Below, one piece after another: positions 1 through 64,000 of a DNA stretch of 64,000 nucleotides. The position numbers and the translations under genes were made by a program. Below the pieces are notes generated by a model. It was not told the origin of the DNA, did no database searches, and saw only the letters and a list, made by a program, of their open reading frames with translations. Source of the DNA: Halichondria panicea (lineage: Eukaryota > Porifera > Demospongiae > Suberitida > Halichondriidae); contig NC_087382.1 of the NCBI RefSeq assembly GCF_963675165.1, forward strand, positions 1,488,001-1,552,000. The letters run 5' to 3'. How positions within the stretch are numbered: the first letter of the stretch is position 1; the number at the start of each line of letters is the position of its first letter.

Positions 1-664
1 TTATCAAAGTCCATTAGCAGATATCAATAATCGAATTTATCAAAGATCGTTCACGTGTAAATCGAATATCAACTGCCAAAAATCGATTATTAGAAATCGA
101 TCTTCAAAAATCGATTTTATTTTGGATGCACACGCCAATTAATTCTGTCTGAATTTTGTCGCAAACGGCGTTCCATACAAGAGTCTATTATTATTCCTAG
201 GAATTTACCCATTCTTGTCAACTGATACTTGCCATTTAATGGCTGGTAAAAGCGATGTTTGCAATGTCTCCTTGAGTTGTTGTGTGGTTGGTCTTTGTGA
301 GGGAGAGGAGACACAGTGCACGAACTCAACATTACTTTACCAACTTATCTGAATTTGAACAAGGGAAATAGTTTGCCAAAGACAGTGGAGCAGAAGCTCT
401 CATACACTATATATATACACAAAGGGTGCCGCTAGGAGCAGGCCGCCAGGCTAGAGCACATAAGCAGTACAAAAGAATAACAGGACTTGTACAATTAAAC
501 AGTACAACACAGGAGTACATGAGGAAATGACTAATTAAAGGATTTTCTAGCTGGCAAAAAGAAACTAGCTGAATATAGTCTACAAAAGTCAGTGTGCATG
601 CATGCAATGAGGAGGGCTCAAAAAACGAAACCAAGCTTAAGTATTAGGAGATAATTATACAATG
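1..664. other. AT-rich flank, no gene seen
   Basis: No convincing coding signal. Positions about 203-245 recur inverted at about 7620-7660, so part of this is an interspersed repeat. The end of this stretch is presumably the 3' flank of the minus-strand gene that stops at 665. Confidence 0.5.
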
Positions 665-3600
665 TTACTCTTTCACGACATCGATGACAGTGTGCGTAAC
701 TTTGGGTGCATTGTCTTGAGGAGGGGGAGGGGCTGGTCTGTAGTCCTCCGTAGTGAGAGGGGCTAGCACGTCCAGGGCAGGCTCTCTCAGCTGTTCCGGC
801 CTTGTGGCTGGTCGGATGATGGGAGGAGTGATGTAACGATCAGGATCAGCTTCTTCCATGACTCCATTAGTGTACGGATCATATCTGTCCACGTTTGTCC
901 AGGTTTCTTTGTGGTTTTTCTTCTCCAGTTCCAGTTTGCGAACTCGTGGAATCATTTTTCTTAGTCTGAGTGCATTTTGCTGCCTCTGCAGAACAGGAAC
1001 TTTCTTCAGTATGTACTCGTAAAAGTGGTAGCAAACTATCACCACAAACAAAATAAAAGTCACTGCCATTGAAATGTTGGATATTATGTCTTGATTCCCA
1101 TTGATGTTTCCTATGTAGAGGGTGCCATATGCTAGAATTGCAAGATTGAGGAAAAAGAGTGTTTCCAGTAAATCATTGAATCGTATTTTGTACACTGCAT
1201 AATTCTGCAATTTGAAAATATTAAGCCCAACACTTATAGATCCAGCTGATAGTACGGGGAGAGAAGTGTCTAAAGCCAAAGCAGTTATTAGATTATGAGC
1301 GATCAAAGAAAATAGGAGCAGTCCCACCCAGTAGCGATGCTTGGGAGTGAATGGAGCATGGTATGCATCCATGAAACCATTGTAGTATGTGTTCTTAGTC
1401 CATATCATGAGTTTCCGTTTTGAACAGCGAGGAAACCATTGTCCAAAGAAGAGCAGTACAGTGAACAATATACCAGAGATGAGGATTATGGCGGCAAAAA
1501 CAAACCGAGGGATGTGACCGAGAGTGAAATATTGCACATTGCCGTCATACAACCAAACTATATCACTTGAATTGTTGGGAAAATCCAACACCTCGGTTGC
1601 ACCATCAAGATAATCCAAGACCCTGTATTGCAGTGCAGCAATGATAAACTGCAAGAGTTTGGAATAAGAGAGTAGGACGAGTGTGCCTAGGGCAGCAACT
1701 GGGTTCCTGTTGGAGAGGAGCTTTGCAAATGAGTCAAAGTACTTGCTCAAAATGATTATTAAGAACATCAAAAGAAACAGGTAAGCAGGAAAGACAATCT
1801 GAAGGAGCACTTTTGCATGAGAGTTCATTCCATCATAAAAGCATGTCTCAATACCCAAGTCAAGATTCACCCACGATATGAAAACTGTCAAAGGGTTATG
1901 AAAAGGTATGAAAATCGACTGATTTGCAGCTAATATATTAGTGTAGAAGATCAGCCCATGGATAGTGCCTGTTGCTATGGTAATGCTGAAAAGGAGAATG
2001 AATACAACTAGTACTATGCCTGCCAGGGCAAATGGGAGTAGCAGGAGAAGGTAAGAGTTTGAACAGAGTTCACATCTTGAAGTACCTAACACAAGACTGA
2101 GCCCTGGTTCACATTCTCCACACAAGACCACCACTTCGATTGTAGGCACATTGTTCGTCAGGGTTGCTTAGACTGATGTTGACTGGCTTTAGTACACAAT
2201 AGTCAAATGTACAGTTACTAACAATATACCCACTTCCGTTAGTAGTATTAGTCACTCCTATCCATATGTTGTTATTGCTTTCCAGCTTTATGGTCCCATT
2301 TTCTTCAGAACAGTTTGTTATCTGCTGCAACAAGACTGGATCACAGTCACACTTGCACTCAATTGAGGACATAATTGGTTGGAGTCCAATAGGGCAATCA
2401 CACTTTTGAAAAGATATGTTTAGAATTTGTTTTGAAATTCCCAAATTGTTGCATGGACCCTCAGCATAGAGTTCCACTTGAGCAGAGCTGTCTTGTGAGA
2501 ATACATTGTACTCTAATTCTGTGCACTGATTGCCAACTTCCTGTTGTGCTTGTCCTTCTTTGAGACGATCAACTCTACGGCTCTCAGTGATAACAAAACT
2601 GTGAATTATGGCATTATTCATTGGATTTCCAGCTTGGATTACAGCCATAACACTGATTGTGAATGCTTGTCCTTTTCTAACAGAAATGGTCTGTTTGGTG
2701 GTGTTACACAACTTCACTCTGACAGCCTTCGAAGCTATCGATGAATAATGCACAGTATTGTTCAAGTACTCAAATCCGTTGTCTGATGAAGAGAGTTCGG
2801 CTGATACATCCACCGTACACCTGTCAAACAGACCTCCGTAAATATCTGCTCCTGACTTGGAAGCTGTGTTGTTAGTCAAAAAAGTGTTGCGATGATTAAT
2901 TGATGTATTGTTCAAACACTTAAGTACTTCTTCATATGAAGACTGGGAAGTTTGCACTAAAGGTATCAAAGTCTTAACAAAATTGATATCAAAACCGTAG
3001 AGATCTTGAGTTTGAATGAAGCATTCTGTTCGTGTCAGATCTCCTGCAGTAGTTACATCCTCTCCTCTACACACACCACTCATCTCAGTACTGTCTGCCA
3101 CAAATATCCCCCCTCCATATTGAGCCTTGTTATTGTGGATTTCCAGTATGACCAGCGTTTTACCAAGCTCTAGCTCCAAGTCCTGTTCAAAATATATATC
3201 TTGGAACTTTGTTGTAGATACACTCCACCTCCGCTATTGTTTGCCGAGTTTATTTTGATTTGGACGTAAGCGTGAGAAAAAGCCTTAATGTTTGAAGCGA
3301 CTGCATAAATACCTCCTCCATTTTGAGCATCATTTCGTTCTATAATACTCACAAACAGTACAGTCTCCATGTCACTACATGTACACGGGACAAAGTTATC
3401 ATTAAATAAACAACCAGTAGTGACCTTCGAATCAAATTCAATTTCGCTTGAGTATGCATAAATCCCACCACCATTGTGTGCTGTGTTGTGAGAAATCTCT
3501 ATTGGATAGTGAACAAAGAGTGTACTCTCTCTCAGAAACACACCTCCTCCAACAGTAGCAGTATTGTTAGAAATGACCACTCCTTCTGCATTGATATAGA

Positions 3601-5457
3601 TTTGACTCTGGACTGCTCTGATGGCTCCACCCTGCACACCACGATTGTTACTGAGAGTTGTGGGTCCATTGAACTCCACTCGACTGCTTAGAGCATACAC
3701 AGGGTTTACATTATTGCTAACATTGTTAACTCCCGTAAATGACAAGTTAGAATGCACTACGTAAATGATATTTCACCCTCTAAATTGTCAAATATGCTTG
3801 TATTAGTAATTATCAAAGTTGAGATAACAACCGCAATCACTCCATCTTGCTGAGTAGCTCTGTTGTTTGTGACCACAGAGTCGGAAATGATCACAGTGCC
3901 ATCAGCAACAAAAAACACTCCACCAAAGTCAGCACTGTTATTTTTAAACATGATTTTGGAGACGGATATAGTTCCAGTATATACCAAAATCGTTCCACCA
4001 AGACTAGTTTCTCCATTATCAACTACAGCTTCATTATCTGTTATATTACAGCTCAAGATAGATGCATCACCCGCGAAAAGTCCAATCGCTCCACCTGAGG
4101 TAGCCTTGTTGTTTGTTAGCTTGCTATCAGATATCAGTAACTCTCCAGTAAAAACCGAAATCGCTCCATCTGATCTACCAGCACTGTTGTACGCTAGCTC
4201 ACTGTCGGAGATTGAGACACTCCCTCCCTGGATATTAATTGCTCCACCGTCAAGAATAGCACTATTGTTTAGTAGGGCACAGTTGGAAATGAACAAACTA
4301 CTTTCGGAGGTGGAAATTGCTCCAGCACTTTCAGCAATATTATTTGTAAAGTTGCATAAACTGATAGTCACACTTGCAGAGTCCACTTCCACTGCTCCAC
4401 CAAATCCAAATATAGCAGTGTTGGAATTAAACCTTGAATTGTTAATAACAGTTTGATTTGATATAATATTATGAATTGCTCCACCACCATCATGAATAGC
4501 ACTATTGCTCAGTAGTGTACAGTTGGAAATGAACAAACCACTTCCAAAGGTGAAAATTGCTCCACCTGCTTTTTCAGCACTGTTGTACGCTAGCTCACTG
4601 TCGGAGATTGAGACACTCCCTCCCCGGCTATAAATTGCTCCACCGTCAAGAATAGCACTATTGTTTAGTAGCGCACAGTTGGAAATAAACAAACTACTTC
4701 CAAAGGTGATAATTGCTCCACCAAAATTTAATTGAGCAATATTATTTGTAAACTTGCACCAACTGATAGTCACACTTGCAGAGGCCACCTCCACTGCTCC
4801 ACCATATGCAGCAGTATTGGAATCGAATCTTGAATCATTAATAACAGTTTGATTTGATTCAATGTTCGCTGCACCACCACTGTTACTGAAGAAATCGCTC
4901 TTTTCAATGTACACATTATCAGCTTCAACAATCAATGCTCTGTCAGTGCTAGTGTTGTTCACAAAGAGAACTTGTTCAATCGTTACAGTTACCGTACGAG
5001 TGATCTCGAGTGTACAAGCTTCCAACTTTAGCAATTTCAAGCCTACCAAATAGCAGTTAGTGATATCAAAAAGTATTTGAGAAATTATGTACATGTAGCC
5101 TGAACTACTTTCATCACCTGCTCCAGTGAAATGCAAACCTTCAATACTCAATGCACTGATATTAGATAACAGCACTCTACCAGTTTTGATAGTGGCATTT
5201 TGGCCAGCAATAATCACCTCTCTGAAATTACGAATGTAAAGCATTTCACTTAATAAATGATCTCCAGGTAGAAAGCTCAAGGTGAGATTGTCTCCACCAG
5301 ACAACAGGGCTGTTTGAACAAGCTGCTCGAGAGTGAAATAAGTTCCATTTTTGTAGTCATGACACGAGTCAGCTGAATCCACTGGCACAATGTGATAGTG
5401 CTCACTCCTGGTAACAGTAGCTAGGGTCAGTAGCAGCACCAACCAGCTGGTGTGCAT
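665..5457 (-). CDS. POMP-like beta-helix, multi-pass membrane protein (copy 1, three frame breaks)
   Basis: One gene of about 1,590 residues read in four consecutive frames: 5457-3757, about 3757-3170, about 3179-2109 and about 2149-665. It starts with an ATG followed by a hydrophobic signal-like stretch (MHTSWLVLLLTLATV). Next come many short beta-helix repeats of the type NNSAxxGGAI, as in chlamydial polymorphic outer membrane proteins. A cysteine-rich juxtamembrane part (CDC, CKCDCD, LCGEC) precedes about seven or eight hydrophobic helices, including a SYSKLL motif, and a proline-rich tail. The plus-strand copy at 57.7-60.7 kb reads through two of the break points. There, the frame change near 2130 is one extra G (GGTGGTC versus GGTGTC) and the one near 3186 looks like one lost base. 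The break near 3760 fits an extra AT. These may be real lesions or sequence errors. The likely role is a cell-surface receptor or adhesion protein; this is inferred from architecture only. Confidence 0.75.
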
Positions 5458-7221
5458 GTTCTCTCCGATACTATAAAATTACAAGTATATTTAAATACAA
5501 TTAATGCAGTATCAGTATACTAGCTGCTATTGCTACTTCTACTTTGTACTTAAAGTGTATACTGTAAAGCATCTACAGAGGTAGAACATGTGGAATAAGC
5601 TAATTAATGGTCACCAGAGCAGGGCCGTAAGAAAAATTTTTAGGTGGGGGGGCAGAAAAAAGAAATGGACCCTCCCGCCAGAGGCGAACTTTTTACATGT
5701 GTATGTTCTCAGAGATAAACAGGAGAAACATATCGAGCTTCGTAAGAAAAAGGTCTTAGTTAGTCCTACCTTCTTCAATTCTGTTCGTTTATCTATGATT
5801 ATATCCAGCTGTGTTGCACCATGTAGCACAGCTAGTCTGTCAGCCAGCCTTTGTCACAAACATTACTTTGTTTTTATATCACAATTACGTTACAGGCTGT
5901 AAAGTCATAATAATAATATAATAATTATTATCACGAAATCGTAGATCTACTGTTACTATTATAAACGGGTACTAATTTTAGCGAATTTTAGCAAAAATGA
6001 AGATGCTAAGCAAGCTAGCCCTTTTTTTCATCTGTATCTGGCTCCAAACTTTCCATTCAACCTTAAAACTCATACTTGTACTCTTTTGAATAATTGAGGC
6101 GAGCGAAGCGAGTCCCTTCCTAGTGATGAACGTTGCAATTTGTCTGTGTGTGTGTGTGTTTGTCATGGAAGCTGCGCATGGGCACAAGAGCTAGCTACAC
6201 TCAGGAACAAAGGCTCAGACAAGACACAGAGATGCTTGAGGCTACAAGCACGCCTACAGCAGGTCAGAGCAGCTCAAATGGGGACTTTCTGAGCCTAAGA
6301 TCACATAGGCACGCCTGCAGGAGGTCACAACAGCTTACTTGCCATGTTTTACTTCCAAGTCTTGTGTTTTTGTGATAATAAACCTGCTAGCTCAACAGGA
6401 CAAAACAGAGATCGAAGCCAGTCACTAGGACAGGTCAGAGCAGCTCAGATGGAGACTTCTGAAGTTGCACAGGCACCTTTAGACAATACAGCTCTGCATG
6501 CTCCTAGTTATTGTGGTAATGAATTTGCTACAAATCCGCCAAAATTAGTACGTACCCTAAAAACAGAAAAAAATCTGAAAACTCTAAAATTCCTACCCGT
6601 CTATAATAGTAACATTAAGGTAGCATACCTATTACTGTATATACCTTTTAATTCCAGACCAACAGACACAAGGACACAGTGCACAGATTGATACAGCAGT
6701 ATAGCCAGAGACTGAGTATATAGCTATAGATCTATAAAAAAGCTGTATATTATAGTGTTATGTACTGCATGGTCAGATAATTGTGAACAGAGTTGTCCCT
6801 GTACATGTATTATAGAAAATGTTGGATATTACCAAAAATTCCTAACTACTATATATAGGAAAATCACAATGTCGTAATAATGTTTCTTATACTGAAACAC
6901 TTGTATATAGTACACATGCACCAGCAAATCAAACAGAAGAGCTATGAATACAGTATCTATTAGCCCACAACCATGGCATTGTATACACCTTCAAAGGATG
7001 GGCAGACCAGATGGTGGGATTCTATTATAAGTGTGAAACCATACCCGTGTGCACGAGGGTAGCTATATAGGAGTATGGCCATGAGGTTGTTGGAATAAAA
7101 CTCTGCAATATTTCATGAAAATGGGAGAGATGGATATCCTAATTATATACTCTGGTCAGTAAGACAGCTCTCACAATTTTCATTATTTTGTTTCAATCCC
7201 AGCCTTCCCCCTCCACCCACA

Positions 7222-7303
7222 CCTCACACTCACAGTCACACTCACACTCACACCCATGCACACTCACACTCACACACACACACACCACACACACACCACA
7301 GAA
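7222..7303. repeat. CA-rich microsatellite
   Basis: Imperfect (CA)n and CACT runs, visible directly. Confidence 0.85.
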
Positions 7304-8175
7304 CACACGACTGGTTCTGGTCACCATTGACTAGTGCTAGAGCTCCTTTCCCTCACAGAGACCAACTACACAACAACTCAAGGAGACACTTGCAAACATC
7401 GCTATTATACCAGCCATTTTTATTTTTTTTATTTTTTATCAACAAATTTGTGCAGAGGTCAACAAAAATAGCTATGAAATGTAAGCTAATACTAATCTGA
7501 GACCTGATACTACAATACTTTATACAGACAGAGAACAGTACAGTTAATACACGAAAGACTACGTTAGAGAGATTATAATTTAGATTTAAAAGTTTGTAGC
7601 GAAATCCCATCCACATTAAAGCCATTAAATGGCAAGTATCAGTTGACAAGAATGGACAAACAGTTTATTAAGAATGCAGTAACATAATAACACAAGAGGT
7701 GCTGCAAACTCTTGTTGTGTCAGAATCATTCATTGTCCTTGCATCAACATTATATTATTTCACTCACATTTCACTGAACTATAATTATACAAGTGCAAAA
7801 ACATTTTGTGAGGGAAGTAGGGTTGGCTGAGCTGAGCTGCTCAAACATCAAAAAGGACGTAAACAAGATGGGTTGGTGTTATAATTAATATTAATTTTAG
7901 GTTCTCTTTGAAGTTACCAGTAACTTGGTCAACAGTAGTACTGTACGATGCTGTTCCAATGGGCAAACTATTACCCTGTTCAAATTCAAATGGTAATTTA
8001 AGGTTCGTGCACTGAGCAGCGTGCGACAGTTCATTTCAAGATAATGATTAATAAATTAATTTTGATTATACTCAACCATAGATCAACTTACAGTATGCAC
8101 AAAACAGACACTGTAAAGATTTGGACTCAAGAGTCTAGTGACTAGACACAAAAATAGCGCTGACTCAGCACATTT

Positions 8176-8250
8176 ATAGCTAAAGACGACGACCTTTCCC
8201 ATATTTCAATTGCAATGCTGAAACAGGTGTTGCGCGGCGGTACATGTTGG
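8176..8250 (-). repeat. Orphan copy of the four-TM gene promoter block
   Basis: Contains ACGACCTTTCCC, a CTGAAACAG stretch and TTGCGCGGCGG followed by TACATGTTGG. This is the order seen upstream of four-TM copy A at 11350-11480. No four-TM exon lies next to it, so it is probably left from a deleted array unit. Confidence 0.65.
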
Positions 8251-8387
8251 TTATTTTAAGCATTTATTTTACTTGCTGCATGTGGGGCTTGTTTTAAATA
8301 TGTCATTATAAACTAGGCCTGTCTGTGTTGCATACATGTATCATGCAATGTTTGTCCTAATTCTGAAACCAGAAGCCATGATCTATC

Positions 8388-9093
8388 TAGCCTCGAGACC
8401 AGGCCGGGTCTCTATTGCATGGGTGATAGTGCACATGCACGAACTGAGTCTGGGTAACTCGTATACTTTATAGTAAACCTTTGTAAAATTATACCGTAAA
8501 CTAGTTTGTTTACTAGTTTCTTTCCTATTAATTTTCAAATACTTGTCTCCTGTGAAGTTGTGGCTTATGCTCTCTATTGCGTTGTCGAGAAGGCTTGCTA
8601 GCTAGCTGTGGCCCTCTATGGTGTTGTCGAGAAGGCTTGCACACTAGTCTGAAGCCAGAAGAAGCTCTCATTTGTACAGAAACCAAGTTCAAAACATCAC
8701 ACGACCATCCAACCATTCTGGTTTCAGACTAGTGTGCAAGCCTTCTCGATAGAGGGCCACAGCTAGCTAGCTAGGCTACAAAGCTTCATATAGTACATGG
8801 GCGTGTATGGACCACGCCTATGATTAATTACACATGCAATATAATTACCGTATAGCTGGTAATTTTCGTGGGGCAAAATATTCGTGGTTTTCGTGGTTGG
8901 AGGTCTAACCACGAATATTTTACCCACGAATGAAGCGACCTTGCCTACCTTTGCCTACAATCTAAGCAGCAACCACGAAAATATTATCCACGAAATGTCT
9001 CAATATTGCTGAACCACGAATATTTTGTCCCCCGAAAATTACCCGCTATACGGTATACCAGGTCGTATTTTAATCGGCCTGGTCTCGAGGCTA
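8388..9093. mobile_element. Foldback MULE-like non-autonomous element, 9-bp TSD
   Basis: Ends are TAGCCTCGAG and CTCGAGGCTA, flanked by the perfect 9-bp direct repeat TGATCTATC (8379-8387 and 9094-9102). The interior has a long inverted repeat around 8600-8770. Related copies lie at 61125-61657 and 62980-63520. A MITE is nested at 8846-9055. A 9-bp duplication with long inverted ends fits Mutator-like elements. The short ORF inside recurs in every copy and is not a gene. Confidence 0.85.
8846..9055. mobile_element. MITE with ACCGTATAGC ends, nested in the foldback element
   Basis: Left end TACCGTATAGCTGGTAATTT and right end AAATTACCCGCTATACGGTA are near-perfect inverted repeats. The inside repeats ACCACGAATATTTT motifs on both strands. 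Other copies are at 20831-20990, 24331-24538 and 42710-42890. The foldback copies at 61 and 63 kb lack it at this position, so it inserted later. Confidence 0.85.
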
Positions 9094-9102
9094 TGATCTA
9101 TC

Positions 9103-9420
9103 AGACCCATTCACATTATACAAATTCCAATGCATTTGCATGGAGAATCTACCATGGTGAGAATATCAGAGACAAGTATGCATGGTAACACAACAGGTAT
9201 AATCACTATAGGTAGAAAGGGTCATGATACTCTTAAAGATAAGTTGCTTTGCAATGTAGATCAAATCCCTCTTTTTATATTATGGACACTCAATATAATT
9301 ATAACACAATGGCCATCCATGCATGCCCTCTCTCAAGCTCGCCTGACAGCATGTAGCCTCAAATCCAGGCTGACTTAATTGGCCTGAATTCAGCATGCAA
9401 TAATTATACCGTATTACTAG
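9103..9420 (-). repeat. 3'-flank repeat of the four-TM array unit
   Basis: Recognised by GAATCTACC followed by GATCAGAGACAAG-like sequence, a GTAGATCAAAT stretch, and CTCAAGCTCGCCTGACAGCAT. Similar blocks lie downstream of other four-TM copies (27390-27600, 33120-33430, 41660-41870, 47950-48240) and as orphans at 24080-24310, 26880-27000, 39800-39990 and 40460-41036. Confidence 0.65.
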
Positions 9421-9813
9421 AATGTTTTGCGAGCATCCAACATGCGATGGTTGATCAATTCGTAACAATAAAATCCGCAAAACCTAAATTACACACGAGA
9501 TCCTTGCCAGAACGCAATAGTTAGATCGCAGAGGGTCAAATTTTCTGCTGATTTCGCTCATTCGCAAAGGTTTTTCAGCAAAATATTCGATTCCGTAGTG
9601 GTTTTCAACTATAACTACAGAAGCTCCCAAAATAACATACTTATTATGAGGTTCAATTCACTAAAGAAAACAAATGTTCATTGTGACAGTAGATCTAGTA
9701 GTATATACAAACAATGAAAATGGTTCTCACTAATAAAGTAATCTGCTAGCACTAATGTAGTAATAATACAGGCATGTTCTATTTACAACGAGTCACACTG
9801 TTATTAACTAGTA

Positions 9814-11196
9814 CTATTGGTTGTTGATGATAGCTTCCTCGGGCATTTCATAGAAGGTCCATGCCACCATCTGACCAGTCTGAGAAAGAGAGAGAGAATA
9901 TCGTTTTTTTCGTGTACTGTGCACTTCAAGTAATTGTATATGTTTTAAGCTGTGAACAGAGAGAGAGAAGCTGTTTCATGTGCTGTGCAAGTAATTGTAG
10001 TGCACTGATAACAGCATGAACAGCTTCCAGCACGATGATTGGAATACCCAGCAGGGAGATGAACCAAAGGGGAAGCACGCAGAAAGTTGTTAACCAGTGG
10101 CGGACCCAGGAATTTGAGAAGGAGGTTTCAAATTATTTAACAGTAAACCTATAAGCAATGAGCATGCACATTAGAGAGTTAGAAAGCCTAGCCCACATAT
10201 CAATTGCATGACATCAGCCAGAGTAACTATACAGATACAGTAACTATACAGATCACAATCATTCAAGCTGAGTTGCTAGCTAGTAAGTTGATCCTTGTGT
10301 GAAAGGCGGATTCCGAGTCCATGGAACCCTGTCTGGATCCGTCACTGTTAACAGTATCAGCAATCAGATTTTTCTTTTGATGCGTTGTATTTTGTTGTGT
10401 CAAGGTTATATACATTACTACATGCATTCACTCACCCAGGACAGAGTGGCAATTATAGTGTTCCTGCAAACATTAAGTTTACAGGATTAGAAAGGTAGCC
10501 ATTTGATAAGGAGATAATAATGCCCCTTCCTGCATCAAAGAAGACCATCCCCAGACAGAGAAGGAGCAGGACACTGAAAACTGTCATCTGATAAATTGCT
10601 AAGGAACTGTAAATGTACACACATAGCACTGATTAGACGTTGACTTTGTGTTTTGACACATTCATCAAACAGTTTCACAGTTTCACTGTTTGTATATAGG
10701 CAGAAAATACAACAGTAATACAATTACTATTGCATTTATGGGAGGATACAATGGTCCTGAGGATCCTAATCGCAGATCGTGCACTGATAACAGCATGAAC
10801 AGCTCCCAGCACAATGATTGGAATACCCAGCAGGGAGATGAACCAATAGGGGAACCACGCAGAACCTACTGCTGCTCTACCGACGCCCTAGAAATAGGGG
10901 AGGGGGCTAGAGTGAACACATGCATGCAGACTATGGCAATAATAATTTATATAATATTATGGCCCCACAATACGCTTGCACTCGATTGAATAGGTGTACA
11001 CGCATGCATGCACTTACAACAGTGAACAATCCAAATCCAATCACAATGAGCAACCATGGTAGAATAGTGAAGCCAGCCAAGCCCAATCCAATCTGCAAGG
11101 TGTCAGAGATAAAGCAACAATTCATGCAAAATAGGGAAAATAGCTATATGAATAATAAGAATGCAACAACACCTTTCTTGCTAGTCCTTCCAACAT
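9814..11196 (-). pseudogene. Four-TM array gene, copy A (frameshift in exon 4)
   Basis: Five exons on the minus strand: 11173-11196 (MLEGLARK), 11018-11092, 10750-10887, 10436-10587 and 9814-9879. All splice sites are GT-AG and match those of intact copies. Exon 4 is 152 nt instead of 150. An extra TA in the ...ACACTATAATTGCC... stretch shifts the frame, so the fourth helix and the conserved tail (TGQMVAWTFYE) are lost. Exon 5 would also stop early at CAATAG. Intron 4 carries a hAT-like MITE. The family function is not recognised; the encoded protein is a small four-helix membrane protein. Confidence 0.75.
10095..10345. mobile_element. hAT-like MITE in intron 4 of copy A
   Basis: Ends CAGTGGCGGACCCAG and CTGGATCCGTCAC(TG) are inverted repeats, flanked by TGTTAAC on both sides (10088-10094 and 10346-10352). 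The CAGTGGCGGA-type end and 7-8 bp duplication fit hAT non-autonomous elements. The same end type recurs at 59454-59814. Confidence 0.75.
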
Positions 11197-11282
11197 TTTT
11201 AATATAATAGCAGAGTCTTTAAAGGCAGCAGGAAATCTCCAGTGTAGCACATAAATTGTGAGACACTCTCCCAAATTATGTG

Positions 11283-11468
11283 TTTTTATAGAAGCTAGTA
11301 TCATCTCCCCTGATGTCATAACTTTACTGACTCCACCGTGGACATTAAGAAAAGGGAGTTTATTTTAAAGACGACCTTTCCCTTATTTCAAAAACGCTGA
11401 AACAGCTTTCTCAAAGGATGATCTTTCCCACTTGTACATACCCTCCTACCATGTTGCGCGGCGGTACC
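11283..11468 (-). promoter_or_regulatory. Copy A promoter: TATA box and upstream block
   Basis: On the gene strand a TATAAAAA (11283-11290) lies about 90 nt upstream of the short first exon. Further upstream are two GGGAAAGRTCRT-type boxes (near 11371-11382 and 11417-11431) and a GC box reading TTGCGCGGCGG on the plus strand (near 11454-11464). The same arrangement recurs at copies B, D and E. Promoter function is inferred from conservation and position. Confidence 0.65.
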
Positions 11469-11594
11469 TGTTGGTATTTTGAGCATAAATTTTAAGAGTT
11501 GCTAGGCAGTGTAGATCTAATCCCCCTTTTTTAATATGTGGACACTCAATATTTAACCAGCCAGTAAATTATGTATATGCATATATGTATGTAT

Positions 11595-11648
11595 TAGACT
11601 CGCAAGCCGTCACTGTTGCAAGGCGAACAGTGACGGCATGCGAGTCTA
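11595..11648. repeat. Short hairpin element TAGACTCGC...GCGAGTCTA
   Basis: Near-perfect inverted repeat with arms of about 23 bp around a short loop. Flanks TGTATGTAT and TGCATGCAT resemble a 9-bp duplication with two mismatches, so it may be a minimal relative of the TAGCCTCGAG foldback elements. Confidence 0.6.
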
Positions 11649-11689
11649 TGCATGCATGGCTATTCAACTCTATATACTTATAGCAGCAC

Positions 11690-12330
11690 TCTGAAAATAA
11701 TAATTGGCAGGGTTGTTAGCCAGCTAGAAGCACCTCTCTCTTGTGCCAGCTCCTTGACAGGCGACGGTGTTGCTTCCTCTTTGAGGCTGTCAGCATTTCG
11801 ATTGGCTTGCTCTCTTCTTTTGCGTCTGATATCGGCCTTGGCAGTTATTTGGTTGGCGAGAGCTTCATAAGAAGTCTTGGTCTCTAGATTCGATTAGCAT
11901 TCTAAGTGGGCTTGTAACCATGATCGATGCACTGAAATCATGATCTGAGTGGAGAGAGGGGTTGGCAATGCCTAGACCACCAAGTCTTGCTGGTAAGGCC
12001 AGCAGTTTCCTGTCCGTATCGTTAGGTGGTGGGTGTCCTGTGACACGTGGTATGAAAACCGATGCCGATTAGTCTGACTTATTCTGGGCACTTGTCCAAA
12101 GCTATCAATCTGCAAGCCAAAAAGGGAGAAATCGGGCATGGGTCGACAAAGTTGGAGCAAAAGGCGTTTTGCTACATCTGCAAGTGATTGGCATAGAGAA
12201 TTGGAGGAGGATTTGAAGGCAGTGCACAATCTGCGCCAAGCATGTGCATGCAGCCCCGAGGGCCCCGCAGCCCCCTTTGTCCTTAGGGCAGTGAATCGAA
12301 TCAGACAGGCATCAATGCTTTGGCCTTAAG
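11690..12330 (-). pseudogene. Retrotransposon reverse-transcriptase remnant
   Basis: On the minus strand, pieces resemble a widespread invertebrate retroelement polyprotein. A stretch near 12330-12120 reads like TKGAAGPSGLHAHAWRRLCT. Near 11985-11960 it reads ARLGGLGIANPSL, and near 11740-11700 GASSWLTTLP. No continuous frame exists, and the catalytic region expected between the first two motifs is missing. This is a decayed fragment. Family assignment is from recognised motifs and was not checked by search. Confidence 0.55.
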
Positions 12331-12439
12331 TTATTTATTTATTTATTTTTCATGGGGGGAGGAAGCCCCTTAAATAATTATACATGTAAAGCGTTAGAGA
12401 TATAAAAAACAAATACAGAATGAAATTATGGTGTTAACA

Positions 12440-12840
12440 GTTCAGTTTATGTCCATCTCGGCTGTAACCAGGTCGATAGAAGGCGGAGCTTTGGAAGCGT
12501 GTCCGATACTTGAACGAGCACCTCTAATGCATTGAATAGCTGATTGGAGAAGAGAGAAAGTAAGGCGGCAGCGGAGCCAGGCCAGGGTGGTTGAGTATGA
12601 TTGCTCCCATTTGTCGGCAAGACACGCGGATAACCTTGTGGCTTCCGTGGCCAAGCCTCCAGTGGCAGACAATACAAGTGGAGTGAATGACGAGTGTTCT
12701 CACTCTCTGTTCATATGCCCTCTTTTTGATGGCTTCATGTTTGCGATAGCAAGCAGCTAGGCTCGTCTGTCAGTTGGAGCCTGCATGGGGATTGAAACTC
12801 TGACATCAAAGAAAGAAACCGTTAGCAGCAATGTCCAGTC
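12440..12840 (-). pseudogene. C-terminal fragment of the same retroelement family
   Basis: The minus strand reads SFTPLVLSATGG, then YSTTLAWLRCRLTFSLL and CIRGARSS, typical of the C-terminal end of the same polyprotein. It lies upstream of the N-terminal-side remnant on the same strand, so the order is permuted relative to an intact element. Two separate truncated insertions or a rearrangement would explain this. An ATTT-rich stretch at about 12329-12350 separates the two pieces. Confidence 0.55.
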
Positions 12841-13039
12841 TTGCCCCATGCATCCTGGGAGTTAGAGGTGGCAAATGAGAGAGTTTCACCAGTTAGGGTT
12901 GCAGATTTGGTTCTATTTACGTTTATGTTTATTTAATCTGTTCCCAAAGACATGCCTGGCTACATGTATACTGAATCAGTTCATCATATCTTGTGTATTT
13001 AAAGTCATTATTGTCTCAATAAACACATTTGGGGTAATG

Positions 13040-13361
13040 TAACCTTATATGGTATAACCTCCCAATAAAGAAAACCTCCGAATAGCAGACAAAACACCTG
13101 CACCAACTTATCCGTTATTCCGTATACTGGCCAGTACTGGCTACCCCAAACTAGGTTTTCAATATAATTTATGGCCGGATATATGACGTTCTGGATGTGG
13201 TTTGGCTGAATTCATTAACCTTGAGACACAACCACAAAATTAGTTATTAGATTTGAGATAAGGTCCGTTTTTAGCCGCGGCTATTTTCTGAAAACAGCCA
13301 CCTCGCTATTCCGGCCAAGCTGCACTGTCCCAGGTGACTAGATTAACGAGAGTCTACTGTA
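13040..13361. mobile_element. Partial pogo/Tc1-type MITE
   Basis: The right end ACGAGAGTCTACTGTA and the inner GGTCCG...CCACCTCGCTATTCCGG sequence match the element at 61909-62318. The left end is degraded. Confidence 0.55.
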
Positions 13362-13953
13362 GTGCTTTTTTATTAATAGTCTTGCACCATGCAGCCCTGA
13401 TTAAAAATATTTTCGATTGAGCGTTCCAATAGGAAAAAATTGGGGCTGGCTGCATGGTGCAACACTACTTTATTAATGCATCCCATGCATGTGAATATAT
13501 AATATAATGTGAGCTGGTGTTGGGTTGCAGGTGTGTGCATTGTTGTCATTCTTAGATGCGTGTGATTGGTTCAATTGTTTCCCCGTTGTAGCATTATCCT
13601 TTCCTGTGTGAGGTGACCATGTTTGGTGGTGTGATTTGACCAGTGATGTCAGATTTGAACCAATCATAATTATTGTTACTACAAATATCTGTCTGGATGA
13701 GTTTCAGAGCTGTCAATCTGAGTATGGAGTTGTAGAGTTGGTGAGAAACTACTCTATATACCATGGATACTAACAGATAAGAGAAATTGCTCAGCACTAA
13801 TCTATTTCCTGAAACTTTTAAATAGTGATACACTAACAAAAGGATTGTAAGTGTTGCTGTAACAGTTGATTGTTTGATGCATAGGATTTTGACACACTCA
13901 ATTATACTAACTAATCAATATGGCAGTTTTAATCTATCTGATTCTCTCCATAG
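13362..13953. other. Upstream region of the Roco gene
   Basis: No convincing exon seen. The first exon or exons of the Roco gene are expected here or further upstream but were not identified. Confidence 0.4.
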
Positions 13954-16900
13954 TGACAACTTTGCTAAACAACTCTACTTGGCTAGTGAGAATGGCCGTG
14001 ACCAAGAAGTGCTTGAGCTGCTACAGAGAGGAGCTCCACCCAACAACAGTGACTACTACACTAGAGAGCATGATGGGTACACTCCACTACACATTAGCAT
14101 CCATATCCTAAGTGCAGAACTACTGATTAAGTTTGGAGCCGTTGTAGCTGCTGCAGCTACGTTTGGTTCGACCCCCTTACACAAGGCATGTGTCCACAAC
14201 AGGAAGGCCACTGCTAAGCTGTTACTGGAGCACCACTCTCCCATACGTACAGGTTAACCTGAGTTATATAATACAGCTGTGTGTGCATAGTCACTTTACC
14301 CCTTCACTATACTGGTGATCTGCATCAATGTGCTGTATAACGCAATCACGATGTAATAATGTGAACTACTGAATAGCAGTAATTTTTGTAGGGTGAAAAA
14401 TTGGTTGCTTTCATGGGAGATTAAAGCTGGCCTCGACGAAACATTTCCTTACGGAAAACCTAGTGCGTGGTTTACCAAAACGCATGTACAGTGCACGTAA
14501 TAAAGCGAAAAAAAAGCGTATTGAACCTGTTAGTTTTGGACGCTTATAAGTGCAGTCAAAGTAAATGGACCGAGAGTTAAAGCGTGAGGCTGATGCATGG
14601 GATACTGATCATGTCAGCGAAGCAGCGGGTTGCATAAAGCCGGTCAGAGTTTCATGCAGTAGTTTGAGAGTTAAGTAATTATTATAGGAAAGCATGCATG
14701 CATGTTTGTAAACTGCTACACTGAGTGATCTTGTACCTTGTTAATTGTATACTGTCTGTGTTAGTTACCATGACAGCTAACCTCTGATACATATATATAC
14801 TTACTGTTATGTAGTAGCTAGGTTTACTGTTACACTATTGCTGTGCACACGGCTATCTTTATTGTCTTGGTTAAAAGATCATATATTATCGAGACTCAGG
14901 TGATTACTAAACATTGCATAATAAGTTGAACAATACAGCCGGCTGCGCAGAGCGCAATGCCCAACCGGATATGACTACAAAGATCAATAAGGTAAATACC
15001 AGGTTAGGAATAAGTCCAAAACATTACACTTACGCTGTACATATAGATTGCTTTATAATAGTTAGACACTGTTTAGGAAGTTTCTACATGATTTAGAAGC
15101 CCAAAGGGCTGGTTGTAGTATCCCGAACGCAGTGAGGGTTCTACTAGCCCTGAGGAATTCTAAATCATGTGGAAACTTCCTAAACAGTGTCTAAGCATTT
15201 TAGATCATAGCAACCATGAGTATTTAGCCAATCAGATTGAATGTTCTTATCTAATCTTGGCTACATGATTTTCTAAGTGAAGTACATGATTTTCTAAGTA
15301 AGTACATGATTTTCTAAATAAGTACATGATTTTCTAAGTTGGATAGAACACTTCCTTTAGCCAATCAAATTGCAGTATTTATGGCAAACATGATTTAAAC
15401 ACTTATATATAGTCATCATTTTGTTGTAACGTTTTGTGCAAATTTGCTCTCTTCTTAAACCGAAGCAAAACGTAATAAGCGCCGGGGTGCTTGTGGGATT
15501 TTCATGGTGGCCACGCGTAATGTACTTACAAACACTGTTAACGTATATGTTTCATTATCCGGTAGGATAATCCAATTTTTGAAATAAATCTGGATGATTT
15601 AGGCATGCTGAAGAATAATTTATTTTAAACTGTCGATTTTACTGCATACATTATTATTTGCAGTTATTCCCGGTATAATACTATCCGACTAGAAAAACAT
15701 TTGCAATGTGAAAAATTGCTAGGATTGGCCAGGGGAACCACAAAAAAGCATGGAAACAAGAAATCAGACGAGAGCATAACTCCAATCCGTTACAACGTCA
15801 ATCACATGTACTTGTAGTTTTCCATGTTTTCCCGGCCAATATACCACGCAATTTTTACTGGTGGGGTGATGACCAATCCCTATATATTTATTATACATCC
15901 ATTTTGTGCGGGCATTATTATAATCATGATGATTTGTGATGAATTGATGTTCCTAATACATGCAGTGTTGAGCACACTCAGGTAGACACAGTCCATCCAT
16001 GCGTAGTAACATGTACGGACCGTACTGGTGACCTGCATGGAATGATGTGGTGGATGGAAGCTGGTAGATGGATCTGGAACACAGTCTATATACTATGTAT
16101 TGTACATGTTCATGACGTTGTAACAGATTGGAGTTATGCTCTCGTCTGATTTCTCGTGGAAGCAATCGCAGATCTGAAGAAGCGCTTTGTAATCCAGGTT
16201 GTAGTCGTTTGGAAAGCCTGTGCAGAATGTCCTGGAGATGGCTGTACTTGGAGCAAATGCTGGGCAAGAAACTTACTTACTTAATTACTTACTTACTTAG
16301 TCAGTCAGACAAAGAGCGGTGAAACGTCGAAATAGTACAATTTTTAAAATGACAATATTCATTCATTAAAATGTTCATGGATTATGAAATGAGAGATACA
16401 AAGAGAGAAAAGGCTAAATAAACTATCTGTCTAGCCAGTTTCTTGATGTGGCCTTTCCCTGCAGAGATAGAACAGTTTGAACATGAGTCAAAATAATTGA
16501 AATATTGCTAAACACGGGCAAACCCACTGCCAATCCTATGTAAAACCTACTGGTTTTACTAATACCTATAATTATAGGCAAGCCATAAACATGCACATGC
16601 ATGTGTAGTCTACGGTGGCCCTGAGCGTTACTATTAGTTCACCTTAGCTACTTGATAGTTCGCCTACCTTGATTGATACGTAAAATTTCCCTTCTTTCCT
16701 CAAGTTGATCTTCTGTTTTCTGTATAGGTGTGTTCTTACTATCAGTAAAACATAATCAAATATCAGGAGTGAAATGTCCTAAAAGAATGCCACAGTGATC
16801 AAAATGTGACCGACAAAGAAGGCAAGACACCTCACAATATGACCAACGACTCTGAAATCATAAAGCTCCTCTTGAAACACAGAGAGCCAAGGCTGCCAAT

Positions 16901-19900
16901 GTCTACAAGGAACACAGCAAGCTCATCGGAAAGCTCTCCTCCGAGCGACCCTCACACCTTCCTCTGTTTGTGCTCATTATTGGTGATGGTGGCGTGGGGA
17001 AAAGCACTCTGTTGAAGTCCATTCTGAGCTCAAAAGGGTTTTGGTCTAAACTACGGAAGGCAAAACCTGTAGATGGTATCGATGCAAGAACAGTTGGGAT
17101 CATACCGTACGAAATATACACCAAAGAGTTTGGGAAAATCATCTACTTTGATTTTGCTGGTCAGAAAGAGTTTTACACGAGCCACTGTGCCATTCTGGAG
17201 AATGCTGTTCAAACATCACCACTCATCATTAATATCCTTTGTGCTAAGCTTATAGATGATGAGCAGGCGATTATTGATTCCACATATCGTTGGTTGACCC
17301 TCGTCCAAAACCAGTGCACCAATCTGAAAGGTAAAGCACACATGATAGTAGTTGGTAGCCATGGCTGACCAGGTGAAGGAAATGGGAGAAGATCTACAAG
17401 CAAAAGAGAGCATCTTTGCCCCCATTATCAAGCAATTCCCAAAGTTTGAGTTCACAGAGTTCATTCCAATGGATTGTCGCTTTGCTGATTCGAATGATAT
17501 GACAAAAGCAAGACAACAGATTCAGAAAAGCTCCGCTATTCTCCGCTCTCCAGAAACTATCAGCCTAAATGCTCACACCTTTTACATCTATCTTGCCGAA
17601 AGCTTCAAAGACGAACTTGCTTTGTCTTTGAGAAATGTCTACGAAAGAATTAAGAGCGATCTTAACGAGGGTCTGTCAAAACGCACCCAAGATATTCTTT
17701 CTTTCATACCCAGCACCTTGTAGAGATCTGTGATCAGCTGCATAAAAGAGGTCTCCTCTTGTTTCTCCGCAATGACAGCTCTCCAGAGAAGTCTTTCTTA
17801 GGGATTGACCAAGCAATGCTTCTGTCCAGAGTCACTGGGACCGTGTTTGCTCCTGAAAGTTTCCGCCAGCACTGCAAGCTAGCTTCAAGCACTGGAGTAG
17901 TGCCTTTGTCGAAATTCAAGAAAGCATTCAATGGCTACGACATAGAGATGCTGATCGCCTACATGTCTCATTTAGAGTTGTGTTTCGAAATTATTGACAA
18001 GCAAGTGTTGCATTTCATTTCGAAGGAGATTGCTTCTTCCACTGACAGAGATACTTCTGTTCCTGAGTCTGACACTCGATACCTCTTCTTTCCACGGCTG
18101 ATTCGAATCAACACTCCAGAGCAAGTTTGGAAAGAAGCTCAAAGCATCAAGTACCTCTTTGGTTGGGTACTCGAAACTTCTCAAAACACAGAGTTTTTTG
18201 ATTCACGCTGCCTTCAGGTCCTCATTCTGAGGATAGTGTTCATGTTCCGACTTTCCTCTGCCAGCATAGTACTAGATGATGTTCCTTCCCTGCAGAGATT
18301 CTGCTCTGTGTGGAAGAGTGGGATCTGCTGGTGCAACGATGATGGGATCACCGCACACCTCGAGCTTGCTGAAAATGGTCAATCTCTTGTTCTCAAATTG
18401 CGTTCTGACACAGTTCGACCTGAAGGTCTGATTCATCGATTTAAAATTTTCAGCACAATTCGTGAGACTGTTAAAAGTTTTGGCCGCAATGTGAATGTGA
18501 TTGAATCGATTATTGATCCAAATGAAGTTGTCAAGCATTGTCTGAAATATCCCTCTGACCTTCCACTGGTCAACATCAAAGATATTGCAGCAGCTGTCTC
18601 CTCCAACAGAAACACAATCAAATCGACACAACAAATTGCCTTTGGCTTCAAGCACCTCTTACAGTTTGAGCCGTACGCTGGCCTGGATCAAACCACCATG
18701 CAGTGTATCCACAGTGACAAGAATGCCAAGAAAGATGAGAAAATCTGCAGAGCTTTCATTTCCCATTTTGCCGGCCAATTTGCCAACCCCGACATTGAAG
18801 ATCGGGATCAAGTAGCTCGAAACAGTCACAAGTACAGAAGAATTCTGAGCCTTTCTAATGTCAACATTCAGTCGGTCAGTCCCAGACAGGAGGTGGTCCA
18901 GGCCCTTGAGATGTGGAGGAGTGAGACTGAGGGAACTTAAAGCTGTCTGAGGAAGACTTTCAACAAGTACAGCGTCTTCACTGGCAGAAACCCTCTGGTG
19001 AGTGAAATTTAACTTAATATATGTAGTTAATTTTTTCATGTACATATACAGGACCTAGCTGGTACGGCTCATGATGATATTGATCCCTCTGTGTTTAGTA
19101 TCAGTGGAGATGAGCAAATGGTGAGTAGCAATATCTTAAGCTGCTGTCTCTTTATAAAAGGCTCTAATTAATAACCTACATGAATGTACGTAAAACTATT
19201 ATAATGCATATTCATTGTTAACTCCTTTGAGTAAAAGAAAAATAATTTTAATATGCAAGCGAGTGTACATTTGAATATTGAAGTCTAGATCTAGCATTAA
19301 TCACAGAAGTGTGCACGAAACAATAATTACTGCATGCATGTATTACTTTCACAGGACCATGATGCATTGAGAGAAGAGCACTCAATATCTCTTACCTCTA
19401 CCTCAGGTAAGACTTCTGTAAAAAAATATCGATGTTTAATCTTCACACTTTCCTCACTGACTGACCAAAGAAATTCTTGGTTTTACTTCATCCCTCATCT
19501 AATCATGCCCCCCCTCCCTTACATGCAATTGTTAAAACTGTGTGTCTGGCTACATTGATGTTCATGGCACTAATCAATGTTTCACTTTCTCCATAGGATC
19601 ACCCGTTAATCAAGTCACGCTCCAAGAACTAATAACCCTATACGATCTGACTGACAAGCAACTCAACAGTAACATAGAGGTCACTGCATGATACTCCCAA
19701 AATCATGGCTTTATGTTTTGATAATGTGAGCATGTATTCGAGTGCCATGGGACTAGCTCCTGCTGAGCAAGCCGATGTGAATATGTGGTACCACAGAGAA
19801 GGAACTCAAACAGCCATGATGAAGTGCTTGAAAATCTGGAAACAACATTATTCTTCACAAGCAACGTACAGAGCTCTACTGGATATCGTACTTGGATTGG

Positions 19901-19950
19901 GGAAAGGAGACACAGCTAATCTAATCTGTCAGCAATTGACCCAACGTTAG
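13954..19950 (+). CDS. Ankyrin-Roc-COR-Death (Roco family) protein, 5' partial, several frame breaks
   Basis: Exon 13954-14252 encodes ankyrin repeats (GYTPLHISIH, STPLHKACVHN). After a 2.5-kb intron, a large exon (16796 to about 18997) finishes the ankyrin part and encodes a Roc GTPase (P-loop GDGGVGKST, DFAGQ switch, VVGSH) and a COR domain. Short exons (19052-19120, 19354-19406) and an exon from about 19599 end in a Death domain (WKQHYSSQATYRALL) and stop at 19948-19950. Frame changes occur near 16890, 17362 (extra G after AGCCAT), 17710, 18935 (lost T) and 19687 (CATG insertion). Roco proteins are GTP-regulated signalling proteins and a Death tail suggests innate-immune or cell-death signalling; that role is inferred. 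The 5' end is not found, and the breaks may be mutations or sequence errors. Confidence 0.75.
15061..15194. mobile_element. Foldback element with GTTAGACACTG ends
   Basis: Arms GTTAGACACTGTTTAGGAAG and CTTCCTAAACAGTGTCTAAG are nearly perfect inverted repeats around a core with AGAAGCCC and CCCGAACG. A related element is at 38684-38826, and a core fragment lies near 27010-27060. Confidence 0.7.
15262..15341. repeat. Four-copy 20-bp tandem repeat
   Basis: Four imperfect copies of TACATGATTTTCTAAGTA-like sequence, visible directly. Confidence 0.85.
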
Positions 19951-22446
19951 TACATGTACATTCCTTAATGTGACAATCCCCTCCCCTGAGCCCTCTATAA
20001 TTATACTGAGTATATATATATAGCTATTCAAAATTGACTCATAATGCAGTATAATTATATACCACACCTATACGTATAAGAGGAGGATATGCACTCATAA
20101 TTATATCGGTTACTACGAGGCGTATGTGACCATGGTAGCAGAGGATATATATCTTCCGAGTAGGTGCATGTGGTATATTAACTTATACCACGTGACCGCG
20201 ACACTATAAAAGGACTTCCCCCTAGCAATCCACGATGCAGACTGCAAAAAGAGCAAGACAATGCCGGATTTTGCAACCAGCTAATTGAGCAACACGTCGA
20301 CTCCTACAAGATACTCGAGTCTAACCCCCCGCCATAAAACATACTCTTATCATGGCCTTCTTGTGTTTATACTGCATGTATACACCTCCCTCCTAGAATA
20401 TACTATGAGAACTTGATCTGATTGTTTTCATAATTATTGTACAGGAGGTGTGAGTGGTGTGGTCACTGGCTCGGACTCATGAACTGAATACATACACAAG
20501 CAAGCAAGTGTCTGACTATATCATAATTATAGGACAGTATCTAGAATCATTTAAAAAATATAATTATGTACTTGGGTGACAAAATTATTTTTGCGAATAT
20601 TCATTTCTGCTATTCCTGCGAATGAGAGTAAAAAATCGCAAAATGTGTACACGCAGATAATTGGAAAACCACTTGTGAGTAATTATAAACGCTATTGAAA
20701 ATTAACATTAATTTCACAACTTGAGCAACATTTAGCAGAATTTAATACCAGCAAAATGAGCTGAACAGTGAAATCGCAAACAAATCTACCTATGAAAATA
20801 ATAATGTCAAAATTTAATATGGTAACTGTAATTATAGCGGGTAATTTTCGGGGGCAAAATATTATTTTCGTGATTGCTGTTTCACTGCAGGTAAAGTTAA
20901 GCAAAGTCGCTTCATTCGTGAGGAATAAAATAGATGTGGCCACGAAAACCACGAATATTTTGCTTCACGAAAAATACCCACTATACGGTATATCAAAACC
21001 GAAAATATAAGTCTCAGCGATATTAGGCGTATATTCGTCGTATATAAGCAAACGCCTGCAGCAGTGGCTGACAACAGCATTCCTCTAACTATATGAGCTG
21101 TACCCGGTACCATTTCCATACCCTCTCACCTACTCTGACGAGAGCTACTAATCTGAACACACATTTTCTGCATCCACAAAGGCAATAAAACCCAGAAAAC
21201 AAAGAAGAAGCCTATACACCATTGATATACGAAAACCAGGCGACGACCCAACTTTCCAGTGTAATAATTATGGTATTAGAAGGCTCTCCTCGAGGCCCAC
21301 ACACCATCACCACACCGCCACCAGAGTGCCACCGGATCAGTCCATGACATATCATGCACCTGCAGCTAAGAACCATGTGATTACAGCAACTAAACGAATG
21401 CATGGATAGCCTATACTTACTTATAAATTATTATGCTACATATCAGGGGAATCTTAATAGAGGGGAGCTAAAAAGTCACCAAAATATTTTATTAGATCAT
21501 CTATTTTTCAAGCCTATACCTATATAGTAGCTTTAGCAGCACGTACACAGAGTGGACGAAGTATAACCTTTAGCAGCATTCGCCAGATCTGAGTAGCCTT
21601 GATCCCAGGCCGCACTTCCTCGAAGAGTGGGCCTGGTATCGACTGCTTGCGCATGCGCTAACTATTAGCCAGATATATACCAGCTAACGCAGGATAACAA
21701 CGTGTATGCTCAGTAAAATAACGATGTCACAACGAACGGAAGTGGATTAAAGCATAGATACTGTACACTCCGTGGATATGAAACACTTCCGCCCACTACT
21801 CAAATTCCTGAAACACTCATTGCAACAAATGACACGGATGGAGTATCCGAGATTCCGCGTATACCGTGTGTAGATCTGAGTGAATAAAAGCTGCCAGTCC
21901 AAGTTCTTCCAGTGCTGACTGATCTAGATCTAGTTACATGATATTATATAGGCAGGCATATGCATGGAGATATAGACTTAGCAATGGACAACTAAAACTG
22001 ATTTAAAGTTAAAGGAGGATTCTTCTTTGTCTTTTCGCTACTTGTGCTCATACACTTGTTTGTTAGTCTTGTGTCTGGGAACGTTCGCTTCCTCTGGTGA
22101 TATGGCAGTACCTAAATGAATGTGTATGTTAAAATGTATGTTAAAAATGTAGATAGAATACACATAATAATTTACTCTGGCTCCCCCTGTATACAATCAC
22201 CATGCATGTATATGAATAATTATATCATACAGCACATTATTATCAACAAAAAGACACGCTTTCCTGAAATACCAAAATACTTACTGAAGGTTAAAAGGAC
22301 ATCTATATATATTATATAGAATGACCACATCATTTATAAGTGATGGGGCTTTTTGCTGGCAAGATCGCCTAACCACAAGATGAGCACCGTTAAACACCTA
22401 ATTTGACCTTATATCATTCAATTTGCTCCTAGCCTTATGTATTTCC
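19951..22446. other. Intergenic region with repeats
   Basis: No supported gene. Contains an imperfect palindrome near 20050-20205, the MITE at 20831-20990, and a half copy of the CCTCGA...CCAGGCC foldback end near 21597-21650. Confidence 0.5.
20831..20990. mobile_element. MITE with ACCGTATAGC ends
   Basis: Left AGCGGGTAATTTTCGGGGGC and right GAAAAATACCCACTATACGG ends are inverted repeats of the 8846-9055 family. Confidence 0.75.
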
Positions 22447-22840
22447 TTAAGTGCTGAACACATTCTCCCGGTACTTCACTTCATAGACTAACAGGAAAGC
22501 AAAGAAAAACGTTCCAATCATCAACCCAACCAAAGACCGCCTAACCACAAAGTTAAGATCACCTAGTAAGTTATATAGGCTCTTGGTACTTGGCAAAATA
22601 ATAATGAGCAATGGCCAGAGCAACGAGAGGTATTCCTCCAAAGCTGATCACCCAGTAGGGAAGGTACTCCGATCCAAGAGGAGGCAACCCATCACCCTGT
22701 ACGGAAAGTAGCAAACTTGCATGTAAAGAGAATGATATATGACGAAGTGTTTACTTACTTCTGTCAGCAATTCAAAGCCATGCAATGGCGATGAGCAGCC
22801 ATGGGATGAGAGTCACCAAGGGCTAGGCAAAGAAAAGCCC
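22447..22840 (-). pseudogene. Diverged four-TM family member, copy J
   Basis: Minus-strand pieces align with the four-TM family. An exon-2-like stretch near 22840-22765 reads PLVTLIPWLLIAI. Exon 3, ending at the acceptor at 22696, reads GSEYLPYWVISFGGIPLVAL. A last piece ends EVKYRENVFST and stops at 22447-22449. Exon 2 carries a CATG insertion (22779-22782). Removing it restores a frame through LLIAIGFELLTE to a GTAAGT donor, matching LLIVIGFGWFTV of the intact copies. First exon and exact exon 3/4 junctions are not resolved. Confidence 0.5.
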
Positions 22841-24330
22841 ATGCAACCTATATATACATGAAGTGTTGGTAAAGAGAGACAACTTAGTCTCTATAGCTTA
22901 CATTCTTTCTTGCATGCAGGAAGTGAGGGGGAGGGGGTACAACATTGTTACAAATTAATATCCATTCTAGTCTTAGCTTCTAATCATGCAGTAGTCAATG
23001 ACTGTAGCACTTACATTTATGGTGTTTTATATGGACTATGAAGTATATAATATTATGGTTCATTACACCTAGATTATTGAAGGTTGGGTTACTTGGCTCT
23101 CTTCAATAATCTATGATTACACATATATATACATGCGCACATGCAGGGTCCACGCACATGCATACTGTGCCGCATGCACGTCACTTTTTCCCCCTCATAA
23201 TTTTTTTTCTACATTTCGTTTTGTACAAAAATGAAATGCTATGTGAGAACACTAATCACACTAATCATTTCATTTGTGAGGGTCATACGTAGTTCCAGTT
23301 ATTTCAGCCAATCAGTTATTTCGAGGCCATGCACATTCAGCACTCACTATAGGTCTACTGGAGATCTGAGGAAACATCCCGGGTGCAAGCGTGCTCCCTT
23401 GATGTAGCATATTGATGATCTCAACAGGGAGAAGGTGAGATGATATCTTAGCCAGGACATAGTTGAGTTGTAGGGATCATCTCTTTTGGATGCAAGGAGA
23501 CAGGCAAGACGTTATAAAAGCGAAAACTCGGCCTGGGATTGAGGCTAATGCAAAGTATACGCGGTTGTCTGTACTGTGTAGACTGTAGAGTGCTACTAAG
23601 TAAGTTAGGCCCTGATAAATTATTCACACAAATATTCTGTTCTAAATAAATGTGTCTATTATTCTCCAAAAATGTGAAATTAAGACGTATATAGACAACA
23701 CAACACACAACGTATACTGATCTTTGACACAATACATAATTATATCTCAGTGTTATCTTGCTAAACTGATCCATCCATTTTTTGCCACAAAAACGTCAGT
23801 TATGCAAAACTTAATGTAATGATCTTTACCAAAAATGGACATTGATGTGCCAATCAAGTTATTCAATACTGGCCAGTATGTTGAATAATTTGATTATCAT
23901 CAATTTGAATAATAGGCTGATGAAGTTGGATAATAGGCTGATCAAGTGCGAATAAATAATTTGAACAATATAGGTGAAAAATATAGGTGAAAATATAGGT
24001 GAAAAAATTTTGAATATTTGGCACAGGCCTACCCACATGCATGTGTATGTAGTAATACAGTCATGTAGATGCATATTCTATGGTTGATATAGTCTAAGAG
24101 AGAATTCCAGTGCATATGGGAGAATCTACCACCGTGAGAAGATCAGAGATGCATGAAGTAAAAAGGGATTGTACCCTCTCAAAAGAGTTGCTAGGCAATG
24201 TAGATCTATAATCTTTCCTTTATATTAATAAGCTAATTAATGGCCTGAGGCCACCTCTGAGTCCAAGCTCACTCCCTGCAGGCAATATAGCATGGCTATA
24301 TTCAACTATATAGCACTGCAGTACTTTGAG
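22841..24330. other. Intergenic region with repeats
   Basis: No supported gene. A hairpin TAGATTATTGAA...TTCAATAATCTA lies near 23070-23112. A foldback-end fragment lies near 23518-23550 and a 3'-flank array repeat near 24080-24310. Confidence 0.45.
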
Positions 24331-24538
24331 TACTGTATAGCGGGTATTTTCGTGGGGTAAAAGATTCGTTTATCTGGAAAACGGTGGTTTTCGTGAGTAA
24401 AAATTTCGTTTAGTCTCGTTGCCTGCACTGCATTCATATGTTCCGGTAAGCCACGCCTATGTTAACATTTCGTGAAGGTCAGCTTGCCCACGAAAGTAAC
24501 GAATTTTTACCCCACGAAAATTACCTGCTATACGGTAT
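24331..24538. mobile_element. MITE with ACCGTATAGC-type ends
   Basis: TACTGTATAGCGGGTATTTT at the left and AAATTACCTGCTATACGGTA at the right form inverted ends of the family at 8846-9055. Confidence 0.75.
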
Positions 24539-24685
24539 AAGGTTCATTTTACCACAGAAATGATAAACTTTCATTGTGCATGCATGTGACTTAACAGTTG
24601 TTTTCATTTGAAAGTGGTTCACTAAAAGATAAAGTAATTAGAGTTTCCTACTTCAAGTACATGCATGCATGCATGTTAAGCTACT

Positions 24686-26466
24686 GTGTTTTGCAAGTTG
24701 CTTGTCATTGTGCACAGTAAATGGGCGTTGTCTATAGTACTACTGAGTCTGTAGTAAAGTGAATGTGTCTATTCAGCAAAAAAATTTTTTGCTTTTGCTA
24801 ACTTAGTTAGCTAAGCTGTTATAGTGTATATGCACATGCAGTACTCTGTTGACTTGCTATACTTCTGTTGATTTGATCCAGTATGGCAGTTGTTTTATTA
24901 TAGAAGTGCACTACAGTGGTTTTCCTTACCTTTGCAGGCTATACTGCAAGAGCACTGCAACCAAAAAAATAAAAAAATAAAAGTAAATTATAGTATAATA
25001 ATAGTAATAATAGTAAATATAGTATTTTGGTTGGCTTCTGTTATGATTGTTAGTAACAAGCCAACAAAATTACTTGCTATGGCCTGCAAAATGGACCTAA
25101 TTGCTGTAGTAGCCTAAGACGTCAAATTAAAAATCGCCAAATTCTAATAGCTCACTCGCCAAATAATTATAATAGCCGCTAAATGTTCCAGGTGTCTCAT
25201 ATTTTGTCTGACTGAAGTGACGATAGCTCAGCTAACTTGTTGCCCCTTGAGTTGTGTGAAAAGTCTGCAATACCCAGTATTTTACCCATCATTATGCCTC
25301 GAGGGATACGGTAAAGCTGACTGTGTGTGTCTGTGTGTCTGTTCCAGCTGTAACTGCTCAACGGTTGCAATGCGACGAAAACTAACAGCTTCTATAGGCT
25401 TCTAGCCACGTTCTCTTGGATTTTGATTCATGGATTAGCAAACTAAAGCTTCTTTCTCGAGTTATGGCTAGTTTGACTCACATTGAAGGCTGTTGCAGTC
25501 TCTTCAGAATCTTTCATAGCATCATCTGTCCGCACAAACTTTCTATTCAACATATGAGTTAGCCTTGCACTAAAGCGCTAGCTTTTTGTTAGCTACAAGA
25601 CTCAGAAAATACCTGTTAAAACAGCTAGCTAGCAGTAGCCATTAATTTTTTTGTGAAATTGATCTCTTTGGACACACCCTTTAATTATTCCTATGGATGT
25701 AATGCGCATGCGCGCTCATTCCCCAGATCAGATCCTCCTGGCAGAATCATATTTTTCTTGAGGGCCTGGTAAGCCACAAAACACTACTATAGATAACAAT
25801 ATGCATGTACACAAGTCTTTTCTTCTTAAATATTATAATTATACACTGCATGAACTACAGATCCAATTTTCTTCTTTCTTGAGGTCCTGGTATTAAACCC
25901 ACATAATACAACAATAGATGCATGTAATAAGTCTTTTCTTCTCAGTGACTTTATATAGATAAGCTAACTTTATGAAATAATTATGCACTTCCGCTTATAA
26001 TTAATTGAAAACAAAATCTTCTTCTTTGTTGCTTCCTAGATCCTTGAGGTCCTGGTATAAGCAGCCACAAAACACAACAATGATACCATAATTATACAAT
26101 TGCAAGTCAGTTTTAGACAGATTATTTTATACACTTTTTCCTCTTCTATACTTTCTCTTCTATACTTTTGAGCGAAAGCAAATCATGGCGAGAGGCATTA
26201 GCACAGCGCCAGCTTGAACACTAGTTCATTTTTGTGATGTGTGGGTGGACTAAAATAACACAGACAGGTAATCACTACATTGTGGTTGCAGTGCTCTTGG
26301 AGTATAGCCTGCAAAGGTATGGAAAACCACTGTAAAAGAGCAGGTGGACAACTTTCTCTAGAAAGTTATGAGTCAGCACATTCCTGATTAAATCTAGTAA
26401 CCACAGTAGTACTATAGACAACGCCCATTTACTGTGCACAATGACAAGCAACTTGCAAAACACAGT
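24686..26466. repeat. Large inverted repeat, arms about 180-280 bp
   Basis: The arm 24686-24963 recurs reverse-complemented at about 26285-26466. Shared stretches include GTTTTGCAAGTTGCTTGTCA, AAATGGGCGTTGTCTATAGT and GCACTGCAACC. The 1.3-kb interior has three imperfect tandem units starting with TTGAGG(G/T)CCTGGTA (near 25755, 25880 and 26040). No coding capacity was seen. It could be a foldback transposon or an inverted duplication. Confidence 0.6.
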
Positions 26467-28251
26467 AACTCTATAATGTTATTACCCAAGGAGCACTGGG
26501 TGGCCAGGGGTATAGTATAGTTCATTGAGTTGCACATGCGCAGTAACTCAGAACACGCCTACATTTTACATGGCAGTAAAATATATAAACAAACAAAACA
26601 TAAACAATATGTACACAAAATTAATGGAATTTTTATGATTTCCAATCAATGTTGAAACCACATTTTTTGTGGTAAAGTTTGCTAAAATTAAAAATTAATG
26701 ACTTAATATTTTTGGTGCTATAATTTTTAGGTGTTTCTGTGTATGTTGAATAATTTGATTAAATAGGTGTCATCAATTTGAATAATAGGCTGATGAAGTT
26801 GAATAATAGGTGAAAAAATTTGAATATTTGGCACAGGCCTACCCACATGCATGTGCATATACATATATAGTGATAGATGCATATATTCCATGGTTGATAT
26901 AGTCTAAGAGAGAATTCCAGTGTATATGGGGGAATCTACCACCATGAGAAGATAAGATCGAGACAAGGATCTGTGGCTGGGCAACAGATCAACAGATCTG
27001 GCCACTTGTAGTACCCTCGCTACGCTCGGGATACTAAATCAGTATCTTTGGGCTTCTAAATCCCATATAGGGCATTTCTCATCTGACCGGTCTGGGAAAG
27101 AATAATAAACCTATTGTTGTTTTCATGTGTTGTATAGGTTTTAAATCAGTTTTGATGCATTGTATTTTGTTGTGTCAAGGTTAGTGCTACAAGCTAACAT
27201 CAACATAGTTAGAGAAAGAAATGAGTCATACTTCAGTGCATTCCATTATTTTTTACTCATGCAAAATGTGGATACATGTACACGCCTGTCTGTGTTGCAT
27301 ATATACATGTACAGTGTTTGTCCTAGCTAATTCTGAAAACAGTAGCCATACAACATGACTGTAGTATACACAGCTGTCAATTACAGACCCACATTATACT
27401 CCATGGTTGAAAGAAACTCCAGTGTGTTGGGGAATCTACTATGGTGGGAAGATCAAAGATAAGTGTGCATGGCAACAACAAATAATGGTATATACTATGT
27501 GGTACACCTGAGATAGTATACGTACCTGAGATAGAAAAGATCATGATATTGGCAAAGATAAGTTCCCTCTCAAGCTCGCCTGACAGCATATATACACAGT
27601 AATTATAGATGGCTATTCATATAATTATTATAGCAGCACCAAAATAACATGCAGTATAATTATAGCTATTATAATTTATGAGGTTCAATTCACTGAAGAA
27701 AATAAAAATGTTCATTAATGTGACAGTACAAACAAATAAGGTTCACTAATTATTAATGATGAAATGATCAGCTATACAGAGGAGGCTGGAACCACTTGTC
27801 CTTAGCTAATTAAGGTCACTAATTGCAAACTTCTCTCTTGCAGACTACTTTAAGCCTAGATTTTAGTGTCTGTAAGTTTAAAAGTCAAATTGTATTTTTG
27901 CCAATTTTGCTCATGCAAAAAGTTAGAGATACTAGTCTCAAAGCTATAGCTGTACGACAACCTCGAGAACAAGCCGCACGATATCAAGGCTAGTACAAGA
28001 GTAAAAGTTTTGATTGTATCTCTTTTGAGCAAAATTAGCGAAATATGTGCCCCCCCCCCTGCAAAATAAGGTTTTAAACTTACAGACACAAACAAAACTA
28101 GGCTTAAAGCAGTGTGCAAGAAAAGTTGGAGAAATTCAATTATAAGTGACTTTAATTAAGGTCAAATGGTTCCAGCCTCCTCTGGATCAGCTATAACACT
28201 TACAATAACGTACAGTACATACATGCATGTTCTATTTACAGGTCACTGTTA
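26467..28251. other. Downstream flank of four-TM copy B, array-unit repeats
   Basis: No supported gene. It carries 3'-flank repeat copies (about 26880-27000 and 27390-27600) and a fragment of the GTTAGACACTG foldback core (about 27010-27060). A further inverted pair with GCTGGAACCA/TGGTTCCAGC lies near 27785 and 28170. Confidence 0.45.
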
Positions 28252-29530
28252 TTAACTAGTATACTGTTGGTTGTTCATGATAGCTTCTTCGGGCACTTCA
28301 TAGAAGGTCCATGCCACCATCTGACCAGTCTGCATAGAGAGAGAGAGAGAGAGAGAGAGAGAATAATTATTTGTTTTCATGTGCTGTGCAAGTATAATTG
28401 TAGTTGTAAGCTGCGTGAACAGTATCAGTTTCCTTTTGCAGTTAATGCATTGTGATATTTTGTCGGTGTCATGCAGTGGAAACCTGTTTCCTCCCATATA
28501 CTCATGTATACTACAGAGCAAGGCTGGGGATTTGGTCAAATTGTTACTTAAGTTTACACAATTCAGTGCATTTGATAATTTTAACAGACCTTCCCACCAG
28601 AGGAAAACCTCTCTATATAAAGGACATTAATTATAATATGGCCCAGCCTATTAAATTATGGCACAGAATGAAATCACTATACTTAATTAGTAAAGTACAC
28701 AAAATTAAGCAACCGGGACAGCGGACACTGAAGCTTAACACTGTGCAAAGTTCCTCTTACTATATACGGACAAACAGGAAACCACACCCAAATTCGAACC
28801 TGATATACGGTGCATGCACTCACCCAGGACAGAGTTCCAATTAGTGTTCCGGCAAACAACAAGTTTACAGGATGAATCAGGAGGCCTTGGGCGGCAGCGA
28901 TAATAATACTGCCTCCTGCATCAAAGAAGATCATCCCAAGACATAGAAGGAATACGACACTCAAAACTGTCGTCTGATGAGATAAATAATTTATTGTTAA
29001 GGAACTGTAAATATTTACACATAGCAGCACTGATTAGACACTGATTGGCTCTCCAATCAGTGAGGTCTCTACACTGAGATAAAGCATAATGAGGATACAG
29101 CGGTCCTGATGATCTTAACTGCAGATCGTGCACTGATAATAGCATGAACAGCTCCCAGCACGATGATTGGAATACCCAGCAGAGAGATGAACCAATAGGG
29201 GAACCAACCAGAACCCACCGGTGCTCTATTGGAGCCCTGGAAATAGGGGGGGGATGCATAGCTATCAGTATAGAGTATAATTATATATAGAGTATAATTA
29301 TGATTATAAGGCCCCACAATACTCTTGCACTCGATCAATCATTGAATATATAGCAGCACATGCATGCTCACAGTTGTGAACCATCCGAATCCAATCACAA
29401 TGAGCAGCCATGGTAGAATAGTAAAGCCAGCCAAGCCCAATCCAAGCTGCAAGGTGTCAGAGACATTAACAACAATTCATGCAAAATACCACAATTAGAA
29501 TGCTACCTTTCTTGCTAGTCCTTCCAACAT
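28252..29530 (-). CDS. Four-TM array gene, copy B (intact)
   Basis: Five exons: 29507-29530, 29372-29446, 29099-29236, 28824-28973 and 28252-28329, all phase 0 with GT-AG introns. The product is about 154 aa. It starts MLEGLARK, then helix 1 (LAGFTILPWLLIVIGFGW), helix 2 (WFPYWFISLLGIPIIVLGAV), helix 3 (VLSVVFLLCLGMIFF), helix 4 (NLLFAGTLIGTLSW) and a conserved tail TGQMVAWTFYEVPEEAI. The short first exon was chosen because MLEGLARK is conserved in all copies and a TATA box lies 60-100 nt upstream. A longer ORF beginning MTSEEM overlaps that TATA box and is not conserved in frame. I do not recognise the family. A polytopic membrane protein with a cytosolic or lumenal tail is the only functional statement supported. 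Confidence 0.8.
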
Positions 29531-29599
29531 AATTATAGCAGAGTACTTTGAAGGCAGCAGGAAATCTCCAGTGTAGTACACAAATCGTGAGACACTGAC

Positions 29600-29830
29600 T
29601 CTCCCCATGCAAAATAACGTGTTTTATAGAAGACAGCATCATCTCCTCTGATGTCATAAAACTACATTTCCTTCCTTCTCCCCTCCCACCTTGGACGGTT
29701 TATTGAAAGAAGTTTTTTTTTTATAGACGACCTTTCCCTTATTTTAGCAAACACTGAAACAGCTTTCTCAAAGGACGATCTTTCCCACATACCCCTCCAT
29801 GTTGCGCAGCAGAGGTTGCACGGCGGTATA
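29600..29830 (-). promoter_or_regulatory. Copy B promoter
   Basis: TATAAAA of the conserved CTTCTATAAAA element lies near 29623-29630. The upstream block at about 29697-29830 has ACGACCTTTCCC, GGACGATCTTTCCC and a degenerate GC box, all given as plus-strand sequence. Copy B and the piggyBac block share an AGAAGTTTTTTTTATAGACG-like stretch absent from the other copies. Confidence 0.65.
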
Positions 29831-30008
29831 TATGTTCCTAATAATCTTTACAACAATGGGTACGGATCGTCGCCCACCCTCTGCCACGCCCACTGGGTTG
29901 TTTTTCATGACTGACACTTGTAACTTAGTAATATTTCATGTTTAGTTGCAGAGAAAAAACACTTGAAAACGACATGTACACAATTAATATTTATTAGCAC
30001 GTTCACAC

Positions 30009-32242
30009 CTAGTCTATTTTACTACATCGATGTCCAATAATAGCATGTTCATGGCAGATCCTGATGGTACAGTTGGGGCAAGCCATTGCTGTGTGCTTTT
30101 GCTCCTTGCTGGGTATCCTGTCTTGCACACATATTTGACATCTACCTCTGCTCAGTCCCACTCTGCTGACACTCACACGGATGTCCTGCGAGGGAGGATT
30201 ACCAAGGTTGAGACCAGACACACCTCTAGCACATGCACGTGACATACTCAACAGACTACCAATCACTTCCAAATGAAACCCTTTCAAACACTTAGGCTTT
30301 TCACCTACCCTCACACAATTGTGCTTGTACAGAATATACGCATTATTAACAGTAATATCCACAAAATCCTGAACCAATACCGGCGACACTTTCTATCATA
30401 TCCATACGTCTTCCTCATACGTCCTGTATTGTCAACCCCTCCCATGTACAAGTTATAGGCAGGGAGACAAGGGGGAACACTCTGTGCGCATAGAGTATGC
30501 AATCTGAACACAGCGCCTGGCATTGTCTCAGGAAATACATTAGTAGCAAAACAAATCACCTTACGGTCATTGAACACAAAGTAACAGATGTCATCCACAG
30601 TCTTAGATACATATTCACCTTTATGAGGTACCACACCCTTTAGATCTTAGGGGAAACCAGCGGCTGACTTTTTCATTGTACCCACTACGAATACGTCATG
30701 CTTACGTAAGTATACAATCAACGGACCAGATGTATAAAATTTGTCCATGTAGACCACATGATTCATTGTATGAAAAGGCTCAACTAATTGCTTCACTACC
30801 CTCATCAGAAGTCCCTTCTCTGACACCTTTTTCCCGGAAGAACCGGTGAGCCTACCACTATACACATCAAACGTACATAGATACCCACAACAAGAACAAG
30901 AGCAGCACCACACCTTGAAACCTAGCTTTCTGGGCATATGAATTTTACCCCCTTTTCTACCCTTGTACTTAATCATCATTTCATCTACGGAAAGCTCTTG
31001 GCTAGGATGATATTTGACCAAGTAGTTTGTACTGAGCGTTTCCAAAACTGTATGTATCTTGCTTGTTATCTTTCTGCTATCAACTATGCACGTATTGTCG
31101 TCACAATGGAGGCGCCGCGCAAGGATTTAAATCTATTGAAAGGCATGGTGTCCTTAACAGCCTGTACTCCTAAGAGCCGATTTGTGGACCAGTAGTCAGT
31201 ATACTCGGGGAGCCTATGAATACCCATCTCCAGTATTATGCCAATAAATACCCAGATCTCGTCTCTATGTGTACCCTTCCAACTTTTAGCACCACACTGT
31301 GTGGCATACAGGTTTGTTTGCTCGGCTATGTGCTCACACAAACTATCTGGCCACAATAGTTTCACAAAGTCTATGAACGCAGTGTTAGAGGGGTCAACTT
31401 TATCTGCAGCACCAACTACACCCTTGAACTCGGGATATTTCCCAGTGGACTTAGCTTTTCGTAATCCATCCTGCCTTGCCAGCTTCCTTCGTTTCGGAGT
31501 TGGAGCCATACCATCCACCAGCTTGTCTCCTCCTCCTCCTCCTCTGTCTTCTGTGTCCTCGTCGTCACTCGCGTCTACATGACAGAAAGAAATAGCAACT
31601 GTCAAGCCACCCACCCACACACACACACACGTACACACACACAGAAACGCGAAACGGGAGGAGCCTAATACACCACAGGGACTATGAATATCATTGTAGG
31701 AGCGCTGTGAACACATAATAGTGCTATGAATATCATTAAGTGCTGGGGGGGGAGTGGGGTACAGTACAGTACAGTACAGCACAGCAGAGGAAAAAAGGCA
31801 CAGGAAAAAAGGCTCGTCCACATCGAAGGCCGCTCCCACAGTGTGGGAAGAGTCTAATAAACCACAATGACTACGAATATAATTATAGGAGAGCTTAGGA
31901 GCACTATTAATATCATTAATGACTGGGGGTACAGTACGAAGCAGAGGACAAGGCTGCAATAAACCACACGAACCTTGAATATGGTACAGTGGAGGAGCCA
32001 CCAGTGTTATGAATTAAGGACTACGAATACCATTAGGCAAGTAAGCAAAAAAAGCGACCGTAGAGAACGACAGTGTGCTAGGTACACACTTCAGTAGGCA
32101 GCATGTGGTAATGACTTTTCTACAAATGGTACAATGACCCAAACCAGTTACCTGAAATATCTGTCTCAAAACAGTCATCACTGCAGTCATTCTGGTCCTC
32201 CTTGTCCTCCTCAAGCTCGCTGACATAGTTTCCCAGACCCAT
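30009..32242 (-). pseudogene. piggyBac-type transposase relic
   Basis: Exon 1 (32242-32152) starts MGLGNYVSELEEDKED and splices at GTAACTGG to an acceptor before 31574, giving ...TDIS/DASDDEDTED. The transposase core follows. The three acidic positions of the family are present as SVDEMMIKYKGR, VYMDKFYTS and YMGGVDNTGRM; the usual second aspartate of the last motif is N. The C-terminus has a Cys/His zinc-binding region (CQICVQDR...CPNCTIRICHEHAIIGHRC) as in piggyBac. Lesions are an extra CG near 31110, an in-frame TAA at about 30644-30646 and a lost T near 30366. Length fits a full domain, but no inverted ends or TTAA pair were convincingly found. The gene sits just upstream of four-TM copy B and shares its promoter block. 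Confidence 0.8.
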
Positions 32243-32280
32243 TAGTGTGATTCTTGAACGATTCTTGAATGCTCCATTAA

Positions 32281-32425
32281 TAGAAAGAAGTTTTTTTATA
32301 GACGACCTTTCCCCTTATTTCAATATTAAATTCAGCAAACTGTGAAACAGCTTTCTTAAAGGACGATCTTTCCCACTCGCACATACTGCTCCATGTTGCG
32401 CGGCAGAGGTTGCACGACGATACGT
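32281..32425 (-). promoter_or_regulatory. Four-TM-type promoter block upstream of the piggyBac relic
   Basis: About 40 nt upstream of the transposase ATG (32242) lies a TATAAAAAAA on the gene strand. Beyond it are the same two ACGAYCTTTCCC boxes (plus-strand reading) and TTGCGCGGCAG box as in four-TM copies. It is closest to the block of copy B at 29697-29830. Confidence 0.7.
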
Positions 32426-32847
32426 TCCACGTACGTACTGTATTCTATATAATGATGCAAATGTGAATACATAACTAGGAGCATGCAGAGCATGTTTGGG
32501 GCGAGCGAGCAATTTGTATTTTGTTGTACAGTGCATGATGTGGTAATTTAAGTTTATTTATCGAATGAAATGAATTAGTAACAGTGATTGTGGAATAGTG
32601 AATATAAACCGAGTAGTCTGATGCAGTGGATTAGATACGACTTCCCTGTGCCAGCTGTATACCCGTGATAATTATTCTGAGTGGTGTAGGGTTGTTGTGG
32701 TCTTTGACTGTGCATGTTGTAACATCAAGATTCAAGGTGAAACATATGTATCAGTGAAAGTTCAGCATGAAAGAGCTGGCTATACAAACTAACATGAGGA
32801 GCAAGGTCCTGAGTGTAGCTAGCTCTTGTGCCCATGCGCAGCTTTTG

Positions 32848-32849
<2 letters not shown>

Positions 32850-32900
<51 letters not shown>

Positions 32901-32940
32901 CACGCACACACATGCACACACACGCACACACGCACGCACG

Positions 32941-33000
<60 letters not shown>
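32850..33000. repeat. (AC)n microsatellite, about 150 bp
   Basis: Nearly pure AC dinucleotides with CG-containing interruptions in the middle. ORFs reading CVCV or THTH here are artefacts. Confidence 0.95.
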
Positions 33001-33002
<2 letters not shown>

Positions 33003-33849
33003 TATTGTGGGGTCTCATTAAGTATAGCCTTAGGCCTGTCTGTATTGCATATATATACATGTATCAGTGTTTGTCCTAATTCTGAAACCATGCAGTAGCC
33101 ATACTGTATATAGTACACAATTGTCTATGTATTACAGACCCACATTATACTCCATGGTTGAAAGAAACTCCAGTGTATTGAATTATATACCATGTGGGAA
33201 GATGAAAGACAAGTGTATATACATGTATAATTTATGCATGCATGTCCTATGTTGTATATCTGATCGAGGTAGACTCAACTCTTAAAGATAAGTTGCTATA
33301 ATAATAGTATAATTATAGGCAATCATGTAGAGATCGAATCTCTCCTTTTATGTTATGGATACTCACAATGGCCATGCATGCATGCATGCTACCTCTTCTG
33401 GCAGCACAAAATATATTATAGCATGGCTATATTTAGCCTCGACTCCAGCCCCTTGAATAGTGGGCCTGGTATTTACTGTTGGCACGTGGGTGGACAATTA
33501 ATTTATTATTTACCGTATTTTATCTCATTGAACGTTAAAACAGTATTTTATCTTATTGTGATAAAGAACAGAAAAAAGAAAAAGGAGAGGCTACCTCTCT
33601 TAGCTGTATATACTGTAGACAGAGACAGCTAAGTAAAATATCAGCTCTGTAGATTTATTCATTAACTTGAGGCTCGGATCGGATATATACACACTCAGGC
33701 GACAAGTTAATCTCATAAGAAATTAGTTAAACCTGTGGGTAAAAAATAAATGTGGATAAGTACAGTGGCTGTGACGTAACATAATGTCAGGACTACTTAT
33801 TGATTTACACAATAGATTTACCATTGAAAGCACTATCCATTAATACACA
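33001..33849. other. Array-unit repeats and satellite-like tandem sequence
   Basis: 3'-flank repeat of the four-TM unit at about 33010-33430, then a foldback half end near 33429-33480. From about 33660 to 33960 there are imperfect repeats of CGGATACACACTCAAGCAAC-like sequence. No supported gene. Confidence 0.5.
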
Positions 33850-34346
33850 CTCAAGCAACAAGTCCGGATACACACTCAAGCAACAAGTCCCTCGGATCGG
33901 ATACACACAAGTCCCTCGGATTGTAAACACATTCAGGCCACACAGTTCTCGGATCAGATACCACGTACTTACTCTGTGACCAATTTTCGGCAAATGTCAC
34001 AACAATACTTCCTTCCAGAGAGAATGGTACTGAACGTCGAACAGACACACCAACACTTTGAAGATGGCTTCACTCAGAGAAACAAGAGGAGAAATCACTA
34101 TCACAATACTTCTTTCAGAGAGAGGTGCACTGGTCCTGTCAAGCTTCACATCAATCCAAGAAAGGGAGTGTCTGGAAAGCAGATGGACTTGCTCTGGGAC
34201 TTGCCATAGCCGATCGGTACGGTACCCACATAAACACCAGCGTACAGACACTTCAACGCCTCCAGCTGCTTGTCTTTCAAGACTAGACCTGGTTTTCCAA
34301 CACAGGATAACGCGTACGCGAGAGCAGAAGAGAAGGTAGCAGCCAT
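33850..34346 (-). pseudogene. RecQ-like DEAD-box helicase N-terminal fragment
   Basis: From an ATG at 34346 the minus strand reads a helicase start: LKDKQLEALKCLYAG (Q-motif-like), then a Walker A PIGYGKS. After a frame change it reads IVIVISPLVSL, matching motif Ia of RecQ-type helicases. The reading breaks again and no later motifs are seen. It is a truncated relic. The assignment rests on three short motifs in the right order. Confidence 0.55.
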
Positions 34347-34595
34347 TACACAACTTGGACTAGATTTCTTTTTTCAATGACATCATTATAAATGAAACGG
34401 ATATCAATGTTTTACAAACTAATGCGGAATAAGAATACTGATAAATATACTGCAATTTAGGAAATTTGTAACGGGCACTTTCTACAAGTCACACATGCAC
34501 TGTTATAACTAGTACTGTACTACTAACATGCACTAGTCTTATGTATAGTAAAGTATACACACATGCATGTTCTATTTATATACAAGTCACTGTTA

Positions 34596-34673
34596 TTATT
34601 TAGTACTGTTGGTTGTGTTGATGATAGCTTCCTCGGGCACTTCATAGAAGGTCCATGCCACCATCTGACCAGT
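34596..34673 (-). pseudogene. Solo exon 5 of the four-TM family, copy C
   Basis: Encodes TGQMVAWTFYEVPEEAIINT and ends at TAA 34596-34598. It keeps an AG acceptor with the CT-rich tract but no exons 1-4 lie upstream. The surrounding sequence (about 34440-34740) duplicates the region of copy D exon 5 (35180-35340). Confidence 0.75.
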
Positions 34674-35157
34674 CTAAGAGAAAGAGAGATAATTGTTTTT
34701 GTGTGCTGTGCAGGTAATTGTATAGTAAAAAATAAAAAAATAAAAAAAGATTCTGGGTAATTCTGGCGCATGCGTAAACAGTGTATAACAGGTTCCATGC
34801 TCATTCACAGGTCACCAACTCTATCACCTGTGCTTGATGGGCATACCTAAACTTACTATATGTTTGTTCTTCATATCTTTACCTTACTTAGATTTCGATT
34901 TATATCTGTCTACCCGTTTGTACTTACCTTAAAACTACTCGTTTCGCCATAAAGGCAACAACAAAAAAATGTATACCAGGCCGTCTTTCTCAGCGGCTTG
35001 GAATCGAGGCTAGGCTATATTCAACTATAATTATAGTGAGTTTCACCAATTTGAAAGATAAATCATTATGACATGCAGCACTATAACAAATAATTATATA
35101 TATAATTATAGGCTCAGTCACTAAAGTGATACAGTAATCATTGTTGAGTTTCAAACA

Positions 35158-36247
35158 TCATGCAGCTAATACTATAATTAGTAACGGGCACTTTCTACAA
35201 GTCACGCATGCACTGTTATAACTAGTACTGTTGGTTGTGTTGATGATAGCTTCCTCGGGCACTTCATAGAAGGTCCATGCCACCATCTGACCAGTCTAAG
35301 AGAAAGAGAGATAATTGTTTTTGTGTGCTGTGCAAGTAATTGTATAGTTTTAAGCTGTAATTTCGCATAATTTGCAATCGAAAGAACCGCAAAGAGTGAG
35401 CATGCGCATGCCATTTCCCATGCTTTGCATGCAATTGGCAACCAGGAATAAGTGTCATTCGTAATCGATTAATCTTGCATTCGAACCTGATATATGGTAT
35501 ACATGCACTCACCCAGGACACAGTGGCAATTAGTGCTCCAGCAAAAAATAAGTTGACAGGATGAACCAGGAGGCCTCTGGCTGAGTATACAATAATGAGG
35601 GTTCCAGCATCAAAGAAGATCATCCCCAAACAGAGAAGAAACAAAATACTGACAACTGCATGTTGTCTGATGAGACAACTTGTTAAGAAAATGTGAATGT
35701 ACACATATATATATAGTACTGATTAGACGTTAATATCATGACTTTCTGTTTTGACACAAAATCACATGTATCGTTTCACTGTTTGTATAATTATAGGCAG
35801 AAAATACAACAGTAATATATACAACCCTTTTAAATTGAAGATACAATCGTCCTGAGGATCCTAGCGGCAGATCGTGCACTGATAACAGCATGCATGAACA
35901 GTTCCCAGCACGATGATTTGAATACCCAGCAGAGAGATGAACCAATAGGGGAACAAAATAAGCCCCACTGGTGCTGTACCGGTGCCCTGCAAACAGGGGG
36001 GGGGCTAGAGTGAACACATGCAGACTATATGGTTTATATAAGTCCCCACAATAATACTCTTGCATTCTATTAATGATTGAATATGCAATTGTATATACTC
36101 ACAACAGTAAGCCATCCGAATCCAATCACAATGAGCAGCCATGGTAGAATAGTGAAGCCAGCCAAGCCCAATCCAATCTGCAGATATAATTGCAATACTA
36201 TAGAATGCATGCAACAACACCTTTCTTCCTGGTCCTAGTTCCAACAT
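35158..36247 (-). pseudogene. Four-TM array gene, copy D (two CATG insertions)
   Basis: Exons: 36221-36247 (MLELGPGRK), 36103-36177, 35845-35986, 35513-35666 and 35158-35295. Splice sites match the intact copies. Exon 3 is 142 nt instead of 138, with CATG duplicated at 35889-35896. Exon 4 is 154 instead of 150, with CATG at 35659-35662. Each shifts the frame. The last exon runs past the usual tail into a longer end (about 22 extra residues, CRKCPLLIIVLAA) because the usual stop is lost. Confidence 0.8.
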
Positions 36248-36299
36248 TTTTAGAATTATAGCAGTTGAAGGCAGCAGGAAATCTCCAGTGTAGCACAAA

Positions 36300-36489
36300 A
36301 ATTCTGAGACACTCTCCCAAATGATATGTTTTATAGAAGCTAGCATCATCTCCTCTGATGTCATAAAAACTTTTAAAATGGAAGGGAAGTTTATTTTAGA
36401 GACGACCTTTCCCTTATTTCCATAGCAAAACACTGAACAGCTTTCTCAAAGGACGATCTTTCCCACTCGAACTTAAATTGCGCGGTGGT
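36300..36489 (-). promoter_or_regulatory. Copy D promoter
   Basis: CTATAAAAC TATA element near 36327-36336. ACGACCTTTCCC, GGACGATCTTTCCC and TTGCGCGG boxes (plus-strand reading) lie between 36395 and 36489. Confidence 0.6.
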
Positions 36490-37189
36490 TTTGGAACACA
36501 ATTTAGTGGTTGCACATGATCCACTGGTTAGGGAACAAGCATTCAGACAACAGGCACAGCATTGTAGACTGCCATAGCTTTGGTAGATTTTTTGGCAATT
36601 TTTAGACTATGTATACACTTCGCGGTTTTCACTATGTATCACGAACATTTATACCTAATTGCATGCATGCAAAAAGATTGCTATTCTGCAAAAATTAAAT
36701 CAACGAAAAACCTCTTTTTAACGATCTTTCACACAGTTAAGTATTCTTACTGTTTTCTTTTGTGGGTAACATTACAAATTAACACATTGCAAACCCTGTC
36801 AGACCACAACTGTGCATCGAATGACTACAGCTAGAAGATATACTCAAGTGCATGTATAGGGATCTACCTTGACAATGCATATAGTCTATGCCTGTGTGTT
36901 GATGAGTCTTAGATATAATATAGGGTATCCATGGCATTGCATGCATAATATAGAGACAAATTGGCGTGATGTACTGTATATAGTGCTACTAAGTAAAAGT
37001 TTGTATAGTGATAATTATGCTTCATTAATTTCATAAAAAAGCACATAGACAAAATTAAGACAAGACACAGCACACTGACACAAGACACAAAACATAAATT
37101 ACAGTGTTATCTTGCTGACTTGAACTGATCCATAATGAAAGCACCGCAGGTGCTGATGCCTCGGTGGAGATGCCAAAGCTATATAGATT
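36490..37189. other. Intergenic region
   Basis: No supported gene. The stretch near 36870-36970 (GTGTTGATGAGTCTTAG, GGGTATCCATGGCAT) recurs near 45915-46010 and in the E/F upstream duplication. Confidence 0.4.
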
Positions 37190-38390
37190 CTGAAGCTGGC
37201 TGCTCAATTCCCTAACTTGGATACTGACATGCTAACTGGGTTTTTGATTAATCTCAGGTTTGCTGTGCCCATTGAAGACCCAGAAATCCTCTGTCTTATT
37301 AATCAGCATCGAACAGACGCTGGTGAGTCCGTATCACCTGACGAGAAATATCTCTTCTGTCCCGCGCTTATCCGATTAGAAGTTGATACAAAAGTGTTCA
37401 AGCATCGCGATGACCTTGCTTATTATTTTGGTTGGGTTATGTCCTGCTCTCACAAAGACCAGTTTCTGGACACTCGTTTTCTTCACGTTCTCCTGCTTCG
37501 AATATCTCTCTCCCTTGGGCTTGCTCCAATAATAGATTCTGACGTCCCTTTTCTACAACGTACATGCATGCTCGGTCTGAAAGACTGGTGTTGCTGGGGC
37601 ACGGCTGACAGTATCGAAGTGTTGGTTGAGGTCATTGACAAGAAGAAAGTGGTTGTTTTGATTCAAGCTGCGCTCTATACAGTGATGAAGAAAGTTGTTG
37701 ACACCTCCAACCTGAGTTATGCTCTAATACTGTAGTCACTGAGGAGGCCCTCCTTCCTCCTCACAGTCAGTGACTCACCAGGGCCGTAGCCACCAGTCAG
37801 GTTAGTCAGGTTTCAACCTGACCACTTTTTCCTAGGTGAATAGGCAATGGTCGTCACTACAGTAAACACATAATGGACAAAAAATGCAGTGAACTTCTTC
37901 TGCAGTGCAAAACATGCAAGAACTATAAGTGATCAAGGCTATTAATCTACATGCTATCATTGCTATGGCGAGAGAGAATCCCTTCCAAGTCTTCCAGACC
38001 AAGCTCACTATCCAGCTAACCATTTTTTGTTCCCCAAGCGATCATTTGGAAAGTCCAAACCAGTTCTGTGGTCTTGCCAAATACAACTTTGCTGTTTCTC
38101 CATCATGATAAGAATCAATGTTGTGTTCAATGTTGTGTTCTGTAACATTTGTGTTAGGGCTAAGCTTTAAAGCTGAACAGAATCTAGTCCAGCAGTATAG
38201 CCAGTAGAGAAGGGGCGTTTACCAACGATACAGGAAATGGGCGTGGCCTCAATTCAAAATTCGGCGCGCGTAACAACCTGACCACTCTAAAGTTGGTGGC
38301 TACGGCCCTGCACAGTGTGACCTATACCCTCTGGAAAATACACATGTCTTTGATCTCAAGTCTCTCGCTGAAAGCGTAATCAAGCAATAG
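37190..38390 (+). pseudogene. Roco COR-domain fragment, split by a hAT-like element
   Basis: The frame from about 37199 to 37735 encodes a COR piece homologous to the Roco gene at 18 kb. Aligned landmarks are YLFCPALIRLE versus YLFFPRLIRIN, YYFGWVMSCS versus YLFGWVLETS, FLDTRFLHVLLLRI versus FFDSRCLQVLILRI, and DVPFLQR versus DVPSLQR. After a frame change near 37720 the reading continues EEALLPPHSQ up to the element at 37779-38310. It resumes as CDLYPLENTHVFDLKSLAES and stops at 38388-38390. No Roc or Death part is present, so this is a relic. Confidence 0.7.
37779..38310. mobile_element. hAT-like non-autonomous element
   Basis: Ends CAGGGCCGTAGCCACC and GGTGGCTACGGCCCTG are perfect inverted repeats, followed inside by AACCTGACCAC on both arms. 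It interrupts the COR fragment. No clean 8-bp duplication is seen (TGACTCAC and CACAGTGT). Confidence 0.75.
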
Positions 38391-38683
38391 ATGTGTGTCG
38401 TATCTACTAACAATGTACTATATACATAACATACAGCTACTAAATTTTAATAGCTTAATGGTACCGTCCGTATATTCAGGGTACAATGGACTCACGTTGT
38501 TAATTATTATATAACTATGATTAGACACTAGTTGATAAGATCTACATGGGAAGTACATGGGAGAAAAGTACCTCTGAGCAGGTATACTATAGGACTTAGT
38601 ATTATAACCTGCACTAGTATTCCATTGTCAGGTAATTGTATTGTAGTCAAGCGGTTTGCTCATGCGCACTAGTATCTAAATGA

Positions 38684-38826
38684 GTTAGACACTGTTTTAT
38701 CGGTGTCCATGCATGTGATTTAGAAGCCCTCAGCCACATTAGTACCCTCGCTACGCTCGGGATACTAAATCACTGCCTTTAATTGGGCTTCTAAATCCCA
38801 TAGACACCTCCAAAACAGTGTCTAAC
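38684..38826. mobile_element. Foldback element with GTTAGACACTG ends
   Basis: GTTAGACACTGTTTT at the left pairs with AAAACAGTGTCTAAC at the right. The core has ACCCTCGCTACGCTCGGG. Same family as 15061-15194. Confidence 0.7.
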
Positions 38827-40459
38827 TATTATTAGATTCACACAACTTTGGCATTCCTTATCACAAAAAGACGTTATTAACCGACTGAGTTAGCTAATGC
38901 TTAACATGCTAGCAGTGCGATTCTCAGTCAGTCATGGTGTATAGTGTGATGTTTAACTAGTCTCGAGGCTCAGCCGCTTTAAAATAAGCGTGACTCGAGG
39001 CTAGTGCCTTGCATGATGTTGTGTATTTGAGTCTAGTACTTAGCTTTCCTCCAATATTCTTATATTCTGTAGCTTAGCCCTAGAGGGGCAATCAAGCTAA
39101 ACCAGCATATTTAAATGGAATTTAGTGGTTTATTAAATGGGGTTAACAGTGCGGAGCAGGTCAAAGGGGCTCGCACATGCGCAGCAATGGGCAGTCAGTA
39201 TATACCTCTTGGCTTGCGCTCACATTGGAACTTAGACACAATGACATGCGCAGTAACATTCGTTACCTCGTGGCTTAAGTCAGCAGCAACCAGGACGAGT
39301 GTACGCGCTATCTCTTTCCCCAACCCATGAGCTCCCACCCATGCATTAGCGCCACAGCTTGGCCTATCTCTTATGTTTAGTTTACCTCTTATTTATTTTT
39401 TATTTATTTTTCGTTAAACATTGTACGTTAATTTTCTCCAATGCCCTTCCCTGGCGGAGGGCACTGTGACAGGGGCAGCTGGTTAGGCTTTCGCTTCGGC
39501 TCGTCTCAACTATATTTTCACCTGTAAATCAAACATTTATAGGCAGAGATCGGTTTGAACGCTAGGGCGGGCGTCTGCAGAGCCAGCTCGTGGCATTAGG
39601 TCATACTGGTTAGGACAGAACAGTATAGTGCTAGGGCTGTTGCTGAGTAAGCTGTTAACAGGATGTAGATGTAGATTAAATAACAGTATTTAATTTACCT
39701 TCAGTTATGCAAAATTAATGTAATGATCTTTACAAAAAATGGAAATTGATGCCTATAAATCTTTAGACACCTAAAGTATTATCACATTTGCTAGGGTGTC
39801 TGTGTTGAAACTTGGCACTGTAGTGTCTATTACAGACCACAGAGGGAAGATCAGAGACAAGAATATGTGGTTACAAAATGTACTTGTGTTGTATACCTGA
39901 GGTGAAATGGGATTGCACCCTCTCAAATGATTTTTAAGAGTTGCTATAGGCACTGTAGATATAGATCTGCTATACAGACATGCATATTTACGTGCAAACC
40001 AATTCATGCATGGTGTTACTGTAGTGCTACTAAGTAAAAGTGTCTATCGGTGATAAATTATGCTTGATCTATTCTCCTATTATTCTCATAAAAGACAAAA
40101 TTAATAATTAAGACAAAATTAAGACAACACACAGCACACTGACACAAGACACAAAATAATTATAATTATCATGATTCTCAGTGCTATAGTTGTTCATGCA
40201 CCTAACCGTTATAAAAGCGAAAACTCGGCCTGGGATCGAGGCTAAGTGTTATCTTGCTGACTTGATTTGATCCATATAGTCAGTATATTCACCTTCAACT
40301 ATTTGTTGCCATTATTATGACAACGTCAGTTATGCAAAACTTAATGTGTAATGATCTTTTATTACAAAAATGGAAATTGATACTTATAATTATTATAATG
40401 ATCACATTCGCTGTAGACTGTCTGCATCATGTGTTGTTGAAACTTGGCACCCTAGTGTC

Positions 40460-41036
40460 TATTACAGACCCACATAGGTGGATCATTGTTGATATAGAGA
40501 AAATCCCAGTGCATGGTGGGGGAATCTACCATAGTGGGAAGATCAGAGACAACAATCTGTGGGGGCAACATTATAAGAAGGTGTGAATGTACTTCTGCCG
40601 GCTTCTGTTGTACCTGAGGTGAAAAGGGATTGCACCCTCTCAAATGAGTTGCTAGGCAATGTAGACATGCTACAGACATGCACTCAATAATAACAAGCTA
40701 ATGGCCGTATAGGCCACCTCCAAGCTCACCCCATGCATGCTATTACAGACCCACATAGATCGATCATTGTTGATATAGAGAAAATCCCAGTGCATGGTGG
40801 GGGAATCTACCATAGTGGGAAAATCAGAGACAATAATCTGTGGGGGGCAACATTATAAGAAGGTGTGAATGTACTTGTGTTGTACCTGAGGTGAAAAGGG
40901 ATTGCACCCTCTTAAACGATTTTTAAGAGTTGCTAGGCAATGTAGACATGCTACAGACATGCACTCAATAATAATAAGCTAATGGCCGTATAGGCCACCT
41001 CTCAAGCTCACCCCATGCATGCGATGGCTATATTCA
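40460..41036. repeat. Tandem duplication, two units of about 280 bp
   Basis: Both units run from TATTACAGACCCACATAG through GTGGGGGAATCTACCATAGT to AATGGCCGTATAGGCCACCT with few differences. Each unit is part of the four-TM 3'-flank repeat. Confidence 0.85.
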
Positions 41037-42069
41037 GCACTATTCAGCACAAAGAGTATTATGTTTATTATAGCACAGAAAATAAACTTTCATTTTAACA
41101 GTTGCTTTAATTGTATATACTTTGAAAGTGATTCACTAAAGATAGAGTTTCAACAATTAATAATTATTAGCTAATACTTTAACTCTAAAGTCACTAAGCG
41201 TAGTTGTATTGATAGCTTGCAATCTGATAGGGCGCCACTATGCTGGCAGCAGAACAACAGGGTCGTAAATGTGGTTTGTCAAGTGCAAGCACACCCACAC
41301 AAAATGTGCACAGTGCGCATGCAGGGATCAAAGAGTGTTTACTATACTACTCAGTTGTAAATGGTTGGATAACAGCTTCTAATTGCAATAGGTGCTCATA
41401 GTACAAGCTATAGTATATACCTGTCTGTGTGTGTACATATTGTTATATTGTACTACCTCGTGCATGCCGTTATAATTATGTATTCCCTCGGGGAGTACAT
41501 AGAACTGCCCTCGGTAGTAAATCCAATACACCCTTGATATATCCATGGTACAACCAAGGGCTTCATACGCCCTTGGTACAACTATTATATGTACAGTGTT
41601 TGTCCTAATTTTGAAAAAAGTAGCCATACATACAACATGACTGTAGTACACAACTGTCTATTACAGACACACATTAATATACTCCATGGTTGAAAGAAAC
41701 TCTAGTGTATTGCATGGGGAATCTATCATGGTGCATGGGAATATCAAAGACAAGTGTGCCAAGCAACAACAAAGGTAAACTATAATGTATCAGGTATTAT
41801 ATACCTGCATGAGATAGAAATAACATTATGATACTCCAGTTAATTGCTTTGCAATGTAGATCAAAAGAAGCTCCCAAATACGTGGTTCAATTTACCAAAG
41901 AAAACAAATTAATGTTCATTGTGACAGTATAATTATAGTAGTATACGAAAAAATTAATGGTTCTCACTAAAAATGCATGATGGAGTAACCTACTAACATG
42001 CACTAGTCTTATGTATAGTAAAGTATACACGCATGCATGTTCTATTTATATACAAGTCACTGTTATTAT

Positions 42070-43752
<1,683 letters not shown>

Positions 43753-43844
43753 TTTTAGTAATTATAGCAGTTGAAGGCAGCAGGAAATCTCCAGTGTAGC
43801 ACACAAATTGTGAGGCACTTTCCCAAATGATGAGTTTTTATAGA

Positions 43845-43990
43845 AGCTAGCATCATCTCCTCTGATGTCATAACTACATTCTTTCCGGTCTCACCTTGGA
43901 GGGCTTTTTCTTTTTCTGGAAGGGAAGTTTATTTGAAGACGAACTTTCCCATATTTCAATGAACAAAGGACGATCTTTCCCACTCGCACC
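43845..43990 (-). promoter_or_regulatory. Copy E promoter
   Basis: TATAAAAAC element near 43833-43842 on the gene strand. Boxes ACGAACTTTCCC and GGACGATCTTTCCC (plus-strand reading) lie between 43938 and 43982. The GC box is not evident. Confidence 0.55.
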
Positions 43991-44189
43991 TTACTTATTA
44001 ACTGAGCACTTTTCCTAAGCAATGAGCATGCGCATTAGAGAGCCCTGCCCACATATCGTATGAAATCAGCCTAACTACAGATCACATCATTCAAGCTTCT
44101 TATGATAATGACATAATGAGAAAAGCCACCCACCCGCATGCAATTAGAAAAACTTCAGGACCAGAAACCAGAGTGTCACTTAGAGTGGC

Positions 44190-45040
44190 CTAATAGTGCA
44201 TCAAAACAACATTCACAGAACAGGCACAGCATTGTGTAGAACATATATATTTTATATGTGTTTGCATATGTACTCTGGAATTTGCAGTCCTCACAGGTAT
44301 TGTTGCGGGGACTTAGCTTTTATGATATCTGTATTGCATTCCAGTAGCCAACAAAGTACAACCTAACCCAACAAAAAATGCACAGAGCACTGAGGAATGA
44401 CTAATTTGTATACAGAAGATATTTAAGTGTATCTAGGGATTTACCTTGACAGTCACACAGACATGATGGCGTGATGATGAGTCTGATATATAGGGTATCT
44501 ATGGCATGGCATGTAGTGAGTGTGAGAATTAAAGTTGCGTTAGGTCTGAAAGATCATACTCTCAACAATTGAATTTTAGGAGAAATACCTTGGTGTTCAA
44601 GTGGTTGTATACAGGCACTCTCACATTCAACATTGAAACTTAAGACACATGTATAATTTCATGTGAGTGTTGAACTGCGAGTCAGGTTCTGTATCAGTAA
44701 TACATGATACAAATGGTTAACTACATGGTGCAACCCCATGTTAACAACCACTAAAGGCCAGCTGCTATATAACGGCCAGGCATCCAGGTCCCAAATGAAC
44801 AGTTTGTGTATAAAACAACCTCTCAACAAAGGCCACCTCTGTATAGGCCAAAACATTGTTCCCCAAAGGTGTCCATTATAGAGGGGTTCCACTGCATATC
44901 AGTTATTTAGCAATTTAATGTGTGCCGGCATGCACAACGATAAAGCAACTCAAGGTTACGTTCAAATGCACGAACGTATATTGCGTGAATTACTCAACCC
45001 AGAGCATCTATTATAAGTGCACCAGCATTAAACATTAAAA
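44190..45040. repeat. Segmental duplication upstream of copy E (partner 50156-51050)
   Basis: Long collinear similarity with 50156-51050. It runs from CAGGCACAGCATTGTGTAGA through GCCAACAAAGTACAACCTAA and ACACATGTATA to ATTACTCAACCCAGAGCA. Both partners lie directly upstream of four-TM copies (E and F), so gene and upstream region were probably duplicated together. Confidence 0.8.
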
Positions 45041-45119
45041 ACACTTATTGCTATAGACAACAGTGAACAAGAAAGGTTAGCAAGAAGGAGGGAGCGAGAG
45101 CGACAGGCATTGCAATTTT

Positions 45120-45744
45120 GTCTGTCTGTATGTATGTATGTTCTGCATCTCGAAGACACTGCAGTTGTTTCAGGTGGCCAATCTCTCCAGAACGTTATCA
45201 TTTCAGACTCCACTATGGCCACAAAAATTTTTCTCTGGAATAATGACATTGGAAAGTTGAACGTCAGATCGTCTTACCACCTCAAGTAAGTGATCGTCAG
45301 GTCCTATCAAGATGAAAATGTCTTCAGTTCCCAAAGCATGGAGCGACTATTGAAGAGCTTCCTGATATTGGAACTGTGTCAGCTGATGATCATGATGTAA
45401 ATACATACGACCAAATCAGTGACTCCGAAGTTGTAGGAGTACTATCATTTGACAATTTTCTGATCTGCTTGGTCTGTAACAGCAAAATCCAACCAACAGA
45501 TGACACATCTGGAACCTGCACAACTTGCTGTTTGGTTCAAAAAATCACCCTCTGCAAGAGACAAGTACGAGCTAAACTTCTCCTTACCCGCCCCGGAGGA
45601 GACTATATCACACAAAGTGTTTTCGGTGATCATCTAAAGGAAATTTGTCTACAACAACCAATAACTACAGATGCACTTCTGCAAGCCTCTCCTTTTAATT
45701 TTACATATAACCACCAGATTATCAACACTGTATCTCGGAATTAA
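45120..45744 (+). pseudogene. RPA-like OB-fold fragment with zinc ribbon
   Basis: The plus strand reads VVSGGQSLQNVIISDSTMA, then IFLWNNDIGKL and SSYHLK, an OB-fold pattern of RPA70-like proteins. An in-frame TAA follows, then VIVRSYQDENVFSS. After a one-base loss in a C run near 45330 it reads ATIEELPDIGTV and a Cys4 ribbon CLVCNSK...CTTCC, ending at a stop before 45745. Homology to RPA-type single-strand DNA-binding proteins is inferred from pattern. The N-terminal part is missing and two lesions break the frame, so it is a relic. Confidence 0.5.
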
Positions 45745-46180
45745 CTATTTCCCAGAATTAACTGTGCTAATTCCATACTTTACTAATTCACTGTTTCAAT
45801 TTTACCATTCATTGAAATGTTAACAGCAATTTGCTCGCTCGCCCCAAACATGCCCTGCATGCTCCTAGTCTATACTCTATAGTTGTTCGCCTAAAAGCGA
45901 AAACTCGGCCTATATAGTCTATGCCTGTGTGTTGATGAGTCTTAGGTATAATAATAGGGTATCCATGGCATGGCATGCATATAGAGACAATTAAGATGGT
46001 GTGATGTACTGGGTGTGAGAAAGTTGTCTACATGCATGGGGAGGTCTAAAGAGATATACCCTCAACAATCATATTATGCATGCAAGATGGCGCGATCTAT
46101 ACTGGGTGTGAGAAAGTTGTGTCTGCATGCAGCCATGCATGGGGAGGTCTAAAAGAGATACCCTCAACAATCATATATGC

Positions 46181-46927
46181 TAGCCTCGATTCCAGGCCGC
46201 TTGAAAAAGGCGGCCTGGTATACCTTGTATGCGCATGCGCGAAATAATTGACAACAATTTCATCATACAAATTGTAAAAAAACGGACAAAGTTACAAAAG
46301 GGTATGACAATGTGACCACAATGGCAGCTTTCAGAGACACTAATCAAAATAGAATAATTATACTGCAGCAGTGTTGCTTCTTCTAGCTCTGTTTATCAAA
46401 GAGACAGTTCAAGAAAACCTCCCAGACAGCTAGAGCTGCCAGCTAGGAAGAGTGCATGGTGGAGTTTTTAATACATCAGTAGATCTTGAGTGAATAACTT
46501 CCTGAGTGTCGAGTTAAAGCTTATTAAAAGCTTTCAGGAGTAATTATTAGCTTCTTTATCTTCAGCAATGACTTCTTGTCGAACATAAAGGCAAGATTTA
46601 GTAGCAGAACACTTGCCTGGTCTATATTACCACAGCCTCATCAGGGGACCCACAGGAACACATCATGCCGTTCCTATAACATATGTAGCCTTACAGTGTA
46701 GGGTGTCGTTAAGTAGAGACTTGGCTGGATACAATAAAGGGCGTAAGAACTCAGTCATCTTTGCACAATACTCGGACTGTAAAATCAGAATACAAATAGT
46801 ATACGGTTTATTTTACTGACAGTATCCACAAATACACGGATTACCCCCTTTTTGGGGTAATGTACACGCATGCGCATACAAGGTATATACCAGGCCGCTT
46901 TTTTCAAGCGACCTAGAATCGAGGCTA
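46181..46927. mobile_element. Element with TAGCCTCGAT/ATCGAGGCTA ends
   Basis: TAGCCTCGATTCCAGGCCGC at the left and an inverted CCAGGCCGC...ATCGAGGCTA at the right enclose 747 bp. TATACCTTGTATGCGCATGC is mirrored inside the right end. The flanks (CATATATGC and AGTGTATGC) match only partly. It contains no supported gene. Confidence 0.65.
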
Positions 46928-47103
46928 AGTGTATGCTTGCAAGATGGTGCGATGTATATTGGGTGTGAGAAAGTTGGGTCTGCATGCAGCAGCCATGCAT
47001 GGGGAGGTCTAAAAGAGATACCTTCAACAATTATTTATTTTTTGGAGAATTACTTTGCTGTGACCGAGTCTGTTTAACCTCGATCTCTCGTATACGTGTA
47101 TAC

Positions 47104-47415
47104 GGTAGAATAGTGAAACCAGCCAAGCCCAATCCAAGCTGCAAGGTGTCGGAGGTAATTATTAGCAACATGCATGCAATAGATACGAGAGCTGTAAATA
47201 GTAGCAATGTAAACGAAACAACACTTTTCTCGCAGGTCCTTCCAACATTTAGAGTGTTTGAGTATATAGGTATAAGAAATCTTCAGGCAATCATGGATCA
47301 GTAGTTTTGCAGCATGTAAAATTATGAGACACTCTCCAAAAAGATATGTTTTTATAGAGGCCAGAATCATCTCCTGAGACTTCTCTGGTGTCATAACAAT
47401 GGTCCCCAGACACAA
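47104..47415 (-). pseudogene. Four-TM remnant, copy I (rearranged 5' end)
   Basis: Keeps a TATAAAAAC element (near 47350), exon 1 (about 47227-47250, MLEGPARK) and the first half of exon 2, cut off at about 47104. Upstream of its promoter an exon-4-like piece (AIFFLCLGTIVM, about 47395-47440) abuts it. This suggests a deletion joined exon 4 of one unit to the promoter of the next. Confidence 0.6.
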
Positions 47416-48463
47416 GAAGAATATGGCGCTATACAGAATGTTGAATCAGTACTGTTCAGAGTATATCACTACAATCATGCAGGCTTCATTTCACGCATAC
47501 GCAAAAAGTCCGCGCACATAATTATACAATACTACCTATAGTCACACCCTATTATTCGTTTGTGTTGTTGACAATCTTTACCATAATTATAATCCTTTGT
47601 AGTTTTAGCCACACCCTATAACGCGGAGAGTTTCACGTGAACATTTTTCGTTTCCAATCGCTCTTACTGTTCTATCTATGGAATCCAGTAGCTCTAAGAG
47701 AGTTATGCATGGGCCCTATAGGCCTCCACCACATAAATTTTTATTTAAACACATCTCATGCAATCTTTGAGGGATTCCTAAAGGTTACTCGAATGATTTT
47801 TTGTTTTACTTACTGTACGTAGCTTGTTCGAAAACCAAATTATTGTGTGCAGGCCTATAATAATTATATACTGTCTTGCATGTATCGCTGATTCTGAAAC
47901 TACATTTTTGGGCACTATATAGCCATGATGCGTAACAGCCGGACCTACATGCTTGTGGTTGATATGTGAGAACTCTATGCAGTGTGTGGGGGAATCTACC
48001 ATGAATACTTATCGGAGACAAGAGTCTGCTTGGCAACAACAAGTATGATTACTAACAGTATATGCACATGCATACGTCTTCTCAATTGATTTTTAAGAGT
48101 TAATATATAGGTTACGTGTATATAGACCTAAACCCCCCTCTATGTTATGAACACTCAATATTTAATAAGATGCACATTATGGCCATGCATGCAGGTCATC
48201 ACCCTCTCAGCTTCTCAAGCTCGCCTGACATCTGTGCAGCATACAATAGCCTGATCATGATAAGACATATGAGTTTATTTCACCATAGATTATAAACGTT
48301 CATTGTGACAGCTCTATATAGTATAGGCAACACACAACAATAACTCGCTAATTTGAACTGCATGTTGAGTTTCAATAATGCTAACACTAGCTCTTAGACG
48401 CTTAGCATGTTAAGCTAATAGTGTACAAAATCACGCACCATGCATGCATGCAGCTATTATCGG
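47416..48463. other. Downstream flank of copy F
   Basis: No supported gene. Contains the 3'-flank repeat of the array unit at about 47890-48330. Confidence 0.45.
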
Positions 48464-49952
48464 CTATATAGTGTATTGTTGGTTATTGGTGATAGCTTCC
48501 TCATAGAAGGTCCATGCCATCAACTGACCAGTCTGTATAATTATTATAATTATAAGAGAGAGAAAGACTAACATGTTTTCATTACTGTGCAGTACAAGTA
48601 ATTATAGCCAAACTTTTGCCGTTGTATTTTGTAGTTATCAGAGTTATATAATAGTACCACAATTAAGCTAACAATTAAAAGAATACACTTACCCAGGACA
48701 TAGTGGCAATTAGTGCTCCTGCAAACGCCAAGTTTACAGGATGATAGAAGGCATGACCATAGGTTGATTGGTAAATAATGAAGCTTCCTGCACCGAATAA
48801 GATCATCCCAAGACAGAGAAGGAATAAAACACTGAACACTGTCGTCTGAGGAGATGTTAAAGAACACATGCAGTCATAAGTATGTACATGTATTAATCGC
48901 ATGTTGTCCTATTATTCACTGTGATTCGTACAGTGATTAATTGCGTATCAGTAATTGCATGTCGTCATTAACGACGTGCAATTACTGCCTTGACGACCGC
49001 ACGCTCGAATAACGGCCACGGCTAATTTTTTTACTGAAACTGCAGCTAAAAATGTCCTTAAAACTGCGTCACAAACGATTAACAATCAATAGTATGGCTA
49101 TATACTCGTGCAATAAGGGATTAATAGCACTGGCAAGGTTAATAGCACTCGGCTACGCCTCGTGCAATTAGTAGCCTTGCCATTGCTTGTTACTCGTGCT
49201 ATTAATCCCATAATTATTGCACTCTTAGCTAATTATACACATAGACATTATCATGACTGTGTATGTGTGTTGACAAATCACAGTTTGTAATGGGCAGAAA
49301 ATACATTTTAACAGTATTAAACTAATCACTCTCCAACAAAATCAGTTGGAAGTTCCAATGCAGAGAAATTGATCGTCTCTCCAGTCAGTGAGGTCTCTAC
49401 AGATAAAGCATTAATGAGGATACAATGGTCCTGAGGATCCTAATTGCAGATCGTGCACTGATAACAGCATGAACAGCTCCCAGCACGATGATTGGAATAC
49501 CCAGCAGAGAGATGAACCAATGGGGAAACCACGTAGAACCCACCGGTGTATAACCGTCGGCCTGGAAACAGGGGAGTAGAGTGCATGCACACAGATTATA
49601 GTAATGCCAACTGAGTTACACATGCAATACGTTCCAATACTCTTGCAGCACTAGGTCAATGCCGGCATTGAATATACACATGGCTGATGCATATATATAT
49701 AACTGATATAGCTGTGTGTGCACACAGTCACACGCATACGTATACTTACAACAGTGGTCCATCCGAATCCGATCACAATGAGCAGCCATGGTAGAATAGT
49801 GAAACCAGCCAAGCCCAATCCAATCTGCAAGGTGTCAGAGATACATTAATAATTATTTCAATTCACAAGACTCTTGTCAAGAGCTATAAATCATAAAAAT
49901 TAATAGGAGCAATAAAATGCAACAACACCTTTCTTGCTAGTCCTTCCAACAT
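48464..49952 (-). CDS. Four-TM array gene, copy F (intact)
   Basis: Exons: 49929-49952 (MLEGLARK), 49750-49824, 49424-49561, 48693-48845 and 48464-48532; about 152 aa, all in phase. Exon 4 is one codon longer than in B and E. The tail lacks three residues (FYEEAITNNQQYTI), an in-frame deletion. The TATA-like element is changed to GATAAAAAC, and a small foldback insertion sits between it and the upstream block, so expression may be altered. Confidence 0.8.
48907..49226. repeat. Palindromic repeats in intron 3 of copy F
   Basis: Two inverted structures: about 48950-48995 (GTAATTGCATGTCGT/ACGACGTGCAATTAC) and about 49107-49226 (GCAATAAGGGATTAATAGCA with GTGCTATTAATCCC). Likely small foldback elements. 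Confidence 0.65.
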
Positions 49953-50052
49953 TTTAATTACAGCTGTAGTAGAAAAGAAGAGGCAGCAGGAAATCTTCAG
50001 TCAGTATTAAAATGTTTAGCACAAAAATCAGTGTTTTTATCGATGTCATCTC

Positions 50053-50115
50053 TAGCCTCGAGACCAGGCTGATTTTAATCGGCCAGGTCTCGAGGCTAAT
50101 GTCGTCTCGAGGCTA
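50053..50115. mobile_element. Minimal TAGCCTCGAG foldback in the copy F promoter
   Basis: TAGCCTCGAGACCAGGC pairs with GCCAGGTCTCGAGGCTA (50053-50098), followed by a 17-bp partial repeat ending GAGGCTA. Direct repeat ATGTCATCTC flanks the whole (50043-50052 and 50116-50125). It separates the TATA-like element from the residual ACAACCTTTCCCC box. Confidence 0.75.
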
Positions 50116-50155
50116 ATGTCATCTCTAGACAACCTTTCCCCTTTAATACTTTCTT

Positions 50156-51050
50156 GTGTAGAATTGTAGTGCATCAAAACAGCATTCACAGGCAACATGC
50201 AGGCACAGCATTGTGTAGAACATAGACTTATGAAGTTATGTGTTTGCATCTGTATACTCTGGAATTTGCAGGTATTGTTGCGAGGACTTAGCTTTTATGA
50301 TATCTGTATTGCATTGCAGTAGCCAACAAAGTACAACCTAACCCTATACACCACAACAAAAAATGTATACAGAACACTGAGGAATGACTAATGTGTATAC
50401 AGAAGATATTTAAGTGTATCTAGGGATTTACCTTGACAGTCACACAGACATGATGGCATAATGATGAGTCTGCATATATATAGGGTATCCATAAGTTGCG
50501 TCAGGTCTGAAAGATCCTACCCTCAACAATTGAATTTTAGGAGAAATACCTTGGTGTTCAAGTGGTTGTATATAGGCACTCTCACATTCAACATTGAAAC
50601 TTAAGACACATGTATAGTTTCATGTGAGTGTTGAACTGCGAGTCAGGTTCTGTATCAGTAATACATGATACAAATGGTTAACTACAGTGCAACCCCTGTT
50701 AGCAACCACATCTGAATAAAGGCCAGCTGCTATATAACGGCCAGGAACCCAGGTCCCAAATGAACAGTTTGTGTATACAACAACCTCTCAACAAAGGCCA
50801 CCTCTGCATGACTGTATTATAAAGGCCAAAACATTGAAAGTTCCCCAAAGGTGTCCGTTATAGAGGGGTTCCACTGCATATCAGTTATTTTAGCAATTTA
50901 ATGTGTGCCGGCATGCACAAGGATGAGGCAACTCAAGGTTACGTTTAAATGCACGAAGTTCAACGTATAATTGTCAATGAGTGAATTACTCAACCCAGAG
51001 CACCTATATATAAGGACACCAGCATTAAAACATGCCCTTATTGCTATATA
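50156..51050. repeat. Segmental duplication upstream of copy F (partner 44190-45040)
   Basis: Collinear with 44190-45040. Inside it, CAGTGCAACCCCTG (about 50696) and an inverted AGGGGTTCCACTG (about 50875) mark an embedded MITE of about 180 bp. Confidence 0.8.
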
Positions 51051-52045
51051 GGTATTATAACGGTTTTATTGCTGATCATGAAAAAAGGCAGGTAGCCTCG
51101 ACCCCAGGCCGATCCGTCTCCAATTGAACGCTAGGTCGCCTACTAGGCCTGGTATTGATTGTATTTGGGTGTGATCTGGGCGTGGTTTTTTAATACATTG
51201 ACTCTGTGGTACAACAAAAAATGAATCTTCCAACAGTGGTTTTCAACAACAGCCTCTGGGGCAGTATACAGCAGGAAATACTTCCCAGAAGACACTTCTT
51301 TGGCAGTGACAACCAATCGATTCCTTTATTGCTACTGAGGATGGCAGCAGAAACACCGCTATTGTTTAGACTCCTGACCTGGTCATGAGACTAGCACTCT
51401 ATAATTGTGATGCCCATGTTTGTAGTAAAATATAAGGAACCATGCATTGATAACTTCAAAATATTAATATATTATAGAGATGTGTTACTGATGGTTGCAC
51501 CGGCTTCAGTTTCAACAACAAACTCTCACTGTCAAAGTCAATATTACAGAGCAAGTAAACACTTTTACCTCATGCAATCGTATATGATTGCATGGAACTT
51601 AATTGCATGATGTCCATGCATGCATGCATATAATTATAGCAGCGCACCATTATTATACTCACCCTAGCTCTATAACTATCACTATACTTCTGGGAGTATA
51701 TACTTTAAATTAACTCAGTCAGACAACCCATGCATGCCATGCATCTATACTTATACCATGCACTTATGATGTGCATGCTCATAATGCTAGCCTCGATCCC
51801 AGGCCGAGTTTTCGCTTTTATAACGTGTACGATTATAAAAGCAAACAACTACTGGGATCGAGGCTAGTGCTCATGCATATAATTATATGGCAGAGAAAGT
51901 TGAGTTTTGAATAAGGTTCATTGCATGTCAGTAAACATTATATGACACATTGTATTCTATTATTATAGTTCACTAACTATAAAAGTCAATAAACAAAAAA
52001 AAATAAACAGGTACACTCACAAGTCACTTTTCTGACTTTGTTTTT
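51051..52045. other. Downstream flank of copy G
   Basis: No supported gene. A foldback half end lies near 51092-51160 and a complete hairpin element at 51788-51866. Confidence 0.45.
51788..51866. mobile_element. Short TAGCCTCGATCCC hairpin element
   Basis: TAGCCTCGATCCCAG at the left pairs with CTGGGATCGAGGCTA at the right. The inner arms with TTTTATAA also pair. No clear 9-bp duplication. Confidence 0.7.
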
Positions 52046-53168
52046 TTATACTGGTTTATCGCTGCTGCTGCTGCTGCCGGCTTCAGGAACTTCATAGAAC
52101 GTCCATACCATCATCTGACTAGTCTGTGTATATATATAATTATAGAGGGGGAGTACAAAATAAACAGGTGTGCAGTGATGACATGTATCCCTCTGGCTCT
52201 CAGTGCATGTATCTGCTAATCAGCATGCATGGATAATTACGGTTAAATTAATAGTCAAATTGTGTGGCACATATATACAGTATATTATAGTGCACACATT
52301 TTTATTCAGTAAAAACACTTCTATACATGCATGCATGCATAATTATTATACTGCATGCACGTATACATGTACTCACCCATGACAGTGTGGCTAGTAGCGC
52401 ACCAGCAAACTGGAGGTTCAGAGCATGGAACACAGAACTAGATCTGATGGAAACTGAAACAGAACTGGAAATTAATGCAATTCCATTGAAGTATAAGATC
52501 ATTCCCAGACAGAGAAGAAACAGAATACTGAAAAATGTTGTCTGAAATAAACTGTTAAGGACCACAGTGTATATTGAAGACTATATATAATTATTTATGC
52601 ATGCATGCATGGGTCTATAATATATATTCGGGCAAAGTAACTAATAATTATTATAGGTCTTATAGTTATAACGGATACAATGGTCCCGATAATCTTAGCC
52701 ACAGATCCTGATACACCAAGAGCATGAACCACTCCCAGCACAATGGTTGGAATGCCCAGCAGGGAGATGATAAAATGGGGGAAGAACACAGAGCCTTGTG
52801 CAGCAGGTATACCTGAGAAATTCTGCAACAGAAATAACCATGCATGCATGCAGTTAAGTTTAATATTAGTGCATGAGCCATGCCACAGTATATAGCTCAG
52901 CTGCGTCTTATTACATTACATGCACGATAATTATAGATACAGTGTAGCAAGCTATACATATAATTATTGTATATACCAGGGCGGCCAATCCAAATCCAAT
53001 CACGAAGAGCAGCCATGGGAGAGCAGTGACTCCGGCCAGAACCACTCCAATCTAGCATGGCAAATTATTTATAGCATGATAAAAGTTAGAACTTAAGAAG
53101 CTATGATATATAGCTGAGAAGCAATAGAATGCAACAAATGATACCTTTCTTGCTAATCCTGCCAACAT
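52046..53168 (-). CDS. Four-TM array gene, copy G (intact, diverged)
   Basis: Exons: 53145-53168 (MLAGLARK), 52977-53051, 52679-52822, 52377-52541 and 52046-52123; about 161 aa, all in phase with GT-AG introns. The helix 3-4 loop is longer and serine-rich (SSSVSVSIRSSS). The tail is TSQMMVWTFYEVPEAG followed by five serines and DKPV. It is the most diverged intact copy. A TATAAAAAC lies near 53261-53270, but the upstream block was not recognised. Confidence 0.8.
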
Positions 53169-54289
53169 TTTTATTGCAGAGTCCAGTAGAAAAGGTAGCA
53201 GGAAATATTCAGTCAGTAGTTTTGTAGCAATCAAATTAATAATTGTGGACCAAAAACATTGTTTTTATAGAGGCCATCACTCCTCTGATGCAGAGTATCA
53301 GTAGAATAGAAGTTAATTTAGCGATCTCTACCAAAACTTCCTCTTAATTATCTTTGCACATGTAGCTTTGAATCCACACAGATTAATCTGCGTGGATTCG
53401 AGGCTAATGCACATGATGCATGTGAGTCAGTCTTGGATCCAGTGGCACTATCCTAGACTCGCCAGCCAGCCCTTCCTCGGGTAGCACTATCCCTGTGTTA
53501 ACCATAGTAACCTGAGGAGATCTGATTCTCCTCATGCATTTGCTCCTGTATTTTATCTGCGTGCAACAGCCATGCATGCAAGATCAGCTAGAGGATTTTT
53601 GGCTACGTTATACATGATACAGATGGTGGTGATTGTGATGTCATTGCCCATCACTAATAGCCTATGCACACATACACTGATCATGATATCATGTGTACAC
53701 TCCAACTGTACTACTCTGAACAATTATGACGCATAACATTGGAGAGAGGATTTTCGGTAGTCCCGAATTCCAGCCGGTTCTCATTGACGCTTACAATGAG
53801 TCCCTCCCACGCTTACAATGAGAACCGGCTGGAATTCGAGACTATAGATTTTCGGCTCAGTGCATGCCGGATAAAGTAATTAAGATGGTGTATGTACTAG
53901 CTGTGATGTCAGGGTGCATGGAAAAGAAGGAAAAGGAAAACGGAAACGGAATGCGGAAAGCAGAAACGGAAGGGGATTCACTAAGTTCACCCCAGAGGAG
54001 GTACGACATCTGCGTGTCATCCGCATGTCTTTAACACACACATTCCTAAGGTCTCTGAGTTCACCCTGTTTGAAACGGTTACGTCATTATTTCATTACAT
54101 CATTCATAAAAACACATAGTAAAAATGTTGTATAGTGTAGTAAACAACAGAGACAGAGACACAACAGCTACAGAACATCAACTATACTTATTGAAGTCTT
54201 CTGGCCATGTATTTGTTTCTACCATGTTTTGTAGTACTGGTACAGGTATAGCTGGCATGCTGACACCAGGTGGAGTGATAAATTGACCA
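53169..54289. other. Intergenic region
   Basis: No supported gene. A small hairpin GAATCCACACAGATTAA/TCTGCGTGGATTC lies near 53371-53402 and a foldback element at 53758-53846. A purine-rich stretch (GGAAAAGAAGGAAAAGG) is near 53920-53975. A possible alternative C-terminal exon for the next gene, reading GLLNGQFITPPGVSMPAIPV on the minus strand, spans about 54178-54325. Confidence 0.45.
53758..53846. mobile_element. Short foldback with exact 9-bp TSD
   Basis: TAGTCCCGAATTCCAGCCGG pairs with CCGGCTGGAATTCGAGACTA. GATTTTCGG flanks both sides (53749-53757 and 53847-53855). It is a divergent relative of the TAGCCTCGAG family. Confidence 0.75.
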
Positions 54290-57200
54290 TTAAGGAGACC
54301 ACGAGTAAGGTCCAGAGGGCTGATCCTGCATGTTGATAGAAGGGTGAGCCAACACATTTATTGATGAGTTGCATTTGGTCTTTGCGAGCTGTACACCTGA
54401 AAAAGTTATATTATAATGTGTTGGCTGAAGTGTCTCAGATGTGGCAAAAATTTACATTTCTTGGTGACGCAAAACTGTTTTTTCCTCCCAGGACCTCCAA
54501 ACTTGGGCTTGTCTAGGCAAAGTGTACAGGTTCCACAGTCATTGGCCTCGTGACAGCCCTCACAGTCTCCACATCTAGACCGCTTCTTCCCAACTACATT
54601 TACCAGGTACCGTAACGTAATGATAATCTTGTTGGCAAAGAGTACCGTATAAGCTCTATTTAAGGCGCCACATAAAAATATTTTCACTGGTATAGGTGGC
54701 TGTATTCAGAGGTTGAAAATTAGTTTTGAGGCTGAGGAAAATTAGTTTAGAGGGCCGCCTTCTAATTGGAGATAAAAAAACAGCTTTTCCAACCTCTAAT
54801 ACGGTTACCTTTACCAGCGTAAATATTTTTATGTGGTGCCTTAAATAGAGCTTATACGGTACCTAACAAACATCGATTTTCTCCATCGTAACAACAGCCC
54901 CTACTTTAATTATACACAGTACATGAGTACTGTATAGTATATACATGTATATATACCTGTGCTGCTGTGGCGCTTATCATTAGAATCAGGAATCTTGCCC
55001 GCCATCGTGTCAGTGGTTGTAGGGACTTTAATTTTCTCCTGTACAAAGTACACTGATTATAATAATTATAGACTGTGTTTTTACTTACTGCTGAAGGATG
55101 CTTACCTTTCGTAGCCAATCAGCTTTCTTTCCAACCCTATTCCGAAGCTTTGAATTCTGTTTTTTTCTTGTGGTAATTGCTCTCGAAACTCTCCTAACAA
55201 TACTTGTAGCTTATCCCCAAATCAAGCAACAGCTTGCTGTCAGAACATGAATAACTTAGTGTCTCCAGGGATTTAAGTGTGATTCGAGCTCTCTCTCTCT
55301 TGCTTTTCTTGAAGACATTTCATGTTCCTGTATAAAATAATGAAGGTTACCGTACAAACTAATCTTCTTACCCTTGTAGGAATATCGTCGGGTGTAGGTC
55401 CTGTTTCACAAGAAATCTCAGTATCGTGATTTACAGATTGCACTTGAGCAGATGATTGTGAAAAATGGCTTTGCAAAGCTAGTATGTCTGTTGAAAGGTA
55501 AGCACTGTTTTGATATTCTTGCGGTAACCTTTCCCACTGCCATTGTTTAGTATGTCAAAATACTGTAAAAAAGTGCTTACAATGAAGGTAGTGTCTAATC
55601 CAATCCTTGCATGTACATGAAGGGGTTTTGTTGTCAGTATTGAGCCTGAAATTCACTGTATGCTTGCCTCCTGCAATATCAAATATCCCAAGGGCATTAT
55701 CTACAACCTTTAGGGATTGCGCTAGAAATTTTGTACTGTTGGTTCTTCTATCAAGGCAGTGCAAGACAACAGATCGAGGGCGATTATGAAGGTATGATGG
55801 TATACAGCTATTGTATGCGCGGTACTGAGATAGTTGCTGGTAGTTTTGCAATAAGTACTTGTATTTCACACTCGGCAAGTAATTTTCGACAATAATGGTC
55901 ACTGTACTCGAGAGGGTTGCCTTTTGCTTTTTTCTAGGCAAGAAAGTGTACTTAAACAGCTTATTTTGGGCCTCCGTTCCGTTGTTCGTATCAACAGCAG
56001 CGTGGTAGCAGTTGTCTCTAAAGGCTCTGGCCCAGCGCTGTAAGGAAAGATTAATACATGTATGTGTTGGCTTTATTATAGTTCTGTATAAAAAGTACAT
56101 ACCTTGGGGATGTTTAGCCATTTTGTAGAAAGCCACTGTCTTACCATGAGATGGTTTTTCCATACATCTGATTGTTTCAGGTCATTCACTGCAAGCTTAT
56201 AGAGGGCGGCAATATCCTCATCCTCACCTGGTTGAGCCCATGCACAAGCTCGAAGTAAGGTAAGTACAGTATCTGCTTCAGAAGTAGAGAGGCCGTGCTT
56301 ATGGTCCTTAACCATCGGGTCCATGCTTGCTCTCGGTGAAAATCACATAAATAGACAGTGACTCCTGAGAAAGCTGTTTCAAGGGCTGTTAGCTCTGCTT
56401 CAGAGTAGTCACACATAAAGTATTGTGGGTGCCATGTTGGGTTCCAAGCTTTTAGTATTGTTAGAGCTTCCAGAATATGCTTTGTTGTTTCACTTTGTAT
56501 GATAAATTCTGCCACTACTGAGTACCCAACATTTGTGCGAACACATGAAGAACAAAGCAAGTTCATACTTAGTTGTTTTATACGTGGCATCAATAAGGCT
56601 TATCGTGTTACCATATCGACCTAAAAGCTGCTTTTGCCAGTCTGTTTGGTGCACCCATAGAAGGGTTTGCTCATATTGCTCGTTGTCAGTTATTGACAAC
56701 TCTCCATCAATTCCATCATTTCCGCTGAAACTATCCCCCATTATTGTTTCATTCTGAGTTTCTTTTTGATCTTCGCTATTCTTTTTAGCTACATATGGAC
56801 GAAAATGGTGGCTACTCTCAGGGTACATTTTATTCCATTGTTCAACTTTGAGTTTCATATCAGGCTTTTGGTCTAGGCATGACAGTTGTAGGGCTCGCTT
56901 AGCCATGTAAATATGATTTCTTAAGTCAGTGTTCGTTGGAAAGTATCCCCTATCGTTGGGATCTGGTAGATTTCCCTTGCATATATCCCCTTGCATCACA
57001 TAGTGGCGAAGGAGTGTCCTTACCTGATGAATGTCAGTAATACCTTGGCTAACTATTTCCGCAATTTTTTGTGCTACTTTTTCATTTATTCTTTGAGTGA
57101 ACCCTGCAACTCCCTCACCTGTAGGATGACCTTGATGTGATTCTACAGTTGGCAAGGAGATATAGTAAAGCGTTTTAGATTTTGGAGCATCAGGGTGTTC

Positions 57201-57728
57201 GTTGAGTTCAGCTTTTAGTTCAGCCATTTTTTTTCTTTAAGGGTACGTAGGGTAATGGCTCGAGTTTCGTGTGCATGAATAGAAGAATACTCAGGGTACA
57301 AAATACATTTTTTTATTGTTACGTGTGCCAAGCATTCTATTTTGCGACTGCCTTGAATAAATACCCTCGAGCTCTTCTTTGTCTTCTCTTTGTAATAGTG
57401 TGGGCCAAATTGACAATCGAGAGTTCTAGTTTCAACAATACAGAATGGAGTTGGTGTACTTACTACCATTTTCCCCTTGCTCCAAAATAGAATTACCTGG
57501 TTATACAACACAAATTAGTTATTGTTATAATTCCCTGTTTCTGTATACATTTTTACCTTGTTCTCTTTGTTTTCACATATACAGATGTCTTACACGAACG
57601 TCGAGTTCCATAGCAAGTTAAAGTCTCTTGACTATGGATCTGTAGCACTTTGTCAATGTCACTTACCCACCCTTCATAGTATAAGCCATTTAGACTTAGG
57701 TCTATCGCCCTACGAGCAACATATATTT
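54290..57728 (-). CDS. MULE transposase-like protein with SWIM and CXXC zinc fingers (5' truncated, several breaks)
   Basis: Minus-strand exons: 57728-57557, about 57479-56103, 56037-55372, 55327-55106, 55038-54957, 54593-54456 (CXXC) and 54396-54290. An N-terminal part is followed by a MULE core with DATYKTTKYELALFF, FMCDYSEAELTALE, CDFHREQAWTRW and TNNGTEAQNKLFK, so the D-D-E residues appear kept. A SWIM finger follows (CTCKDWIRHYLHCKHFF). The CXXC finger reads RCGDCEGCHEANDCGTCTLC...KFGGPGRKKQFC, the CpG-binding type of KDM2/CFP1. The last linker exons join in phase. Lesions are a lost A or so near 57225, a frame change near 56548, a lost G near 56319, an in-frame TGA at 55555-55557 (likely CGA originally) and a frame change near 55215. 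The 5' end is cut at about 57728, where the POMP relic begins. Confidence 0.7.
54642..54862. mobile_element. MITE in the intron before the CXXC exon
   Basis: GTACCGTATAAGCTCTATTT at the left and AAATAGAGCTTATACGGTAC at the right are perfect inverted ends, extending through ATAAAAATATTT. The inside has GGTTGAAAATTAG and related inverted motifs. About 220 bp. Confidence 0.85.
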
Positions 57729-57730
57729 TA

Positions 57731-60720
57731 GGTGACTATGGTGGAGCGATTAGTGTTTTCCACTCAGGTAGTGTTGATATCTCCAACAGCGAGCTGACAA
57801 ACAACAGTGCTGACCAGAGTGGTGGAGCAATTGATGTTCACTCATGTAATATGTCCATCTCCAACAGTACGCTGACATACAACAGAGCTGACCAGTGGGG
57901 TGGAGCAATTCATGTTGGCTCAGGCCTTACTGTGTCCATCTTCAACAGTGAACTGACAAACAACAGTGCTGACTATGGCGGTGGAGTGATTAATGTTTAC
58001 TCAGGAAGTGTGTCCATCTCCAACAGTGAGCTGACATACAACAATGGTGAAGTGATTTGTGTTGGCTCAGCCAACGCGTCCATCATTAACAGTACGATAG
58101 CCAACAACAATGCTTCCTACGGTGGAGTGATTAACATTTTTCAGTCTGCCTTGATCTTGAAAGACACTAACATTACTAATAACATGGCCAGTTCTATGGA
58201 GAATGGAGGCATTATTTATGTTTTCGACAGTCGAGTCGAGTTTAATGGACCTACAACACTCAGTAACAATCGCGGTGTGTTTGGTGGAGCTATCAGCGCG
58301 CTGACCGGAGTGAAATATTCATTAACACAGAAGGAGTTATCATCACCAACAATACAGCTACCTCTGGAGGAGGGGTATTTCTGAGAGAGAGTACACTCTT
58401 CGTAAATGAGCCAATTAAGATCTATCACAACACAGCACACAAGAACGGTGGAGGGATTTATGAATATTCTAGCAGAGTTGTTTTTCAATCTTATATATAT
58501 GGACAAAGTGAGATTGCTCACAACATTGCTGGAAATGGTGGAGGTATTTATGCAGTATCTTCAACTGTCGAACTTACTCAATCATATGTCAACATTGACT
58601 CAAACGCAGCTAATACTATAGTGGAGGTGCAGTATATCTACAGCAAAATTCGAAACTTTATCTATTTAAAAAGAATCAAGAAAATCAAAATTTGCATAAT
58701 ATTTATGTCAAGTTAATGATTAACAACAACTTGGCTCAGTACGGAGGGGGAATATTTGTGGCAGATGACACAGAGAGTGGTGCCTGCAGAGTAGGGGCAA
58801 CAGAAACTGATGCAACCCAAACCATTTTTTCTGACTGCTTCATTCAAACAATTAAACTGTATAGGAACAGCTATGATCGAGACAACCGTATCAACACATT
58901 CATGACTAACAACACAGCTACCCAGTCAGGAGCAGACATCTACGGAGGTCTGTTGGACAGGTGTACAGCAAATCATAATGCTGAATATAGAACTTCAAAA
59001 GGACTAGACTATACATCCATAAAACCGTGAAATCTTCCACCAAACCAACATCAATCTCCTCTAGGCCTGTTCAGGTCATTTTGTGTAACCATTCACAATA
59101 TGGCTATGGTTCTACAAAAAAGGGACACACGTTTACAATCAGTGTTAAGGCTGTTGACCAAGTTAGAAATCCAATGAATGCAACAATTCGCAGTTTTGTT
59201 ATCAGTGAGAGTGGAGTTGCTCGCCTCAAAGAAGGACAAGCAAAACAGGAAGTTGGAAATCAGTGCACAGAATTAGAGTACAATGTATTCTCACAAGACA
59301 GCTCTGCTCAAGTGGAACTCTATGCCGAGGGTCCATGCAACAATTTAGGAATTTCAAGACAACTTGTTAATATTTCTTTTCTACCCTGCATATATGCCCT
59401 AGTGGACTCAAACCAGTCCATGGCCAGTCCAATATTGAGTGCAAGTGTGACTGCAGGGGCGGATCCAACAGGTAGCAGAGGGTGCTCAAGCACCCCCCTG
59501 ACCTTGGACAAATTAATTATCTTTGTCATTGGTTGATGAAAGTCACTCAGACTTGGTACTAGCTAGCTGAGTAGCTGTAGACCTATCTAGTACAGTAGTA
59601 TCTTTAAAAGCTGTGCACTGCAGTGCAGACTAGGCTCGACAAGAATAGAGTGCAGTACAACACTTGCAAAATTATCTGTCTTTATTATTGACACCGCACC
59701 TACCGGAAATGACGTCAAAAGGGGGCATAACACCGAATTTTCGCGCGCTACCGCGCGCATTTATTGAAGTAGACTCTTGCAGCACCTACCTATCACTTTT
59801 TCTAGATCCGCCACTGTGACTGTGATAAAGTCCTGCAACAAGACTTTCAGATAACCAACTGTTCTGAGGAAAATGGAACCTTAAAGCTGGAAAGTAACAT
59901 ATGGATAAGAGTTGCAAATACCACCAATGGAACAGGGTATGTTGTTAGCAGCTGTACATTTGATTATTGTGTAGAAAAACCAATCAACATCAGTCTAAGC
60001 AACCCTGACGAACAGTGTGCCTACAATCGAAGTGGTGTCTTGTGTGGAGAATGTATATCAAATTTCAGTCTTGTGTTGGCTACGTCAAACTGTAAAGAAT
60101 GCTCTAATCTTTACCTTCTTCTACTAATACCATTTGCGCTGGCAGGCATATCATTAGTTGCTTTAATTCTCATGCTCAACATCACTATAGCAACTGGAAA
60201 TATTCATGGCCTCATTTTTTATGCCAACATAGTAGCTGCTAATAGAGCAATTTTGTTTCCTACTTTAAACAACTTTTTAACAGTTTTCATATCATGGGTG
60301 AATCTTGACCTGGGAACCGAGACATGCTTTTATAATGGAATGAACTCTCAAGCAAAAGTTCTCCTTCAACTTGTCTTTCCCGCTTACTTGTTTCTTCTAA
60401 TGTTTCTTATTATCTTTTAAGCAAGTACTCTGACTCATTTGCAAAGCTCCTCTCCAACAGGAACCCAGTTGCTGCCTTAGGCACACTCGTCCTTCTCTCT
60501 TATTCTAAACTCTTGCGGTTTATCATTGCTGCATTACAAAACAGGGTCCTGAAATATCCTGACGGTTCAACCAAGACTGTTTGATTGTTTGATGGCAACG
60601 TACAATACTTCACTCCTAATCACATCCCTCAGTTTGTTGCTGCTGTCATAATCCTCATTGCCGGTGGATTGCTGTTGCTATGTTCAAAATGCACCATAAT
60701 GCATGAATCTCATATTCTGC
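57731..60720 (+). pseudogene. POMP-like beta-helix membrane protein relic (copy 2)
   Basis: Homologous to the gene at 665-5457 but lacking the signal peptide and first repeats. Beta-helix repeats (SNSELTNNSADxGG) run from 57731. The middle and first helices follow (LLLIPFALAGISL, NHGLIFYAN-like). Lesions against copy 1 are a lost base near 58318, an indel near 58617 and a frame change near 59029. There are also an AT insertion near 59390, a 361-bp hAT-like MITE at 59454-59814, a lost base near 60415 and a TGA at about 60582 where copy 1 has TGG. Similarity fades near 60690, so the last helices and tail are missing. Dead copy, oriented opposite to copy 1. Confidence 0.85.
59454..59814. mobile_element. 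hAT-like MITE inserted in the POMP relic
   Basis: Left end CAGGGGCGGATCCA and right end TAGATCCGCCAC(TG) are inverted repeats. The 8-bp duplication TGTGACTG lies at 59446-59453 and 59815-59822. Copy 1 at about 2340-2360 preserves the uninterrupted site. Confidence 0.9.
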
Positions 60721-61124
60721 ACTGTATCTCATATTCTGCACTGACCACAAAGCCTTGAGGGATTTAATGATATATATACATGGTATATTTTTACAATACC
60801 ACATAGCACAGGCTTACAGTTATATCTATAGGTTTGTCCAGTTCTTTAGTTCTTTACTGTCTGCTTGAACAGTCCTAGGACACAATCACTGGTTGTAGGC
60901 ATGTCAGAGTTGAGAGTGGCTTTTTTCATTGAGGTGGGCAGCTCGATTTTTTGCCTTTGGGGTGGGGCTGTTTTGCAGCAGTAGCGTAGGGAAGAGAGTG
61001 TTTTTGCAACGTTCAGGGGGTGGGGCTGCTTTACTCTTGTAGCGTCGAGCGAGGAGCCCAACGTTTTGTGACAGTAATCTTGAACGGTCAGATACTGCAT
61101 GGTGTCTTTGAACAGAGATACAAG
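60721..61124. other. Intergenic region
   Basis: No supported gene. A short tandem duplication of ATCTCATATTCTGCACTG lies at about 60708-60742. Confidence 0.45.
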
Positions 61125-61657
61125 TAGCCTCGAATCCAGGCCGATTAAAATACAGCCTGGTATCTATTGCATGTGTAATTAATCATAGGTGTGGTCCATA
61201 CACGCCCACGTACTGTCTACTATGTACATGAAGCTTTATAGCCTAGCTAGCTAGCTGTGGCACTCTATGGTGTTGTCGAGAAGGCTTGCACACTAGTCTG
61301 AAACCAGAAGAGGCTCTCTATGATGGTTGGATGGTCGTGATGTTTTGAACTTGGTTTCTGTACAAATAAGAGCTTCTTCTGGCTTCAGACTAGTGTGCAA
61401 GCCTTCTCGACAACACCATAGAGGGCCACAGCTAGCCAGCAAGTCTTCTCGACAACGCAATAGAGAGCATAAGCCACAGCTTCATAGGAGACAAATATTT
61501 GTTAAAATTAATACGGAAAGAAACTAGTAAACAAACTCTAAAGTAGTATAACGAGTTACCCAGATTCTGGGTAACTCAGTTCGCGCATTTGCACTATCAT
61601 GATCACCCATGCAATATAGAGACAGGCCGTATTTTAATCGGCCTGGTCTCGAGGCTA
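61125..61657. mobile_element. Foldback MULE-like element, 9-bp TSD
   Basis: Ends TAGCCTCGAATCCAGGCCGA and GGTCTCGAGGCTA, with flanks AGATACAAG and AGATGCAAG (8 of 9). The central palindrome includes GTTGTCGAGAAGGCTTGCAC and its complement. It is inverted relative to the copies at 8388 and 62980. Confidence 0.85.
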
Positions 61658-61740
61658 AGATGCAAGCAGCTGTGACTAGTCTCTTTCAGTAATTTTTGTA
61701 GAAACTGTGGTGTATTTTGTTTTGCTATAGGGATATAAAC

Positions 61741-61848
61741 TAGTTATAACACGTGCACTCGGGATGCATGCATGGTGTATATTGCACTCAGCCCTCATGC
61801 TTCAGTGCAATATACACCATACAATCCCTCGTGCCCGTGTTATATATA
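61741..61848. repeat. Palindrome with TAACACG...CGTGTTA arms
   Basis: AGTTATAACACGTGCACTCG pairs with the region CGTGCCCGTGTTATATATAACT. Inner arms GGTGTATATTGCACT and AGTGCAATATACACC are perfect. Likely a small foldback element. Confidence 0.7.
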
Positions 61849-61908
61849 ACTATTACATATTCCCACTATATACATAGCTACATTATAATAGGTGAGCTAT
61901 TATGTGTA

Positions 61909-62318
61909 CAGTAGACTCTCATTAATCCGGTCACCCTTGGGACCATGCAGCTTGGTCGGAATAGCGAGGTGGCTGTTTCTCAGAAAATAGCCGTGGCCTT
62001 ACCTCGAATCTAATAACTACTTTTGCGGTTCTTGTCTCGAGGATAATGAAGGATAATGAATCATTCTGTTTCTATTTAAGTGTAATCCAATTTTATTTGC
62101 TAAACCACACCCAAAACGTCCTATCCGGCCGTATAATATACATATAAAAACCTTGTTTGGGACACAGCCAGCACTGGCCGGTAAACGGAATAGCGAGTAG
62201 CCATACTTCAGGGTGAGTTTTGTGCAGAAAACATATAGATAGTATTCCGTGCCAAGCCAAATGGCCGGTATATCGAGGTGGCCGTACTTCAGAGAGCCGG
62301 AATAGCGAGAGTCTACTG
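61909..62318. mobile_element. pogo/Tc1-type MITE with TA duplication
   Basis: CAGTAGACTCTC at the left and GAGAGTCTACTG at the right, each flanked by TA. The inside repeats CCGGAATAGCGAG-type motifs on both strands. No transposase. Confidence 0.8.
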
Positions 62319-62386
62319 TATACACATGCAGAATTAATCCATTTTGATAATTAGATGATTATATTAAATCAATGCACAACTTTTAC

Positions 62387-62764
62387 CGGTTGGGATGATG
62401 CAAATCCGAGCACAAAGAGCAACCATGTGAGAGCATGCAGTGACTACAGCCAGGACCAATCCAATCTAACATGGTATATAGGTGCATGCTAACTTTGACG
62501 TCAAAATGATCAGCATGCATGAAAGTATATTTTAGCTGTAATAATAATAATAATTATTATAGGAGCAATAGAATTCAATGTTGCATTCTATTGCTCCTAT
62601 ACTATATCACTCCTGACTACAGTTAAAATCGCATCGAGGCATCATTACTGGTAAAACTGCTTTATACAAGCAGCTAACTTCAATGTCAGACATTTAATAG
62701 CTATGCTAGTATAGAAGCAATAGAATGCAACAACATGCACCTTTCTTGCTAGTCCTTCCAACAT
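62387..62764 (-). pseudogene. Four-TM remnant, copy H (CATG insertion in exon 2)
   Basis: Exon 1 at 62741-62764 (MLEGLARK) and an exon-2-like stretch at about 62388-62465. Compared with copy G, exon 2 has CATG inserted at 62434-62437 (ACTGCATGCTCTC versus ACTGCTCTCC), which breaks the frame. Exons 3-5 are not found downstream. A TATAAAAAC lies near 62869-62877. Confidence 0.65.
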
Positions 62765-62979
62765 CTTATTGCAGAGCGCAGTAGAAGCAACAGCAGAAGT
62801 ATTCACTCAGTCAGTAGTGAACAGCATGTAAATTGTGAGACACTCTCCAAAAGGAATTGTTTTTATAGAGGCAACAGGCTTCATCTTCCACTAGCCTCGC
62901 ACTTTCCCCATCTTCCTTTCTTCATTATATATAAGGAGGCTACATCTCCACCTCAGATGATTATTCTCAAGTTTCCCAT

Positions 62980-63520
62980 TAGCCTCGAGACCAGGCCGAT
63001 TAAAATACGCCTCGAGACCAGGCCGAGTCTCTATTGCATGGCCAGTATCTGGGTAACTCGTTATACTTTAGTAAATCTTTGTAAAATTATACCGTAAACT
63101 AGTTGTTTACTATTTTCTTTCCGTATCAAATATTTGTCTCCTGTGAAGCTGTGGCTTATGCTCTCTATTGCGTTGTCTAGAAGACTTGCTGGCTAGCTGT
63201 GGCCCTCTATGGTGTTGTCGAGAAGGCTTGCACACTAGTCTGAAGTCAGAAGAAGCTCTCATTTGTACAGAAACCAAGTTCAAAACATCACGACCATCCA
63301 ACCATCATAGAGGTAGATGAGAGCCTCTTTTTGTTTCAGACTAGTGTGCAAGCCTTCTCGACAATACCATTGAGTGCCACAGCTAGCTAGCTAGGCTATA
63401 AAGCTTCAAGTACATAGACTATGTCATAGTGGATAGTACGTGGGCGTGTATGGACCACGCCTATGATTAATTACACATGCATGCCAAGGCCGTATTTTAA
63501 TCGGCCTGGATTCGAGGCTA
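62980..63520. mobile_element. Foldback MULE-like element with perfect 9-bp TSD
   Basis: Starts TAGCCTCGAGACCAGGCCG and ends TTCGAGGCTA. Exact direct repeat GTTTCCCAT lies at 62971-62979 and 63521-63529. The interior palindrome is shared with 8388-9093 and 61125-61657. It lies between the TATA of four-TM remnant H and a promoter-block remnant. Confidence 0.9.
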
Positions 63521-63530
63521 GTTTCCCATA

Positions 63531-63600
63531 GGAACGCTGAAACAGTTTGTTTTAAATACGATCTTTACCTTATTGCGCGTTGTTGAACGCCATCCTACAT
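63531..63600 (-). promoter_or_regulatory. Degenerate promoter block of four-TM remnant H
   Basis: GCTGAAACAG, ACGATCTTTACC and ATTGCGCG appear in the order of the array promoter block, with mutations. Now about 650 bp from the TATA of H because of the foldback insertion. Confidence 0.5.
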
Positions 63601-63611
63601 TGTAGCCTTTT

Positions 63612-63628
63612 GGGGGGGGGGGGGGGGG
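63612..63628. repeat. Poly-G run of 17
   Basis: Visible directly. Length may be unreliable in sequencing. Confidence 0.9.
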
Positions 63629-64000
63629 CCTCGAATCCCAGAACTAGCTGCTCTCTCACAAGTATATCTTGGCCGCATATTCTGCAATAAAAAAGTACTA
63701 AGCCGATATAATTATATAATAATTATGTATAGGATTATAATTCTATAACACACATAATATTGTTGTTTTTATGTCATAGGATGAGTACGCAACTCCAATA
63801 GACTGTATCAAGAGTTCATTAGGAAGAGTACGCAACTCCACTTAAAACCATAGGGGGCGTTTCTCCAACCTGCGTCACAACCACATGTTGACAACATTGT
63901 TGTTGTATAAACTGTGAAATCAAATTTGCAATGAATAACATAGTGAAGATTGTGATAATTATCACTAATGTTATTCATTTACAACTGCCAGTAGGAAGGC
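63629..64000. other. End of window, no gene seen
   Basis: Contains a repeated GAGTACGCAACTCCA (about 63781 and 63826) and a hairpin AATGAATAACAT...ATGTTATTCATT near 63931-63979. Confidence 0.45.

Follow-up and report, generated by a model that had tools for sequence, protein, structure and literature searches.

Does the four-letter unit CATG, by which duplicated exons and repeats at this locus differ from one another, mark a recurrent insertion, and if so, of what kind? The window, i.e. the whole stretch analysed, comprises 64,000 nt of Halichondria panicea (assembly GCF_963675165.1, contig NC_087382.1, forward strand, 1,488,001-1,552,000), and the comparison covered paralogous copies in the window and sampled loci of this one genome. 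An earlier note had reported a series of sites at which TG is turned into TGCATG, and CATG is present at every one of them, exactly where the note had placed it. In copy D exon 4 (35657..35662), TG has become TGCATG, and the 4 bp at 35659-35662 are missing from 5 of 5 comparable copies. The same change is found twice in the 3'-flank repeat, at 41711..41716 (2/2 comparable copies short) and at 41732..41737, where one aligned pair is the sole support; the copy at 27304-27548 has neither CATG unit (41713 and 41734). For exon 2 of copy J (22779..22782), all four paralogue alignments spanning the site contain a 4-bp gap. Two more paralogue matches begin past it. Exon 2 of copy H (62433..62437) shows a clean 4-bp gap against 52988, and five further copies have an equal net loss at 62434, placed as 2 + 2 bp. 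Copy D exon 3 (35889..35896) does gain CATG as reported, but by a single extra unit adjoining an existing GCATG and not by 8 bp; this tandem duplication form has a flank homology of 5, and the paralogue comparison yielded five copies short by one CATG and one unclassified. The frame-shifting insertion in an exon of the Roco-type gene (19687..19690) has the reading frame as its sole basis: the frames upstream and downstream of the site differ, and no significant paralogue match within the window spans it.

Further sites were found beyond this list. CA has become CATGCA at 33089..33094 (2/2 comparable copies short) and at 62734..62739 (two copies short, two unclassified), and paralogue alignment reveals a 4-bp insertion that converts ATAT to ATAATTAT at 35787..35794. 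Other units are gained in the same manner, with CTA -> CTAGCTA at 27323..27329 (3/3 comparable copies short) and GA -> GATCGA at 26956..26961 (2/2). At a TA/TATATA site within a repeat (42047..42052, second copy at 34577) the polarity is that of a deletion. A dispersed repeat with 25 aligned copies per site has GG -> GGCCGG in one copy and TA -> TACATGTA in one; clean aligned events amount to just one each for TACATGTA and TAGATCTA. An Rfam search with four loci carrying the dispersed repeat returned nothing at the gathering score.

The paralogue alignments yielded 1,178 gaps, and the removal of duplicates, of low-complexity contexts and of gaps close to the end of a sequence left 496. Among the 61 4-bp gaps, at least three sites are counted twice because the gap could be placed in two ways (L005:2589/3361, W:35656/35657, W:53137/53139); as the spare rows of these doubled entries are non-palindromic, any resulting bias lowers the palindromic share. 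The CATG ring accounts for 11 of the 61 4-bp gaps, compared to 1.4 expected (binomial p 1e-7, as for all p-values under the assumption of independent events). The recurrent insertion of a self-complementary unit at TG/CA, as described in the earlier note, is borne out. An earlier gap table with other cut-offs (406 gaps) had 12 CATG-ring events in 50 4-bp gaps, five of the 12 being copies in one tandem array. Eight of the 11 events share just 2 bp of flank, a lone TG or CA; the remaining three have a homology of 3, 5 or 6 bp and could be slippage. The proposed 2-bp duplication with a residue stands as one possible reading.

Self-complementary rings as a whole make up 35 of the 61 4-bp gaps (null 10.4%). 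Flank homology of exactly 2 bp is found in 24 of the 61 (null 10.8%), and 23 of these 24 are palindromic; the observed forms are TG->TGCATG, TA->TATATA, TA->TAATTA, CT->CTAGCT and GA->GATCGA. When polarity is assigned by the majority of copies, palindromic 4-bp gaps comprise 11 insertions and 2 deletions and non-palindromic ones 10 and 3; insertion polarity is therefore not peculiar to palindromes. CATG is locally strong (8/28 4-bp gaps in the window, 3/33 outside), but it is one of several palindromic units, and a framing of the phenomenon as one of CATG only is too narrow. Specificity for CATG is rejected: TA targets gain TA, TATA and AATT, apparently also CATG and GATC. Nor is the effect confined to this locus. 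The CATG insertions are genuine, and they form part of a gain, across the whole genome, of tiny self-complementary units beside a duplicated 2-bp target.

Words were also counted across the whole genome. It contains 100,191 copies of ATAATTAT compared to 5,899 of the reversed word, about 290,600 of TGCATG on both strands compared to 75,100 reversed, and 385 of TGCATGCATGCATGCA compared to 23, which places a TGCATG roughly every 450 bp and a ATAATTAT roughly every 1.3 kb. In the window there are 41 TGCATGCA (3 expected) and 137 TGCATG (30 expected), the TGCATG density being 2.3 times that of the 170-kb sample. The nearly equal counts of TGCATG on the two strands of the genome (145,529 and 145,032), a behaviour shared by other palindromes, refer to chromosome strands and are uninformative on strand relative to genes.

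The tract data add a step in length. Palindromic period-4 tracts have an observed/expected ratio of 0.99 at length 5 (+1) and 1.79 at length 6 (+2), and all 17 of the loci sampled show the excess; the CCGG ring is exceptional in reaching 1.56 already at length 5. Palindromic period-6 rings rise from 1.04 at +1 to 1.66 at +2, and those of periods 8, 10 and 12 from 1.35, 1.60 and 2.09 to 1.74, 2.68 and 3.59, compared to 0.86-1.08 for non-palindromic rings at +2. At period 2 the step is absent from palindromic tracts (ratio 1.00 at +2). Since palindromes are above expectation overall (1.35x for 6-mers, 1.83x for 8-mers), the signal at longer periods may stem in part from something else. The word counts and the step between lengths 5 and 6 together speak against an origin by chance or by simple slippage. 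What the data show directly are the gaps, their palindromic character, a duplication of exactly 2 bp, a bias towards TA and TG as targets, the majority insertion polarity and the genome-wide reach.

Among outer dinucleotides, TA has the highest enrichment at periods 4, 6 and 10 (2.98, 2.37 and 5.93); at period 8 it reaches 3.05, behind CG (4 sites). In the 16 types of TA-abb'a'-TA octamers, the main excesses (observed/expected) are for the fillers CATG (83/10.1), TATA (69/12.7), GATC (21/3.3) and CCGG (5/1.0), while AATT (8/7.9), TTAA (8/7.6) and TGCA (5/7.6) show none. TGCATG has flanks that resemble those of ordinary TG. In ATAATTAT, the product met most often, the A and T outside TAATTA are fixed, at 82% on each side, and the word derives from several precursors. 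No long consensus surrounds ATAATTAT or TACATGTA; their 168 and 83 distinct contexts rule out that they are pieces of a longer repeat. In contrast, many of the 17 sites of CGCATGCG lie within recognisable repeats.

Possible donors of TA-bounded fillers are present. Putative inverted-repeat elements with apparent TA bounds are located at 8846..9055 (candidate ends, arms CCGTATAG...CTATACGG), 54643..54861 (candidate ends, arms CCGTATAAGC...), 24912..26334 (candidate ends, arms CAGTGGTTTTCC...), 61907..62320 (arms CAGTAGACTCTC..., similar arms at L014:9091-9516; ends uncertain, as one pairing search extends a few bases outward) and 15063..15193 (arms GACACTGTTTAGG..., a similar element at 38686-38824; one pairing search extends one base outward). 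TA-bounded pairs with CA, CC and GA ends exist, and the fillers CATG, GATC and CCGG equal the CA, GA and CC ends of such pairs; two of the four GA-ended pairs are nested in larger inverted repeats. For AT, TT, TG, GC and AC ends there is no clear matching footprint excess, and no clear TG-bounded family was seen among the inverted-repeat pairs. An inverted-repeat family with arms TAGCCTCG was set aside as a donor, since it has a duplication of 9 bp and not of 2 bp. The DDE_3 transposase domain, which is not exclusive to mariner, has 96 matches (best E 1.5e-29), some of which are fragments of one element and several of which have open frames of >300 aa. At the three transposase loci examined (L042-L044), no clear long terminal repeats were found.

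Our preferred reading, offered tentatively and as somewhat short of probable, is that breaks with a 2-bp stagger are joined with palindromic filler, the TA class being Tc1/mariner-like excision footprints and the TG class the product of a hairpin or fold-back end. A double-strand break with this stagger would occur at the target site, fill-in of both sides would duplicate the 2-bp target, and about 0-4 bp of palindromic filler would remain at the join. TA-w-TA sites would be footprints of an excised, TA-targeting inverted-repeat element of the Tc1/mariner type, with the filler palindromic because two inverted ends are joined (CA..TG -> CATG, GA..TC -> GATC, CC..GG -> CCGG). Where the target is TG (giving TGCATG) or one of the less frequent CT, GA and GG, the reverse complement of the target serves as filler, as would be left by a hairpin-opened or folded-back end, similar to P nucleotides. 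The break, the transposase and the hairpin are steps that we infer. The TA-w-TA sites do have TA duplicated on both sides; the TG, CT, GA, GG and ATAATTAT classes deviate. TG -> TGCATG has a non-palindromic filler, CA, and fits an element footprint poorly, and ATAATTAT, with fixed A/T flanks and several precursors, is unlike a TA footprint with random flanks; both do not fit the Tc1/mariner reading. After Tc1/mariner excision, single-end footprints (TACATA/TATGTA) are expected to be common; these words show no excess (0.89x). Transposon footprints may explain part of the palindromic micro-insertions. As footprints, the excess TACATGTA would demand very many events, about 42,000 by extrapolation. 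It is also possible, though we consider it rather doubtful, that an undescribed genome-wide process, independent of transposon excision, writes self-complementary units at TG and TA (TG->TGCATG, ATAT->ATAATTAT, TA->TACATGTA) and so shapes the word content of the whole genome. We recognised no account of this insertion signature among the literature matches listed.

Several other explanations have to be weighed. An error of the fold-back or template-switch kind during replication or end joining, in which the last two bases are copied backwards before copying resumes to give XY-rc(XY)-XY, makes a mobile element unnecessary and accounts for TGCATG, CTAGCT, GATCGA, GGCCGG and TATATA; an excerpt of PMC11724301 describes short templated inverted duplications arising by fold-back at breaks. 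We nevertheless regard it as unlikely as the general cause, because a CATG or GATC filler between TA and TA is not copied from its neighbours, GTACGT is not enriched (1.04), and the lengths are not spread: where a 2-bp gap has 1 bp of homology, 4 of 13 are palindromic, and where a 6-bp gap has 3 bp, 1 of 5, both small numbers. Topoisomerase-like enzymes of the Spo11 type make breaks with 2-nt overhangs, and end joining of such breaks, with a sequence bias of the enzyme toward TA and TG, would fit the 2-bp gaps with exactly 2-bp homology, 17 of 23 of which are TA -> TATA, and the polarity of the TA gaps (11 insertions, 2 deletions). As it leaves the palindromic filler unexplained, this origin is improbable.

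Ordinary microsatellite slippage of palindromic tetranucleotides, which the earlier note had considered in the form of slippage in existing GCATGC, is very unlikely as the origin. Long (TGCA)n tracts are present (385 exact 16-mers), two of the 11 CATG-ring events have 5-6 bp homology, the tract excess keeps rising with length past 6, and GCATGC tracts of exactly 6 are doubled (41 compared to 20.7 expected). However, the excess sets in at length 6 instead of rising smoothly, ATGCAT tracts of exactly 6 are not in excess (57 compared to 54), and the inserted unit is mostly no copy of an adjacent full unit, given that homology is limited to 2 bp in 23 of the 35 palindromic events. At aligned sites, 4-bp gaps affect 0 of 51 GCATGC and 0 of 15 ATGCAT, compared to 16 of 93 TGCATG/CATGCA; this, together with the 2 bp of flank in most CATG-ring events, gives no support to GCATGC as the starting point. 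Slippage may lengthen the tracts after their origin. The doubling of GCATGC tracts, although none of the 51 aligned GCATGC sites is gapped, counts against our proposed mechanism. Selection for binding motifs, namely TAATTA and TGCATG, which we take to be homeodomain-like and RBFOX-like respectively, would agree with the extreme abundance of such words; it is scarcely credible as an explanation, because several different palindromes are gained by insertion, even in dispersed repeats and as exon frameshifts, and because of the ordinary flanks of TGCATG. The evidence comes from the assembled sequence of one haplotype, but a sequencing or assembly artefact is extremely unlikely: the genome-wide count of ATAATTAT is far above plausible error, and some insertions are common to several duplicates (in the L005 array, five copies with the insertion and nine alignments without).

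A strong and specific insertion signature can be read from a single genome. The insertions shift exon frames, might provide the seeds of microsatellites and might generate large numbers of known protein-binding words. If transposon footprinting is the cause, the signature tallies an unusually large number of excisions; otherwise a break-and-repair process of an unknown kind is indicated.

With regard to known systems, hAT elements have a target duplication of 8 bp; the duplication here is 2 bp, and the hairpin enzyme is putative. The flank-copied palindrome, XY-rc(XY)-XY, is nevertheless shared with the hairpin footprints of Ac/Ds (hAT), which an excerpt of PMC4561436 describes as palindromes of flanking DNA, and with V(D)J P nucleotides, as far as the excerpt of PMC3528771 covers them. 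In form, the TA class is close to Tc1/mariner and Stowaway-MITE footprints, a 2-bp TA duplication enclosing a few inverted-end bases: the excerpts speak of target duplications kept together with element bases (PMC4561436) and of 1-4 bp of the element end left inside the TA duplication (PMC1925063). This genome likewise has TA-bounded inverted-repeat pairs and DDE_3 matches, but differs in the lack of a single-end excess, in its TG, CT, GA and GG targets, in the fixed-flank ATAATTAT and in sheer number. Short-range template-switch mutations, in the portion of PMC7954356 at hand, also insert an inverted local copy, whereas the unit here is a fixed 2 bp and the filler at TA is non-local. In its reach, the pattern resembles cyanobacterial HIP1, according to an excerpt of PMC4390886 a palindromic octamer iterated through the whole genome; unlike HIP1 as portrayed there, it involves several palindromes, gained by insertion, in a eukaryote.

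The CATG observation is real, recurrent and genome-wide. An earlier note had described a 4-bp insertion turning TG into TGCATG in exons and repeats of the window. CATG is present at each site it named, and paralogues without the 4 bp bear out the gain in gene copies D, H and J and in the 3'-flank repeat (41713, 41734). At 35889-35896 the gain is a single extra CATG adjoining an existing GCATG, a tandem form; CATG in the Roco exon (19687) is present, its reading as an insertion being based solely on the reading frame. Gaps against paralogues placed additional CATG insertions at 33089 and 62734.

Gaps were collected by all-against-all comparison of the window, 17 loci of 10 kb, four 3-kb loci and 20 copies of one dispersed repeat, the last added to later tables including the present one. 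The 10-kb loci were placed, arbitrarily and not randomised, at the 1-Mb mark of each of the 17 chromosome-size contigs among those queried (genome 131.5 Mb). This yielded 496 distinct, non-low-complexity gaps, a few sites being counted twice via alternative gap placement. Among the 61 gaps of 4 bp, the CATG ring (the unit in any rotation) accounts for 11 against 1.4 expected (p 1e-7). Specificity for CATG alone is nevertheless rejected: CATG is one member of a self-complementary class that makes up 35/61 gaps, against 10.4% under random insertion (p 3e-19). Homology to the flank is exactly 2 bp in 24/61 (expected 10.8%), and 23 of these 24 are palindromic; the 26 non-palindromic gaps are of many different kinds. 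The palindromic share is 19/33 outside the window and 16/28 inside, so the class as such is not confined to the window; CATG-ring gaps, at 8/28 inside vs 3/33 outside, are enriched there.

Polarity was taken from the majority of alleles, with at least three comparable alleles per site and no outgroup. By this measure palindromic gaps are mostly gains, with 11 insertions vs 2 deletions for 4-bp gaps whose homology is 2 bp or more, and TA duplications give the same figures (11 vs 2). Other 4-bp gaps (10 vs 3) lean the same way, so the lean towards insertion is common to 4-bp gaps in general. Counts were 20 insertions, 42 deletions and 4 ties for 1-bp indels, 16 vs 12 for other 2-bp gaps and 13 vs 15 for 3-bp gaps. 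In the dispersed repeat, GG -> GGCCGG and TA -> TACATGTA were each gained in 1/25 copies covering the site, and one copy gained a non-palindromic CAAT. This repeat (L014:415-800 and copies L022-L041, outside the window) is roughly 450 bp long and contains a (CA)n tract; its 3' part is ACCGTATACCTCGCTTGCGCATGCGC. It has 2,955 first-look candidates genome-wide, and a search of four of its loci against Rfam gave no match.

The window holds further elements. Four inverted-repeat elements, their arms being TAGCCTCGA or TAGTCCCGA, lie at 8388-9093, 62980-63520, 46181-46927 and 53758-53844; the first two have direct 9-bp target duplications, Mutator-like in size. A transposase fragment at 31084-32013 (-) matches Pfam DDE_Tnp_1_7 (E 2.4e-17) and is piggyBac-type. 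A long gene with GGAI-type repeats occurs in two inverted, mutually alignable copies, 665-5478 (-) and 57680-60420 (+); its piece 3757-5478 matches the Chlam_PMP repeat model. A small membrane-protein-like gene family occupies 10424-11096, 28812-29450, 35501-36208, 43071-43700, 48687-49843 and 52365-53052; two of its pieces were compared with Pfam and gave no match.

Tract and word statistics, which are alignment-free, were drawn from the window and the 17 10-kb loci (234 kb), with expectations from order-2 Markov simulation run locus by locus. Palindromic period-4 tracts of length at least 6 are in excess in 17/17 loci (1.18 to 2.58) and 2.22-fold in the window; other rings range from 0.97 to 1.21. 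The excess sets in at length 6 (1.79; 0.99 at length 5), CCGG being one ring already raised at length 5. Period 6 shows a clear step at plus two bases (1.04 to 1.66), and periods 8, 10 and 12 are raised even at plus one base and climb higher beyond it; no step at plus two bases was found for period 2. Tract phase largely matches the aligned events: CATGCA/TGCATG occurs 224 times vs 106 expected and ATGCAT 57 vs 54; TAATTA occurs 240 times vs 48, AATTAA 130 vs 103 and ATTAAT 62 vs 46. GCATGC, at 41 vs 20.7, runs contrary to the phase of the events. In the alignments, a 4-bp gap falls at 16/93 TGCATG, 6/25 TAATTA and 9/30 TATATA sites (all 6-mers, 0.65%), and at 0/51 GCATGC and 0/15 ATGCAT sites. 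Length-6 onset, phase counts and gap positions jointly exclude chance. Nor does ordinary slippage fit as the origin; the earlier note had listed it beside one element that proved useful, and the step from 0.99 to 1.79 and the lack of gaps at GCATGC disfavour it.

The insertions fall into three kinds: TA-w-TA, XY-rc(XY)-XY and ATAATTAT. Among TA-w-TA octamers with the 16 palindromic 4-bp w, CATG reaches 8.2x, GATC 6.3x, TATA 5.4x and CCGG, on just 5 sites, about 5x; AATT, TTAA and TGCA do not stand out. The second kind is chiefly TG -> TGCATG, with flanks similar to those of any TG. In the third, the outer A and T are fixed in 82% of maximal TAATTA tracts; precursors are ATAT and others, at times with a neighbouring base change. 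Whole-genome counts are 100,191 for ATAATTAT (reversed word 5,899), 48,206 for TACATGTA (21,338) and 145,529 + 145,032 on the two strands for TGCATG (37,558 + 37,585). Palindromic units seem to follow one another from TA site to TA site, as though every insertion made new targets. This is seen in TACATGTAGCTA, TACCGGTACGTA and similar 12-mers of the 234-kb sample, in small numbers (3 each). L019:3289-3829, outside the window, is a tandem array of about 45-49-bp units built of short palindromes (TGTACACTAGCTGTAGCTAGTGTACA).

For TA-w-TA we favour excision footprints of Tc1/mariner-like elements. Such an element would excise and its inverted ends would be joined end to end, with a TA target on either side; the filler would be palindromic because inverted ends so joined necessarily are. 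Published accounts describe such excision footprints, in which short residues of the element stay within a TA duplication (PMC4561436, PMC1925063). Inverted-repeat pairs with CA, CC and GA ends are present, apparently bounded by TA, and the genome has 96 DDE_3 matches. Three transposase loci, used for a terminal-repeat inspection and nothing else, showed no clear long terminal repeats. Against this reading, single-end footprints are not in excess, several inverted-repeat end types lack a matching footprint, 2/4 GA-ended pairs lie inside larger repeats, and TACATGTA and TAGATCTA have only one clean aligned event each. Because a defining feature that was tested failed and part of the class is not at TA, the signature, taken in its entirety, should not be classed as mariner footprints. 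We regard it as a variant form of break-and-fill insertion, a kind already known, and there is a fair chance that some of it has not been described before. The XY-rc(XY)-XY kind would fit a putative hairpin-opened or folded-back end, of the sort behind hAT footprints and P nucleotides.
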